Shown piece by piece: positions 1 through 64,000 of a stretch of DNA of 64,000 bases. Source of the stretch: Capsicum annuum (Eukaryota > Streptophyta > Magnoliopsida > Solanales > Solanaceae); the NCBI RefSeq assembly GCF_002878395.1, contig NC_061118.1, forward strand, positions 88,387,910 through 88,451,909, given 5' to 3'. Numbering within the stretch: position 1 is the first letter of the stretch; every line of letters starts with the position of its first letter. A program made the translations under genes and the position numbers. Under the pieces are notes generated by a model. It did not search any database and was not told the origin of the DNA. It saw nothing but the letters and a program-made list of their open reading frames with translations.

Positions 1-149
1 TGGTGGACATGGTGATAAAAAACCACACAAGGCCAAGATGTGCAAGATTAAAGATTAAAGTGGACCTTATGGCTAAGTTAACTTAAAGGGTAAAGATTAA
101 TGAAGAAGACGATGCAAGTGGAAAGATTAAGTCAAAGTAGATTAGTATT

Positions 150-1010
150 CAGTATGCCCATAAGCCCAAACACTGTCAGGAATGTTCTTTGCAAGGTCAT
201 GATGAAAACTCATGTAGGAATATTCACCCAGAAATGTATGAGAAGATCCAGGAGCAAGGAGGAGGAAAGGAGTATGGCAAAGAGAAGGAACAAAACCAGG
301 AAAAGTAGAAGGAACAAGGCCATGCAATAGCAACACAAGAGAACAACAACAACCAGTGGCTACAGAGAAAGAACAAGTACAAGAAAGATAGCTATGGACA
401 CATAGTTGGGGAGATTGGTGACAAGACTGATGATATTAAGATGTTAACTACATTTGATGCTTTAAACCATGAACAATAGGAAAACCAAAAGGAAACTTCA
501 AATATGCAGCAGAATGAAAGCACCAAAGATTGGGTGAATAAAAGTTTTGACAAATGTGAAACAGGAGAGTAGATAGAAAGTGGTACCAATCAACAACAAA
601 ATAAAAGTAACAATACAAAAACTGAAGAGAAAAGAGAAGTAAATACAAAAGTATAGAACAACATGGAATAAGCTCATAAAGGTCAAATCAACAATCAGGG
701 AGAGATAGTGCAAAATCATACTGAAGTGGAAAAGAGTAAGAATACAGAATTGGCTCTAGTGCAATATGATAGTACTAATAAGAAGGAGCTGATAATGGAA
801 GATGTAGTACTAATTGCAATTGATGCAAGTAATCTTTTGGAGATGGTCAATAGAAATAATATTGATTTAGATGAGAAGAACATGGCAGATAATATTGAAA
901 ATGCCACAAAGGAAGGAGATTTATCACCAGAACAAGCTGTCTTTGAATCAAAAGCATGGAAAAAATAGAAAAAGACTAAAAAGACTAGTACAAGCAAAAT
1001 GTAGAGAAGG
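150..1010 (+). pseudogene. LINE-1 ORF1 remnant with CCHC zinc knuckle
   Basis: ORF1 proteins of plant L1 elements bind the element RNA. The knuckle C-x2-C-x4-H-x4-C is intact: Cys codons at 174, 183 and 213 and His at 198 (peptide CQECSLQGHDENSC). The same frame (frame 3) continues through a charged, Asn/Lys/Glu-rich tail to about 968 with several stops (for example near 306, 477 and 570) and contains the longest open stretch at 708-968. The tail is low complexity, as is usual for ORF1 C-termini. The N-terminal DUF4283-like part would lie off the left edge. Confidence 0.65.
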
Positions 1011-1036
1011 AGTCACATGTTGAAGTCATTATCAAA

Positions 1037-2004
1037 ATGAATGCATTAATTTGGAATATTAGATCAGTTAACACACAGAAAGCATTCACAAGATTGATTA
1101 CAATGTATAGAAGGTTTCATTTTAGATTTATAGGCTTAATGGAACCTTTTTAAGAGAGTTATCTTATAGAGTAATATAAAAGAAGGTTGGGAATACAACA
1201 TGCAGTTGTGAATTGCTCAGGTAAAATATGGGTTTTCATGGAAAATTTTATTAAACTTACCATAGTAAGGGATGAAGAATAACTAATTGCCCTCAAATTG
1301 GAGAATCAAAGTGTTGGGTAGAGGTTTTTGTTACCTTAGTATATTCAAAGTGTAGTCAGAATGAAAGGCTAATGTTGTGGGATTCTTTGGGAGAGATTGC
1401 CAATAAAATGCAACACCCTTGGCTAGTGGGGGTGATTTTAATGAGATCAGAAGTGAGGAACAAAAGCTTGGTGGTACAAGTCACAGTGGATGAGACTGAT
1501 GACTTTAATCATTATATTAGCATATGTAATCTAGAAGATTGTGACTTCAAAGGAAGCAAGTTTACATGGTGGAATGACAAGGTTGATGAAGATTGTATTT
1601 TTAAAAGGCTAGACAGAGTCCTGGTTATTGATAAAATGCAGGAATTATTTCCAATATTGGATATGAAAAACCTAGTAAGGAGTGGATCTAACCATGTTTT
1701 AATATTTCTGCAATTTAGCACATCAAGGGAACAACTGATCAGACCATTCAAATTTCTTAACTTTTGGTTGAAGGAAGAGTCCTGTTTGGATGTTATTAAG
1801 GGAAGTTGGGATACTGAATGTGAAGGAAATCCTTTTATCAAATTCCACAAAAATATGAAGATAACAAAGGTTGTACTAACTAAATGGAGTAAGAAAACTT
1901 TAGGAAATATTTTCCAAGAGATTGCAACCCTGGAGGAAGTAGTTAAGGTAAGGGAATATGAGTTTGAGCTAGAGCCAACACAAACTAATAGAGCGAGTTT
2001 ATAA
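1037..2004 (+). pseudogene. LINE-1 endonuclease domain of ORF2 (broken)
   Basis: The endonuclease nicks target DNA to prime reverse transcription. The domain opens at ATG 1037 with ALIWNIRSVNTQKAF, the usual start of plant L1 ORF2, followed by a stop right after GLMEPF. After a frame change the second half is open from 1372 to 2004 (210 residues). It contains KFTWWND followed by RLDRVL, the conserved late endonuclease block, and SNHV, matching the conserved catalytic S-D/N-H block. The GDFN motif is displaced to another frame near 1430. At least one frameshift and several stops make it inactive. Confidence 0.75.
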
Positions 2005-2039
2005 TAGGCTTAAGCACAATTAGCAACTCAACTAAAAAG

Positions 2040-3310
2040 AGAGGAGAGGTATTGGAGACAAAAGATTAGTTTTTGACTGGTTTAAGGATGCAGAGAAGAA
2101 TACTAAATTTTTCTATACTGTGGTAAAAAAGAGAAGGGCTAGATTAAAGATAAATGGATTTCAAAATGCTGAGGGGATTTGGTTGGACAAATAGGATGAA
2201 ATAGCTGAAGCAGTTGAAGTTTCTTTTAAAAGAAATTTGAAAAGCAAGATGATGTTGAAGACTTTTCAATGCTAGATGAATTGCCAATGTTAGTCACAGA
2301 CGATCAGAATGAAGAATTAAGGAAAGTTCCAACATTGGAGGAAGTTCAAGAAGCAGTTATGGGCTTGAACATAAATAGTGTTGGGGTCCTGATGGAATGA
2401 CTGGTGCATTTTTCCAGGATGCATAGAGTATTATCTCAAATGTTCTACACCAGATGGTTATAGTTTTTTCCTATGCTCAGGATCTTCCTAGATTTATCAC
2501 TCATACTAATTTGGTTTTACTTTTAAAAAAATTAGTGGTAAATACTTTCTAAGATCTTAGACCAATATCCCTTAGTAATTTTGTGAATAAAATCATCTCT
2601 AGAATTATTCATGAAAGAATTAAGGGTATTCTTCCACAAGTAGTATCTGAAGAACAGGCTGGTTTTGTTCAAGGAAGAAGCATAGCTAAAAATATCTTAT
2701 TTGTGCAAGAGATTGTATCTAAGATTAGAAAGAGGGGTAAAACACCAAAAATGGTCTTAAAACTAGATATGATGAAGGCATATGACAGGGTAGAATGGTT
2801 ATTTATGGCCAAAGTTCTGAGAAAACTACATTTTAGTGAACAATTAATAGATATGGTGTTCAGGTTATTGACAAATAACTGGTACTCTATTCTATTAAAT
2901 GGACAACCAAAGGGTTTCTTTATATCCACTAGAGGCCTTAAACAAGGTGACCCCCTGTTACCTACTCTGTTTATCATTGCAACAGAGGTTTTATGTAGGA
3001 GTTTGAAGAAAATTTTATTTAAAAAGGATTTCAAGCCTTTTGCGATGCCTAGGGGAAGTCTTAAACTCAACCATCTGTCCTTTTTCGATGACAAGATAAT
3101 AATTTGTAAGGTAGAACTAAGTACTTTGCAGCTGGTGACTTCTACTCTAGAAAGATATGAAAGTGTTTTAGGGAAAAAAATTAATAAGGAAAAAGTGCCA
3201 TCGATTTTCATGATAGTGTTTCAATTGGAGTAATAGTGATGGCAGTAGTTACTATAGGCATTTTGAAACAACATTTTCCTTTAATTACTTAGGATGTCCT
3301 ATATTCTACA
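2040..3310 (+). pseudogene. LINE-1 reverse transcriptase domain of ORF2 (broken)
   Basis: The open core at 2583-3233 (216 residues) carries the L1-type RT blocks in order: SNFVNKIISRIIHERIK, EEQAGFVQGRSI, LKLDMMKAYDRVEW, and RGLKQGDPLLPTLF. The catalytic FADD motif is present as FFDD at 3081-3092, so both Asp are kept but the Ala is replaced. Upstream, 2390-2580 encodes the PDGM and DLRPISL blocks in shifted frames with stops. Downstream similarity continues past the stop at 3231, into a region matching the minus-strand copy (ILKQHFPL and the following LGCP-like block). Antisense open frames over this stretch are shadows. Confidence 0.85.
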
Positions 3311-4049
3311 TGAGGAAGAAGAAAGTGTACTAACAATATATCATGAATAGAATAAGTTCCAAGTTGCAATCTTGGAAAGGAAAGCTATATTATCATATGG
3401 TGGTAGAGCAGTCCTCATCGAGCATATGCTTTAGAGTAAACCAATTAATTGTCTATCAGTGATGAATCCACCTAAGAATGTCCTTAATACTATTTAGAAG
3501 GAAATTGTAAAATTTTTCTGGAGTAGCACTATAGGAAGGAGAGGTAGACATTGGTATCTTGGACATCTATGTGTCTACCAGAAGTAGAAGAAGGATTGGG
3601 TTTTAGAAGATTGCAGGATATATCAACAACTCTTTTCTGTAAGTTGTGATGGAATTTTGGAACACAGAAGTCTATATGAAGTGATTATATGATGAACGAG
3701 TATTGCACGAAGTATCATCCTAAGGAAGTTGAATGGAAAGTTGGTTTTGGTTCTCAAGTAGGGAAAAAATGCTGCAAATAAGGGATTTAATAGACCATCT
3801 CATAATCTAGCAAGTTAAGAGAGGGGATGATCATTTGTGGTATGGTAATTAGAGTAGATTGGAGGATTTGTATTCTATCATTAAAGAAAGTTATGAATGA
3901 GATGAAAGGTATCAACGGGTGAAGAATATAATGACAAATGATAGGTGGAATGAAGAAGCTTAGTACAGTATTTTTGCTGATGATATTGTTGTACATGTGG
4001 CTGAAAAAAGTAAGGATAGGGGGAATAACTAATCAATAAGATACGCCAA

Positions 4050-4985
4050 TTTGGAGTTTGGATAAAGGGGATGACTTTTAAAATTGTGTTCTTTATGTGG
4101 AGAATATGGAAGGGAAGGTTCTCAGTAGATGATACAGTTAGAAGATGAGGGATTCATGGTCTTTCCAAGTGTTGGTGTTGTCAAAACCCATCACAAGAGA
4201 CTAAAACACATGTGCTATTGAGATTTTTTCAGCTAACAGGACCTAGTTCTACTTTTCTTCTTTTGCAAGAATAAACATTCAAGGAAGAAGCCTAAGAGAG
4301 ACAATCTATGCTTGGTGGAATGCCCAAGCAAAAAAAGAGAGAAAGTATATTTTAGAGCTATACCAACAATCATAATGTCGGAACTATGAAGGAGGAGGAA
4401 CAACAAAAACACGAAGGAAAGAAAAAGAAGTCAGCATGCATAGGTTGATATTCAATGTTACAAGACAGCTAAGGATGATACTTAAAGTGACCAAACCGAT
4501 GCTGTAATTTGCCATAGATTGGCCAATTATATTACATCACCTAAGCCAGCTTAAACTTAGAGTCACAACCAAAGTTGTACTTTGGGAATTCCCAGAACAT
4601 GGTTGGTGTAAATATAACACAGATGGTGCATCTAAATGGAATCAAGGGAGAAACTCATGGATTTTTATTTAAGGGATAAAAATAGAGATCTAATGAATGT
4701 AGAGGGAGTAATTATGGAAGACATATATAACATAATAGCAGAAGCAGAAGCTATTATGCAAGAAGCTCATCATTGTAGTCCGTCAGGACAAGACAAGATT
4801 ATCATATAGATTGATTCATTAGCAATGCAAAAGTTTTTAAATCAAGAATGAAAAGTACCATGGATGATTGCAGATACAGTAAGCAGGATAAAGATTCTAT
4901 TATAGCACAAGTAAGTACAAATTAGTCACTTATTCATAGAAGGCAATTAATTAGCGGATTACTTAACTAACTTAGCATTTGACAA
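4050..4985 (+). pseudogene. LINE-1 zf-RVT and RNase H region (broken)
   Basis: About 4080-4250 encodes an interrupted zf-RVT-type zinc-binding segment (KCWCCQNPSQETKTHVLL), which follows RT in plant LINEs. About 4575-4985 encodes an RNase H-like domain starting WCKYNTDGAS, where the Asp codon at 4622 is the first catalytic residue. A later IDSLAMQKFL block and the closing EGN-LADYL block are still legible despite stops. RNase H removes RNA from the RNA:DNA hybrid during integration. The long stretch 3310-4050 between RT and zf-RVT is the thumb/linker, full of stops. Confidence 0.7.
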
Positions 4986-5215
4986 GGAATAGTTCATATT
5001 TACAACATTCATCTAGCTACCAAGTACAGGTAGAAAGTTACTAAATAGTGATAAGCAAAAATGTCTATATCTGAGGTTAAGAGTAGCAACATACTAATAG
5101 GAATGGAAAGGCTACAATAAATATTTTCACTAACAACTTATATACAAATAGGGAAGCTAAAAAAGAGTGAAAAATACTAGTTTTCCTATTTACACCAGCA
5201 AACAAAAAAGGAATC

Positions 5216-5880
5216 TCAATAGATCGGGGGTCACCAAGTTAGATCAGATTCAAGCAGCTGAACTTCTTGTTCATCTTCAAATTTCAATGGGTTCGAGCAT
5301 CCCAGTATCTCTATCCCATCTATAGCTATGGAGAAGAAAAAGAGGGTCAGGATTAATATACAGGTCAACACACAAGTTAAGAAAGGTAGATGACTTACAA
5401 GAAGAAAGAGTTAAGCTCAAGAAGATGAGACCCAAAGTTTTAGCACCAAAAAGCAAAGAAAATATACTGATTATTTCACCTAAAGAAAAAATGAAGAAGG
5501 AACCACAACAGGATCTCAGTCAGATGATAAATTTCACTAGAAGAAATAGAGAAGATAACTCACTCATGGAAGTTGGAATTATACAAATGGAGCAACAAAC
5601 GCAAGGTTTTTATCCCCCACAATTGAAGAAGAATAAATCAGAGGTTGGTGATGCTAAACATGCTGAGAAAGGCGTAGGAAAGGAAATATAAGCTTTGCTG
5701 ATAAATTCAGAAACCCTACTAGTTTTATATGAGTATGATGAATCGAGTCAAGAAATTCGGCTGGTCCATATGTGTGTAATTGGGTTATTGTATATTTGGG
5801 TCAAAGTTATTTTTTTTTTGTTTTTTACCAATCATACATTAGAATTATTTAATTTTATTAATAAAATACTAAATTAAACT
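5216..5880 (+). other. Unassigned sequence with an 88-residue Lys/Gln-rich open frame
   Basis: An open frame at 5425-5691 encodes a charged, low-complexity peptide (KEKMKKEPQQDLSQ and similar). Upstream, 5287-5420 could be the same reading in other frames. The composition resembles LINE ORF1 linkers and the position directly follows a LINE, so it may be the 5' part of a second, truncated LINE; I found no zinc knuckle or other motif to prove this. A run of ten T sits at 5810-5819. I do not recognise a host gene. Confidence 0.3.
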
Positions 5881-5979
5881 AAAAAAAGTTTTCCTTCACG
5901 AAATTGCAAACAAACCCGAGGGCTTGACTTGTATCTTTGCATTTTTAGCAAAGTTGCTGGTGTTGGCCATATCTGGTAT

Positions 5980-6180
5980 GACCTCTTTAGCAGCCAAGGA
6001 ACTTCTAAAGAATTAACGGGCCCTACCAGACCAAGTGGTTACCGCTAAAGTAGAGGGTTGGCTGCTTTAACGGTTGGGGACTATTTTAGCGGTCAACCTT
6101 TTGTGCACTAGATCGATTTAGCAGTGACCCGTGCTAAAGAAGTGACTGCTAAAATGGTTATTTGTGCACTTTTGCAGTCA
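5980..6180. repeat. Orphan CACTA-like subterminal repeat block (ACCGCTAAA / TTTAGCGGT motifs)
   Basis: Short direct and inverted copies of a motif close to ACCGCTAAA cluster here: ACCGCTAAAG near 6041, CTTTAACGGTT near 6065, TTTTAGCGGTC near 6083, TTTAGCAGTG near 6118 and GACTGCTAAAA near 6143. Such clusters are typical of the ends of plant CACTA (En/Spm) transposons, where a transposon-coded protein binds. No clear CACTA terminus or target duplication was found beside it, so it is either a decayed end or another repeat type. Confidence 0.4.
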
Positions 6181-6329
6181 GCATTGGTACAATATAAAAA
6201 TTATTCTTTCTTATTTTCTTCTAATTTTGTGACTTTGAGCTTTAGATTTGTATTTTTGGGCTATTTCTTCCATTTTAAAACTTGGGTAGGCTTTAAATCA
6301 CTATTTCAACTATTGTAAGTCAATTTTTG

Positions 6330-8072
6330 TCATCTAAAATGTGCTATAATGCGATTTTGGAAGTAAAATTTGGGATTTTGGATCGAAAGGACTATACATG
6401 ATTTTTCTACAATATAAACCTCGTTTTAAACTCGTTTTCACTTGGGTTTCCTTCTATGGCTTCCTTTAATCAGGGGTAATATTTTTATGAACAAAAATTT
6501 TAGTTTTATCTTATCCTTTTGAAAACCCATTTTAGGGTCCTTTTGACTCTGATTTAAAAATGGGAAATATAGGTATCACTTACTTTCTTTTGAGAATAGA
6601 TTTCATATTTGTATGTTTTAGTTGATTATGAGACTGCTCGAGAGGGGAAAAGTTTCGCGTAAAGGGGTTTTAGCTTGGACTTGAGCATCACAAGGTAGGT
6701 TGTGGTTTAACTTTCTTCAGACTGGGTTGGGTAGTTAATATTTTTATAAAAGCATGCTATAGGTATGGGTAATAATTATGAAAATGATGCTATTACTATT
6801 GTGTGCCTGTGTGGGGGTTATGTTGATATTATTTGGTGATTTGAGATGTTGTTTGCTATGTGTGGCCCATGTGGGGGTCTTATTTGATATTATTGGCCTT
6901 GTGTATGCGTTGGACTATTTTCCCTTATGTTAAAAATGCCTAAGTTGGGATTATTGTGGTATTATTGATGTTTTACTCTCATATTTCACTCTAATGGATC
7001 ATGGATTATTTTGAATCATGGATGGTTGACTTATTAAGTTGGTTTTGAGCACACTTGCGTGTATATTGACTGGAGTGGAGGTTTTCCAACTGATTTAGTT
7101 GTGAGTATTACATCCTTATATCCTACATACATTCATGAGATATTGGTACCACCGTGGAAATATGATGTTTTGATAATAATGAGACAATTTTACAAAATCT
7201 TCTGCCATAGCCTATGAGTAAGAGAAGAGATATAGATATTGAGAATGGGATAGAGTATTGAGATTATATATGGGTTAAGACCACCCTATATGTCCTACCT
7301 AGAAGAACAAATGCTAGGTAGGTTTATACAAAGGTTATGCGATAACCTTAGACATATCAAATTATTATTTTCATTGAATTTCATACATTATGCATCTTTT
7401 GTGTTGTACTTTTATGTTTGATTTGATGTTTATATATTCTGTGTTTTTTTCCTACTTATATCTAGTATACATGATATATTTATAATTGCTAGTAGAGATG
7501 ATACAGGCTACTATTTGGGACAGTTTCTGATTATAGGTGACACTCCCATAGTGTGTACTTATATACTTTATTTTTTACTTTGCTCAATCGGACTATGATA
7601 CCTACTGAGTATAAGTGGACCATACTCACCCTACTATGTCCTTTCAGTGCAGATCCAGGTACCAGAGTGCCACATAGTAGTTAAGTTCGGCTGATGATTG
7701 ACGTATCTTAAGGTAGTAACTGCTCTATGCTTTCAGAGTCGACCTCCAACCTCATCCTATCTAGTTTATGTCTTATTGTGTATTTAGAGACAAACTTATG
7801 TTTTATTTTAGATTTTTAATTGCATTTTTAAAATTCGAGATATATTTAGTTTGTCTTACTCTATAACAACAAGTTTTGGGATGGTTTATGGTATTATTGT
7901 GATTTAAACTTTCCCTATCGTCATATATATATGGCCTGACTTTATTCTATGAGTCTCGCCTTGGGTTTTTAAGTTGTGATTTTTATTTTTCGTATCAGTT
8001 TAAGTGATTGACTTACTTGTCAAGGATTAACCACGATAAATGCTATCATGACCCAAGTTTTTGGTTATGACG
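6330..8072 (+). repeat. G0: LTR of a Gypsy-type retrotransposon, plus orientation (5' boundary uncertain)
   Basis: The right end is fixed by the PBS at 8076. The stretch before it has the look of a Solanaceae Gypsy LTR, including the block CTACTGAGTATAAGTGGACC (7593-7612) and GTGCAGATCCAGGTACC near 7648. There is no coding content. The left boundary is only estimated; it may lie anywhere between about 6200 and 6700, since no matching second LTR was found in the window. Confidence 0.5.
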
Positions 8073-8075
8073 AAT

Positions 8076-8087
8076 TGATATCAGAGC
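8076..8087 (+). promoter_or_regulatory. G0 primer-binding site (initiator tRNA-Met type)
   Basis: TGATATCAGAGC matches the standard PBS TGGTATCAGAGC at 11 of 12 positions. It sits a few bases inside the LTR end, where tRNA-Met would prime minus-strand DNA synthesis. Confidence 0.7.
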
Positions 8088-8274
8088 AACTAGGTTAATT
8101 GGTCTCATCAGTGTAAGGACAAAATGTCAAGTAGTGTCTCCCAGATTGATATATTACTGTCTGTATCTATCTTCGAAAGGCCATAATATATCTTTAGGAA
8201 CATCTCCTTATTTTGTTCCTTATGGTGCGAGTTTTTCAAACTCTATATTCTAAACAAAGTTTTACTCTTTTTTA

Positions 8275-8563
8275 TGTAGTTGGTGAGGACTAGACCTAGG
8301 AGACTGTAAATATAGAGTTGATGTCTGAGAAAAGAGACCAATCTAGGGGACGAGGTAGGGGTCGCAGACAAGCTTGAGGTAGAGGGCAGGCATAAGGATC
8401 TACTTCTCCAAAGATAGTACTAGGGGAATCTCCCCTAAGCTTGAGGTTGAGCATGCTAGAGATATGGGTCCTATTCAGGTTCCTTAGATTTTTTCTACCC
8501 TAGTATTTGAGTGCCTATTGGTTCATTTACTGACTCACTTGGAGGGTGTTCCATTGAGTGCAC
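8275..8563 (+). pseudogene. G0 gag N-terminal fragment
   Basis: Starting about 200 bases after the PBS, the sequence encodes an Arg/Gly-rich opening (frames around 8340-8400) and later a short block ending near EGVPLSA. This is the usual layout of chromovirus gag N-termini in this plant group. Frameshifts and stops are frequent. The fragment ends abruptly where the P1 LTR begins at 8564. A separate gag piece at 19346-19462 could be its displaced continuation, but this is not proven. Confidence 0.45.
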
Positions 8564-9376
8564 TAATCTGAGGTGGTTTATACACTTTTGTATCATTATT
8601 CCAGCTTATTTTGCCTTATTTTAAGAGAAATCGTGTTCTTAACATGTTAATATTGATATAAATAAGCATTTAAGTGTCCAAGTATGTCATTACAATGTTC
8701 ATCGTGTATTTCAAACAAGTTTATGCTTAATTGAGTCATTTAGAGTTTAACCCAAAAAATTAGTTTTACTAGCTTGGGCTATGTGTGTGTCTAGTTGATC
8801 TCGGTGGATTCTAATGTGTTTAATTTATTCCAAATATTTTAATGGTGGAATTATGAGTGTAATAACTTGTTCATAATGAGCAAAGTTCAATTTGATTAAG
8901 TCAAGAGTCGGAATAATTAGTGGAAGAGCATTGCGAATTTGCCTTAGCTTGTGTTTCGTTTTATCGTTGAGAATATTGGGTTGTTTTAATCTTTAATATG
9001 TGGTGTGTGATACTGTAGGAATCTTTGTGAGATGAATACGGTGATATATTGATGATTTAAAGGCCAAAAATTCATTGAAAATACACTACAAAAGGCATGG
9101 GCAAAAGATAGGACGTTCAACACTTAACCAAAATTTTGGAAGCAAATTCCAGTGAGTGGACGTGAAGTCGACGCGTCGCTCGATGGTAACATAGTCTACA
9201 CTTAGAAGAATTTTACAATGTTAATTCCAGTACACTGATGTAGACTCGACGCATCGCGGCGATTTATTCAAGCAGATGACAATTAGCGCCGGCACAGACC
9301 CATTATGATAAGGGAATGGCATGCATATCCAGGATGTTCGAGGGAATCTTTTCCCTAATCCTATATAATAAAGACC

Positions 9377-9431
<55 letters not shown>

Positions 9432-10410
9432 TTACAACTTGGATACAGCTGGACAACATTGGACTAGTCTTGGACAATATTAAAGTCGGTGAAAAAACAC
9501 TTGGTCAACAGTGGAACAAATAAATTCGGTGCTTGGACATTGAATTCGGTGGACACATTTTGTATGAAAATTAAGGAGGCCATACGTATTTTCTTAGGTT
9601 TATTTTATTCTCTAATTAGATTTTAATTTTTCATATCATGTCTTCAATTATTTGGATCGTGATTATGAATATTAATGGCTAAAAACCCTCTTTTTAGGGT
9701 TAAAGCCAAGAACATGATTACTATTGTTTTGGATTAAATTGCGATTAATTTTGCTTATCATATTTGGTTGTTTGTTTATTCTTGTTTTAATTATTTTAAG
9801 GATTCACAATCCTTAGAATACATATATTGTCGATCTTTTTATCTCGGGAGAGGGAATAGGGAGATAGAACATGGGAATAAACAAAGTTTGGGTTTTTATT
9901 CTTTTATAAAACAAAGATTTAAACTTACCATCTAAGACATGGATGTATTTAGATGCCTTACTTGATTCATATGTAGGATGATAGCTTTAATTCACTTAAT
10001 TGGATTATTATATCCCCGCTCAACGATGTAGTTGTAATGTCCAAATTAGGTAAAAGATTTGAGGTTGGGAAACCATGATCATGCAATTAACCTTACGAAT
10101 CAACAACCAAGATAAGAAAATTGACAGATGATATTCAACAACATAGTATGATTATTCGAAGCGCTTTAAACGTGGTATTTTCTCCTATTGTTTGTTCAAA
10201 GATTTTATTTTATGCATTATTTACTTTATTATTAGTTTACAAAATTACAAATTCTTTCTGGTTACCTTTGCATCAAATTAATCTTTGAAGTTAAACTAGA
10301 ATCAAATTGTTGCAACCAAGTCCCTGTGGGATCGATACTTGGGCTTCCTTGAAGCCACTTTACTACTTGACAAGACCACGTACACTTGTGTGTGCGCTTA
10401 GGTACTATCA
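8564..10410 (+). repeat. P1 5' LTR
   Basis: The start (TAATCTGAGGTGG at 8564) was set by aligning it with the start of the P2 3' LTR read on the minus strand (ending at plus coordinate 20930). The right end, GGTACTATCA at 10401-10410, precedes the PBS. Length is about 1.85 kb. The block near 10330-10400 (CCCTGTGGGATCGATACTTG and ACACTTGTGTGTGCGC) recurs in inverted form at 19477-19550. The LTR holds a TA microsatellite at 9381-9427. Confidence 0.75.
9381..9427. repeat. TA dinucleotide microsatellite (about 23 units)
   Basis: An uninterrupted TATATA run of about 47 bases lies inside the P1 LTR. The P2 LTR has no equally long run at the matching place. Confidence 0.95.
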
Positions 10411-10416
10411 AGTTTT

Positions 10417-10434
10417 TGGGCCCGTTGTTGGGGA
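10417..10434 (+). promoter_or_regulatory. P1 primer-binding site (tRNA-Asp type)
   Basis: TGGGCCCGTTGTTGGGGA matches the tRNA-Asp-type PBS used by Athila/Tat-like elements, TGGCGCCGTTGCCGGGGA, at 14 of 18 positions. The differences are a GC swap and two C-to-T changes. Confidence 0.75.
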
Positions 10435-10449
10435 CTTGTATTTTTACAA

Positions 10450-11565
10450 TTGTTTATTTTAGTTTTATTTTTAGATTTATTTGGTGTTTTTACCTTAGTC
10501 TTAATTTTATTTTTGCGGGAAACATGTTTACAATGTAATAAGATGGCAAGGGATCAGGACTTGGTTGAACCTAACCCAGAACCTGAGCAACTTTACCATC
10601 ACCGTAGTAGAGAAGCAATCCTTCTCCCTAGAATTCCTAAAATCCAAGAAGGCCAAGGGCATACTATTCCTATACTTTAGCAACAAGAAAATAGTAGGAA
10701 GGTTAGGGAAGTGGCAGTCCTACTTCCAATGAACTTGACTTCCCCAATTCAAAGACGGACAACTGGGGGTAATTTAGAGTTGAAACATAATATGGTGCAA
10801 CTTCTTATTAGGAGTGGACAGTTTGCAGGGCTTTCACACAAGGATCCACAAGTCCACTTGTAGACTTTCATTGAGGTTACTGATATATTCACTCCGACTA
10901 GGGTGACTCCAAATTATGTGAGGCTAATACTATTTTCCCATTCACTTTTGGGGGAAACTAAAAGGTGGTTAAATTCGAAGATGGCCAATTTAATCACATC
11001 ATGGGATGAATTTGCTAGAAAGTTCCTCATCAGATTCTTTTCGTCAGGAAAGACTACGAGACTTCACAGTGAAATAGTGAGCTTCAAATAGAAGATTGAT
11101 GAAAACCTCTATCATGCTTAAGAATGTGTCAAGGCTTTTTTTTAGGATTGTCCACATCACCAATAGTCTAATGAGGTGCTTGATCATACTTTTATAGAAG
11201 CTCTTGATCATAATTCAAAGATTTTACTAAATTTAGCTGCAGGTGGTCAAGCACTGGAATTGACTTATGATGAGTTGTACACATTACTGAACTGTATAGC
11301 ACAAGGAAATCCAAAGTGGCATTTAGATTCTAAAAGTGCCACGAAAAGAATTACTAGTTTATTGGATGTAGACCATTTCACAGCCTTATCAGCACAAGTT
11401 TTTTCCTTGTAAAACTCGATCAACACTCATTTTAGCGGCATGAAGTTGGGAGCTACACAACCTGCAACCACAGTTAATGTCATTCAACAAGTTGTAGGTT
11501 GGTGTGAGGTATGCAAAAATAATGGTCATGCAGCATCATGTATGCATCAAATTCAGAATCTGTAA
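10450..11565 (+). pseudogene. P1 gag polyprotein remnant
   Basis: Gag forms the virus-like particle that packages element RNA. Legible blocks are TRVTPNYVRLILFSHSLLG, ETKRWLNSKMANLITSWDEF and KFLIRFF (open 10903-11091), then the FIEALDHNSKILLNLAAGGQ and ALELTYDELYTLLNCI blocks with QGNPKW (open 11176-11412). These match the retrotransposon gag family of Athila/Tat-like plant elements. A Cys/His cluster CEVCKNNGHAASC at 11503-11541 looks like a decayed zinc knuckle. In-frame stops (for example at 10678, 11089 and 11410) kill it. Start: the first Met before ARDQDLVEPNPEPEQ at about 10543 is the likely original start. Confidence 0.75.
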
Positions 11566-12289
11566 TGTATGTAGGTAATGCTCAAAGGCTGAATTATATG
11601 AATACACACAAGATGAAGTGGCAAACTCAATTTCCAAATCAGCCATGGAATACCCCATAGCCATAAGCCTAATCAAATCAGTCAATGAACAATATGAAAG
11701 AAATGTTGAAATAAATCTTAGCTGGTCAAGAACAGGTGTTTGTGGATCTGACAAGTCAAAAGGCAGATATACAAAATCAGAAAGTGGCCACAAAAAGTTT
11801 AGAATTACAAATGGTCCAATTATCACAGGTACTGAATACAAGACCACAAGGTGGGTTGCCAGCTGGCACAGAAAATCCAAAACAAGTCATGAAAATCACC
11901 TTGAAAAGCGGTAAAGAGCTTTAAGAAGAACCTCCCAAGGTAAAAAAAGAGGTAGCTACTGATATGGTGACCCAACATGTAAATGACAATGTTGCTGAAA
12001 ATTCAAGGATGTCTAAGTACTTGAAAGAAAAAGATGCTGAACCGGAGAAGAAAAAGATGTTGCCAATCCCATCCTCTCAAATGAAAATAAAAGCGAAGGA
12101 GGATGACCTATTCAAAAAGTTCATTGATACATTCAAAGAGCTTCATATTAATTTACCTTTGCTATATATTTTGTAGAGTATAACTAAGTATGCAAAGTAG
12201 TTGAGGGATGTTATGTCAAAGAAGGTGAAATTGCAAGATATGAGAGCAATAACCCCCACTAAAGAGTGTAGTACAGTAATGACATAAAA
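11566..12289 (+). pseudogene. P1 gag-protease spacer remnant
   Basis: The sequence encodes the hydrophilic linker that joins gag to protease in this lineage. It includes a Lys/Glu-rich stretch (open 11964-12176) and the block DLFKKFIDTFKELHINLPLL, which recurs on the minus strand in P2 near 45460-45500 as FKKFFDMIRELHINVPLLYV. Frames change several times. Short overlapping open frames here are fragments of one broken reading. Confidence 0.6.
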
Positions 12290-12720
12290 TACCCCAAGAA
12301 GTTGAAAGATCAGGGGAAGTTTGCTATCCCTATTCAAATTAGGAGCAAAGAGGTCCATGCATTGAGTGATTTAGGGGTAAGTATAAATTTGATGCCCCTA
12401 TCTCTATTTGAAAATTAAGCTTGGGAAATCCTAAATTGACCACCATGGTTTTGCAGCTAGCAAACAGTTTCATGGCATATCTTAAAGGGATAATTGAGGA
12501 TGTTCTCATTAAGGTTGGAAAATTTATTATTCCTACTAACTTTATTGTTTTTTATTTTAAGGCAGACGAACAAGTACCAATTATTTTATAGCATCCATTC
12601 TTAGCAACCAGAGGAGCCTTGATTGATGTTAGAGAAGGCACTCTCAAAATGAGGGTTGAGGATGAAGAAGTGGTGTTTGATGTGTACAAAGCTCCCATAA
12701 TTTTATCCTAAGTTAAAGAT
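12290..12720 (+). pseudogene. P1 aspartic protease remnant
   Basis: The retropepsin-like protease cleaves Gag. The active-site motif appears as DLGVS with its Asp codon at 12368 (usual D-[LST]-G-A-S), followed by INLMPLSLFE. Later blocks IEDVLIKVGKFIIPTN, ADEQVPIIL and RGALIDVREGTLKMRV match the C-terminal half of the Athila/Tat protease. Stops (near 12417, 12588 and 12709) and a frameshift interrupt it. No RT blocks follow it. Confidence 0.75.
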
Positions 12721-14105
12721 TTATGTATGATTAATGTTATTGAAGAGGACAAGTGTGGGGTGGCTAGTCCACAAAAAACCTCTTCAAACTACCTGATTGA
12801 TAAGCCTAAGACTCTATCTCCTAAGCCTAACATAATGGAACTTGATGAGCCTGAAAAGGATAAAGTTGAGAAACCTTCTGCTCTTGAGAATTCACACCAA
12901 AAAGGGGAGAAAAGGATAAGAAAATACCCCTAAGTGTGAGGAAAAGATGAAGGAATATGATTGAGCTGAGTTGGGTCGTGCCGCGACACTAAATCAGGCG
13001 CGGCTTGGGAGGTAACCCAAGTTAAAGTAGGTATTTTTTATTTTTAGTATTTTTTTTTTAGTTTTTACTTCATGTAGTTTTTGTTTTTTGGTTGAGCCAC
13101 AGGTTAATGGGAAGTCTGAGTACCATAAACTTGAGCTTGAAGCATGGGAAAGATTGAGTGTGGGGTCCCATGGATCCCATGTATCTATGAAGATGCTAAT
13201 AGCTAGGCATATAGGCCTTAGGGAGTATTTTTATCTCTTACTTTTAAATTCACTTTGGGGACAAAGTAGATTTTTAAGTGTGGGATGGAGAAAATTCCAA
13301 TTTTTAGCTTGATTTAATTTTTTTTAGGATAGGAATAAGTGAGATATTTGAGTTGATGCTATTTTTGATTTCATGGTGCAAGTGGGTTTGTTGGTAAAAG
13401 TATGTTGATTGATGTGAATTACTACTTTTGAGACTCTTAGGCTTATGTGTGTGACTCTTGTACTAGTGGCTTAAATTGGAATTTGTGCTATTGTTTGGCT
13501 GGGAGTCTTGTGATATTATTTATTTGAGAATATATCATGTGCGTGTGAGATTTTTGTATATTCCTTGTTGTATGTGATGTCTAGAACCTGCTCGGTGTGT
13601 GCATAAAACGAAATAAAGAATGTGAGTTTAGGAGATGCTTTAGGCATTTCTTTGATAGCCTTGTTTTATACCTTCTATTTGTCTTACCCTTGTGCATATC
13701 CTAGTTAACTCCCATTGAACCTTTAGCTTTCTCTTTGCTAGACTCATAAGTAGCCTAATCCCATTCTTTGATAAACCTTAATTTGATCCAAAAAGTTCCT
13801 AAGTGCTTTAGTAAAAAAAGTAATTTTTTTTTGAATTAGTAAGGAGTTTGAGAAATTGTTGAAGAAAAAGGTAAAATTGATGCCCCAAGGTAAGAGTTAA
13901 TGGTGTTTATATTTGATATGTAGTGGTTGAGCGTGATATAAATAGAGTTAGAAATATTTCCATGTTTGTAAAAAAATAAGAAAAATTGAATCTTGAAGGA
14001 ATAAACAATCCACCCACCATGTGTTTGTGAAAATGCTTAAAAGAGATGGGGAAAAATAAAGGTGATAGGTGTATAAAAAATGTTAATTATTTTGTTTGAT
14101 ACTAA
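12721..14105 (+). other. P1 non-coding 3' region (post-pol leader fused to protease)
   Basis: After a short charged tail (open 12727-12933) comes the landmark GTGCCGCGACACTAAATCAG (about 12977-12996) with GGGAGGTAACCC at 13009, which in full elements lies after the polymerase genes. The following T-rich 1.1 kb has no credible gene. It matches the reverse strand of 43300-44650 over long stretches, for example TAGGCATTTCTTTGATAGCC at 13643 and GTGCTTTAG at 13803. The boundary at 14105 with G4 is estimated from where similarity to G4 LTR B begins. Confidence 0.65.
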
Positions 14106-15597
14106 ACTAAGTGATCTCAGCATAACTTAGTCCGATCTTTTGAGAAATATATTCCGTATCAAATTCAATTTAGTTGTGTTCAATTTAGAATTCAGTTAGA
14201 GTCTTTTAGTTGGGAGTAAAAACTAGCACCGAGCGAGAGAAGGGATGTCGGCTCCTTCTATTCAGCGAGATAGATGCTGGAGTCACTAGTAGCAATCCTT
14301 GACCTCCAAAACTGCATAGGCAGTGTAGAAAATGCAAAAGTCTTCATTAGTAAAGGATGTCACCTCCATAGAGAGTGTATTTGACTATGATATTGCCTTA
14401 GGTTGACTTTCTATTGAGGGTCATCCATCAGAGGGGATTGATCAGAGAGAGGTCTTTACCTATGGCATGGTATTGACACCCTTCTAGCTGGGATTATAGG
14501 TTGGACCCCACTTGTGGTAGGTTGGGGCATGTTGGTTAAGTAACTACTTCCCACATTTTTAGTTTCAGTTTTGGATTCAGTCTCAGTCTCAGTATCAATC
14601 TTTAGAAAATAGGACTGTCAGATACAATCATCTATGTCTATGAGGAACTCAAATAGTTCCATTGATTCATGGACCATTCGTCAGATAGGCTTGGTATTAT
14701 ATAAAGTTAGTTGATATCATATTTAGAGATATGTCGCCAGACAGTCTTGATCACAGTCTCATATTCTATTGAGTATTCTTGTTGTCAGATTCAGATATGA
14801 TTATTTCCTTACCATTGATGATATCTTCCTTAATCGTCCGTTAGAGAGGTTGATCTTTAATTTTGTCAGTTGAGAGCAGTAAGCTCAAAATTCAATCATC
14901 TATGTAAGTACATCTAGTTTCTCAGTCATCAGTATCAGATGAGTCAGTGTCTCAGTATCTCAGTGTCAGTAGTGAGTTCAGTCTGCAATAAGGCAGTATC
15001 CGAGTTTCAGTCTCTAGAGTTGTGATGATTGTGACTATGGTCTATGCATTCATGTATGTGTATGTGTTCTCGTACGACATTTGCATGATTATTCAATTTA
15101 GATATTATGCATTCATAAGCCCTTGCATTTAACCTACCTCTTCTACATACTCGATATACTTCTGTACTGATGCATTTGTGCTATCATGTTCTATTTGACA
15201 CCATAGTTTCAGAGGCATAGGATCCAGAGTTTCCTCAGTAGTTCAGTCCTAGCCAACAGTAGTAGCCATAACCGTGAGTCCTCTTCTTTTGAGGATGAAT
15301 CTCAGTTTACTATTATTGCATCAGATTTTGTTTACTTTCAGTTGACAGAGTTAGTTGGGGATATGTCCCATCAACTCCATAGTTCAGATAGTTTAGAGGT
15401 TTTTTCAGATGAATGTATTAGTATTTAGTTTTTATTTTTTAGTATTCGTAGATGTGTTGAACCTTATGGCTAGTTTCTACGTTTATTTCAAATATTATGT
15501 AGTGTACAGGTACATATATCAGTAAAGAGTTAGCTTTTGGTCCTTCGGGGTCATAAGCACCATGTAATGTCTTGAGATAGGATCTCGGGGTATTACA
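14106..15597 (+). repeat. G4 LTR A (5' truncated)
   Basis: It aligns with LTR B from about 17860 to its end. It ends in CTCGGGGTATTACA, a normal LTR 3' terminus in -CA. The first 1.2 kb of the LTR is missing, removed at the junction with P1. Confidence 0.65.
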
Positions 15598-16590
15598 GTT
15601 TGCAGGCCTTGCTCCATGTTATAGAATTTTAGCCATGTGGTGATCTCCTATTCAGATATCTTGTTTAGACCATCCTAAGATTCTTTGCTCCCTAAAGTCA
15701 GTAGAGCTTTATAGAAAAAGTGTCAAGAAATACTCTAGTTGAGTATAAGTTTTCAGTATGAGTGAGTTCGTAAAGCCAGGAATTCAGTTTAATAGTTAAG
15801 TGGAGAAACTAGTATGTATTCCCCATCTTTCCACCTAGTCATACTACCCAAAGTTTCATGAATATGACTGTTCCAAGATAGAGCATCCTAGAAGTCATGA
15901 GTTAATCCCAGTTCATGTATTATGCTTCAGTTTTGGGTCCCCATTATGCAGTCATGATTCAGTTCGTAGGTGCCCTGTGCATCATCTTAGCTTTTCTCAG
16001 TATCTCAGCCAAGTAAGCATTTTTTAGGGGACATAATGTCCTAAGGGGGAGATGCACCATAATCCCTCGATCTTTCATGACCTAAACCTTCTAGTTTCTC
16101 ATCACGTAACAAGAGCCAGTTGGAGTAATAAGTACTTATAAGTTTACTCTTTCATTCCAATCTCAATCGTATGACCATTCCTATATCATGGCATGTATCC
16201 AAGGAATTAGCTCAGTTCATGATATTCAGTTCATGTATCATATTTCAGACTCAGTTATATTCTCATGTTCCCATTCATGCATTTCAATAAATGATCTCAA
16301 GTTTATCAGTATTCTCAGCTTAAGGTAACAGTTTTCCTTAGATTGGCTTAGTTCCATGTTCAGTTACAGTCATAAACTTGCTATCTATTACCATTGTATA
16401 TTCAGTCATGCATTTATAGATTAGTTCAGTTATGTACTCATGCATCAGATATGTATATTTAGTATGAAAACTTAGCTTATCAGTACTTTCTGTCATGTAT
16501 ACCATGCATCAGATATCCATGTTTAGTGTATAAACTCAGTCCATCACAATTTCTCAACATAATTAGTCTTATTTCAGGACGAATGTTCTG
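15598..16590 (+). other. G4 internal region, no coding potential
   Basis: No open frame or protein motif is visible. The segment is made of CAG/TCA-rich words. It contains a PPT-like site at about 16029-16052 (GGGGACATAATGTCC followed by AAGGGGGAGAT), which resembles the true 3' end at 16576-16600 and suggests a roughly 550-base duplication of the 3' end of the element. Confidence 0.5.
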
Positions 16591-16600
16591 AAGGGGGAGA
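16591..16600 (+). promoter_or_regulatory. G4 polypurine tract
   Basis: AAGGGGGAGA follows GGACGAATGTTCTG, the usual last block before a Gypsy 3' LTR, and lies three bases before the TGTAAGACCCC start of LTR B. It would prime plus-strand DNA synthesis. Confidence 0.8.
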
Positions 16601-16603
16601 TAT

Positions 16604-19190
16604 TGTAAGACCCCACAAAATTCTAAGCTTAACTCAGTCCGTTAAAGCTTGAAAAGAGGTCCCAAACTTAGAAATTTTAGCTAAGTGCTTATACATAGAA
16701 GTATTTTAGCCTTCGTAAGTTGGCGATCCTATTTCATGACCCTTATGACCTTAAAAGATTGATTCTTAGGTTGATTCATGATCAGGAATGTTAGTAGGTC
16801 ACTCGAGTAAGATTCAAATATTTTTGATCTCGTTTGAATTAAGTTTGGGAGTTTAAACCAGTGGATCGATGCAATTTTGCTACGCCGCGCAGACTATCGT
16901 ATCAATAAATATTTTTCCCAGGTCCCAGTATCAAATTCCAGTGAGTCAATATAGACTCAATGCAGTACGTTGGCCATAGCATTGATCCAATCAACACGGC
17001 ACGTCGAGCTGGGCATTACTGGGTTGCTTTCAGTCATTAAAAGCTGTGCCCAGAGGGGTATTTGGGTCATTTTCCCACCCTTAATCAGCCCCTAAAAAAT
17101 GATATTCATCCCTCAATAAGGAAACATACATTCACTTTCTCTCAAATTCTCTCAAGACACAAACCCTAAATCACCAAAGTCAAGATCAAGATCCAAGAAA
17201 TTCACCATCAATCTTCACAAATTCAAGCATCTACGTATGTTAGGTGTTCATCCAAGGGCTTCCTTACACCCTTGGAGTTCAACAACCCCTTTTAAATTTA
17301 CAAGTTGATTTTTTTCATGAATTTTATGTAGAATTGATTGTATTCATGATTATGATGTTATTTGAGTTTCTACTCTATGATTTAGTACAAAATTCATGTA
17401 AATTTATTTGACATATGTGTTCTATTATGTGAACTCATGTTTAAGCCTTGAAATTGTTAGTTGGGTATTTGAAATCATGAGGCCTATGTGTTATTTAGTA
17501 TCATGTGTATAGATTATGTTCCCCAAGTGTTTGATAAATTTCCCAGGTGAATTAAATGGTGAAATCAGAACATGGTAGCATATGTACTAGCCTATATCTC
17601 CTAAGTGTTTGTTCAAAATGCTTATGTGAATTGATTAGTGGAAAGTATAACAAGTTGTTATGTGATTTAATTCATCCAAAAGCTCATGTTTATCAAGTGT
17701 TTGACAAAATGTGTAAACTAAATGTATTGCTACTAAGCAAGTATCATTATGCCTCTAAGTTCATGCCATATTTATTGTCCATGCTCTCGAGTCCTAGGGG
17801 TATTCAATACCTAAAAAATCTAGCTATTTACCTAGAGCTATAGTAGTTGCAGAATAGTCTCAGTCATATCACAAAATTATAGCACTCAGCCAGTCTACTA
17901 AATTCAGTAAACTTAATCACTTATAGAACTTAGTGAACTCTGTCCAATTTAGTCACTTAATACGATCAGTAACTAGCCTAGTACAGTTTAGAAATCAATC
18001 CAGTGTCTATTCAGTTGAGAGTAGCATTCAGCACCAAGCGAACCTAGGGATGGGGGTGCACCCATTAGATAGGACTGGGTCCTTAGAAACAATCCCTAAG
18101 TTCAAGAACTACGTAGCCTGCATAGGTTATGAGATCTCACCTATTAGATAGAACTACCATTCTTTGGGATCACCTTCTAGTTGGGACTGGTCTCAGGGGT
18201 CACTCTCTAGATTAGGACTGACTCCACAGCCTGTGTTAATACCCGTGGCACAGTACTAGCACCCTTCTAACTAGGGTCACAGGTTGGACCCCTATCAGCT
18301 TAAATTTGGGGCATGTCGGTTAGATGATTACCTCTTACAGTTTTAGTTTTAGTCTCAACATAGAACTCAGTTCAGTTCTAAAGAATCAAGAATGTCAGAC
18401 ACAGTCAGCCAGCTCCGTATAGAACTCAGTTCAGTTCTACAAAATTAGGACCATCTAAAACAGTCACCTAGATATCAGTAATAGAATTATTAGGAAATTC
18501 ACATATCAGTCACTCAATTATTAGTATTATAGTATCAAAAAACTTAAATATCAGTTAATCAGTATTCAGAACTCAGTATCCAGTTTTAACATGATCTCAG
18601 TTACAATTTATGTATTCATGTATGTACTCTTTTTTAGTTACATCCATGTTACTCAGCCAGTTGATATCAATGCATATGAACCCATGAATATCAACCTACC
18701 TCACTTAGCATACCAGTAAATTCAAAGTACTGACCCATACTTTTCTTTTGTGCTATGGCGTCTTATATCACAAGTTCAGACGCATGGGCTCCTGACCGCA
18801 CTTAGCAGCCTGGATTATCAGTAACAGATTTAGTAGTGAGTACTCATATATCAAGGGCATACTTTTAATTTAGTTATTAGTTTATCAATAGTTCAGTAGT
18901 TGGAGTTAGATAGGGTATTCTCCCATTAACTCTACATTCAGATAGTTCAGTTAGAGGCTTTTTAGACTAGACTTTCAGACAGTATTTAGTTGTACAACTT
19001 ATTATTTTACTTGTTGTTTTATTCACTATTTTAGGTTTTTAACCTTATGGTATTTCATCCTATTTTTCCACATTTATTTCAGTGATATTATTATGTGCTC
19101 ATAATAGATATCAGTCATGGGTTAGCTTGTGGTCCGTTGGGGTCATAAGCACCATGCAGCATCTGAGGTACAGACTCGGGGAGTTAATTT
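16604..19190 (+). repeat. G4 LTR B (full length, about 2.6 kb)
   Basis: It starts TGTAAGACCCCAC right after the PPT and ends near 19190 (the CTCGGGGAGTTAAT region, matching CTCGGGGTATTACA of LTR A). The open frames inside it (for example 17556-17843) have no recognisable content. The last bases are eroded, so the exact end is uncertain by about 10 bases. Confidence 0.7.
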
Positions 19191-19192
19191 TA

Positions 19193-19345
19193 AAGACCGG
19201 AAAATTCATTGGAAATAGACTACAAAAGGCATGGGCAAAAGATAGGACATTCAACACTTAATCAAAATTTTGGAAATAAATTCTAATGAGTCGACGTGTT
19301 GCGTCGATGGTCACACAATCTACACTTAGAAGAATTTTACAATGT
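19193..19345 (+). repeat. P1-type LTR fragment
   Basis: About 150 bases match the middle of the P1 5' LTR (9056-9225) in the same orientation, for example CTACAAAAGGCATGGGCAAA and ACACTTAGAAGAATTTTACA in both. Both flanking parts of the LTR are absent, so it is a remnant cut at both ends, perhaps of the lost P1 3' LTR. Confidence 0.75.
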
Positions 19346-19462
19346 TAATTAGATCACTTGAGTCGCATGGAGTTACTTACACTACTTACCAGCTAAGGGA
19401 TATCGCCAGAGATTGGTGGAGGTCACTTGTTAGTTGGAAACCTCTTGGTTTGCTAGAGATGA
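19346..19462 (+). pseudogene. Gypsy gag fragment
   Basis: An open frame reads SLESHGVTYTTYQLRDIARD followed by WWRSLVSWKPLG. This resembles the central gag block of Gypsy chromoviruses (a YQL-A-WW pattern). It is only about 40 residues long, cut on the left by the P1-type LTR fragment and on the right by the P2 LTR at 19463. It might be the displaced continuation of the G0 gag at 8275-8563. Confidence 0.55.
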
Positions 19463-20930
19463 TGTTACTACTATGTGCACACACAAGTGTACATGTTCCA
19501 CAAAGTAGTAAAATGGCCTTTTACAAGCCAAGTATCAATCCCATATGGAATTGTGTTAAACAACTATCCAATTCTAGTTCTACTACAAAGATTAACAAGT
19601 GCAAACGTAACACAAAAGTAATTGAGTTAAAAGTAAAAGTAAATGTAACAATACTATAAATTAAAGGTTCTTGAACAAAAGTGGGGAGAACCCAAGGTTA
19701 AGGCACTAGGAACAATCATACTAAGCTATGTAAATTTTTTGGTTAGGTTAATTATCTTGGTTGTTCGTCCATGGGGTTGATATTTTGACTATGTTATTCC
19801 GAACCTCTAATCAATTATATATCTTAGCCCTATAACTACATTGTTGAGCAGGGATGTGAGAAATAAATTAAATGCATTCATATTATATCCCATAATTGAA
19901 CCAAACATGGCTCTTAGATATATTCCTATCCTAAATGCAAATCATAAAATCATTCAATTAAGATTACAATCATATTCCATCTATCCCATGTTCTATCCTA
20001 TCATTTCTCCTTTCAGGTGTATGATAAAAGTAAGCATGTATTAAAAGGGTTGTAAATCATTAAAATAGTTTAAACAAGGATAAATAAATAACCAACAACG
20101 ATAAATGACCAAAACCAATTCAATTCATAATAAGTTCTTGGCCTTAACCCTAAAAAAGGGTGTTTAGCTGCTCATGGACATACACATAATAAAAATGGAT
20201 AAATCCATGTTATAATCCATAAATAAACTAAATTAAAGAAATTAAAACCATATTTTCATCCTTCTCAATAATTTTTAATCCCTAAGGCCGTCCAAGGTGT
20301 TAACATAAGAGTTAAAGTGTCCTATTTATACTAGGACCAAGCTTCCCATTTATTTTAGCCACCGTGGCCACCCTTTTCGTGGAGGATAGGGTTCATTAAA
20401 CACAAATACCATGAGGTTCTACTTGTTTGTCCAATTAAAAATGAATCCACGGGCGTTTCACACTCTTATCATGCCATCTAAGCAGCGTGGCACGCCAATG
20501 TGTCCAAAAGTTCCAAAATTCATTAAGCCTAGTCCATTGCATTTATCCTTCAAGTCCAAGATTTGTGGTGACCTTTTCTATTGATTTAAACCTTTTATAT
20601 CATCTAGTTATCCTCTAGATCAACTTACCTAAAATCCTACAATATCAAACACCACAAATTAGAGCTCAAAACACAATTAAATCCAACATGATGAACTAGA
20701 AAGGAACATATCTCAAGCTAAGAGTAGTAGTTTTTGTGTTTGAACTTTAACTTAATGTTTTGACTCCAAAATCATTATGATCACATCTTAAACACTAAAA
20801 TCACATAACTAAATACTTATATACTCATTTATTAAAAGGTTACAACATTATGCATATAACGTGTCCTCAAAAATAAGGTAAGTATGAATAGATAACAACA
20901 CTTAGGTTCATAAATCCAACTAAGATCATT
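19463..20930 (-). repeat. P2 3' LTR
   Basis: This is an inverted match to the P1 5' LTR. GCACACACAAGTGTAC near 19479, AGTATCAATCCCAT near 19539 and TTGGCCTTAACCCTAAAAAA near 20138 correspond to P1 10390, 10330 and 9690. It is about 1.47 kb against 1.85 kb in P1. It contains scattered open frames (19342-19659, 19841-20044) without protein similarity. Confidence 0.75.
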
Positions 20931-21218
20931 ATCCTACACTTAAAGCCTTGTTCATCCTCAAACAACTTTCAGTTTGTGCATTATATTAGTCCAAACTCCA
21001 CATTAGTAATACAAGTAAGACATTTAAGCTAGCACTACAATGACTACAAAGATAGCAAGTTATACACTAAGCATGTTATATACATTTAAAAGTTTGAGAA
21101 CACTACTTCCAAATGTCCAAACTTCACGTATTTAATCACCAAGTTTGAAAACTCATGCATATTACCCAAATAAAGAAATCTTATAAATTACCTAACTATC
21201 GTCAAATATGTGTTCTCA
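19463..21218 (-). mobile_element. P2 part 1: 3' LTR and 3' internal end of a minus-strand Athila/Tat-like element
   Basis: Read on the minus strand, 20930 down to 19463 is an LTR of the P1 family. 21218 down to 20931 is the end of the internal region, with a block GTTTGAGGATGAACAAGGC and AAGTGTAGGA, a decayed PPT just before the LTR. The element is interrupted at 21218 by the G1 array and appears to resume at 43065. The continuity across G1 is inferred from orientation, element order and the flanking pentamers, because P1 lost the matching section. Confidence 0.65.
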
Positions 21219-22160
21219 TAAAACACACTAGGTTTTTGGCCCTTAGAAAATTTCCTAAATTTTTGGTCTCTAGATAGGATACGATTAGGGAAAATAACTC
21301 GTATATTGGTATATGAGTGATATGAGTTAGTCGTATGCTGACCAGTATTGGTGATGGGTTGGATTTGGTTTTTAGAATAGGTACGACTTGGCAGGTACGA
21401 GTTGTATCGATGGATGTGGTTTGTTTGGTTACTTTATTTAATCTTAGGCTTGGTAAATTAAGTTGGATCAGAGTATAAGTGGCTCACCAAGAGCCTTAAG
21501 CTAAGGTACGAGTCATACCATGGACTCGTTTGGTACGCAGTGTTGCATCCTCCTAGGATTATATTCTGCCAGGGGTACGGATCATAGGTACTAGTTGTAT
21601 ACTTGGATACGAAATGGTTTAGGGTGAGTTAGACTTTGGATAGTGCTGGGTCTAAAGGAGATGGCCTTGGCTACAAGTAGTGTGTATTACTCATACACCT
21701 GATGGGAATTTTGGGAGTTTAAGTGAGGGCAATCCGGATATTTCCCCAGTTAATCTAACAAGGACCCAAGACTTATATTCCTATTGGGAGGTTATTTTCC
21801 CTATTATTCTATTCATTAACACTTAGAAACTTCTCTTAAACACTATATAATTCTATTCATTTCTCACTCTTCAATCCTATTTTATTTTAGTATTATATAT
21901 AATTACTATGGAATTATATGGTTATGGTTTGTGGTTTGGTTTGGCTATTTATTGGGTTTAGACGATTGGACTCGATTGGTTCAGTCTCAGTAATAGACCT
22001 ATCCCAAAGTATATAATTTGGATAGTTATGATATCTTGTTATATGTTTGAAATTTAGCTAACTCAGGGCAGGCAGTTGGAGGTTAGGTTGTGTAATGGGG
22101 GTAGTCTCTAGTCGGACTTAGGATACCTATTACAATAAGGACCTAGGTTAGTTCATGTCA
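21219..22160 (+). repeat. G1 LTR1 (shortened, 942 bases)
   Basis: It starts TAAAACACACTAGG, aligned to TGAAACACTCTGAG of LTR2, and ends GTTCATGTCA before the PBS. It shares GGATCAGAGTATAAGTGGCT and other blocks with LTR2, but lacks the roughly 1.5 kb that LTR2 has between about 27905 and 29400. Confidence 0.8.
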
Positions 22161-22163
22161 AGT

Positions 22164-22175
22164 CGGTATCAGAGA
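22164..22175 (+). promoter_or_regulatory. G1a primer-binding site
   Basis: CGGTATCAGAGA matches the tRNA-Met-type PBS TGGTATCAGAGC at 10 of 12 positions, four bases after LTR1. Confidence 0.75.
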
Positions 22176-22384
22176 TTTAGGTTTATGGTCAATTGGGAAT
22201 CCATAAAGTCGTGTGTAGTAGAGTCTCTTTTAGGGTGGTATAGCATGCCACACTTATAAGAGAGTGGCTACAGGACATTTAGTAATGTTTTACTTCCTTG
22301 GAATCCTATTTTCAAGCTATAATCTAAGTCCTAGAATTTTCTCTAATCCTTATTTATTCACTTTTTAGATCTTTCCTTATCAAT

Positions 22385-23650
22385 GTAGAATACAAGGAAA
22401 TCCTGTCGTCCTATCTGGTGATGATGCTAATGGAGGATACCCTACACATGGAGTTTGCACTCGATCTCAGGGTCCTATCCCTGATTTTTTAGGAATTCTT
22501 TTGGTTGCTACTAGTCCTTATCAAGGTGAGGTGACTAATATAGAATTTAATCAGTCGATTCATATTATTGCTTAGTTAGTTGCTGCTCGGCTAAGCGGGA
22601 TACATCTCATGTTCTATATGTGAAGACCACAATGATTGGCCAGTTCATGAAGATGAATTCTCCTACTTTTACTCATGTAAAGTTGGAGGAGGATCTTTAG
22701 GGTTTCTTTGAGGAAATGAAGAATATATTTAGAGTAATGCAGGCCACTAACGTAGAAGAAGAGAAATTTCCAACTTATCAGTAGAAAGATGTTGCATACT
22801 AATGGTTCAAGTAGTGGGATAAGGATAAAGGTGATATTGAGTAAATGTCCTTATAGGAGGCCTTTCTATTGGTTTTTAAAATTGCTTCTTTTCTTTGGAG
22901 ATAAGGGAAGCAAAGGTGCAGGAGTTTATGAATTATAAGTAGGGAGAAATGTCTGTCAAGGAATATGCCTTGAAATTTCATCAATTAACCAGGTATGATC
23001 TGAATTTGGTGGCTAATTTAAGGGCGAGGATGAGAAAGTTTACTTTTAGGCTATCTTGAGATTTAATCCTTGAAAGAAAGACTGCTTTACTGATTAAGGA
23101 TATTGATATTTTGAGGTTTGTTATCTATATACAGTAGGTGGAGGATAAAAAGTAGAAACATACAAAGTTTGAGAAAAGGCAGGGTAAGAGGACCAGGTTA
23201 TCAATATAGGGTGGTTCTCAGCAGTAGGTTGGTTGGGATTACAGTAAATGACCGAAGAAGAAATGAGGGAGTTCTAGTTCCTTCTCTACTACTAGTGCTC
23301 ATTACCCAAAGTTGTTGCATGATAGGCATCAGCAAGGTGGTGATAATTTTTGGGCATAAGGTGCCCAATCTCAGGCGAGTGAGGCACAATCATCTTCTTT
23401 GTGTCCTCCTTGCCGATTCTGTGGTTATATTTATGGGGACTTTTGCGATGAAGGGAGGGACAAATGTCTTAAAAGTGGCAAGCAAGGCCATATGCTCAGA
23501 AACTATTCGGTTGGTAGGGCTTCTTTGGGAGTGGTCAAATCTATAGTTTCATTATCTTCTATTCCTGTGCCTAGGTGGTGCAGTTTTAGTGTATTCTCCT
23601 ACTTCTAGTGCTGGCATAGGCTAGAATAAGGTTTATACTTTTGCATCTCG
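22385..23650 (+). pseudogene. G1a gag remnant
   Basis: Blocks shared with G1b gag include FMKMNSPTFT near 22650, a GEMSVKEYALKFHQL-like block near 22950, and LIKDIDILRFVIY near 23093. Stops are frequent (for example at 22699, 22783 and 22801). The open stretch 23118-23546 is out of the original frame. A zinc knuckle is still visible in 23399-23608 (CLKSGKQGHMLRNY), but its second and last Cys are lost, so RNA packaging would fail. Confidence 0.7.
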
Positions 23651-24030
23651 ACAGGAATTTAAAGTATCACCTTATGTCATGACTGGTATGTTACAACTCT
23701 TCTCTTATGATATGTATGGTTTACTTGATCTGGGATCTACTCTTTCCAATGTGTCCCTATTTGTGGCTGTATGTTTTGGTTTTGATCCTGAGGTTGTTTC
23801 TGATTCTTTTACTATTTCTACCTCGATAAGTGACTTAGCTTTTGCTAAAAAGGTTTATATGGGTTGTGTGGTATCTATTGGTATCAAGCAGACCATGGTA
23901 GATCTGTTTATGCTGGATATGGTGCATTTTGATGTTATTCTGGGGATGGATTAGTTACACTCTTGTTATGCATCCTTAGATTGTTAGACCCATAAGGTTG
24001 TCTTTAGGTTCCATGGTGAACCAGTTATAG
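23651..24030 (+). pseudogene. G1a aspartic protease remnant
   Basis: The open stretch 23679-23954 carries the retropepsin site as LLDLGST (Asp codon at 23727), then a region ending in FDVILGMD, the conserved Gypsy protease C-terminus, with a stop directly after it (23953). The protease would free Gag and Pol proteins. Confidence 0.75.
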
Positions 24031-25020
24031 AGTGGGAGGGTGGTTCCTAGCTCCTAGGGGAAGGTTTATTTCTTATCTTAGAGCCTGGAGATTATTCTCT
24101 AAAGGGTGTCTTTATCACTTGGTCCAGGTTAAAAATTCTATCTTAGAAGGCCCCTCTTTGCATTTGGTTTTGATGGTAAATGAGTTTTTTGAGGTCTTTC
24201 TGAATGATCTTTCTTATGTTCATCTCGATAGGGAAATCGAGTTTGGTATTGATTTGGTTCCTGACACTCGTCCGATATCTATTCCTCCTTATAGAATGGC
24301 TTCGGCTGAGTTGAGAGAACTTAAGGAGCAACTTAAGAATCTTCTGGATGAGGGGTTTATTGATCCTAGTATTTCCTTATGGGGTGAACCAGTGTTGTTC
24401 GTGCACAAGAAGGATGGTTCCTTTTGGATGTGCATTGACTATCGACAGTTGAATAAGGTAGCAGTCAAGAACAAGTATTCTCTTCAAATGATAGATGACT
24501 TGTTTGATCAGTTGCAAGGTTCCAAGTTATTTGTTAAGATAGAGCTTTGGTCTGGGTATCATCATCTTGAGATTAAGGAGGAGGATATCTCTAAGACAAC
24601 TTCTTGTACTCGTTATAGGCACTTTGAGTTCTTAGTTATGTCATTCAGTTTGACTAATATCCCAATAATATTTATGGAGTTGATAAAAAGGGTTTTCAGG
24701 TGGTTCTTTGATGTTTTTGTCATTGTGTTCTTTGATGACATCCTGGTTTTTTCTAACAGTGAGGTGGATTATGCCAATCACCTCTGAGTTGTGTTGCAGA
24801 CCTTGAAGGAACAACAGTTATATGCCAAGTTCTCCAAGTGTGAGTTTTGATTGGATGCTGTAACTTTCTTGGGTTATATTATTTCTAGTGAGGGTATCAT
24901 GGTGGTCCTCAAAAGGTGGCTATGGTTAAAAGGTGGCCTAGATCCATGACTCCAACTGGCATTTAAAGCTTCTTGGGTTTGGCTGGGTATTATATGCAGT
25001 TTAGGGAAAGCTTTTCTTTG
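24031..25020 (+). pseudogene. G1a reverse transcriptase remnant
   Basis: The open frame 24032-24787 (251 residues) starts in the protease-RT linker ([20 protein letters not shown]) and runs through [38 protein letters not shown] and the catalytic motif FFDD at 24728-24739 (usual FIDD). A stop follows NHL at 24785. Beyond it the thumb-connection block (TFLGYIISSEGI, then FLGLAGYY) continues with frameshifts to about 25020. This is the longest intact reading in G1. The uninterrupted block at 24975-25010 is the empty-site counterpart of the CACTA insertion in G1b. Confidence 0.85.
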
Positions 25021-25059
25021 ATAAATTTCCTTTTACTAAGTTAACTCAAAAGAAGTTAA

Positions 25060-25510
25060 AGTTTTCTTGATTAGAAGTATGTGAAGGGAGTTTTGAGAAG
25101 CTTAAGGATACGATAACTTTGGCTCTGGTTTTGTCATTACCTAAAGGTAATGACGGGTTTGTGGTTTATTGTAATGCATCTAGGGTGGGACTTGGTTGTG
25201 TTTTGATACATCATGTGAAGGTAATTGCTTATGCTTCCAGAAAGTTGAAGGTGCATGAGAGGAATTATCCAACCCATGATTTGGAGTTATTGGCGGTGGT
25301 TTTTGCTTTGAAAATATGGAGACATTATTCGTATGGAGTGCACGTAGATATCTTTTCAGATCATAAAAGTTTACAATATATGTTCACTTAGAAAGAGCTA
25401 AATCTCAAGTAGAGGAGATAGTTGGAGCTTCTTAAGGACTTTGAGACGAGTCTTCACTACCATCCAGGTAAGGATAATATTCTTGTTGATGCTCTTTATA
25501 GGTTATCCAT
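25060..25510 (+). pseudogene. G1a RNase H remnant
   Basis: The open stretch 25119-25391 contains [40 protein letters not shown] and [15 protein letters not shown], the standard Gypsy RT-associated RNase H. The first catalytic Asp is Asn here (YCNAS instead of YCDAS). A stop follows FT, and the next block (HYHPG..) lies in the same direction after further stops. Confidence 0.8.
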
Positions 25511-25749
25511 ATGGACTTTAGTTTATGTGGATACGAAAAAGAGGGAATTGTGAAGGATATTCACCGCTTGGCTAATATTGGAGTTTGTCTCTAAGACTCT
25601 GAGAATGGTGGTATATTAGTACAGGAAGTCATTCGGTCATCTTTTGGTCCAGAGATTAAGAGAAGTAAGTTCTAGATCCTATCTTGATAAAAATAAAGAG
25701 TGATGTAGGTGGGAAAAAGGTAATAGTATTCAAGATCAATGGTGATGGT

Positions 25750-26845
25750 GCTTTATGGTACCAAGAGAGGTTGTGTGTCCCTGACGTCGATGGGTTGCAA
25801 CAAATGATTTTGGCTAAGGCACATTAATCGAACTATATTGTTCATCCTAGTTTGGCAAAGATATATTATTATCTCAAGGAAATATATTGGTGGAAAGGTA
25901 TGAAAAGGGACGTGGTTGATTTTATGGCCAAGTGCATGGTGTGTCAACAAGTTAAAGTTGAACATAAGAGGCCTGGAAGGTTGTATCAAGAAATTGACTT
26001 GACCCAATGGAAATAGAAGTTGATCAATAAGATTTTTTTACCAGTCATCCTCGATCGTGGAACCAATTTAATTCAATTTGGGTCATCGTGGATAAGATAA
26101 TGAAGTCTTCTCACTTCTTACCAATAAAGACTACCTTTATGGTGGAGGATTATATGAAGTTGTATCTTTAGGAGGTTGTGAAGTTACATGGGGTACTTGT
26201 TTTGATTATCTCTGATCATAGTACATAATTTTTATCTCATTTTCAGTGTTTTTTCAGAAAGGATTGGGTACTAAGGTCTTTTTGAGTACTGCTTTTCATC
26301 CTCAGACAGATAGGTAAGTGAAAAAGAATATTCAGACCTTAGAGGATATGCTTTGGGCATGTGTTATTTATTATGGTGGAAATTGGGTTAAGCATCTATC
26401 TTTGGTAGAGTTTTCTTTCAATAATAGCTATCATTCTAGTATTGGGATGACCCTTTTTAAGGCATTATATCGTAAGAGGTGTAGGTTTCCTATTGGTCAG
26501 TTTGAGCTTGATGAGGCAGACATGCTTGGTTTGGATTTGGTTTATCAGGCTATGGAGAAGGTAAAGGTGATTTTGAATTGGCTTAAGGATGATCAAAGTC
26601 TCCAAAAATCCTTTGAGGATGTAAGGCATAGAGACTTAGAGTTTGAGGTTAGGGATAAGGTATTCCTAAAGGTATCTCCCATGAAGGGTGTAATGTTGTT
26701 TTATAAGAAAGGGAAGCTCAGTCCCCGATTTGTCGATCCTTATGAGATTTGGCGGATGGTAGATAATGTTGCTTATGAATTAGAGTTACCTTCTAGTTTA
26801 AGGTCCATCCATCTGGTATTTCATGTCTCCATGTTGTAGAAGTGT
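25750..26845 (+). pseudogene. G1a integrase remnant
   Basis: The H2C2 zinc-binding region is at about 25818-25955 (ends KCMVCQQVKVEHKRPG). The catalytic core follows with VDKIMKSSHFLPIKTTFMVE and a broken SD motif near 26213. The position of the catalytic Glu (GQxERT in relatives) reads as Lys after a stop near 26313. The open frame 26318-26839 holds the end of the core and the C-terminal part (FEVRDKVFLKVSPMKGVM). The site D-D-E is therefore incomplete. Confidence 0.75.
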
Positions 26846-27090
26846 CTTGGTGATCCTTCTTCGGTTATTCCCTTGAAGGGCTTGGGTATCTTGGATTCCC
26901 TATCTTATGAAGAGATTCCAATTGTAATCTTGGATAGGCAAGTTCATCGGTTATAGACAAGGGATGTGACTTTGATTAAGGTTCTATGGCAGAACCACAA
27001 GGTGGAAGATGCTACATAGAAAGCGGAGGAGGATATGAAGTCCAAGTATCCGCATCTGTTTTCTACTTCTGGGATTCTTATGGAAGGTAT
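26846..27090 (+). pseudogene. G1a integrase C-terminal, chromodomain-like tail
   Basis: Reading across stops gives LSYEEIPIVILDRQVHRL and KVLWQNHKVEDAT, the tail found after integrase in Tekay/Del-like chromoviruses, which is thought to guide insertion to particular chromatin. It ends with the block KYPHLFS near 27055. Stops lie at about 26838, 26955 and 27016. Confidence 0.6.
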
Positions 27091-27258
27091 GTATTCTTGA
27101 ACACACCTTTATTTTCTGAGTTTGTTATAGGAAAGATTAATATCCTTGTATTTGGGATTCCTAACTTAGTAAAGGTTGGATTGATATTTGATAATGCAAA
27201 TGAATCGTGCTTATGGTTACCCTACCTTGTCCATTATTCAGAGATGAATGTTCATAAT

Positions 27259-27267
27259 AGGGGAGAC
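27259..27267 (+). promoter_or_regulatory. G1a polypurine tract
   Basis: AGGGGAGAC lies directly before the TG of LTR2 and after GAATGTTCATAAT. The same arrangement, GGGGGAGAC, precedes LTR3. Confidence 0.8.
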
Positions 27268-29700
27268 TGAAACACTCTGAGTTTCTGGCAATAGAAATTT
27301 CCTAGATTTTTCACCTCTGGGTAGGATAAGACTAGGGGAAATAACTCATACACTGGGATACAAGTGGTATGAGTTAGTCATATACTGACTACTGTTGGTT
27401 GATGGGTTGGATTTGGTTTATGGAATGGATAGTCGTATTGGTTGATACGAGTTGTTTGGTTAATTTATTTAATCTTAGATTTGGTAACTTAAGTTGGATC
27501 AGAGTATAAGTGGCTCACCAAGAGCCGTAAGCTAAGGTACGAGTCGTTCTATTGACTTATTTGGTGGGCAGTGTTACATCCTCCTGGGATTATATTCTGC
27601 CAGGGGTATGGATCATGGGTACTAGTCATATACTTGGATACAAAATAGTTTGGGGTGAGTCATACTTTGGATAGTGGTTGGTCTAAGGGTGATGCCCTTA
27701 GTTAGAAGTAGTAGGTACTACTCATACTGGAAGGTACGACTACCCACCTTATGGGAATTTTTGGAGTTTAAGTGAGATCAATGTGGATATTTCCCCACTT
27801 AACCTATAAGTCCCGATGATTTATATTCCTATTGGGAGGGTATTTTCTCTATTATTCTATTCACTAACATTTAGAAACTTCTTTTAAACACTCTACATTT
27901 CTCTCTAAGGATTTTGAGTAAAGAAAGGCTAGGGTTTTATCTTAAGGGTTAATTTGGGGCTTGTGTTGGTGATTTATCTCCATCATCTTCTTGGTTTAAG
28001 GCATTTTCTCTTCCCTTATTGTTAGTTCCAACTAAAGGCATGGTTTTATTCAATGTTTTCATGGTTTGATTATTGGATAGTTTTGGATTTTCAAATATAA
28101 TTTGGGGTTTTTTGTTATAAATGCTTGGTTATGGTTTACCCATGTTTTAATTATGCCTTTATATGCTTTAATGGTGGTTTTGGATAATTGGTTATATGTG
28201 AATGGTTATTTGGTAATTGGCTTTGGTTTTGGAAATACTATGCGCCCAGTATGTTTGATAAAATGCCTCTGAGAATGTTTTCACTACATTATTGGATTTT
28301 AATGGAACTTATGCATGGTTTGAACTTGGTAATAGGACCCTAAATGGTTAAATGGTTTGGAATGGTCAAAATGGAATGGTTTTGGTCTAACAATCATTCT
28401 TGTGGGGTACAATGGAATCCCCCAATTAATAATAACAATGGAGCACTTTTGAGGTACATGGCACTCCTCCAAGTTAATTGGTAATGTGATCTATAGGTAC
28501 ATGGGACTCCCTAGATCTCAAAAAGGTTTGTCTAAGGAAAATACTTGCAATTTATAGTTGGTATGCCGATACCACTATATATAGCCTTGGTTAATAACAA
28601 TGATTGGTTGGAAATAGTTTTAATTGGGCAATAATGGCAGGGTGTGATAGCTAACCGTGAAGGTAGGAGTTTAATAAACGACCACTGGAAACTCATATTT
28701 GCCGACATGAGGGGTAGGTCATGGTGACCTTATATGTTACTATGAGGTACATGGGAATCCTCTACGTACACTGTACATATGTATCATGAACGATAAGGGT
28801 ACTTGGGAATCCCTACTCTAATGGTCTCTTTAGTCTATGCTTCTATATGTATCAAGGCCTGGTCAGGGGTTACACTGGACCTATGTAGCCCGTGGGTGGT
28901 TAAGGATGGTTAAGCTTCACATACCTAGGAAAATAGTTTTAAATGCATGCTAAACTGATTCCCTTTCTTGGCATGGTTATATATATATATGGATTGTATG
29001 CATATAGTTAGCTTACTTGGTTTTACTGGTTGGCATCATTTTATCCTTATCCTGAGTTCATGCTAGCGTTCACCCACTAACCCATCTTTGGGAAACTATA
29101 TCCCCACGTGATACGGGAACCAACCATTCTACTCCTCCTGCTTAGCTAAAGGACATTCGGGATTAAATACTGGATTGAAGTGGTGACCTTCCATCCTTCC
29201 ATAAGGCTCTATTTTATGAAAATTATCTCATACTTTGTTTCATTCATGGATATTAGTTTTTGCTATGGTTGAGGGTATGTCCCAATTGAATTTTGGTATT
29301 CTTTTGGTTTGAGGCTTTTATGGAACTACAATGGGTTGGTATGGATGGGATCATTATTGGTGTCATCCTTGGTATTGGGCCTTTTACCGGTGGACTAAAT
29401 TTCTAACTCTTCCATCCTATTTTATTTTGAGATTATATATAACTATTACAGAACTCATATGGTTATGGTTTGTGGTTTGGTTTGGCTATTGATTAGGTTC
29501 AGACGATTGGACACGATTGGATTGATCTCAGTAATAGACCTATCCTAGAGTCTATAATTTGGATAGTTTTGATATCTTGTTATATGTTCAAAATTCATCC
29601 AACTCAGAGCAGGCAGTTAGAGGTTGGTTTAGGAATGGGGGTAGTCTCTGGTCAGACTTGGGACACCCATTACGAGAAAGCCCCAAGTCAGGCCATGTCA
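27268..29700 (+). repeat. G1 LTR2 (full length, 2433 bases; shared by both copies)
   Basis: It begins TGAAACACTCTGAG and ends GGCCATGTCA, flanked by a PPT on the left and a PBS on the right, so it serves as 3' LTR of G1a and 5' LTR of G1b. It holds the complete LTR. The 27905-29170 part is absent from both other LTRs, with different break points. A short TATATATATA run lies at 28980-28990. No gene is seen. Confidence 0.85.
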
Positions 29701-29703
29701 AGT

Positions 29704-29715
29704 TGGTATTAGAGA
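29704..29715 (+). promoter_or_regulatory. G1b primer-binding site
   Basis: TGGTATTAGAGA matches TGGTATCAGAGC at 10 of 12 positions, just inside LTR2. Confidence 0.75.
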
Positions 29716-29889
29716 TTTAAGTTCATGGTCAATTAAGAGTCCATAAAGCTATGTCTATTAGAGTCTCTTTTAGGGGTGTGTACCATGCCACACTCATAAG
29801 AGAGAGGCTACAGGATATTTAAAAATGCTTCACTTTCTTGGTATTCGATTTTCAAGCTGGAGTCTAAGACATGAAATTTTCTCTAATCA

Positions 29890-31210
29890 TTGTTTGTTCG
29901 CTTTTCAGATCACGCCTCATTGATTTGGAAAGCATAGAAATCCTGCCATCCCATTTGGGGATGATATTGATGGATTACTCCCTACACTTGGAGTTCGCAC
30001 TTGATCTCAAGGTCCTATCCCTAATTATTCTGGTATTTCTCCTATTGCTACTTATCCTCCTCAAGGTGAGGTGGCTAATGAAGAATTTCGTCAGTTGATT
30101 CATATTATTGCTTTGTTGATTGCTGCTCAGGCTAAGTAGTATGCATATGGTGTTCTATCTGTGAAGGCAACAAGAGTTGTCTAGTTCATGAAGATGAATT
30201 CTCCTACTTTTACTGGTGTGATGGTAGAAGAGGATCCTAAGGATTTATTAGATAAAATGGAAAAGATGATAGAAGCCACTAACATGGAAGGGGTGAATTT
30301 TATAGATTATCAGCTCAAAGATATTGTGTACCAATGTTACGACGAGTGGAATAGGGATAGAGGTGATGTTGAGGAGTTTCCCTTATAAGAGGCCTTTTCT
30401 AATGCTTTTTTAGATTGATTCTTTCCTCAGGAGTTAAGGGAAGGAAAAATGGAGGAGTTTGTGAATCTTAAGTATGGAAAAATATCTGTGAAGGAATACA
30501 CCTTGAAATTTCATCAGCAATCAAGGTATGATCTAGATTTGGTGGTTGATATAAGGGCGAGGATGGGAAAGTTCACTTCTGGGCTATCTCGGGATTTGAT
30601 CCTTAAAAACAAGACTACTTTGCTGATTAAGGATATGGAAATTTTGAGGTTCGTTGTCCACATATAGCAGGTGAAGGATGAAAAGAAGAAATATGTAGAG
30701 TTTAGGAAAAGACAGGGTAAGATGAGCAGGTTCTCTGAGTAGGGTAGTGCTCAACACATAGTCGTTGAGATGGAGACAAATGGCCAAAGAAGAAGTAAGG
30801 GAGCTCTTGTTCCTTCTTTACTACCAGTGCTCCTTACTCGAAGTAGTCATATGACAGGTCTCAGCAAGGTGGTGATAATTTCTAGGCACAAGGAGCCTAA
30901 TCTCATGTAAGTGGGGCACAGTCCACTTCATCATGTACTCCTTGTTTATTCTATGATCTTATTTATTGGGGCTTTTGCTATGAAGGGAAGTATAGGTGTT
31001 TAAATAAGGCCATCTAGGCCATATGCTTAGAAACTATCCGGTTGGTACGTATGCTTTGGGAGAGGTCAAAGCTACAGTTGTTTTATCTTCTGCTTCTGCA
31101 CTTAGTGGTATGGCTTCGACCTCTGCTCTTGCTTCTGGTACCGACATAGGCAAAAATTGGTTGTATGCTCTTGCATCTTGGCAGGAATTTAAGGCATTAC
31201 CTGAGGTCAT
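29890..31210 (+). pseudogene. G1b gag remnant
   Basis: Two long pieces are readable: 30188-30388 (MKMNSPTFTGVMVEEDPKDL) and 30449-30667 (KISVKEYTLKFHQQSRYDLD, then FTSGLSRDLI), separated by a stop at 30386 and a lost Phe/stop region. It is less decayed than the G1a gag. The knuckle region (30950-31030) is shifted and unreadable except for the following RNYPVGTYALG block. Confidence 0.75.
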
Positions 31211-31670
31211 GACTGGTACGTTATAACTCTTCTTTTGTGATGTGTATTAGCTGCTTGATCTGGGGTCCACTCTTTCCTCTTTGTCCCTATTTATGGTTGT
31301 ATTGTTTGGTTTTTAGGCTGAGGTTATTTTGGATCCTCTTTCTATTTCTACCCTTGTAGGTGACTTGATTATTACTAAAAGAGTCTATAGGGGGTATGTG
31401 GTATCTGTTGGTAGCAAGCAACTCGGTAGATCTGTTTGAACTGGATATGGTGTATTTTGATGTTATTCTGGGGATGGATTGTTTATATTCTTGTTACCTG
31501 TACTTAGATTGTCAAACCCGTAAGGTTGTCTTTAGGTTTCTTGGCGAACCAGTGATAGAGTGGGAGGGTGGTTCCCTAGCTCCTAGGGGGAGGTTTATTC
31601 TTATCTTAGAGCTCAGAGATTATTCTCCAAAGGGTGTTTTTATCACTTAGTCTAAGTTAAACATTCTAAC
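31211..31670 (+). pseudogene. G1b aspartic protease remnant
   Basis: LLDLGST with the Asp codon at 31257 marks the active site. The C-terminal FDVILGMD block is open within 31396-31650 and runs on into the linker REGGSLAPRGRF-like sequence before RT. A stop at 31223 (after MTGTL) and frameshifts separate the halves. Confidence 0.75.
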
Positions 31671-31679
31671 TCGGAAGGT

Positions 31680-32528
31680 CCCTCTTTGTATTCGGTTCAA
31701 GTTGTAAATTAGTTTCCTGAGATCTTTACGTTTCCTGAGATCTTTACAAATGATCTTCTTGGTGTTCCTTCGGATAGGGAAATCGAGTTGGGTATTGATT
31801 TGGTTCTGGACACTCCTCCAAATCAATTCCTATTTATAGAATGGCTCTAGCTGAGTTGAGGAAACTCAAGGATTTTTTGGATAAGATATTTATTCATCCT
31901 AGTGTATCCCCGTGGGGTGCACCAATGTCGTTCGTGTACAAGAAGGATGGATACCTACGGATGTGCATTGACTATCGGCAGTTAAATAAGGTAACGATCA
32001 AGAACAAATATCCTCTTCCAAGGATAGATAGCTTATTTGATCAGTTGCAAGGTGCCAAGTTATTTTCTAATATAGAGCTTCAGTCTGGGTATCATCAACT
32101 TAAGATTAGGGAAGAGAATATCCCTCAGATAGATTTTTGTACTTGGTATGAGCACTTTGAGTTCTTGGTTATGTCATTCAATTTGACTAATGCGCCAACG
32201 ACATTTATGAATTTGATAAATAGGGTTTTTAAACATTTTTTGGATCTTTTTGTCATTGTGTTCTTTTATGACATCCAGGTGTATTCTAATAGTGAGGTGG
32301 ATCATGCCAATCATCTCTAGGTTGTGTTGCAGACCTTGAAGGAACAATAGTTGTTTGTCAAGTTCTCAAAGTGAGAGTTTCGGTTGAACGCTGTAACTTT
32401 CTTGGGTTATATTATTTCTAGTGAGGGAATCATGGTAGATCCTCCGAAGGTGGCTGTGGTTAAAAGGTGGCCTAGTTCCATGACTCCAACTAACATTCAT
32501 AGCTTCTTGGGTTTGGCTAGGTGTTATA
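31680..32528 (+). pseudogene. G1b reverse transcriptase, 5' part, cut by the CACTA insertion
   Basis: The open frame 31841-32320 covers [20 protein letters not shown] through [14 protein letters not shown]. The polymerase motif reads FFYD (32261-32272), so the first catalytic Asp is lost. A 20-base local duplication of TTTCCTGAGATCTTTAC occurs at 31714-31747. The reading stops at 32528, where the CACTA element begins, and the same protein resumes at 39741. Confidence 0.8.
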
Positions 32529-32800
32529 CACTACTAAAAAAGCTGCAAAAAGACACCTAAAATAAGAGACCTCAAAAGTAGGTAGTAAATAAGAGACCTC
32601 ATGAGGTCGCTTATCTCCTAAATTTTTTTAAAATTTATTTTAAAATAAAGAGACCTCACGAAATCAATAAATGCTAACAAAAATTGTGCGGGAATGAAAA
32701 TAAAATGTGGGAAAAGTTAGCGCCAAAATATCAATAAAATTTTACACATTGCGACCTCATGAGGTCGCTATTATTTTACTAATTAATATTTATTATTAAA
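32529..32800. repeat. CACTA left end: terminal inverted repeat and subterminal repeats
   Basis: After the TIR at 32529-32544, copies of the palindrome core GACCTCATGAGGTC lie at about 32596-32609 and 32753-32766, with partial ones (GAGACCTCA) at about 32564 and 32649. In CACTA elements such sites bind the TNPA-type protein. Confidence 0.85.
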
Positions 32801-32896
32801 AATAATTATTTATAATTATTTTAAGATGTAAAACAATATTAATTTAATTTTAAAGTATATATTTTATAATTAAAAAGTAGAAAAATGCAAGAGCAG

Positions 32897-32910
32897 TATA
32901 TTTTTATACT
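32897..32910 (+). promoter_or_regulatory. Possible TATA box of the CACTA gene
   Basis: GTATATTTTTATAC lies about 25-30 bases before the CT-rich untranslated exon that starts near 32935. Position and composition fit a promoter; there is no direct evidence for it. Confidence 0.35.
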
Positions 32911-33279
32911 ACTAAGAAGCAGAAAAATGCAAAGAGCGCAGCTCCCTCTGAAATCCAAAACCACAGCAGCACAGCTCTCTCTAAAATCCAAAACTCTCTC
33001 AAAGCTCTCTCTCAGTCGGAACTCTCTCTCTCAAATCTCCCAGCAACGCAGCTTTTCCAGGTGAGTTTGTATACTTTAATTTTTTCTTTTTTATGTATAG
33101 AATAGAATGAAAATATGTGGGTCTCCTTTAATTTCCCCAAAATGTGAAGATTGTTATGAATAATTGGGGATTTTGTTGTCTTGAACTGTGTTTCTAGGTT
33201 TCCCGTCTTTCTTGATTTTATTTTAGAACTCTGTTTTAGATTTATGCTTTTTGATCAAATAATTGAGGGTTTATGCAAA

Positions 33280-33390
33280 CCAAGTGGGGTTTGGGGAGGG
33301 TAGAATGTACGCAGGTTATACCGCTACCTCCAAAGAAGTAGAGAGGCTACTTTCGATAGACTCCAGCTCAATATAATAAATAGTGAACAA
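33280..33390 (-). mobile_element. SINE relic, minus orientation
   Basis: GGGGTTTGGGGAGGGTAGAA and TGTACGCAGGTTATACCGCT read as the inverse of the common Solanaceae SINE body (GTAAGGTCTGCGTACA..CTACCCTCCCCAGACCCC pattern). The outer ends are not resolved. Confidence 0.65.
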
Positions 33391-33739
33391 GATCATATCA
33401 AAGATAAATGAATTTAAAGAAAATTTTCAAAGATAAAGTTCTGCTAAAGCTGATAAACTACATTTAGTTCAGTATAATTGGTGAATGTTATGAACGGATA
33501 ATGGGAAAGGAACCTAGATTAAGGGCATGTCTCAAAATTCAGAAAAATGTGTAATTTGGTTGCTAAGATGAGGATGCTTAGATGGATATGTGGGCACACT
33601 AGGAGGGATGGATATGCGGGCACACTACTGTTGTTTCGTATACTTGGATATCTTTACTAATTTTGTTGTCAGTATTCTTTATGCAGTATTTCTACCATAG
33701 CTTTTACTCTTTTATTTGTCAAAAACCTTCTTATGATAA

Positions 33740-33870
33740 CAGTTTCTTGAACCGAAGATCAATTGGAACCAATCTCTATACCTCACCCAAGGTAGAGGTA
33801 TGGTCTGTCCATACTCCATCCTCCCTAGAACCCACTTACGGGATCTCACTGGTTATGTTATTGTTGTGGT
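33740..33870 (+). mobile_element. SINE relic, plus orientation
   Basis: GGTAGAGGTATGGTCTGTCC, ACTCCATCCTCCCTAGAACC and CCACTTACGGGATCTCACTGG follow the SINE body of the same type in the forward direction, ending in the typical TTG-rich tail (TATGTTATTGTTGTGG) at about 33854-33869. The open frame 33663-33872 across it is not a gene. Confidence 0.7.
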
Positions 33871-33887
33871 AATTTGGTTGCTGCAAG

Positions 33888-33996
33888 CTAAGTTGCTCGG
33901 ACTCTTCAAAATGTTGCAGCACCCGTGTTGAAGCCTACAAAATTGCACAATTTTTGAAGGATCCGGTGATATTTTTGAAGATTTTGAGTAACATAG
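33888..33996. mobile_element. Foldback MITE (109 bases) with an imperfect 8-base duplication
   Basis: The left end CTAAGTTGCTCGGACTC and the right end, inverse of CTATGTTACTCAAAATC, form an imperfect inverted repeat of about 24 bases (18 match). The sequence matches a widespread Solanaceae foldback element known by its GTTGCTCGGACTC ends. Flanks GCTGCAAG (33880-33887) and GCTGCGAT (33997-34004) agree at 6 of 8, suggesting a hAT-type duplication. Confidence 0.7.
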
Positions 33997-35244
33997 GCTG
34001 CGATATTATCAGTAGTTCTCTACATTGTGTGTTTTGCTAGGGAATCTATTCCATAATTGAAAGTTTTGTATTAGAGTCATGGATGTTTTGAGATGATTCA
34101 CGAGTGGTTAACAATGGCATTAGAGCAAAGAACAATAAATTGGGGACATCACTAAATAACAACATACTTGAATCATAATTTTGATTTGCATTATCGCGGT
34201 CAAAGGACATCATGTTGAATCTAAAAATTCAAGCAAATATGCAAAATCTTTGCAAAATATAGCTCGTTGAGTTGTAACGAAATCATTAAAGATATACCTG
34301 GAAGCTAAAAATTCAATAGCATCCAATGTTTTTGAGATCTGTTCGGGAGATTTCTGTCAGTTTACTATGCCATCTTTACTAGCACTATGTTCCATTCCAT
34401 TTTGGGAACTTGAGGCTGCGTGAAGGTCGATTATCCATTTTATGCAATTTCAGAACTAATTTTTGATTGTTATGAATGACGGTTACTAAAAGTATACAAA
34501 ACCTTTAGATATATACTTGTCTCTTTTCTAAAAGATCTGTTTCTTTCCTCAATCCAAGTTAAATATTCTTTTAAGAAAACCAAAAGAGAACTGAACTGAT
34601 AGCTTTGCCTGTTGTGTGCAGCAAACCAGTAGAGTAGCAATAACAATCAAAAATGTTTCCTTACTTTAAATGGAAAATTTAAGTTTTGCAATAAATGGTT
34701 AGCTGTCTAATCCTTTACTAGTACTAGTAAAGTGGTGGTGATGTACTACTACTTAGCAGAAGAAGATAATGATGATGATGATTCTGCACTTTTACACTGT
34801 TCTGAAATTAAACCTCCTAGAGCTTCCTGCCCCCTATCACCAGACACATCTCCCCACAGTAAAAAATTTTGTTTGGCTATGAAAATATAATAACTTTTTT
34901 AACGTTAGAATTATGATCGGAGAGTAATTAAGTTGAATTTGGTGTTATGTTTGATCATAAATAAGAGAACTAGTTTTAATACTTTATTCATTGTCTCATT
35001 TTAATAACTATATATAGTTATGTGTATTATGACATTATCTATCTATAAAATTTATTTGTGGTATTTGTTTTTTGTGTTTATTTAGTTTGGTGTTTTTTTT
35101 CCTTATAAATCTTACATTGCAAAATACAATAAGTTTTTGCTTTTAATGAGCTTGTTACATTTACTTATATAAATTCTTAATTTGTTATAAAGTTTTCTTT
35201 CTTAATTTAGAGTTTAACAATTTTAATTATGCGATTTTGTATAG

Positions 35245-35557
35245 ATGGATCATAGCTGGATGTATAATATGACTAATGTTGGTCGTATGGGGTTGATGCC
35301 TGAATTTGTAGCCGGTGTCGAGGGTTTTATGGACTATGCAATGACACTGGAACCTTTTTAACTCGATGGCTTGGTTAAGTGTCCTTGTAGTAAATGTAAA
35401 TGCAGGAATTATGAAAAACCTGATATTGTTAAGCTTCATCTTTATCGAAATGGGTTTAAAGAAGATTATACAGTATGGATTAGTCATGGAGAAGTTGATA
35501 ATAGTTTTGTCAAATCTCAAAACTATGTTGCTGGTGGAAGTTCTGGGGCGGTTATAG
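35245..35557 (+). pseudogene. CACTA gene exon 2: transposase-associated domain
   Basis: The reading starts MDHSWMYN at 35245 and includes EFVAGVEGF, then KCPCSKCKCRN and KLHLYRNGF, then VWISHGE. This is the transposase-associated domain (Pfam Transpos_assoc) that sits at the N-terminus of plant CACTA TNP2 proteins, with its Cys cluster intact. A single stop TAA at 35359-35361 interrupts it. The donor GTATGC starts at 35558. On its own this domain does not catalyse transposition. Confidence 0.8.
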
Positions 35558-35645
35558 GTATGCTTTTTACAAAATGTATTTAGTTTATGAATATCTCATA
35601 ATTGTTTTAGCTTTAACCTATAAATGTTTAAATTTTGGAATACAG

Positions 35646-35769
35646 TTTTAATTCGGATGCTGCTGTGAAGATCCTTTCTCAAATCATTCAAGATCTTTAT
35701 AGGGGTGCTGTCATGAGTCGGGGAAAGATGCCAGAAAATCTCAGGAACCAGATTCTTTTGGAATTTAGG
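35646..35769 (+). pseudogene. CACTA gene exon 3
   Basis: After an acceptor (TACAG at 35641-35645) the sequence reads SDAAVKILSQIIQDLYRGAV and MSRGKMPENLRNQILLEFR up to a donor GTATATTC near 35770. The phase does not join cleanly to exon 2, so either the donor is different or a base has been lost. It resembles the linker found before the En/Spm C-terminal domain. Confidence 0.45.
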
Positions 35770-38213
35770 GTATATTCATTTCCATGGTCTTCTTTTCCTT
35801 ACTGATTTATCAATAAAGTTCATGCGATCTAGTATTTGCATGATGAGGTGAACCAAAATATAATAAAAGACTGTCAGTGAAACTGGTGCAAGTTTTCTTT
35901 TTTCAATGTAATAAAAAGATATACACATCTTAAAATGTTGGTCAAAATTTATATCTCCTGACTCTAAGAAATAAAACTATGATAACTAGAAAATAACTCG
36001 AGCAGTAGAAAAGATATTTAAAACAGAGACGAGTGGATTTTTTTCCGATAAATAGTACTAGTATTATATCAAAAGTGAGAACTGAAAGTACAAGGGTAAA
36101 CAAACTACTAGAAAATCTTCTAGTTCAAGCTTAACGATAAACTAGCAACAATTACTCAGAAGGCATTATACAGAGTACGTATTAGAATTTTCAAACAACT
36201 TTGCTATTCTAATCCTGCTACTTGCTCTAAAACAAATCTCCTGGATGATATTTTTTATCAAGATCTTTTGGAGTTATTTTTTCTGTTGGAACAGTCGCAT
36301 ATTTCTCTTCCTTTAAATGTTGTACACAGCCTCAGTTAGCATCATTCCATACACTTGATATCTTGGAATTCTTACCCTAACATAAGCTAACTTTTCTGAG
36401 GATCTTCTTTGATAACCTCTCAGCGATACTTGTAAATGTTTCAACTGATTTCCTAATTTGGGGATTAAATGCTTTGCTTTTTCTCCCCTCCACCCCACTT
36501 GCGCATAAGAGATCCCCTGGTGTCACATTCTTAAAAATTTCCAACATTATATACGTCTATACACACATTCATTACATATATAATTTTAAAATATATACGT
36601 ACATACCTATTATAATGATTGGATTGCACAACCATTTTGATTATCTTGATGTTAGCTTTTACTTGTTATTAATCGGTATGGTCTTCCAGCTAGCCGAACG
36701 ATTCCATCACACCAGGAAGCCCCAAAATTGAATACTAAGATTATTAAATGTTGTCTTTTTCTTTCCGTCTATTTTATTAGTAAGAACTGAGCCAAAATTC
36801 TTAGTTGCACTTCACTTTGTTCTCTCTTTCTCATTCCCACTTCTCCAGCCTACTTTTCTCTATTCACTATATGATTTTTCTACTTTCCAAAATGGTAACA
36901 GAATATTGAGTCATAACTCATAACAAGGTTATTTTCCATTCTCAGTTCTCTCTTCTGCATCCATCTCTCTGTCTGGTGTATCATTTATATCATTGTGCGG
37001 TTTATTGAATATTGTTAATTTCACTTTTCAGTGCACTTTAGCGAGTGTATAGGTGGACATGTGGCATATAGCTAGATCTCATGTATACTAAGTGTGTTTC
37101 TGTTGTAAATGTACATGATTGAATCTCAATGTTTTTCCAACGATACCCCCTCACCTAGTCATTTTTTGAAACGCTCTGAATCATGAATGGTGTTGTTTAC
37201 ATTATGAATGAGTAGGTTTAACAAACATATGATATTTGACAATTCGACATTATCCCGCTACATAGGAACTCTATTGATACTTAACCAGTGTAATAGCATT
37301 CTCTACATATAAGTTGACACATCCCATTCAAAGAACACGTGAAAAAAATTTGTTGCTTCATAGATTTGAGAAAGAATATTTGCTTAGTCTTCGGCTTTGC
37401 AAGAAAATGTTGAATTAAAATAGTCTAGCAAGACGATACTTACAGTTTTTGAGGAAATAAGCCAGGAAGTGCATATATCATTTTGTAATGAACCATAGTT
37501 TAACATGGAAATCGGAATCATGATCCCTAACTGGTATCTGCAGGTTCGGTCCTCTTTTCGATTATAAAGTAATGATTTTTTCTCACAAAGACAGCACTAC
37601 CCATTGCGAATATAAATAAGATGAAGGACTTAAACACCTCTATCTATAATATAATGAGTCAGTGAAGTCCAAAAGACTTTCGTAATGATACGTCTTCTAT
37701 TTTTATGAAATGATAGACAATGTAGACATTTAGATGTTAATGCAGTGCTGTTGTTTTTCCTTCAAAACATTTGGAGTTCCTCTTCTTGCACATTGTCCAT
37801 ATGGTGCACAGAGGTATAGTGTTCTGTAAATCCTTGAGCTACTTTGGCATTTTGATAGTTGTGTGTCTTCATGGGAGGGGAGGTATAGGCTAGTTCAAGC
37901 TGCTCTCTCACTCTTTCTGTTGAGTCCCGCATTGATTGGGGCTTGGATATTTGCCTTTTTATGTGGTCATGGACAATCCTCGCACTAGTTTTTGGGGTTA
38001 AGTCCAAGTTCTGGTTTCTTATCATGATTATCTACCTATTGACTGCGTTAGAGCTCATATCTGATATGGGAATAAGTTTTGTGATTGATGCAGCCACACA
38101 AATTTTTTACCTATTGCAACTTTCTTCAAAATTCTAAACCTTGTTTTTGAACCTGCAATATGTGCCAAAATTTCAATACTTATGCCTTATCATTAAATTA
38201 ATTTTATTTGTAG
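35770..38213. other. CACTA interior, large non-coding stretch (intron or replaced transposase region)
   Basis: This 2.4 kb, where a full element would carry the DDE transposase, shows no transposase motif. It holds an unidentified minus-strand open frame of 61 residues at 36313-36498 and an LTR fragment at 37918-38025. The composition is AT-rich and intron-like. Confidence 0.45.
37918..38025 (+). repeat. Partial LTR of a TRIM/Copia-like element
   Basis: TGTTGAGTCCCGCATTGATT, GTGGTCATGGACAATCCTCG and TTTTTGGGGTTAAGTCC follow the common plant short-LTR pattern starting TGTTGAGTCCCACATTG. No partner LTR or PBS was found. The minus-strand 87-residue open frame over it is a shadow. Confidence 0.5.
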
Positions 38214-38921
38214 AAAAAGGAACTTGGGAGGCCAATAACTCAAGCTAAGGCATTCAAGGATCACACACAAGGAAGAAGAAAACTACTGAAGATCCTGATG
38301 TTTGGGTTGAGCCATGAGCTCAACTGAAATATGTAAACCTCTATTTATAGTAGTTATTATTTTATTTTCTAAATTTATATTCTAATATAATTATCATTAA
38401 ATTCAGAATCGATATCTACAATGCATAGAGGATTTTCGTCAAACTCTATCAGAAGATAGGCGAGACCTACCACTTAGCCAAGAGCAGAATGAGAGAATAT
38501 GGTTAGATACTGTTGGTGGCCCGAGTAGGTATGGATATGCTTATGGTTTGCCCCAACTAACTTTTCGTGAATTTCATTCGAAACTAGAAGGCGTTGGTAG
38601 TTTTCAGGATGATGAGTCAAGGGAGACAATTTTGGCTTGAAGCAGCAAATAGCTGAGCTATCTAGCGAAGATAAGGCCTCACAGGCTAGGAAAAGGCAAA
38701 GAGATATACAGTATGCAGGAATAAAGGACCAATTCGATACATTACTTGCTTTGGAAAGGATTCCCCCTTGTCCCAGTGATGTAGTGCGCCCTCCTCGACC
38801 TCTACAATCTGTACCTATTTCACATAGAGTATATGGTCAATACAGAGATGCGACTGAGGAGTCCAATAGTGATGAAGATGATGAGGATTACTATGTGGAC
38901 AATGCACCACCGCGTTGTTAA
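38214..38921 (+). pseudogene. CACTA gene last exons: En/Spm-type C-terminal domain (Transposase_24-like)
   Basis: Exon 38214-38332 reads KKELGRPITQAKAFKDH, a frame change near 38261, then KKKTTEDPDVWVEP with a stop at 38315. After a short intron, exon 38407-38921 reads SEDRRDLPLSQEQNERIWLD and RYGYAYGLPQ. A second frame change occurs near 38630, then LKQQIAELSSEDK and an acidic tail (EESNSDEDDEDYY), stop at 38919. The pattern is that of the plant Ptta/En/Spm transposase C-terminal family. This protein class is often found with, but is distinct from, the DDE transposase. Two frameshifts and one stop make it a pseudogene. Confidence 0.7.
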
Positions 38922-39239
38922 AGTTGAATATCATCTAGATAATTCACTCTATATATTTTATTGTGGTTTATTTGAATTCTTAGGTGTTTTTGAATCCATT
39001 AAAACATTAAAGTAGTATGAACAATAGTATTGTTAAATAACTTATGACTTTTATGTTTTGTTCATTCAATTTCAAGGTATTTAAATTTATTTTCATTTTG
39101 TGGTTATTAGATTATATTTACTTGTGTTTGTTGTAGTTTGATTGATTGGTGGGAGTTTTTGGAGCTTGATTTAATTGATTATATTGTATATATTATTAAA
39201 TTAAACTAAAATGGTAGGTATTTGTAAAAGCTATTGTTT

Positions 39240-39740
39240 TGCAAAAAGAGACCTCATGAGGTTGCTATTTCACATTTTTATTTTTTTGCAAATGCACAAA
39301 AATGACTTAATGAGGTCTCTTTTTCACGATTTCATTTTCTATATGCTTAAATAAGAGACTGCAATAGGTCGCTTATGTTTTAAATAAATTGTTTAGAAAA
39401 AAAATTTAGTAAATAATAGTCACCCCATGAGGTGTCTTTTAATTAAAAAAATAAAAATAAGAAAAACAAATAGAGACCTCATGAGGTCACTTTTTAATAA
39501 AATAATAATAAATATAAAAAATAATTTAGAGACCTCACGAGGTCTCTTTTTTGTAAAAATCAAGAAATAACCTAGTGACCTCGTGAGGTTGTTTTTAAGC
39601 GACTGGAAGAGGTCTCTTAGAAAAAGCGACCTATGTTTTGGAGACCATCAATTGAGGTCGCTTTTGAAGTCTCTTTTTAAGGGAAAGAGACCTCATGAGG
39701 TCTCTTTTTTAAGTCTCTTTTTATAGATTTTTTAGTAGTG
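39240..39740. repeat. CACTA right end: dense palindromic subterminal repeats and TIR
   Basis: At least eight GACCTC/GAGGTC half-sites or full palindromes lie here, for example near 39250, 39317, 39480, 39531, 39577 and 39694. The best, AGAGACCTCATGAGGTCTCT near 39691-39710, is a perfect 20-base palindrome. The terminal repeat AGATTTTTTAGTAGTG closes the element at 39740. There are more copies here than on the left, as is common in this class. Confidence 0.85.
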
Positions 39741-40300
39741 ATAGGTGGTTTGTGGAAAGCTTTTCTTCGATAGTTGTTCCTTTGACTAAGTTAACTCAGA
39801 AAAAGGTAAAATTTTCTTAGTCGCAAGTATGTGAAAGGAGTTTGGAGAAGCTTAAGGATAAGGTAACTTTGGCTCCAGTTTTGACACTACTTAAAGGTAA
39901 TGAGAGGTTTGTGGTTTACTGTGATGCATGTAGGGTGGAGCTTGGTTGTGTTTTGATGCATCATGGGAAGGTGATTGTTTATGCCTCCAGGAAGTTAAAG
40001 ATGCTTGAAAGGAATGATCCTACTCATTATTTGGAGCTGTTGGTGGTGGTTTTTGCATTGAAAATATGGAGGTATTATTTGTATCGAGTGCACATAGATA
40101 TATTTTCTGATCATAAGAGTCTACAGTATGTGTTTACTTAGAAAGAGCTAAATCTCAGGTAGAAGCGATAGTTGGAGCTTCTCAAGGACTATGATATGAA
40201 TCTTCACTATCATCCAGGTAAGGCTAATGTTATTGGTAATGCTCTTTTCAGGTTATCCATGGGGAGCTTAGGTCATGTGGATATGGAGAAGTGGGAAATG
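39741..40300 (+). pseudogene. G1b RT end and RNase H remnant (right of the CACTA element)
   Basis: The RT connection resumes directly at 39741. RNase H is open in 39842-40141: [40 protein letters not shown] and [13 protein letters not shown]. The first catalytic Asp is kept (YCDA), unlike in G1a. A stop after FT at 40139 is shared with G1a at the same place. The block MNLHYHPGKANVIGNALFRL follows in 40172-40471. Confidence 0.8.
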
Positions 40301-41560
40301 GTGAAGGACATTCACCGCTTGTATAATCTTGGAGTTCGTCTCTTGCGCTCCGATGATGGTGTTGTGTTGGTACAAGAAGCGGTTCAGTTGTCTCTTTGTG
40401 TAGAGATTAAGGAAAAAAAAGTGCTAGATCTTATCATGATGAAAATCAAGAATGATGTAGGTAGAAAATAGGTAATGGTATTTTTGATCAATGGTGATGG
40501 TACTTTATGGTACCAAGGGAGGTCATGTTTTCTTGATGTTGATGGGTTGAGACAAAGAATTTTGGCTAAGGTGCATGCTCTATATTAGTCATTCTGGTCT
40601 GACAAAGATATATCATGATCTTAAGGAGATATATTAGTGGAATAGTATAAAAAGGGACGTGGCTGATTTTGTGGCTAATCATATAGTGTGTCAACAAGTT
40701 AAAGTTGAGCACATGAGGCCTGGATGGTTGTATCAAGAAATGATTTTCCCCAAATGAAAATGGGAGGTGCTCAAAATAGATTTTGTTACCGATCTTCCTC
40801 GGCCGCGAAACCAATTTGATTCGATTTGGTTTATCATGGATAGGATGATGATGTCTACTCTCTTCTTGCCGGTGAGGACTACCTTTTTGGTGGAGCATTA
40901 TACTAATTTGTATCTTCAGGAGGTTGTGAAGATGCATAGGGTACCTATTTTGATTATCTCTAATCATGGTATGCAATTTTTATCTCATTTCTGATGGTCT
41001 TTTCAGAAAGGATTGGGTACTAAGGTGAGTCTGAGTAGTGCTTTTCATCCTCAGATAAATAGGCTAGCATAAAGGACTATTCAGATAGTGGAGGATATGA
41101 TTCAAGCATGTGTGATTGATTATGGTGGGAATCAAGTTTAACATCTACCTTTGATAGAGTTTGCTTACAATAATAGCGATCATTCTAGTATTGCGATGGA
41201 CTTTTTTGAGGCATTATATGTTAGGCGGTGTAGGTCTCCTATTGGCTGGTTTGGGCTTGGTAGGGCGAACATGTTTGGTCTGAATTTATTTTATCAGGCT
41301 ATGGTAAAGGTGAATGTGATTCAAGAAAGGCTTAAGGCTCTCCAAAGTCGCCAAAAGTCCTACACGGATATAAGGTGTAGAGACTTGGAGTTTGAGGTTG
41401 GAGATAAGGTGTTCCTAAAGGTATCTCCTATGAAGAGAATAATGTTGTTTGGTAAAAAAGGAAAGCTCAGTCCCTGGTTTGTGGTCCTTATGCAATTTTA
41501 CAGAGGGTTGGTGCTGTTGCCTATGAATTGGAGTTGCCATCTTTTTTGAGCTCCATTCAT
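40301..41560 (+). pseudogene. G1b integrase remnant
   Basis: The H2C2 region lies at about 40575-40720 (IVCQQVKVEHMRPG). The core is open in 40767-40994: IDFVTDLPRPRNQFDSIWFI, MDRMMMSTLFLPVRTTFLVE and ISNHGMQF. The second catalytic Asp is Asn here (SNHG), and the catalytic Glu position is a stop (near 41070). The rest is open in 41151-41549 (AMDFFEALYVRRCRSPIGWF, VGDKVFLKVSPM). Enzymatically dead. Confidence 0.8.
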
Positions 41561-41850
41561 CTAGTATTTCATGTCTCCATGTTGAGGAGGTTTCTTGGTG
41601 ATCTTTTTTTGGTAATTCCCTTAGAGTGCCTGGGTATCTTAAAATTTTTGTCTTATGAAGATATTTTGTTGAGATCTTGGATAGAAAGGTTCATCAGTTA
41701 TGGACCAAAGATGTGGCCTTTGTTAAGGTTCTATGGCAGAACGACAAAGTGGAAGAGGCTACATGGGAAACGGAGGAGGACATAAATTCCAAGTATCCGC
41801 ATCTATTTTCTGCTCTTGGGATTCATGCGGAAGGTATGTGTTCTTGAACA
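41561..41850 (+). pseudogene. G1b integrase C-terminal, chromodomain-like tail
   Basis: SIHLVFHVSMLRRFLGDL (open 41528-41785) is followed by a shifted LSYEDI and the tail with KVLWQNDKVEEATWETEEDI-like sequence across 41733-41800. It is the same tail type as in G1a, with a frameshift near 41655 and another near 41740. Confidence 0.6.
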
Positions 41851-42005
41851 TATCTTTATTTTCTAAGTTCTTTAAGGAAAAAATTAATATCTTTGTATCT
41901 GCAATTTCTAACTTGGTTAAAAGTTGTATTGATATTTGATAATGCAAATGAATTATGCTCATGGTTACCCTACCTTGTCCATCATTCAGGGAAAAATGTT
42001 CCTAC

Positions 42006-42015
42006 TGGGGGAGAC
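42006..42015 (+). promoter_or_regulatory. G1b polypurine tract
   Basis: A purine-rich CTGGGGGAGA/C block directly precedes TGAAACACCCTGGG of LTR3. Confidence 0.8.
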
Positions 42016-43064
42016 TGAAACACCCTGGGTTTCTGGCCCTTAGAAAATTTTCTATATTTCTGGTCTCTAGAAAGGATACGACTAAGGGAAATAACTCGTA
42101 CACTGGGATATAAGTGGTATGAGTTAGTCGTATGCTGACTAGTGTTGGTTGATGGGTTGGATTTTGTTTCTAGAATGGGTATGATTTGGGTCATACGAGT
42201 CATATCGATGGATATAGGTTGTTTGGTTACTTTATTTAATCTTATTCTTGGAGACTTCAGTTGGATCTCAGTATGAGTGGCTTACCAAGAGCCATAAGCT
42301 GGGGTACAAGTCGTACCATAGACTCATATGGTGGGTAGTGTTCAATCCTCTTGGGAATATATTTTTCCAGGGGTACGAATCATGGGTTCTATTCGTATAC
42401 TTGGATACAACATGGTTTGGGGTGAGTCTTACCTTGGACAGTGTTGGGTCCAAGGGAGATGACCTTGGGCACGAGTGGTAGATACCACACGTATTGGAGG
42501 GAATGACTAGTATGGATAGTCGTATCCACCTAACGAGATTTTTTGGAGTTTATGTAAGGGAATTATAGATATTTATCGACTTAAAGTGGTGAGCTTTCAT
42601 CTTTCCAGAAGGCTTCATTTCATGAATGTTATTTCATACTTTTGTTCGTTAATGGATTTTAGTTTTGGCTATGGTTGGGGGCATGTCCTAACCAAATTTC
42701 GGTATTCGTTTGGTTGGAGGATTTTGTGGAACTACTATTGGTGGTAGGGCGGGATCGGTATTGGTGGAAGCTTTGGTATTGGGGCTGATACCAGTGGACT
42801 AAATTTCTCACTGTTCCATCATATTTTATTGTTAGATTATATGTAATTATTACGGATCTCATAGGGTTATGGTTTGTGGTTTCGTTTGGCTATTGGTTGG
42901 GTTCGAATAGTTACACTATTTGGATAGTTTATTTTCTTATATGTTCGAAATTTAGCCAACTCAAGGTAGGCAGTTAGAGGCTGGGTTGGATAACGGGGAT
43001 GGTCTCCGGTCCCGATCGAACTTGACACACCCATTACGACAAGGCCTCGGGTCGGGTTGTGTCA
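42016..43064 (+). repeat. G1 LTR3 (shortened, 1049 bases)
   Basis: It starts TGAAACACCCTGGG and ends GGGTTGTGTCA. It keeps the block from about 29170 of LTR2 (AGTGGTGAGCTTTCATC) that LTR1 lacks, but misses LTR2 27800-29170. LTR1 and LTR3 were therefore shortened by different deletions. The open frames on both strands inside it (for example 42248-42481) are chance. Confidence 0.8.
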
Positions 43065-44660
43065 ACTCATCATAGGAGACTTACTCATAACCACTCACAT
43101 ATATTTAATTTATCACAGGAATAGGTATAAGAATGAAATTACGCTAACTCTCACAAAGAATTCATAAGTTACACAGGATGAACTATAGGCTTTCCCTTAG
43201 TATAGTACTCCACTAATTTTAGTATGTTAAAGCTTAGGATCAAGTAGGACTTTGTGGGTAGTAATGTAGGCTAAGGGATAGGTAGGAACTATTTTTGCCA
43301 AGAATAGTGGCTATCTTCCCTAAGAACTTTAATACTTCACAATAAATTAAGATCAATCTCTAAATTACCACACTTTTGACCACCTCAACCCTCTCATTCT
43401 CTTGTGTTTGGCCTCATCTCATATAACAAATTCACAATTATTATGGAGGAAGTATTCTTCGTCAACTAATGATCAAATTCTAACACAATTTATCTTTTTT
43501 GTTTCATTACCTTACTCCCAACCACCACACATAACTTTTTTTAACACCAATAGTTGCTTTTTTGGGGCTTCACTTTAACGTTTTCCATACTTATTTTCTT
43601 ACTCCTTAACCAAATTGATTTTCAACTAAAGCGCTTAGGAGCTTTGGATTAATATAAGGTCAATCAAAGAAAGGGAACATGCTACATATGTGAATACCAA
43701 AGAATATGGTCTAATTGCTCAACGGTGCTAACTAGGATCATATACAAGGGTAGGTAAAAGAGGTATAAAACATGGCTATCAAAGAAATGCCTATATCATA
43801 TCCTAAACCCACACTCTTTATATCTCTTTGCATACATACCAAACAAGTTCTAGACATCAAAATGAACTAAGGAATACAACAAAAATATCACTCACATATG
43901 GCACATGCTCAAATAAAGCACAATCATCATAAACTATAAACCAGACAAGCACACGAATTCAACATTAAGCCAACAACGTTCAAGAGTCATATTCATAAGA
44001 CTAGGAGTCTCAAAAGTAATTATTCGACATAATCACATGCTTTCACAACCAAAACAACTTGCATCATGAAATTGCACATAGCACTAACAAGAAAATCTCA
44101 CTTGACTAACACAAAAAATTTAAAATTTACTCCTAAAAAGAAAAAGATTACTAGGTTCAAAGGGAGTCTTCGTGGAAAAGAACCAAAAATAACAACTATG
44201 GGGTGGGTGAAGTGTACACCTATTAAACTAGCACCAACAACTAAAAACTAACAAAAAAAATATTTTTATAATTTTTTTCAACTTTACTTAAAAACTAGAA
44301 AAAAAACTATGAAATAAGACCCTATATCATCACTTCACCCAAAACCATGTAAATTTCCCCACCCCATACTTAAATAAATACTTTGTCCCCAAAGTAAACT
44401 CAAAATTAAGGATAGAAATAATCTCAAAAGCCTCTTGTCCTAGCTAGCAACTCATTTAATCATTGCTGAGGTCAGGTGGACCCTACACCCTGTCTTTACT
44501 ATGCTCCTTAGCTCAAGTCTCTGGTACTCCTAATTCTCACCAAACTGTGACTTAAAATAACTAAAACACCTACCTTAACATGGATTGCCTCCTAATAAAT
44601 GCCTGATTTAGTGTCATGGCATGACCCACTTTACTGCTGCTCAGCCATATTCTATCATCA
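43065..44660 (-). other. P2 non-coding post-pol region
   Basis: It matches the reverse of P1 12960-13900: GGCTATCAAAGAAATGCCTA at 43772, TCTAGACATC near 43852 and TAAATGCCTGATTTAGTGTC near 44599. It has no gene. The 43065-43300 end has no P1 counterpart in the window because P1 is truncated. Confidence 0.7.
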
Positions 44661-44899
44661 TTTTTATCCTACTTGGAGGATATATTCTCACTCATTTTTG
44701 ACCTCTTAAGTGTGTTCTCTCAAGGTAATAATCATTTTACACATTAGCCTTGTGAGTATCCTTCTCAATTTTCAGAACTTTGGGCTTCGGTGATGGCTTG
44801 GGAAACCCTATAAGAGAGTTCAAAAATGTCTTTAATGGTGCATTTCCCACCACCCACAATCATCCACTTTCATGGTGGTTATTATGCACAAGTACTTAT

Positions 44900-45335
44900 A
44901 ATGGGAAAGTGGATTGAGTTTTTTTATAGATTTTGAAAGACACCTCTTCATCATCTAATCTTATTTTGAGTTACCTTTTCTCACATTAATCAATTCTCCA
45001 CCCATCACCAAAAATAGACATTCCAAGATAATCGGCACCCCGTTAACTAACACATAGTCAAGAACAATAAGTTAGTAGGGATAATAAGCTTCCCAACCTT
45101 TATTAGCATATCCTAAATAATTCCTTCAAGATGGACCTGGATTCTGTCTACCATCTGCAGCACCACAAAGCATGGTCTTAACTTTCCCAAACCAAGCATG
45201 TTGAACCCTGATAGGGGAATAAAATTTATACTTTCTCCAAAATTACTCAAGGCATGGACCACCTCATTGTCACCAATTTGTATGGGTAAGGTGAAATTCC
45301 TTGGGTCCTTACTCTTCTTAGGCATCTTTTTCATT
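44900..45335 (-). pseudogene. P2 aspartic protease remnant
   Basis: The minus-strand open frame 45334-45113 reads KKSKDPRNFTLPIQIGDNEV followed by VHALSNFGESINFIPLSGF. The active-site D-x-G appears as NFGES (45231-45248), so the catalytic Asp is lost. Lower coordinates continue with MLIKVGKLIIPTN and an IILECPFL block after stops. The start at KKMPKKS is not the true start; the frame comes from the gag spacer. Confidence 0.75.
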
Positions 45336-45603
45336 GCTACAGAGCTTCACTCTTCAATGAGTGCTACCGTTTCAATGTCCTACAACTTTATCATATTAGT
45401 CACCATGTCCTTTAGGTACTTGGTATACTTAGGAATGCCATTCAAAACATATAAAAGAGGAACGTTAATATGAAGTTCTCTGATCATGTCAAAGAACTTC
45501 TTAAAGCAAACATCCTCTTTATCCTTTTTAAGCCTCTGCAAGAATGGTGGTAGTGGTCTTTCTAGTAAACTCTCTGCAACCTTTTCTTTTGGGTACTGAG
45601 ACT
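45336..45603 (-). pseudogene. P2 gag-protease spacer fragment
   Basis: The minus strand reads LLERPLPPFLQRLKKDKEDV, FKKFFDMIRELHINVPLLYV and GIPKYTKYLKDM before stops near 45385 and 45355. This matches the P1 spacer at 12060-12230. The rest of gag lies beyond the G3 insertion, presumably off the right edge. Confidence 0.7.
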
Positions 45604-46603
45604 GTCACATCCAAATTTGTTAGGTCATGATGGTGCCTACAATAACCTACCAGTAGGAAACACAACCGCGTAGTCCGAAACTAGTAGTAATAGACTACCA
45701 AGAGAAATAAAGGGAATAATGTAGAATAGATAAAATAAAAGACTAACATACATAAGATAAACCCAAAACCAAGTAAAATCAGAACATGAGCTTCTACAAT
45801 CAACAAGTATACAAATAAGGTACAGAATGAATATACAGATACAACTATTTCTGAATATAACCTCGAGATCAGTCTAGTACATAAGAGTGAGAAAAGTAAT
45901 ACTCCAAAAGCCAGGAGCTCACCCTATATCTCTGAACCATATCTACTTCGGATGATGCACTCTACAATGGTGATAACCCATACTATGATTTAAAGGCTAC
46001 AGAAGTATAGTATGAGTGCCAACACATTGTACACAGTAGGCAACTACCGACTGAGCTCTAAAGATAATGCAAATATACATAATATATATGCAAAAATATA
46101 AAAAACACCTAAATATTCAACAACTGCATCATAAAGTTAGTGAGATAATATGTATAAACTATCCTATTCAGGTCCAAGAAACTAATATAATAGGGCTAAG
46201 GAGGTATTAAGGATGAACTATTCCATTCTAGCCATACTTAGGAACCTCAATACTATACCATATATCACTGGCCAATGTAAGAATTAAGGGTAAAAAAAGA
46301 TATATTTAAGTATACAAGGCCAAGGTATAAATATACAATCTTAATAAGTGAAAGAAGAAAGGGATATACGGCAATACCATATCCACATATAGATAGATAT
46401 ACATATGTACATAAACAAGGCCAACTCATGCTGCAACGTAAATCACCAGACTTGCATCTTAAGAATTTGTACTCATAGTTGAAACTATTTCAAGTATTCT
46501 TAGAGTTTCTAATCCATCCATCTAATTCTGAGATATTCATGCATAGTAAAATAATTACAAGATAAAAGAGCTAGAATTATACCTCAAGTATCAGTACCGA
46601 ATC
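45604..46603 (-). repeat. G3 3' LTR, part 1 (interrupted by G2)
   Basis: It aligns in the same direction with the second G3 LTR from 61229 onward, for example GACTACCAAGAGAAATAAAG at 45695 and 61319. The LTR terminus TGTCACATCC at 45604 is the inverted end of a minus-strand LTR. The alignment breaks at 46603 and continues at 55008 past the G2 element. Confidence 0.8.
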
Positions 46604-48874
46604 TATAACACTCTGGGTTCTTGGTCCTTGAATTTTTTTGAAATTTTATCTTCACTGTCCTAACTACGACTCCCTTGATGAGTCATAGGGAGTCATGATG
46701 GTTTGTAGGGACTCAGTTGTGATTTAATCAGAACAAGTGGCTTAGTTTTCTTCTCTAAGTATGAGTGGCTCTCAACTAGTTGCCAAGACTTCTTGCGGGT
46801 CATAAGGACTAAGTCGTAAGGTGTCCAAAAAGTTTGGCCCAATATATTGTCTTTATTAGGACTTAAGGCCATAGGTCGTAAAGACTCATGATGAGTCGTT
46901 ATATCCTAATCGTAGGTTACCCAATGTGTCATCCCAATTTGTTGCTGTCTTGAGTATTAGAAGTGTTTAAGAGTCATTAAGTGTGGTTACAAGTCGGTGG
47001 TATGAATTATTGCCAGACTAGTATAGGGCCTTGGTGATTCTGTCTTGACTATGACTTCTTGTGATGAGTCATAATGTATCCTTACGAGTCGTATAGTAAG
47101 CCGTAGTCATTGACTACTAGAATTTAGCTTTTAATTTAACGAAACTTTAGACAATTCCTTCTTTGCCAAATTAAAAACCCATATTCATAAAATACTTTAG
47201 GGGGTTATATTCTATCCTTAACATACTCAAACACTTCAAAAGGCCCTCTCAAATTCTCTTAAGCAGCCGTACTATTTCTAAGAAATAAATCATCCAAGGG
47301 TCAAGGTTTGAATTCCTTCCATAAAACTTGGTATCTTAGGCATGTTACTCTCCCCTTATTGTAAATTTGTCAAAAGCAAATATTTTAAAGTATTGTCCTT
47401 GAGATATTTATATTGGTTTAAAATCAAGGGTTGAGGGTTCTAAATGCTTGTTGTTTAACAATATTTTCCTATGTTTTACATATGATTATTCATGATTTAA
47501 TTATGATTTTAAACTTGTGGGTGCATGGGTACAAGGAATGAATTAGGGAATTATGATTTTCCCCAAACTTATGACTTTTGAAGTAGTTATGACCCCAACC
47601 CCATAATATGAAATTGGTTTTTAGTTACGACAACTGTGGGAATTTGTATTATCCTTGAACTATTGTATTATATTTTAGATTAAACTTTATGGGGTTGTCT
47701 AATTTCCCAAAGCTAATGTATAATTAAACCGAGGGGGTTCTGAATTCCCCAAAGTAATGTAATTATTTTGCATGTTGTTATTACCTTGCAAGTGTAGTTG
47801 GTATGACGATACCGACAATGTATACCTTAATATGCAATATGGTTCAATGAATGAGAATATGCAAAACTTGTTTCAATTGGATTTTAATGAGGGTTGTGTA
47901 GCTGAGTCATGAAAGTTGACGTCTTGAAGGACCAATACTAGAAACTGCGGTTGCTGACGCATGGTCTATATGACCATGTGGTTCAAGTACCCCACATATT
48001 ATTACATGATTTGGAGCTCAAGTCACCTTAATAATCTTAGAGGTTTGAGTCCCTATAGCACATATGTATACCCTCTGGTTCGTGCAGCCACACACACTAG
48101 GGCTCTACAAGCTGGGAAAAGGTTGGGCCCATATAGCTCGTAGGTGCCTTTGTATTTTATGACGGTTGAGCTACAAAATCTAGGCTAAAGTTGTAAAGAT
48201 CATGCTAATCCTTATTCTCTATCTCGGCATGTGATATATACATGTATAGATATGCATTTGATTATTTGCATTGGTTTCGAATTATATTGAACTATTGATC
48301 ATGGCATTATGTTATTCTTATCCCTGAGTTACATAATAGTATTCACCCCACTAGCTATCTCTGGACACTGTATTCCCACACGATGCAGGCCCAAGAGCTA
48401 CTCCTACTTTTCTTAAACAGAGTTAGATCGATTGACTCAGTTCATTGCTTGTGGTGAAGTTGTGGGATTCCATCCCCCGAAATGCTTAGGCATTTCATCA
48501 GCTTTCATTCTTAGATTTGAGTTGATAAGTACTTTTATTATCATTAACATTATCATTTTCATTCTCATTTTTATATGTCAAAGTCGAGGTTATGTCCTAA
48601 CCAAGACTAGTTTTGTATCTTTATTTATAAGGCTCTGTTTGAATTATTGGGGATATTGGGTGATGTTGGTCAATTGATTGGCCGATCATCAATCATTGGT
48701 TATAGACATGTTTTGACTTTACTTAAGCATGTTGCTTGCTATCTTATTATATGTTTGGATTTTATCTAACATTAAGGGATGTTGTGTTTGGTTATGTTAG
48801 GTGTAGGGGGTAATCTGTGGTCCACGTGGGCTTGAGATACCCATCACATCCAAGCCCTAGTTAAGGTCATAATA
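46604..48874 (+). repeat. G2 5' LTR (2271 bases)
   Basis: It starts TATAACACTCTGGG, matching the TGAAACACCCTGGG type start of G1 with a mutated second base, and ends just before the PBS. It is related to but clearly different from the G1 LTR. The part from 48165 on aligns with the remnant 3' LTR (54323-55007). It holds no gene. Confidence 0.8.
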
Positions 48875-48878
48875 AAGA

Positions 48879-48890
48879 TGGTATCAGAGC
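48879..48890 (+). promoter_or_regulatory. G2 primer-binding site
   Basis: TGGTATCAGAGC is a perfect 12-base tRNA-Met-type PBS. Confidence 0.9.
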
Positions 48891-49157
48891 CTAGGTTTGG
48901 TGTCATTATTTATCTAACAAATCCATGTCAAGTAGAGTCTCGTTTGTGGATGTATAGTGCACCACAATTATAAGGGAAAGGCTACGAGGCATTTAGGAAT
49001 GTTTCCCTATCATTTTGTTCTATTTACAAGATATAGTGTCTAAGGTCTTGAATCTCCTGTAATTCCTTTATGTTCGCTTTTCAGATTATTCTTCCTAGAA
49101 GATTTGATGCTCGTACAAACCGTTCTATCCCATCTGAGGACAAAGTGGACCGAGCTT
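48891..49157 (+). pseudogene. G2 leader and gag N-terminus
   Basis: A short leader is followed by the reading RRFDARTNRSIPSEDKVDR near 49095-49150, similar in place to the gag start of G1. It is cut at the LINE insertion, whose left target duplicate is 49141-49157. Confidence 0.5.
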
Positions 49158-50150
49158 ATTTCTTTTGGTTAAATTTTACGAATTTTATTAGTAAATAATC
49201 AAACAAAAAAAGGTCTTAATAAGAATAAACCAACCCATCTATTTAATAGACCAACTAAAAATAAAAGCCTACTACTAAATCCCCTACCCGTTTCAATTTG
49301 AATTAAAAAAGAAAAAAAGAAAGAAAAATGCATATAAGTATAGTAGGGTTTCCAAAATGAGCTAGTATTCTTCATTTCTTGCCTCCTCCTCCTCCTCTAC
49401 AATTTTTCCCTTTGTAAATCAACATTTCTCCCTTCTTCAGCTTTTGGTCATCTGCACTGTTCCATGGTTAATCATGCATGGCTCTTATTCGAGCTTTCAT
49501 AAGTAATTTCTTTCTATTTCTTCCTTTTTATTGTCTGTTAACTTCTATTATTGTATTTCCTTGTTATGTTCATTTGTTTTTCTTCCATTCAGTTGTGTTC
49601 TATAGTAGATCAAACCTTGTCATGATTTCTGTGATGTACTGAGGGACCTAGTCAATGAAATACTATTACCACTTCCAACTAAGCTAATTTCTACATCTTT
49701 CATTTTGCTAATTTTGAAGATTGTTGTTTTACTTATTCTCTGGTTGGTATGTAGATACTGGGATGCTTAGAACTGAGAATATTTGGAAAGTAATATGTTC
49801 TTTATGTTCTTGAAGCTCAATTTGACTATCAGACCTTCCTCTTTTGCTGAAAGTCCTTTTTGTTGACTGATGTAGATTAGGCTAAATAGAAGCTTCACCT
49901 TTTTTTAATGCCTCTTTGGCGTGTTCATATAATGCTTATGAAAACTTAGCTTAAGACTTCCTAGCCTCTTCACCCTTTTGATACTGACAATATTAGATAA
50001 GGGGATTGTAATTTATCACTGTTAACAATTCTCTTTCCTGTTACATTTAACTGCTGAAATATTAGGAATATGAAGTCCCCAATATCAAGTGCCCAATTAG
50101 CAAAAAAATAAGCGAACTAATTTCCTTCCCTAAGTAAGTGTTGAAACTGT
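49158..50150. other. 3' segment of LINE-2 resembling a gene start in antisense (possible 3' transduction)
   Basis: On the plus strand this stretch has a CTCCTCCTCCTCCTC leader (49383-49397), an ATG at 49480 opening MALIRAF, a possible splice donor GTAATTTC near 49502, and T-rich intron-like sequence afterwards. It lies inside the LINE duplication borders but past its RNase H. This could be flanking DNA carried along by read-through of the parent LINE. No protein was recognised. Confidence 0.4.
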
Positions 50151-50179
50151 ACTTGCTTGCTTGAAAGTAACTACCAAAT

Positions 50180-50650
50180 TTATCGTACACAACCTGCAAT
50201 ACTCCATGGACAGTCCCATTCCCTATTTAAAATTTTGTGCATTGACAATGAATCTATTTGAATAATCACCTTCTCATGAATCGTATGACTACAATGCTTT
50301 GATACCTATACAGTAGCTATTGCTTCCGCTTCCATATTATTTGTATCCTATACTATATCTCCTTCTGCATACATTACATTACCTAACACATCTCTTAGGT
50401 AGAAAACATATGAATAATTTCAAGGATTCCCTCTTGAAGCTCCATCTGTATTATACTTCACCCATCCCTCCATAGGAAGTTCCCATAGCACAACAGTAAC
50501 TCTAATTTTAGGCTTTAAAAGTGCAAGATTATTTAGAATTCCTAGCCAATTAGAGGAGAACTCCAACTTTGGTTTTCTTACCTTCAATAACAACCTCATA
50601 TTCCTAGCATGTTGAATATCATCCTTTGAGCAGTTACATCTTCCCTTCAT
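50180..50650 (-). pseudogene. LINE-2 RNase H remnant
   Basis: The minus-strand open frame 50650-50420 ends in LWELPMEGWVKYNTDGASRG, the start of the RNase H domain with its first catalytic Asp. After a shift the block IIQIDSLSMHKILN lies near 50270-50220. LINE-1 has the matching domain at 4575-4985. Confidence 0.75.
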
Positions 50651-50849
50651 GCTTCTTGCTATTCCTCATTTCCATAATTTCTATAGAATGATACCTGGTA
50701 AGGCTTTGACATACACTTTCTCCCTCTGCTTCACTTCTGCTTTCCACTATTTAAGAATTGTTTTCCTTACACTTAGAACCCGAATATTCAGACCTACAAA
50801 ATTAGTAAAATAGGACCAAGTCCTATTAGTAATATTAGATCTCAAGAAC

Positions 50850-51700
50850 ATATGAGACATAGTCTCAAGTGCTGGATTGGTACAACACCAACACCTTGAT
50901 AGGCCTTTAATTCTTTAACTCCTGATATTATTATCCCCTACAACCTTCCCTTTCCATGTTATCCATATGAAAAAAGAGATTTTAAAAGGCAACTCCTTCA
51001 GCCATACATCCTTGTAAGTATCATTAGCCCTCTCTTTTTTTCTAATATACTCTAAAGCTTATTTTACTATAAAAAGGACTTTTGATTTAATACACCATAC
51101 AAATTTATCCCCTTCTTGTGTTTTCTCAGGTGTATTTATTTTGTATAAAATGAGAGTAACAATATCCTCTGGAAATAATGTCTTTATCAACTCCTCCTTC
51201 CATTGTCCATTTAAAGCTAGATCTTTCACATGTTGATATCTCACATCCCACATTACACTTTCCTATATTATGGTATACATATCCCCTCAGCCTGTCTAGT
51301 TATTAAGCTAGATATGAGTATTTCCTCTTCTAATTTGTCAAACAATATTATGCTCAATAAGATTTCTTACATACAACATTTTCTTCCAAACCTGAGAACC
51401 TCCTCCAACAGTTATCCATATAACCTCCTTTGGATGATCTTTTTTACAATATTTATTATACATGCATGTGCTCCAAATAGACTCTTTAGTTCTAAAATTT
51501 GACCAAAGTATCCAAAAAAGAGCAGTAGAAACATCATGCAATATTCTAAAGCCTAACCCCCTTTATCTTCTAGTAAACACAAGCTTTTCTATTTTACCCA
51601 ATTTCTTCCTCTTTCCCCTATTGTACTACTCCAAAAAAATTAAGCAAAATTTTTTTGTTGTTTTTAAAACATCCATAATAGGATTTATAACAATAAGACA
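50850..51700 (-). pseudogene. LINE-2 ORF2 region between RT and RNase H (zf-RVT)
   Basis: Minus-strand open pieces 51541-51338 (STALFWILWSNFRTKESIW) and 51253-51059 (LALNGQWKEELIKTLFPEDI) are the usual post-RT blocks of plant LINEs. The zf-RVT Cys cluster is visible near 50900-50870 (KGLSRCWCCTNPALETMS). Stops separate the pieces. Confidence 0.7.
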
Positions 51701-52490
51701 ATGAATAGGAATACTTTGTAGAACATGCTTGATTAAAATGGCTCTACCCCAAAAGATAGTAACTTGCCTTTCCAAATTCATAATTTGTTGCTTGTTCTAT
51801 TCATTGTAGTCTGATATTAATCCTTCTTCTTCCTCATGTAAAATTTTGGGCATCCTAAGTATTTAAAGGGAAAATCATGTCTCAATATCCCTGTAACTAC
51901 CTCTGTCATTACTACTGTACAACTAGACACTCCTTTATGCATTAATAAAACAATTTTATCTTAATTTATCTTCTATCCATAAACCCTTTCATATTTGTCC
52001 AATATAGCTGTTACCATAAGCAAAGTTCCTACCTCAGCCTTGCATAATATAATCATGTCATCTGCAAAGGCTAGATGATTAATTTTATGACTTCCCCTTA
52101 GAATTCAAAGTAGCTTGAAGTTCTTCTAGAGTAACAAGGACTTCAAACCTTTAGATAACACTTCATCTGCTAAAATAAATAAAGTAGGAGATTATAGATC
52201 TCCTTACTTCAATCCTCTTGAGGATTTAAAAAATCCTTTTGGTTTCCCCTTTAACAATATTAAATACTAATTTTTTACAAGTAACCTGAACTCCAAATCA
52301 GTAATTTCTTCACAAAAACCTATCCTTCTTAAGACTTTAGTAAGAAATAGCCACTCTACCATATCATAGGCTTTCATTACGTCTAGCTTCATAACCATAT
52401 TAGGAGGATTTCCTATTTTTCATATTTCTAACATTATGTCCTATACTATTAATATGTTTTCTGCAATACTTTTTCTTTGTACAAAACTAG
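51700..52490 (-). pseudogene. LINE-2 reverse transcriptase remnant
   Basis: The minus strand reads MVMKLDVMKAYDMVEWLFLT (near 52400-52340), KPKGFFKSSRGLK, NHLAFADDMIILCKAEVGTL and HDFPFKYLGCPKFYMRKKK. The catalytic FADD is intact at 52057-52068, unlike in LINE-1. Many stops remain. The upstream part of RT is cut at 52490. Confidence 0.8.
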
Positions 52491-52507
52491 CAATGTGGAC
52501 AAAGCTT

Positions 52508-53640
52508 GTTCAACTCCAAGAGTTCAAACCCGGTCTAGGGTTATTGCTTCTGATTGTCCTGATAAAATTCCACCAGTTTCCCCTATCCCTCATTATGAAC
52601 CCCAGGCTAGCGTATCTAATGTTGGGCTTTGCTAGTTGATTCGTTTGCTTACCTAGTTGGTGGCCTCTTATACTGAGAATGTTTCTTCTGTTGCTTCATC
52701 ATATGAGGCCACTAGAGTTAGCCAATTCATGATGCTGGGTTCTCCTGTTTTCACTGGTTCTAGGGTTGAGGAAGATCCATAAAATTTTATTCATGAGATA
52801 GAAAAGATCTTCTGTGTGATGCATACTACTGATGTGGAAGGGGTAAAGTACACAACATATTAGTCGAAGGATGGGGCATACCAATGGTATGAAGAGTGTG
52901 AACAATATAGGGGAGACGATGTTGAGTATTCCTTGTGGGATGATTTCTCTAATGCTTTCCTTTGTTTATTATTTCCTCAAGAGTTGAGGGAGACGAAGGT
53001 TGAGGGATTTTTGAATTTGAATTAAGTTAGGATGTCAGTAGAGTGAAGTATTATTAGCTGTCGTGTTATGCTCCTGAATTAGTGTCTAGCATGAGAGCTA
53101 GAATGAGGAAGTTTGCTTCGGGGTTGTCTCATGAGTTGATCTTGGAGAGCAAGGCTGCCTTGTTAAATAAGGATATGGACATTGCTATACTTGTGTGTAT
53201 ATATAAGTTGAAGAAGAAAAGAAAAAGCAAGAGAAAATAAGTGAAATGCAGAATAAGAAGTTTGGCTATTCAGATTAGGGTAGAGGTCAGCAGTAGAGTG
53301 GTAGAGATGGTGAAAAGTGGTCTAAAAAGAAGTGGAGCAGTTCTTGTTCCTACTCTATGGCTAGTGATCGTTACCCAAAGTTATTAGGTGATCATCATTC
53401 TCAACATGATAGTGGGTTTACAGCACTAGGAGCCCAGTCACATGCTGATGGGGCTCAGTTAGCTCTATGATATCCTCCTAGTAGATTCTCTGATCAAGTG
53501 CATCATGACGTTTGTGAAGAGGGGAGGAACAAGTGCTTTAAATGTTTTTAGATTGGTCATAAGCAAAGGGATTGTCCTTCTAAGGTTGCTTCTGGGACAA
53601 ATAAGATTCCCATTACTGCTTCATTAGTTCCCATACCAAA
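52508..53640 (+). pseudogene. G2 gag, C-terminal part
   Basis: Blocks include PPVSPIPHYEPQ near 52570, QFMMLGSPVFTGSRVEEDP near 52725-52780 and FPQELRETKVEGFLNLN near 52975. The zinc knuckle CFKCF-IGHKQRDC (about 53532-53575) keeps all three Cys and the His but has a stop inside. The following block PKGATYASVSSTVRNCLYTL leads into the protease. Confidence 0.75.
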
Positions 53641-54322
53641 AGGTGCTACTTATGCTTCCGTCTCTAGCACTGTTCGAAATTGTTTATACACTCTTGCTAC
53701 TTGCCAGGATTCTGATACTTCCCCTGATATTGTTACTGGTATGCTCAAACTCTTTTCTCATGAAGTATATTGTCTACTTGATCCGGGGTCTACTTTTTTT
53801 TATGCGACCCCTTATGTGGCAATCTATTTTGGTTTTGATCCTAAGTGTATTTTTGACCCCTTTTCTGTGTCCACTCCTGTGGGTGTCTCCATTATGGCTA
53901 GAAGGGTCTATAGAGGTTATGTAATGTTGGTCCATTGTAGGGAGACCTTGGTAAATCTAATAGATCTGGATATGTTAGACTTTGATGTGATTTTTGGTTG
54001 GATTGGTTGTATTCGTGCTATGTGTCTCTTGATGGTCTTACCTAAGGGGTCAGTTACCATTTCCCAAATGAGACAATGATCAAAAGATAAGGTAATTACC
54101 TAGTACCTAAGGGAAAGTTCATGTTGTATCTTAAAGCCCAAAAATTAGTTTCCAATGGGTACCTTTATCACTTAGTGTATGTTAAGGATTCGAGATCCAA
54201 AGGTCCTCCTTTTTCAGACTATCCCTATGGTCTATGAATTTCCCATGGTGTTTTTTGATGATCTTCTTGGTATCCTTCCTGATAGGGAAATTGATTTTGG
54301 GATTGATATTTTTCCTACCAGT
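53641..54322 (+). pseudogene. G2 aspartic protease and protease-RT linker, cut by deletion
   Basis: The open frame 53741-54079 has the active-site block CLLDPGST (Asp codon at 53780) and FDVIFG, matching the LGMD end of the protease with changes. The linker FPMVFFDDLLGILPDREIDF reads to about 54318, where RT would begin. Instead the sequence joins the middle of an LTR at 54323. Confidence 0.75.
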
Positions 54323-55007
54323 GTTGAGCTACATAATCCAGGCTAAAGTTTGAAAGAGCATGTTAAGCCTTGTTCCGTATCCCGGTATGTGATATATATA
54401 TGTATGGATATGTATTTGATTGTGAATTGATTTTGAATGATTTTGAACTATTGATATTCGCATTATGTTATCCTTATACCTAAGTTACATGCTAGTGTTC
54501 ACTCCACTAACTATATCCTGATGAAGTATCCCCATGCAATGCCGGATCAAGAGCTACTTCTAGTTTTCCTGTGCAGAGATAGTTCGGTCAACTTGGTTTA
54601 TTTTGTTGTGGTAAAGTGATGAGATTCCAACAAGCTTTCATTCTTAGATTTTAGTTGATATATACTTTCATTATCATTAACATTATCATTTTCATTCTCA
54701 TGGTCATATGTCAGAGTCGGGGACATGTCCCGACCAAAACTGGTTTTGGTTTCTTTTTTAGAAGGCTTTGTTTGGATTACTGTGGATATTGGTGATGTTG
54801 ATTAGTTGTTTGGCCGGTAATCAGTCATCGGTTATAGAAATGTTTTGACTTTCCTTAAGCTTGTTGCATGCTATCTTGTTATATGTTTGGATTTTATCTG
54901 ACATTAGGGGATGTTGTGTTTGGTTATGTTAGCTCCAAGGGGTGATCCCTGGTCCACGTAGGACTTGAGATATCCATCACGGCCAGACCCTGTTTCGGGT
55001 TGTGACA
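54323..55007 (+). repeat. G2 3' LTR remnant (685 bases)
   Basis: It aligns with 48165-48874 of the 5' LTR: GTTGAGCTACA..ATCCAGGCTAAAG, ATGTGATATATA and TATCTTGTTATATGTTTGGA in both. The first roughly 1.56 kb is missing together with pol. It ends GGGTTGTGACA. Confidence 0.8.
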
Positions 55008-57492
55008 GGATCATTAACAAAGCTACCACAAATTACCCATAACTAGGATTATACCAATAATTATAATAATAGAAACGATAATGTGAGTAACCGGCCAGTC
55101 CAAATAAAAAAATACCTAACCGAGACTTTCATAAACCCCCACTGCCCCAGGCTCAGAAGGTCCAACAACATAAAAGACACCACAAACCATACTCATCACC
55201 CATACCTATGAAACCCCCCATAATGTTGATAGATATAGATGTATACTGGTGAAAAGCAATGAGCACGCACGATTGAATGCCTAGATAAAATCCTTAATAC
55301 AAAAACCGATCAAAAAACCATAAGTAACCTAGGGTATAACCTCACATCATCAGTATCATAATCATTCATTGCACTCAAACAGATAAATATAATAAATATC
55401 TGCACTTAAACTTGTAAATATACTATCAATATCCGAACTTGATTCGGTAAATATATAATTGCATGCATAATAAATAAGGTCTCTAAATCGTGGCAAGAGC
55501 GTAAGTCTATAAATACATTTCGCGGGTAAACTAAATATCGTAATAGTGTAGAAAGGGGTCAGAATATCTCTCGACTGGGGTAAATAGTAATAATACAATC
55601 GTGGACTAAAATCTATTTTGGTCAAATCTCCAAATCAACATTTTAGTCTCAAAGGATCGTAAGTATTCATTAATATGGTACGATTACCGTTATGAATAAA
55701 TCTGTTTAACTTGTGAAAAGTGGGATTTTTGCCCTTTTTAAGAAAAACAGTAGTAGAATAATAATTTAGTTGGAATCATACCATTTACCGTATTTAGTGA
55801 TCATGAATGTACAAAATCTATGCATGTCATCACTAATATTCAAACAATGAAATCATAAACATCAATATGTCGATAAGCTAAAACAATTTTCTCGATAAGG
55901 ATGGAATTCTTCCTGGAAACGAACCAATCAATATCAGGAACATGGACTGCGACCCAAGAATATATCCGAAAATAGCTACAACATCATAATCCTGGGAAAA
56001 TCATCATAATCCACCTAGTAATACATAAGAATTTCTAAGGATTCATTAGTCTCATGTATAACTAATTTGCTAACAACCTAGGGTAATAGGATTGTAGAGG
56101 TATAATAAGTATTTCAACTTAAGGGTCAAATACTCTTCTAGTCCCCAAGCTCACAATATAGGCTGTCACGATGTATTACACAAAATTACATCCTAACATT
56201 CCTATCTAACACGCAGCATATATAACACATCATCTAAAGAGAAGAGTAGACAGAAGCCTACCTTGAAGTCAAACCACAAATCCTTAATTCATCCACAAAA
56301 CACCCGTATTCACTCCACGATCTCAAAATGCCGCAACGCTATAAAAATCACAATCCATGCGTCATTAATAGTAAAACAATATCCATATTATTATTTTAAG
56401 GGTTGGATCAAAATTTGGGTTAAGAAAGAGCCTACGGGGCCCATAAATGGAATCAAAAATTAAACTCGTCAATAGGTCCCTCGAAGGATATGGGAGTTGT
56501 GTGCAAAAGTTAAGAACTAATAGAGTACAATTAGGTTCTAACATAAACCCTTAAAGTTTTGGAATACAAAGCCCTAAATTCTAAGAATTTATCAATAAAT
56601 CAAAGGAATCTTACCATGAATTCTAAGGAAAATCACGAAATAATCATTTACCAAGCTCCCCAAATCATCTAAAAGCTTCAATTCCAAGCTCTCTAAAATT
56701 CTAGGGTTTAGTTCTCTTGAAAATAGATGAGAAAATGGCAAAACGGAGCTGAAAAGGGGGTATTTATACCCATCCCAGCCACACGGGTGTCGCTATCGCG
56801 GCTCGACTATCGCGATATATTGTAGCTGCACGAAGAATTCGCTATCGTGGCCAAAATCATCACTATTGTGATACTTTGGGCTGCACAAATGAGTCACTAT
56901 AGTGCCCAAAATCATCACTATCATGATACTTTGGCATGCACATTGGAGTCGCTATCGTGTAAAAAATCATCGCTATCGCGATGCACTAGATGTAATAATA
57001 GACTTGGAATTTTCCAAGTCTCTGCTAAGCCCTGGGGATTCATCCGTAATCTTGTATACAGAAATGAACTATGTAGCCCTATCAAATGTGAAGTTTTGGA
57101 CTCAATGATGTAGTCAAAATTTTCATCCGAGGTCGTTTCACAAAGAGTGGGTCCCACACCTAATTTCTATTTTCTTAACTTTTCGACTAATATCTCAAAA
57201 TGAGCCCAGTTGCCTCATGACCCAAACCAAAAGTCTACCTAGCCTAAAATCAAAATTTCAAAGCTAATGGCGTTGTTGGAATTCTCATCCGAGGTCATCT
57301 ACTAGGAGTTTTGGTTTAAGACCAAATCCTAAGAAACAAAATCCCCAAAATAGAAAAGTGAGCATAAAATCCAAACAGACTGTCTTATCATCGAACCGAT
57401 TGTTTTGACAAGTCCTAAATGACCTGTAGCCACAGTGGAGAGGCTTAAAATACTAAAAATGCGTGCAAATGACTTGGAGGGTCCCTATAATA
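55008..57492 (-). repeat. G3 3' LTR, part 2
   Basis: It continues the alignment with the second G3 LTR (62220 onward): CCCCAGGCTCAGAAGGTCCA at 55145 and 62355, and ACAACCTAGGGTAATAG at 56074 and 63281. With part 1 the LTR totals about 3.48 kb. The minus-strand start is at 57492, next to a purine tract. It contains tandem repeats (56787-56993). Open frames such as 56263-56463 are chance. Confidence 0.8.
56787..56993. repeat. Tandem repeat of about 55 bases, nearly four units, in the G3 LTR
   Basis: Units begin GTCGCTATCGCGGCTC, TCGCTATCGTGGCCAAAATC, TCACTATAGTGCCCAAAATC and TCGCTATCGTGTAAAAAATC, each followed by CGCTATCGCGATA-like or TCACTATCATGATAC-like sequence. The words TATCGCGATA and TATCATGATA are palindromic. 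The other LTR shows its first unit at about 63964 before the window ends. Confidence 0.8.
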
Positions 57493-57508
57493 TCCACCAT
57501 TAAAAGGA
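57493..57508 (-). promoter_or_regulatory. G3 polypurine tract region
   Basis: The minus strand reads CCTTTTAATGGTGGA immediately before the LTR start TATTATAGGGAC. The block GAACGAAAGTCC just upstream resembles the usual Gypsy GGACGAA block at the end of the internal region. Confidence 0.55.
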
Positions 57509-60179
57509 CTTTCGTTCATGAAAGTCAATGGACATAAAAATCTCAAAAGATCCAAAGGATGAGGTGCTGGGCCCGCATACTCCGAGTATAACTTCCTAGA
57601 TAACTTTTAATAAAAGAGAACACTTCCAAGGGACTTCACATAGGTATCCCCTTTTCAACTATCTCTCTTATCTTACTTCCAAATAGCCTAAACTCAACCT
57701 CCACCATCGTTCATCTCCAATCGAATTGAAGAACGTTTATACATGTAAATTTGAACAACGACACACTGATACCATCTCGATACATGCACAAATCAACAAA
57801 GGCTCATCCAAGAAAAAAGAAAACCAAGGCTTAAGTCATATAACCAATCCCACTAAAAATATAACCTTTATTTACCATTCCACACCTGCTATCTACCTCA
57901 AACTAGAAGGAAAATCACCTGAGTCATGCCTGCAAATTCTCATTTCAGAAAACTTAGGGAACCAAAACTCATATATTGAAAGTCCATACAAAAAACAGGA
58001 GAAAAAGCCTATGCGGAGCTACCTGGTCTCACAACATAGATAACCGAGGGATGCAATCTAAGCTAATGCTGCAACTAGTTTGAATAATCCTCAAAAATAA
58101 AATCTAGTAGTCCAAGCACAACTACTTATCACTAAACGATCCATTCTAGGATATCAAGGGAAGCTGATCAAACTCAAGTATACCTCTTTCACTGAGTATA
58201 TAGTCTAAGAATCTCAAAGAAAACTGGAGACCCAAGGTCAAAGATAACGTGACCAATACCGGGCCCATAGACGATCATCTGAACACCTATTAATTAAAAT
58301 TTACCCAAACATACGAAGACCAAATAGGTAACAACAGAGTAGGATCAACTAGCCGACAAATGAAATCCTAACCGAGACAAATCTAAAAATAGTGAACTCA
58401 CTCAAGCTCTACAACTCCAAGCTAAAATCTCAACACCAAGGCTGAACTACTCGATCTTAATTACCAAACAAAACCTGATGATGGGTAAGCATTCATATTC
58501 TAGATCTATCATAACTTCCAAATCACCATTCCAAGGCATCAAATCAAAATTGATCGAATAAGTCTAAACTAAGGTCAAATACTTAAATCAACCATATTGT
58601 CCGAATCAGACATATCCATACTAAATCATGTCGAGCTGAAATCAAAATATAACTAAAGAACATTATCGCAATAGAGGATACATCACTAGCCACAAAAATA
58701 AGAAATCAACTCTATATCGGTAGGTGGGCATGAACCACCAAGACATACTTGAGAACTTACCAAGGCTACAAATTGCACTAGCAATATAAAAAACTCTAAC
58801 AACTCAAAGAAATGCAAATTAAGAAAAAACCCAATTAATCAAATACCCTATCTCAATAAGGAACACTTATAAACACAGAAAACCAAGGAGAAGCCCTCCA
58901 TCAAGTATTATTAGGCTGAACAAATTCTGAAATAAGGGTTTCTTGAATCCACCGAATTAGATCAATCATAACTCAATCAACACATGAATAACCTCATCAA
59001 GGAAGAAGGTACCAAGCCAGAAACCTATGTCAAGGTCAAGGCCACTACAAAAAATGAAGCAATAACTCAAGAAGCGGGCATAGAAAAGACCATCTGTCTC
59101 TAACTTTTTAACTCCACTTTAGACAAGAACCACATCACAACAAGAAAGGAGTATCCAATCTACACACTAGTACCAAGATCAAACTATCAAAAGGAGATGA
59201 ATCCATCAAATCTAAGAGATGAATCCAAGACATCTCAATATTAATATTAAAGCCACTATCGAGCGATAAAATATCTATAAGCTAAAAACGAACCCTAAAT
59301 TGGTCAATTTTAAAAATGAGCTACATAGACAGGGATAGCCAAAACAAAAGCCTTTATAATCCAAGAAACAAGTCCAAGAATCCCAAATTCGAGAATGGGT
59401 GATATAGCTAATTGCCAACTCTAGAATCCTAACAAAAACACAGAAGGTCAACATACTTTTAATACCATAGTCCACTCCACAATCAATCTATCATAGACAA
59501 CAAAAGAGTAGAACAATTAACCTCACCTCGCTATAAAAGAGAAATCATCCAACTAAGCTATAGCTACCAAAGACAATGAATAATAATCACATAGAAGGGA
59601 AAATTCTAACTTAAAAACACTTGTCAAATCATTTATCAAGAGAGAATCAACTACCTCAAACAATGATAATAATAATAACAATAATGCCGATAATACTAAT
59701 CAGCAATATAAGTATCAATATAAGGAACATGTGGCACCCAAAAGGAAAATCAATAGCGGACACTATTCAAGGGCCACAATAAGTCCAATATACCAAGGTA
59801 AATAAAACTTAAACTCAAATACTACACCCAAGGGAAAATATTAATACTGATCTCCTCCATCCACTACTAAAAGAAATCATCCATAGGGTAGCCATATAAT
59901 CATGAATTTAACAACATGGAACACACCAACCAATACAAATTTATCAAGGAATTTAATCATTGATGGGTACGAAAACCCAAGTACACAAAAATAAAAAGGT
60001 AAATTCAGGAGATAAAAGCACACCTATCATGGTGAAATTCACAATCACATGCCTGATGAGTCTAAGGGAGAATAAACTAAATGGGTCCAAACTCAAACTG
60101 ACTGACTGATTCATTAATTAAGGTACTAAAGACTCTATTGCCAACTAATAGGGTCACAACACTATGAGACTAATACACA

Positions 60180-61200
60180 TGAGATAAATAACCAATAATC
60201 CTATGCTGGGGACACTCTCTAGACCAATGTCCCATCTCGCCACAACTAAAACAAGTTCAAGGTATACTCTGAGGTACTGCCCTTCCTAATCCAGAATGGC
60301 TTCCATGGCCAGAAACCATACCAAAATCTCAGAAAGGTCTAATGAGAACTCTGCCCACTATGACCACCATGACTAATCTGAGAGCCACCTATAGTATGAA
60401 ATGCTAATTGTATATAACTGATAAGCTGCAAGTGAAGGTGAGCTCCACCAAAAAAATCCTCACTCTCAAATGAAATACCAATAGCACTACTCTGATGGCA
60501 TGGTCTCTTAATGCCACCTCTATAAGTCTCAATATATGCTCTCTCTATAATCCTCGAATGATCAACAACCCGAGTGAAGTAAGACCCAGTTTCTATCAAG
60601 TGCTCTAATACTAAGAGAAGTGACGATGTTGATCCTCCTATAAATCCATGCACCATGTCCTACATTGAAAAATATAGCATAGGAATATGCCTGACATACT
60701 CAAAAAACCTAATCTCATATTATGAAACTGACAAAAAACTCTGTTGAACACCAATAAATCCAAATCTCTCCTGAGAACTGCTCAAGGAACTGCTTATTAT
60801 CCCTGGCTGTGAGGTATCTATAAAGAGACTTGGGATTCCTAAAGCCAAACATCAAAGGGTTGAAGTAGTCACAAGCTCTACCAAAACTTGGGTTAGCCCA
60901 AATCCTCTCACTGACACTGAATATCTTTGACATCTATCTATGAATCCTTGGTTTGATGCTGCACTAAAGCTCTAGAAATGTATACCAAAGTCTTGTTTGT
61001 ATCTATCAACATCCTTGCATCACCCATATGGGATGGAATAAAGTCAATGAATGTACTTGAGGCTGATATGAATATAGACAAACAATAAGGAGTCAAGAAA
61101 TAAATTTCCTAAAAATGACCTATAGCCTCCAGAAGATAGGTTACAAATATCTCTGCATCGATTTTCAGGACTTTAATAGACATTTAGATCTTGTAGAAAC
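60180..61200 (-). pseudogene. G3 gag remnant with intact CCHC knuckle
   Basis: Readings in several minus-strand frames are FFEYVRHIPMLYF near 60700-60660, GGSTSSLLLVLEHLIETGSY (open 60656-60339) and a basic GGIKRPCHQSS block. The zinc knuckle CFSCGEMGHWSREC is intact at 60253-60212. The N-terminal half (open 60933-60715) is frame-shifted. Gag order and knuckle match Gypsy chromoviruses. Confidence 0.7.
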
Positions 61201-61213
61201 ACCAGTAAACCTG

Positions 61214-61225
61214 AATCTGATACCA
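61214..61225 (-). promoter_or_regulatory. G3 primer-binding site
   Basis: The minus strand reads TGGTATCAGATT, 10 of 12 matches to TGGTATCAGAGC, three bases inside the 5' LTR end at 61229. Confidence 0.75.
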
Positions 61226-61228
61226 ATA

Positions 61229-64000
61229 CGTCAAGACCTAATTTCTCAGGTCATAATGGTGGCTACTTTAACCCACCAGTAGGAAAGCTAATTTTGTAGT
61301 TTGAAACTACTAAAAATGGACTACCAAGAGAAATAAAGGGAATAATGCAGAATAGATGAAATAAAAAACTAACATATATAAGATAAATCCAAAACTAGGT
61401 AAAATTAGTACAAGAGCTTCTATTACCAGTGGGGATACAAATGAGGTACATAATGAATATACAGATACAACTATCTCTGAATACAACCTAGATATTTGTC
61501 TAGTACATAAGAGAGACAAAAGTAATACTCCTAATACCAGAAGCTCACATTATATCTCTAAACTATAGTTGCTTCGTACGATGCACCCAACAATGCTAAT
61601 AGCCTATACTATGATCAACAGGCTGTAGAAGTATAGGATGAGTATCAACACATGGTACCCGATAGGTAAATTTTTGACTAAGCTCCAAAGATAATGAAAA
61701 TACATAACATGTAAGCAAAAATGTAAACTACACCCTAATATCTAACAACTGCATCAAAAAGCTAAAGAGATGATATGGATAAACTATCTTATTCAGGTCC
61801 AAGAAACTAATATAATAAGGCTAAAGAGGTATTAAGAATGAACTATTCCATTCTAGCCATACGCAGGAACCTCAACACTATATTGTATATTGATGGCCAA
61901 TAAAAGTAAGGGTCAAAGAAGATGTATTTAAGTATACAAAGCCAAGGAATGGATATACAATCTGAATAAGTAAAAGAAAGAAGGGATGTACGGTAATACC
62001 AGAGCTACAAATAAATAGATATACATATGTACATGAGTAAGGTCAACTCGTAATACAACCTAAAGCATTTGATTGGTATCTTAAGACCTCGTACTTATAG
62101 CCAGAACTAGTTCTAGTATATCTGGGTTTCTAATCCATCCATCTAATTCTGAGATAATCATGCATGATAGAATAATCATTATATAAAAGAGCCAGAATCA
62201 TACCTCAAGTATCAATACTGGATCATTAAAAAGTTATCATAATTTATCCATAACAAGGATTATAACAATAATATAACAATAACAATAACAATATGAGTAA
62301 TCAACCAGTCTAAACAAATAATGCCTAATCAATACTTTCATGAACCCCCTTACCCCAGGCTCAGAAGGTCCAACTAACGTACATCACACCAAAAGCAATA
62401 CTCATCACCTATACTTATGCATCCCCCCATAAGGATGATAGATATAGGAGCATACCGGTCTTTAGAAATATGCATACAAGAATGAATGCCCAGATATTGT
62501 TCGTAAACCACAAATGATTAAAAAACCATAAGTAACCTAGTGTATAACCTCATATCATCATTATCAAATTCATCCTTTAGACTCAAACAATAAAATAATT
62601 AATACCAAACTTGAATCAGTAGATAAATAATCAATATCCAGACTTGAACTTGTAAATATATAACTCCATATATAGTAAGTGCACAAACTTTGAACCATGT
62701 CTAAAAGAGTGCAAGTTCATAAATCCATTACCCGGGTATACTCTGAACCAAATAAGCAGAAAAGTATAAAGGCGTCGGAATATCTCCCAACAGGGGTAAA
62801 TGGTATTAATACATTCATGGACTTGAATCTATCTCAATCAAATCTTCAAATCATTATTTTTAGTATCATGGATCATAAGTATTTCTTAAGATGGTACGAT
62901 TCCCATTGTTAATAAATCTATTTAAAAGGTGAAAAGTGGGATTTTTATCTCTTTTAGTGATCATAAATGTACCGCATCTATGTATGCGATCACCAGTATT
63001 CAAGCAAAGAAATCATAAATGTTAACATGTCAATAAAATACAAAAATTTTCTCTATAAAGATAGTATACTTCACAAAACTGAATCAATCAATGTTATGAA
63101 CATGGCCTCTAACCCAAGAATATATCCAAAAATACCTACAACATCATAATCATGGCCTTAAGCCCAAATGTATATTTGGCATAATCATAACATCAAAATT
63201 TGAGGAAAACCATCATAATCCATCGAGTAATACATAAGCATTTCTAAGGTTCATTACTTTCATACACAACTAATTTTCTAACAACCTAGGGTAATAGTAT
63301 TATAGAGGTATAATATGTATTTCAACTTAATGGTCAAATACCTTTCTAGCCACGAAGCTCATAATTTAGGCTAAGTAACGGTGTACTACCAATAATTACA
63401 TACTAACATTCCTATCTAATATGACATACATAAAACATCATCTCAAGAGAAGAGTTGATAGAAGCCTATCTCGAAGCAAACCACAAATCCTTATTTCATC
63501 CATAAAATGTCCGTCTTCACCCAACGATCTCAAAATGCCGCCATAATATCAAAATCATCCCATATTTCTATATTAAGGGTCGAATCAAAATTCAGGTTAA
63601 GAATAGGCCCACGGGGAGCATAAATAAAATCCAAAACTAAACCCTTCATGAGGTCCCTTGAAGAATAAGAGAATTATACTCAAAAGTTGAGCATAAATGG
63701 AGTACAATTCGGGTCACAAATAAACCTTTAATATTTAGGGATTTAAAGCCCTAATTTCTAAGAACTTATCAAGAAATTGAAGGAATCTTACCATGAATTT
63801 GAAGGGAAATCACTGAATAATCATTAACAAAGCTCTCCAAATCATTTATAAGATTTAATCCCAAGCTCTCTCAACTTCTAGGGTTTAGTTCTCTTGGAAA
63901 TTGATGAGAAAATGGCCAAAAGGTCTGAAAAAAGGGTATTTATACCCATCACAGGCACTCAGGTGTCGTTATCATGATATATTATAACTATTCCATAATT
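61229..64000 (-). repeat. G3 5' LTR (runs off the right edge)
   Basis: It aligns over its whole length with 45604-46603 plus 55008-56800. It is uninterrupted at the point where G2 entered the other LTR (62220), so it serves as the empty-site reference. The window ends shortly before the LTR would reach its minus-strand start (about 0.7 kb more by comparison with the 3' LTR). Confidence 0.8.

Follow-up and report, generated by a model that had tools for sequence, protein, structure and literature searches.

The window analysed here, a stretch of 64,000 nucleotides from Capsicum annuum, very probably holds plant transposable elements, now decayed, that are inserted one into another: an old minus-strand LTR element, P2, received two LTR-element insertions, a tandem array (G1/G1b, 21219-43064) and a further element, G3 (Table 1). 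G2 lies in an LTR of G3, a LINE (LINE-2) lies in the gag of G2, a CACTA element lies in G1b, and the array has three LTRs and two internal regions. We infer three further points: the P2 pieces flanking the array belong to one element, G3 inserted into P2, and the array represents one integration. The array was later interrupted by the CACTA element between the second RT and RNase H; the 3' LTR of G3 was entered by G2, whose gag was afterwards entered by the LINE. Both nesting and tandem arrays have been published before and the locus is a further case, a clear but ordinary example of plant genome growth by elements inserting into elements.

Table 1. Features of the nested stack (positions in the window)
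Feature	Positions	Strand	Remarks
P2 3' LTR, outermost element	19463..20926	-	LTR end at 19463, compared with that of P1
Presumed P2 internal 3' end	20927..21218	-	by position only; duplication copy TCTCA 21214-21218
LTR a of the tandem	21219..22160	+	lacks about 1.5 kb
First internal region (G1): protease, RT, RNase H, SH3_Tf2-1	22161..27267	+	Pfam; protease via match to G2 RVP_2 piece
LTR b, shared middle LTR	27268..29700	+	longest copy (2.4 kb)
Second internal region (G1b), 5' part with RT	29701..32528	+	RVT_1 5.6e-15; ATA 32526-32528
CACTA, in G1b pol between RT and RNase H	32529..39740	.	ATA 39741-39743 directly after
SINE-like copy 1 in CACTA	33282..33360	+
SINE-like copy 2 in CACTA, opposite strand	33759..33837	-
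MITE-like fold-back in CACTA (marginal)	33883..34001	.	arms 33883-33911 / 33973-34001
G1b internal 3' part: RNase H, integrase-like, chromodomain-like	39741..42016	+	75% to G1 RNase H piece
LTR c of the tandem	42017..43064	+	lacks about 1.3 kb; then ACTCA 43065-43069
Presumed P2 internal part	43070..43506	-	by position only
P2 internal	43507..45602	-	63-71% to P1 12011-13941; frames compared
G3 3' LTR, first piece	45603..46603	-	81.6% to 61230-62223; GAATC 46599-46603
G2 5' LTR (end approximate)	46604..48873	+
LINE-2 in G2 gag	49161..52490	-	duplication copies 49141-49160 / 52491-52510
G2 gag-protease remainder, most of pol missing	52511..54322	+	RVP_2 3.7e-10
G2 3' LTR remnant	54323..55007	+	81.4% to 48165-48868; then GGATC 55008-55012
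G3 3' LTR, second piece (LTR may extend further)	55013..56797	-	79.3% to 62224-63973
Rest of G3 up to 5' LTR	56798..61228	-	PBS-like stretch 61225-61216
G3 5' LTR, runs past window end	61229..64000	-

Nesting was confirmed at the three junctions for which the window contains both flanks and an uninterrupted relative (G2/G3 LTR, LINE-2/G2 gag and CACTA/G1b). At each of these the flanks matched uninterrupted relatives among the copies in the window, as the sequence-only reading had predicted. For G2 (46604-55007), the query comprised 100 + 100 flank bases plus five G2 bases, the latter seen as a gap; against the uninterrupted copy of the G3 LTR (62130-62321), the joined flanks align at 159 of 192 positions (82.8%). 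That copy reads ACTGGATCATTAA at the G2 site, and G2 is bracketed by GAATC/GGATC. The flanks of LINE-2 align to G1b and G1 at about 64-67% identity, the left flank up to 30005 and 22421 and the right from 29991 and 22451, respectively; the left alignment to G1b ends with 28 bases that are beyond the duplication and probably match by chance. The LINE-2 duplication agrees at 16 of 20 positions (copies starting at 49141 and 52491), a level reached by 2 of 300 pairs drawn at random from the window. LINE-2 is 66% identical to LINE-1 (2658-3923), and its RVT_1 match (0.015) falls below the Pfam cut-off. Across the CACTA element, the joined flanks of G1b pol align at 167 of 197 positions (84.8%) to G1 24897-25093.

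All four duplications named in the sequence-only reading (TCTCA/ACTCA, GAATC/GGATC, the LINE-2 pair and ATA) are present. The three short ones each have a random-pair P of about 0.02, uncorrected for the freedom in placing borders, and taken by themselves such values would allow the nesting signals to be chance matches or assembly joins. We consider this extremely improbable, as at all three junctions the empty-site alignments, the duplications and the ends of the elements agree in position, give or take a few bases.

From these junctions, which passed the empty-site comparison, G3 is older than G2, G2 older than LINE-2 and G1 older than the CACTA element, as had been claimed. It is the nesting by itself that gives the order of insertion. 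The proposed check by LTR divergence was uninformative: G3 and G2 have 0.199 and 0.186 differences per site, respectively (P = 0.48), and by K2P one part of G3 equals G2 (0.216 vs 0.217) and the other exceeds it (0.245). With a single LTR inside the window, P2 cannot be dated by an LTR pair, and LINE-2 and the CACTA element have no LTRs. A survey of nested pairs reports the inner element as the more diverged in 1042 of 4126, so that the order is often not recovered from LTR divergence (PMC7251063); in contrast to those cases, the inner pair here (G2) is slightly, but not significantly, less diverged than the outer. The stack illustrates that LTR divergence cannot order closely spaced insertions, whereas nesting can. 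According to a second study, LTRs are not commonly targeted in nested plant LTR retrotransposons (PMC6911290); the present stack likewise has LTR elements within LTR elements but differs in that G2 sits in an LTR, one case that does not contradict that observation.

G1 and G1b look like a single LTR-internal-LTR-internal-LTR array, with the middle LTR common to both, which makes one insertion event fewer than the two names imply. The three LTRs and two internal regions are of one family, collinear and on the same strand. TCTCA/ACTCA (4/5) brackets the whole array (random-pair P about 0.022, with borders placed with some freedom), and the middle LTR has no duplication of its own, the five bases preceding it matching no better than 3/5 at any of 17 offsets near its end. 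GGGGAGAC precedes both the middle LTR and LTR c, and a GGTATTAGAGA-like stretch follows both the middle LTR and LTR a; we take these to be the PPT and PBS, respectively. In G1, Pfam matches to RVT_1 (1.1e-13), RT_RNaseH (1.2e-26) and SH3_Tf2-1 (3.6e-21) occur in this order, with RT and RNase H ahead of the integrase C-terminal domain as in Ty3/gypsy elements. The 5' internal part of G1b has a gag match below the Pfam cut-off; in its 3' part Chromo (2.5e-5, 24.5 bits vs a cut-off of 25.1) and SH3_Tf2-1 are below cut-off and the integrase-like piece (40758-40991) had no Pfam match, and the G1 piece at 26840-26953 had no Chromo match. A chromodomain behind the integrase would mark a chromovirus, and the array may belong to that group (Tekay/Del-like). 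In a single-sequence search, 27900-29140 of LTR b matched the G2 5' LTR at 47335-48405 (E 2.2e-23); because of this match the long middle LTR is regarded as old LTR material, and 27903-29141 was rejected as a candidate insert.

The internal regions of the array differ by 19.8% and its LTR pairs by 16.2, 19.2 and 20.3%, with the outer LTRs at 19.2%. The similar divergence of internals and outer LTRs suggests that the array dates from its insertion or shortly afterwards, provided that it is not a junction of two diverged copies. Such a junction would have arisen if G1 and G1b were separate insertions of the same family and recombination of the first's 3' LTR with the second's 5' LTR had deleted the intervening DNA and left a shared LTR. 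Internals as diverged as the LTRs or more are expected of two family members, and the outer LTRs carry different deletions; yet flanks from two target sites need not match, while those of the array agree at 4/5 (P about 0.02), and we judge two insertions distinctly unlikely. A single array may have been inserted as a tandem, or unequal crossing-over between LTRs may have produced it shortly after the element inserted; the data fit both. Ready-made insertion in one retrotransposition event, rather than later crossing-over, is put forward tentatively and at less than even chance, because the internal and outer-LTR divergences are about the same, an outcome not expected of crossing-over at a much later date. 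The divergence of LTR pair ab is lower than that of the internals (P = 0.02), contrary to what would follow if all copies had started together. The left part of LTR b showed no crossover mosaic (K 0.193 for ab, 0.203 for ac and 0.211 for bc), and in its right part ab is closest (0.178 vs 0.275 and 0.233), with overlapping intervals.

A recent paper describes tandem LTR-retrotransposons in rice and other plants, mostly of the gypsy type, with two internals and three LTRs (PMC11899658, 2025). Those tandems have one short duplication around the whole and none inside, a pattern that the 4/5 match around the array may reflect, and, like a rice case within a MULE, the array would lie inside another transposon (PMC11899658). 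The array is much older than the tandems described there: 80% of the rice tandems have LTRs >95% identical, with TLI1 at 85-89%, whereas LTR pairs here are about 80-84% identical overall; it further differs in that two of three LTRs carry deletions and the CACTA element interrupts the second unit. That paper leaves open whether tandems form at insertion or later (PMC11899658, 2025). Comparing internal-internal with outer-LTR divergence tells whether an old tandem arose at insertion or much later, and the locus provides one data point for dating old arrays.

That P2 is older than G1 and G3 is the best reading of a 4/5 duplication and one-sided homology. The P2 3' LTR is 66% identical to 9603-10410, 66% to 8943-9092 and 62% to 8566-8821 of P1, the only other P copy in the window. 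The claimed split of P2 by G1 is partly upheld: TCTCA/ACTCA matches at 4/5 and both order and strand of the pieces are as expected, but nothing informative came from aligning the joined flanks to P1. Against P1, the 20850-21218 flank scored 342.5 (50 shuffles up to 358.5) and the 43071-43650 flank 587.5 (shuffles up to 499.5), the blastn match stopping at 43507; the joined pair scored 830 without a shuffle control, and nothing is claimed from this score. These alignments, made with lenient gap costs, were long and full of gaps and were discarded as of no value. Profile searches for the P LTR and P internal returned self-matches, the profiles being built from the pieces found, and were set aside in favour of single-sequence searches. 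The 292 bases (20927-21218) and 442 bases (43065-43506) adjoining the array have no detected P1 counterpart, which, with the uninformative rejoined flanks, would also fit 19463-20926 and 43507-45602 being pieces of two different P elements with the array between them. We think this unlikely, given that both pieces are on the same strand, in the right order (internal part, then 3' LTR) and <0.5 kb from the array, with the 4/5 duplication. A very diverged repeat pair (14104-15595 / 17923-19185) starts soon after the P1-P2 match ends at 13941; this pair may be the reason P1 cannot serve as a control.

The interruption of P2 by G3 is likewise partly upheld, on one side: the P1 match stops at 45602, one base before the minus-strand G3 LTR, and the other G3 flank lies outside the window. 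Between the G3 LTRs (56798..61228), none of the nine protein pieces tried matched, and none of four stop-free pieces scanned exceeded the Pfam cut-off. We presume the 43507..45602 part of P2 to be protease-like; its piece 45116-45346 had no Pfam match. P1 has a gag match, and this together with protease-like and PBS-like stretches would in our view liken P1/P2 to Athila/Tat-type or gag-only (TR-GAG) plant LTR elements. They differ in that none of the protein pieces compared revealed an RT or integrase in either P copy, and by this comparison both appear to lack an RT of the Athila/Tat lineage. The RT pieces of G1 and G1b matched neither (E up to 0.05), though a strongly decayed RT could escape such a search.

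The CACTA element has inverted ends (CACTACTAAAAAA) and a 3-bp duplication (ATA/ATA), as expected of its class. Among 14 stop-free pieces of it that were scanned, a single one exceeded the Pfam cut-off (Transpos_assoc, 2.2e-13) and none gave the transposase proper, though decayed or shorter pieces could escape such a scan. SINEs and a MITE had been described within it: the inverted SINE-like pair stands well above chance (score 46 vs a maximum of 30 in 300 shuffles), while the MITE-like fold-back is marginal (30 vs 28). We assume that the two inverted copies are of SINE type. Counted as exact plus-strand matches, the subterminal motif GAGACCTC has all seven of its window occurrences inside the CACTA element and GAGGTCTC all four; shorter motifs are less confined to it (GAGGTC 8/21, AGGTCTC 4/7 and GACCTC 10/16).

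Comparison of the window with itself (blastn, repeat pairs of at least 60 bases, E up to 1e-8) recovered 22 repeat pairs. These grouped as LINE-1 with LINE-2, two copies of a P-type LTR element, P1 (plus) with P2 (minus), the LTR pairs of the retrotransposons G2 and G3, and a G1/G1b family with G2 as a more distant relative; the few remaining pairs were short, one being a stretch of the CACTA transposon against its own complement. The sequence is AT-rich, with GC of 0.31-0.40 across 2-kb steps; its longest stop-free stretch measures 255 codons, and one Rfam family, a plant snoRNA, scored above cut-off.

Coordinates of elements and matches in the window
Feature	Positions	Strand	Remark
LINE-1	1276-5000	plus	226-codon stretch with RVT_1 match, 9.9e-28
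snoR71 (Rfam)	11059-11169	minus	44.6 bits, cut-off 40, full model
P2 3' LTR	19463-20926	minus	matches P1
LTR a	21219-22160		array
LTR b	27268-29700		array, middle
CACTA	32529-39740		CACTACTAAAAAA ends, ATA/ATA flanks
LTR c	42017-43064		array
P2 internal part	43507-45602	minus	matches P1

G1 and G1b form a tandem array in which three LTRs alternate with two internal regions. GGGGAGAC precedes LTR b just as it precedes LTR c, a primer-site-like stretch follows LTR b as it does LTR a, and a single probable 5-bp duplication flanks the array (TCTCA/ACTCA, 4/5 identical). The long form is LTR b; a and c each lack different, overlapping parts of it, which are old LTR material, since the G2 LTR matches them. 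Compared over 5047 ungapped sites, the two internals show 1000 differences (19.8%). LTR pair ab (121/746) is less diverged than this (P = 0.02), and ac (138/718) and bc (194/955) do not differ from it (P = 0.73 and 0.72). One integration with three LTRs is the simplest reading; a 2025 paper (PMC11899658) described tandem arrays flanked by one short duplication. RT, RNase H and SH3_Tf2-1 exceeded Pfam cut-offs in G1; in G1b RT did, with gag, SH3_Tf2-1 and chromodomain matches below theirs.

The sequence-only reading had proposed a four-level nested stack, an observation that proved largely right. CACTA splits G1b pol between RT (5') and RNase H (3'), and the rejoined flanks aligned to G1 at 167/197 positions. 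Among 14 stop-free CACTA pieces scanned, one gave the sole Pfam match above cut-off, a transposase-associated domain. Of the elements that the sequence-only reading placed inside CACTA, in what would be its intron, two SINE-like copies on opposite strands were recovered, and the MITE-like fold-back gave a marginal signal. The SINE types would point to a nightshade relative.

We place G3 on the minus strand, because a primer-site-like TGGTATCAGA stretch occupies 61225-61216, just inside the LTR starting at 61229. Its other LTR is interrupted by G2 at GAATC, with GGATC at the same spot in the uncut copy, and LINE-2 sits within G2 gag (duplication 16/20), both as claimed. G2 runs from a long 5' LTR through gag and protease to a 3' LTR of which the final 685 bases are left. 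The G1 RT piece matched it solely at residues 7-89, ahead of the RT domain (Pfam start 128); pieces of RNase H and integrase had no match in G2. None of nine protein pieces tried matched the G3 interior, and of its four stop-free pieces scanned none reached a Pfam cut-off, the one weak match being to DUF5844 (0.0014, 19.4 bits, cut-off 25). Just past the point where the G3 LTR match stops, a 55-base repeat occurs in 2.7 copies (56827-56977).

The proposed history was partly supported. Pooled G3 LTRs (532/2680 sites) were more diverged than those of G2 (126/677), the predicted direction, but the two were statistically indistinguishable (P = 0.48); K2P was 0.217 (0.176-0.261) for G2, and 0.216 (0.186-0.251) and 0.245 (0.217-0.275) for two parts of G3. 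PMC7251063 reports more diverged LTRs in the inner element of 1042 of 4126 nested pairs. Insertion order is carried by nesting, not by an LTR clock, and this, with the tandem array, is what our analysis adds. Nesting is well described (PMC6911290); we claim no first report.

P2 was read as the outermost host, split by the array and by G3. Parts matching P1 at 62-71% identity do lie on both sides of the array, with the TCTCA/ACTCA duplication, but 292 and 442 adjoining bases are unmatched; towards G3, the match ends at 45602, one base short of the LTR. Because the array-adjoining stretches are only presumed P2 sequence, we consider the whole reading, nested stack and tandem array, to be likely rather than certain, and think it improbable that the P2 pieces derive from two different P elements. 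The protease-like piece 45116-45346 of P2 had no Pfam match; searches with the G1 and G1b pieces for RT, RNase H and integrase hit neither P1 nor P2.

P1 has a gag match. The snoR71 match is antisense to sequence lying between two gag-region pieces of P1 (frame SSGKTTRLHSEIVSFK...), and this plant snoRNA model may be detecting retrotransposon gag; our literature search found no paper naming both snoR71 and retrotransposon. Directly outside the P2 LTR end, 19355-19462 resembles a Ty3 gag fragment (weak G2 gag match, E 0.011; Pfam scan without match), and P2 may therefore itself sit within an older element. A repeat shared by the P1 LTR (9056-9226) and the stretch beside P2 (19189-19350; 172 columns, 84% identity) had no clear counterpart in the P2 LTR and so could represent a small mobile element. 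After P1, two highly diverged direct repeats (14104-15595 and 17923-19185; 59.5% identical, K about 0.61) are possibly the LTR pair of an older element.
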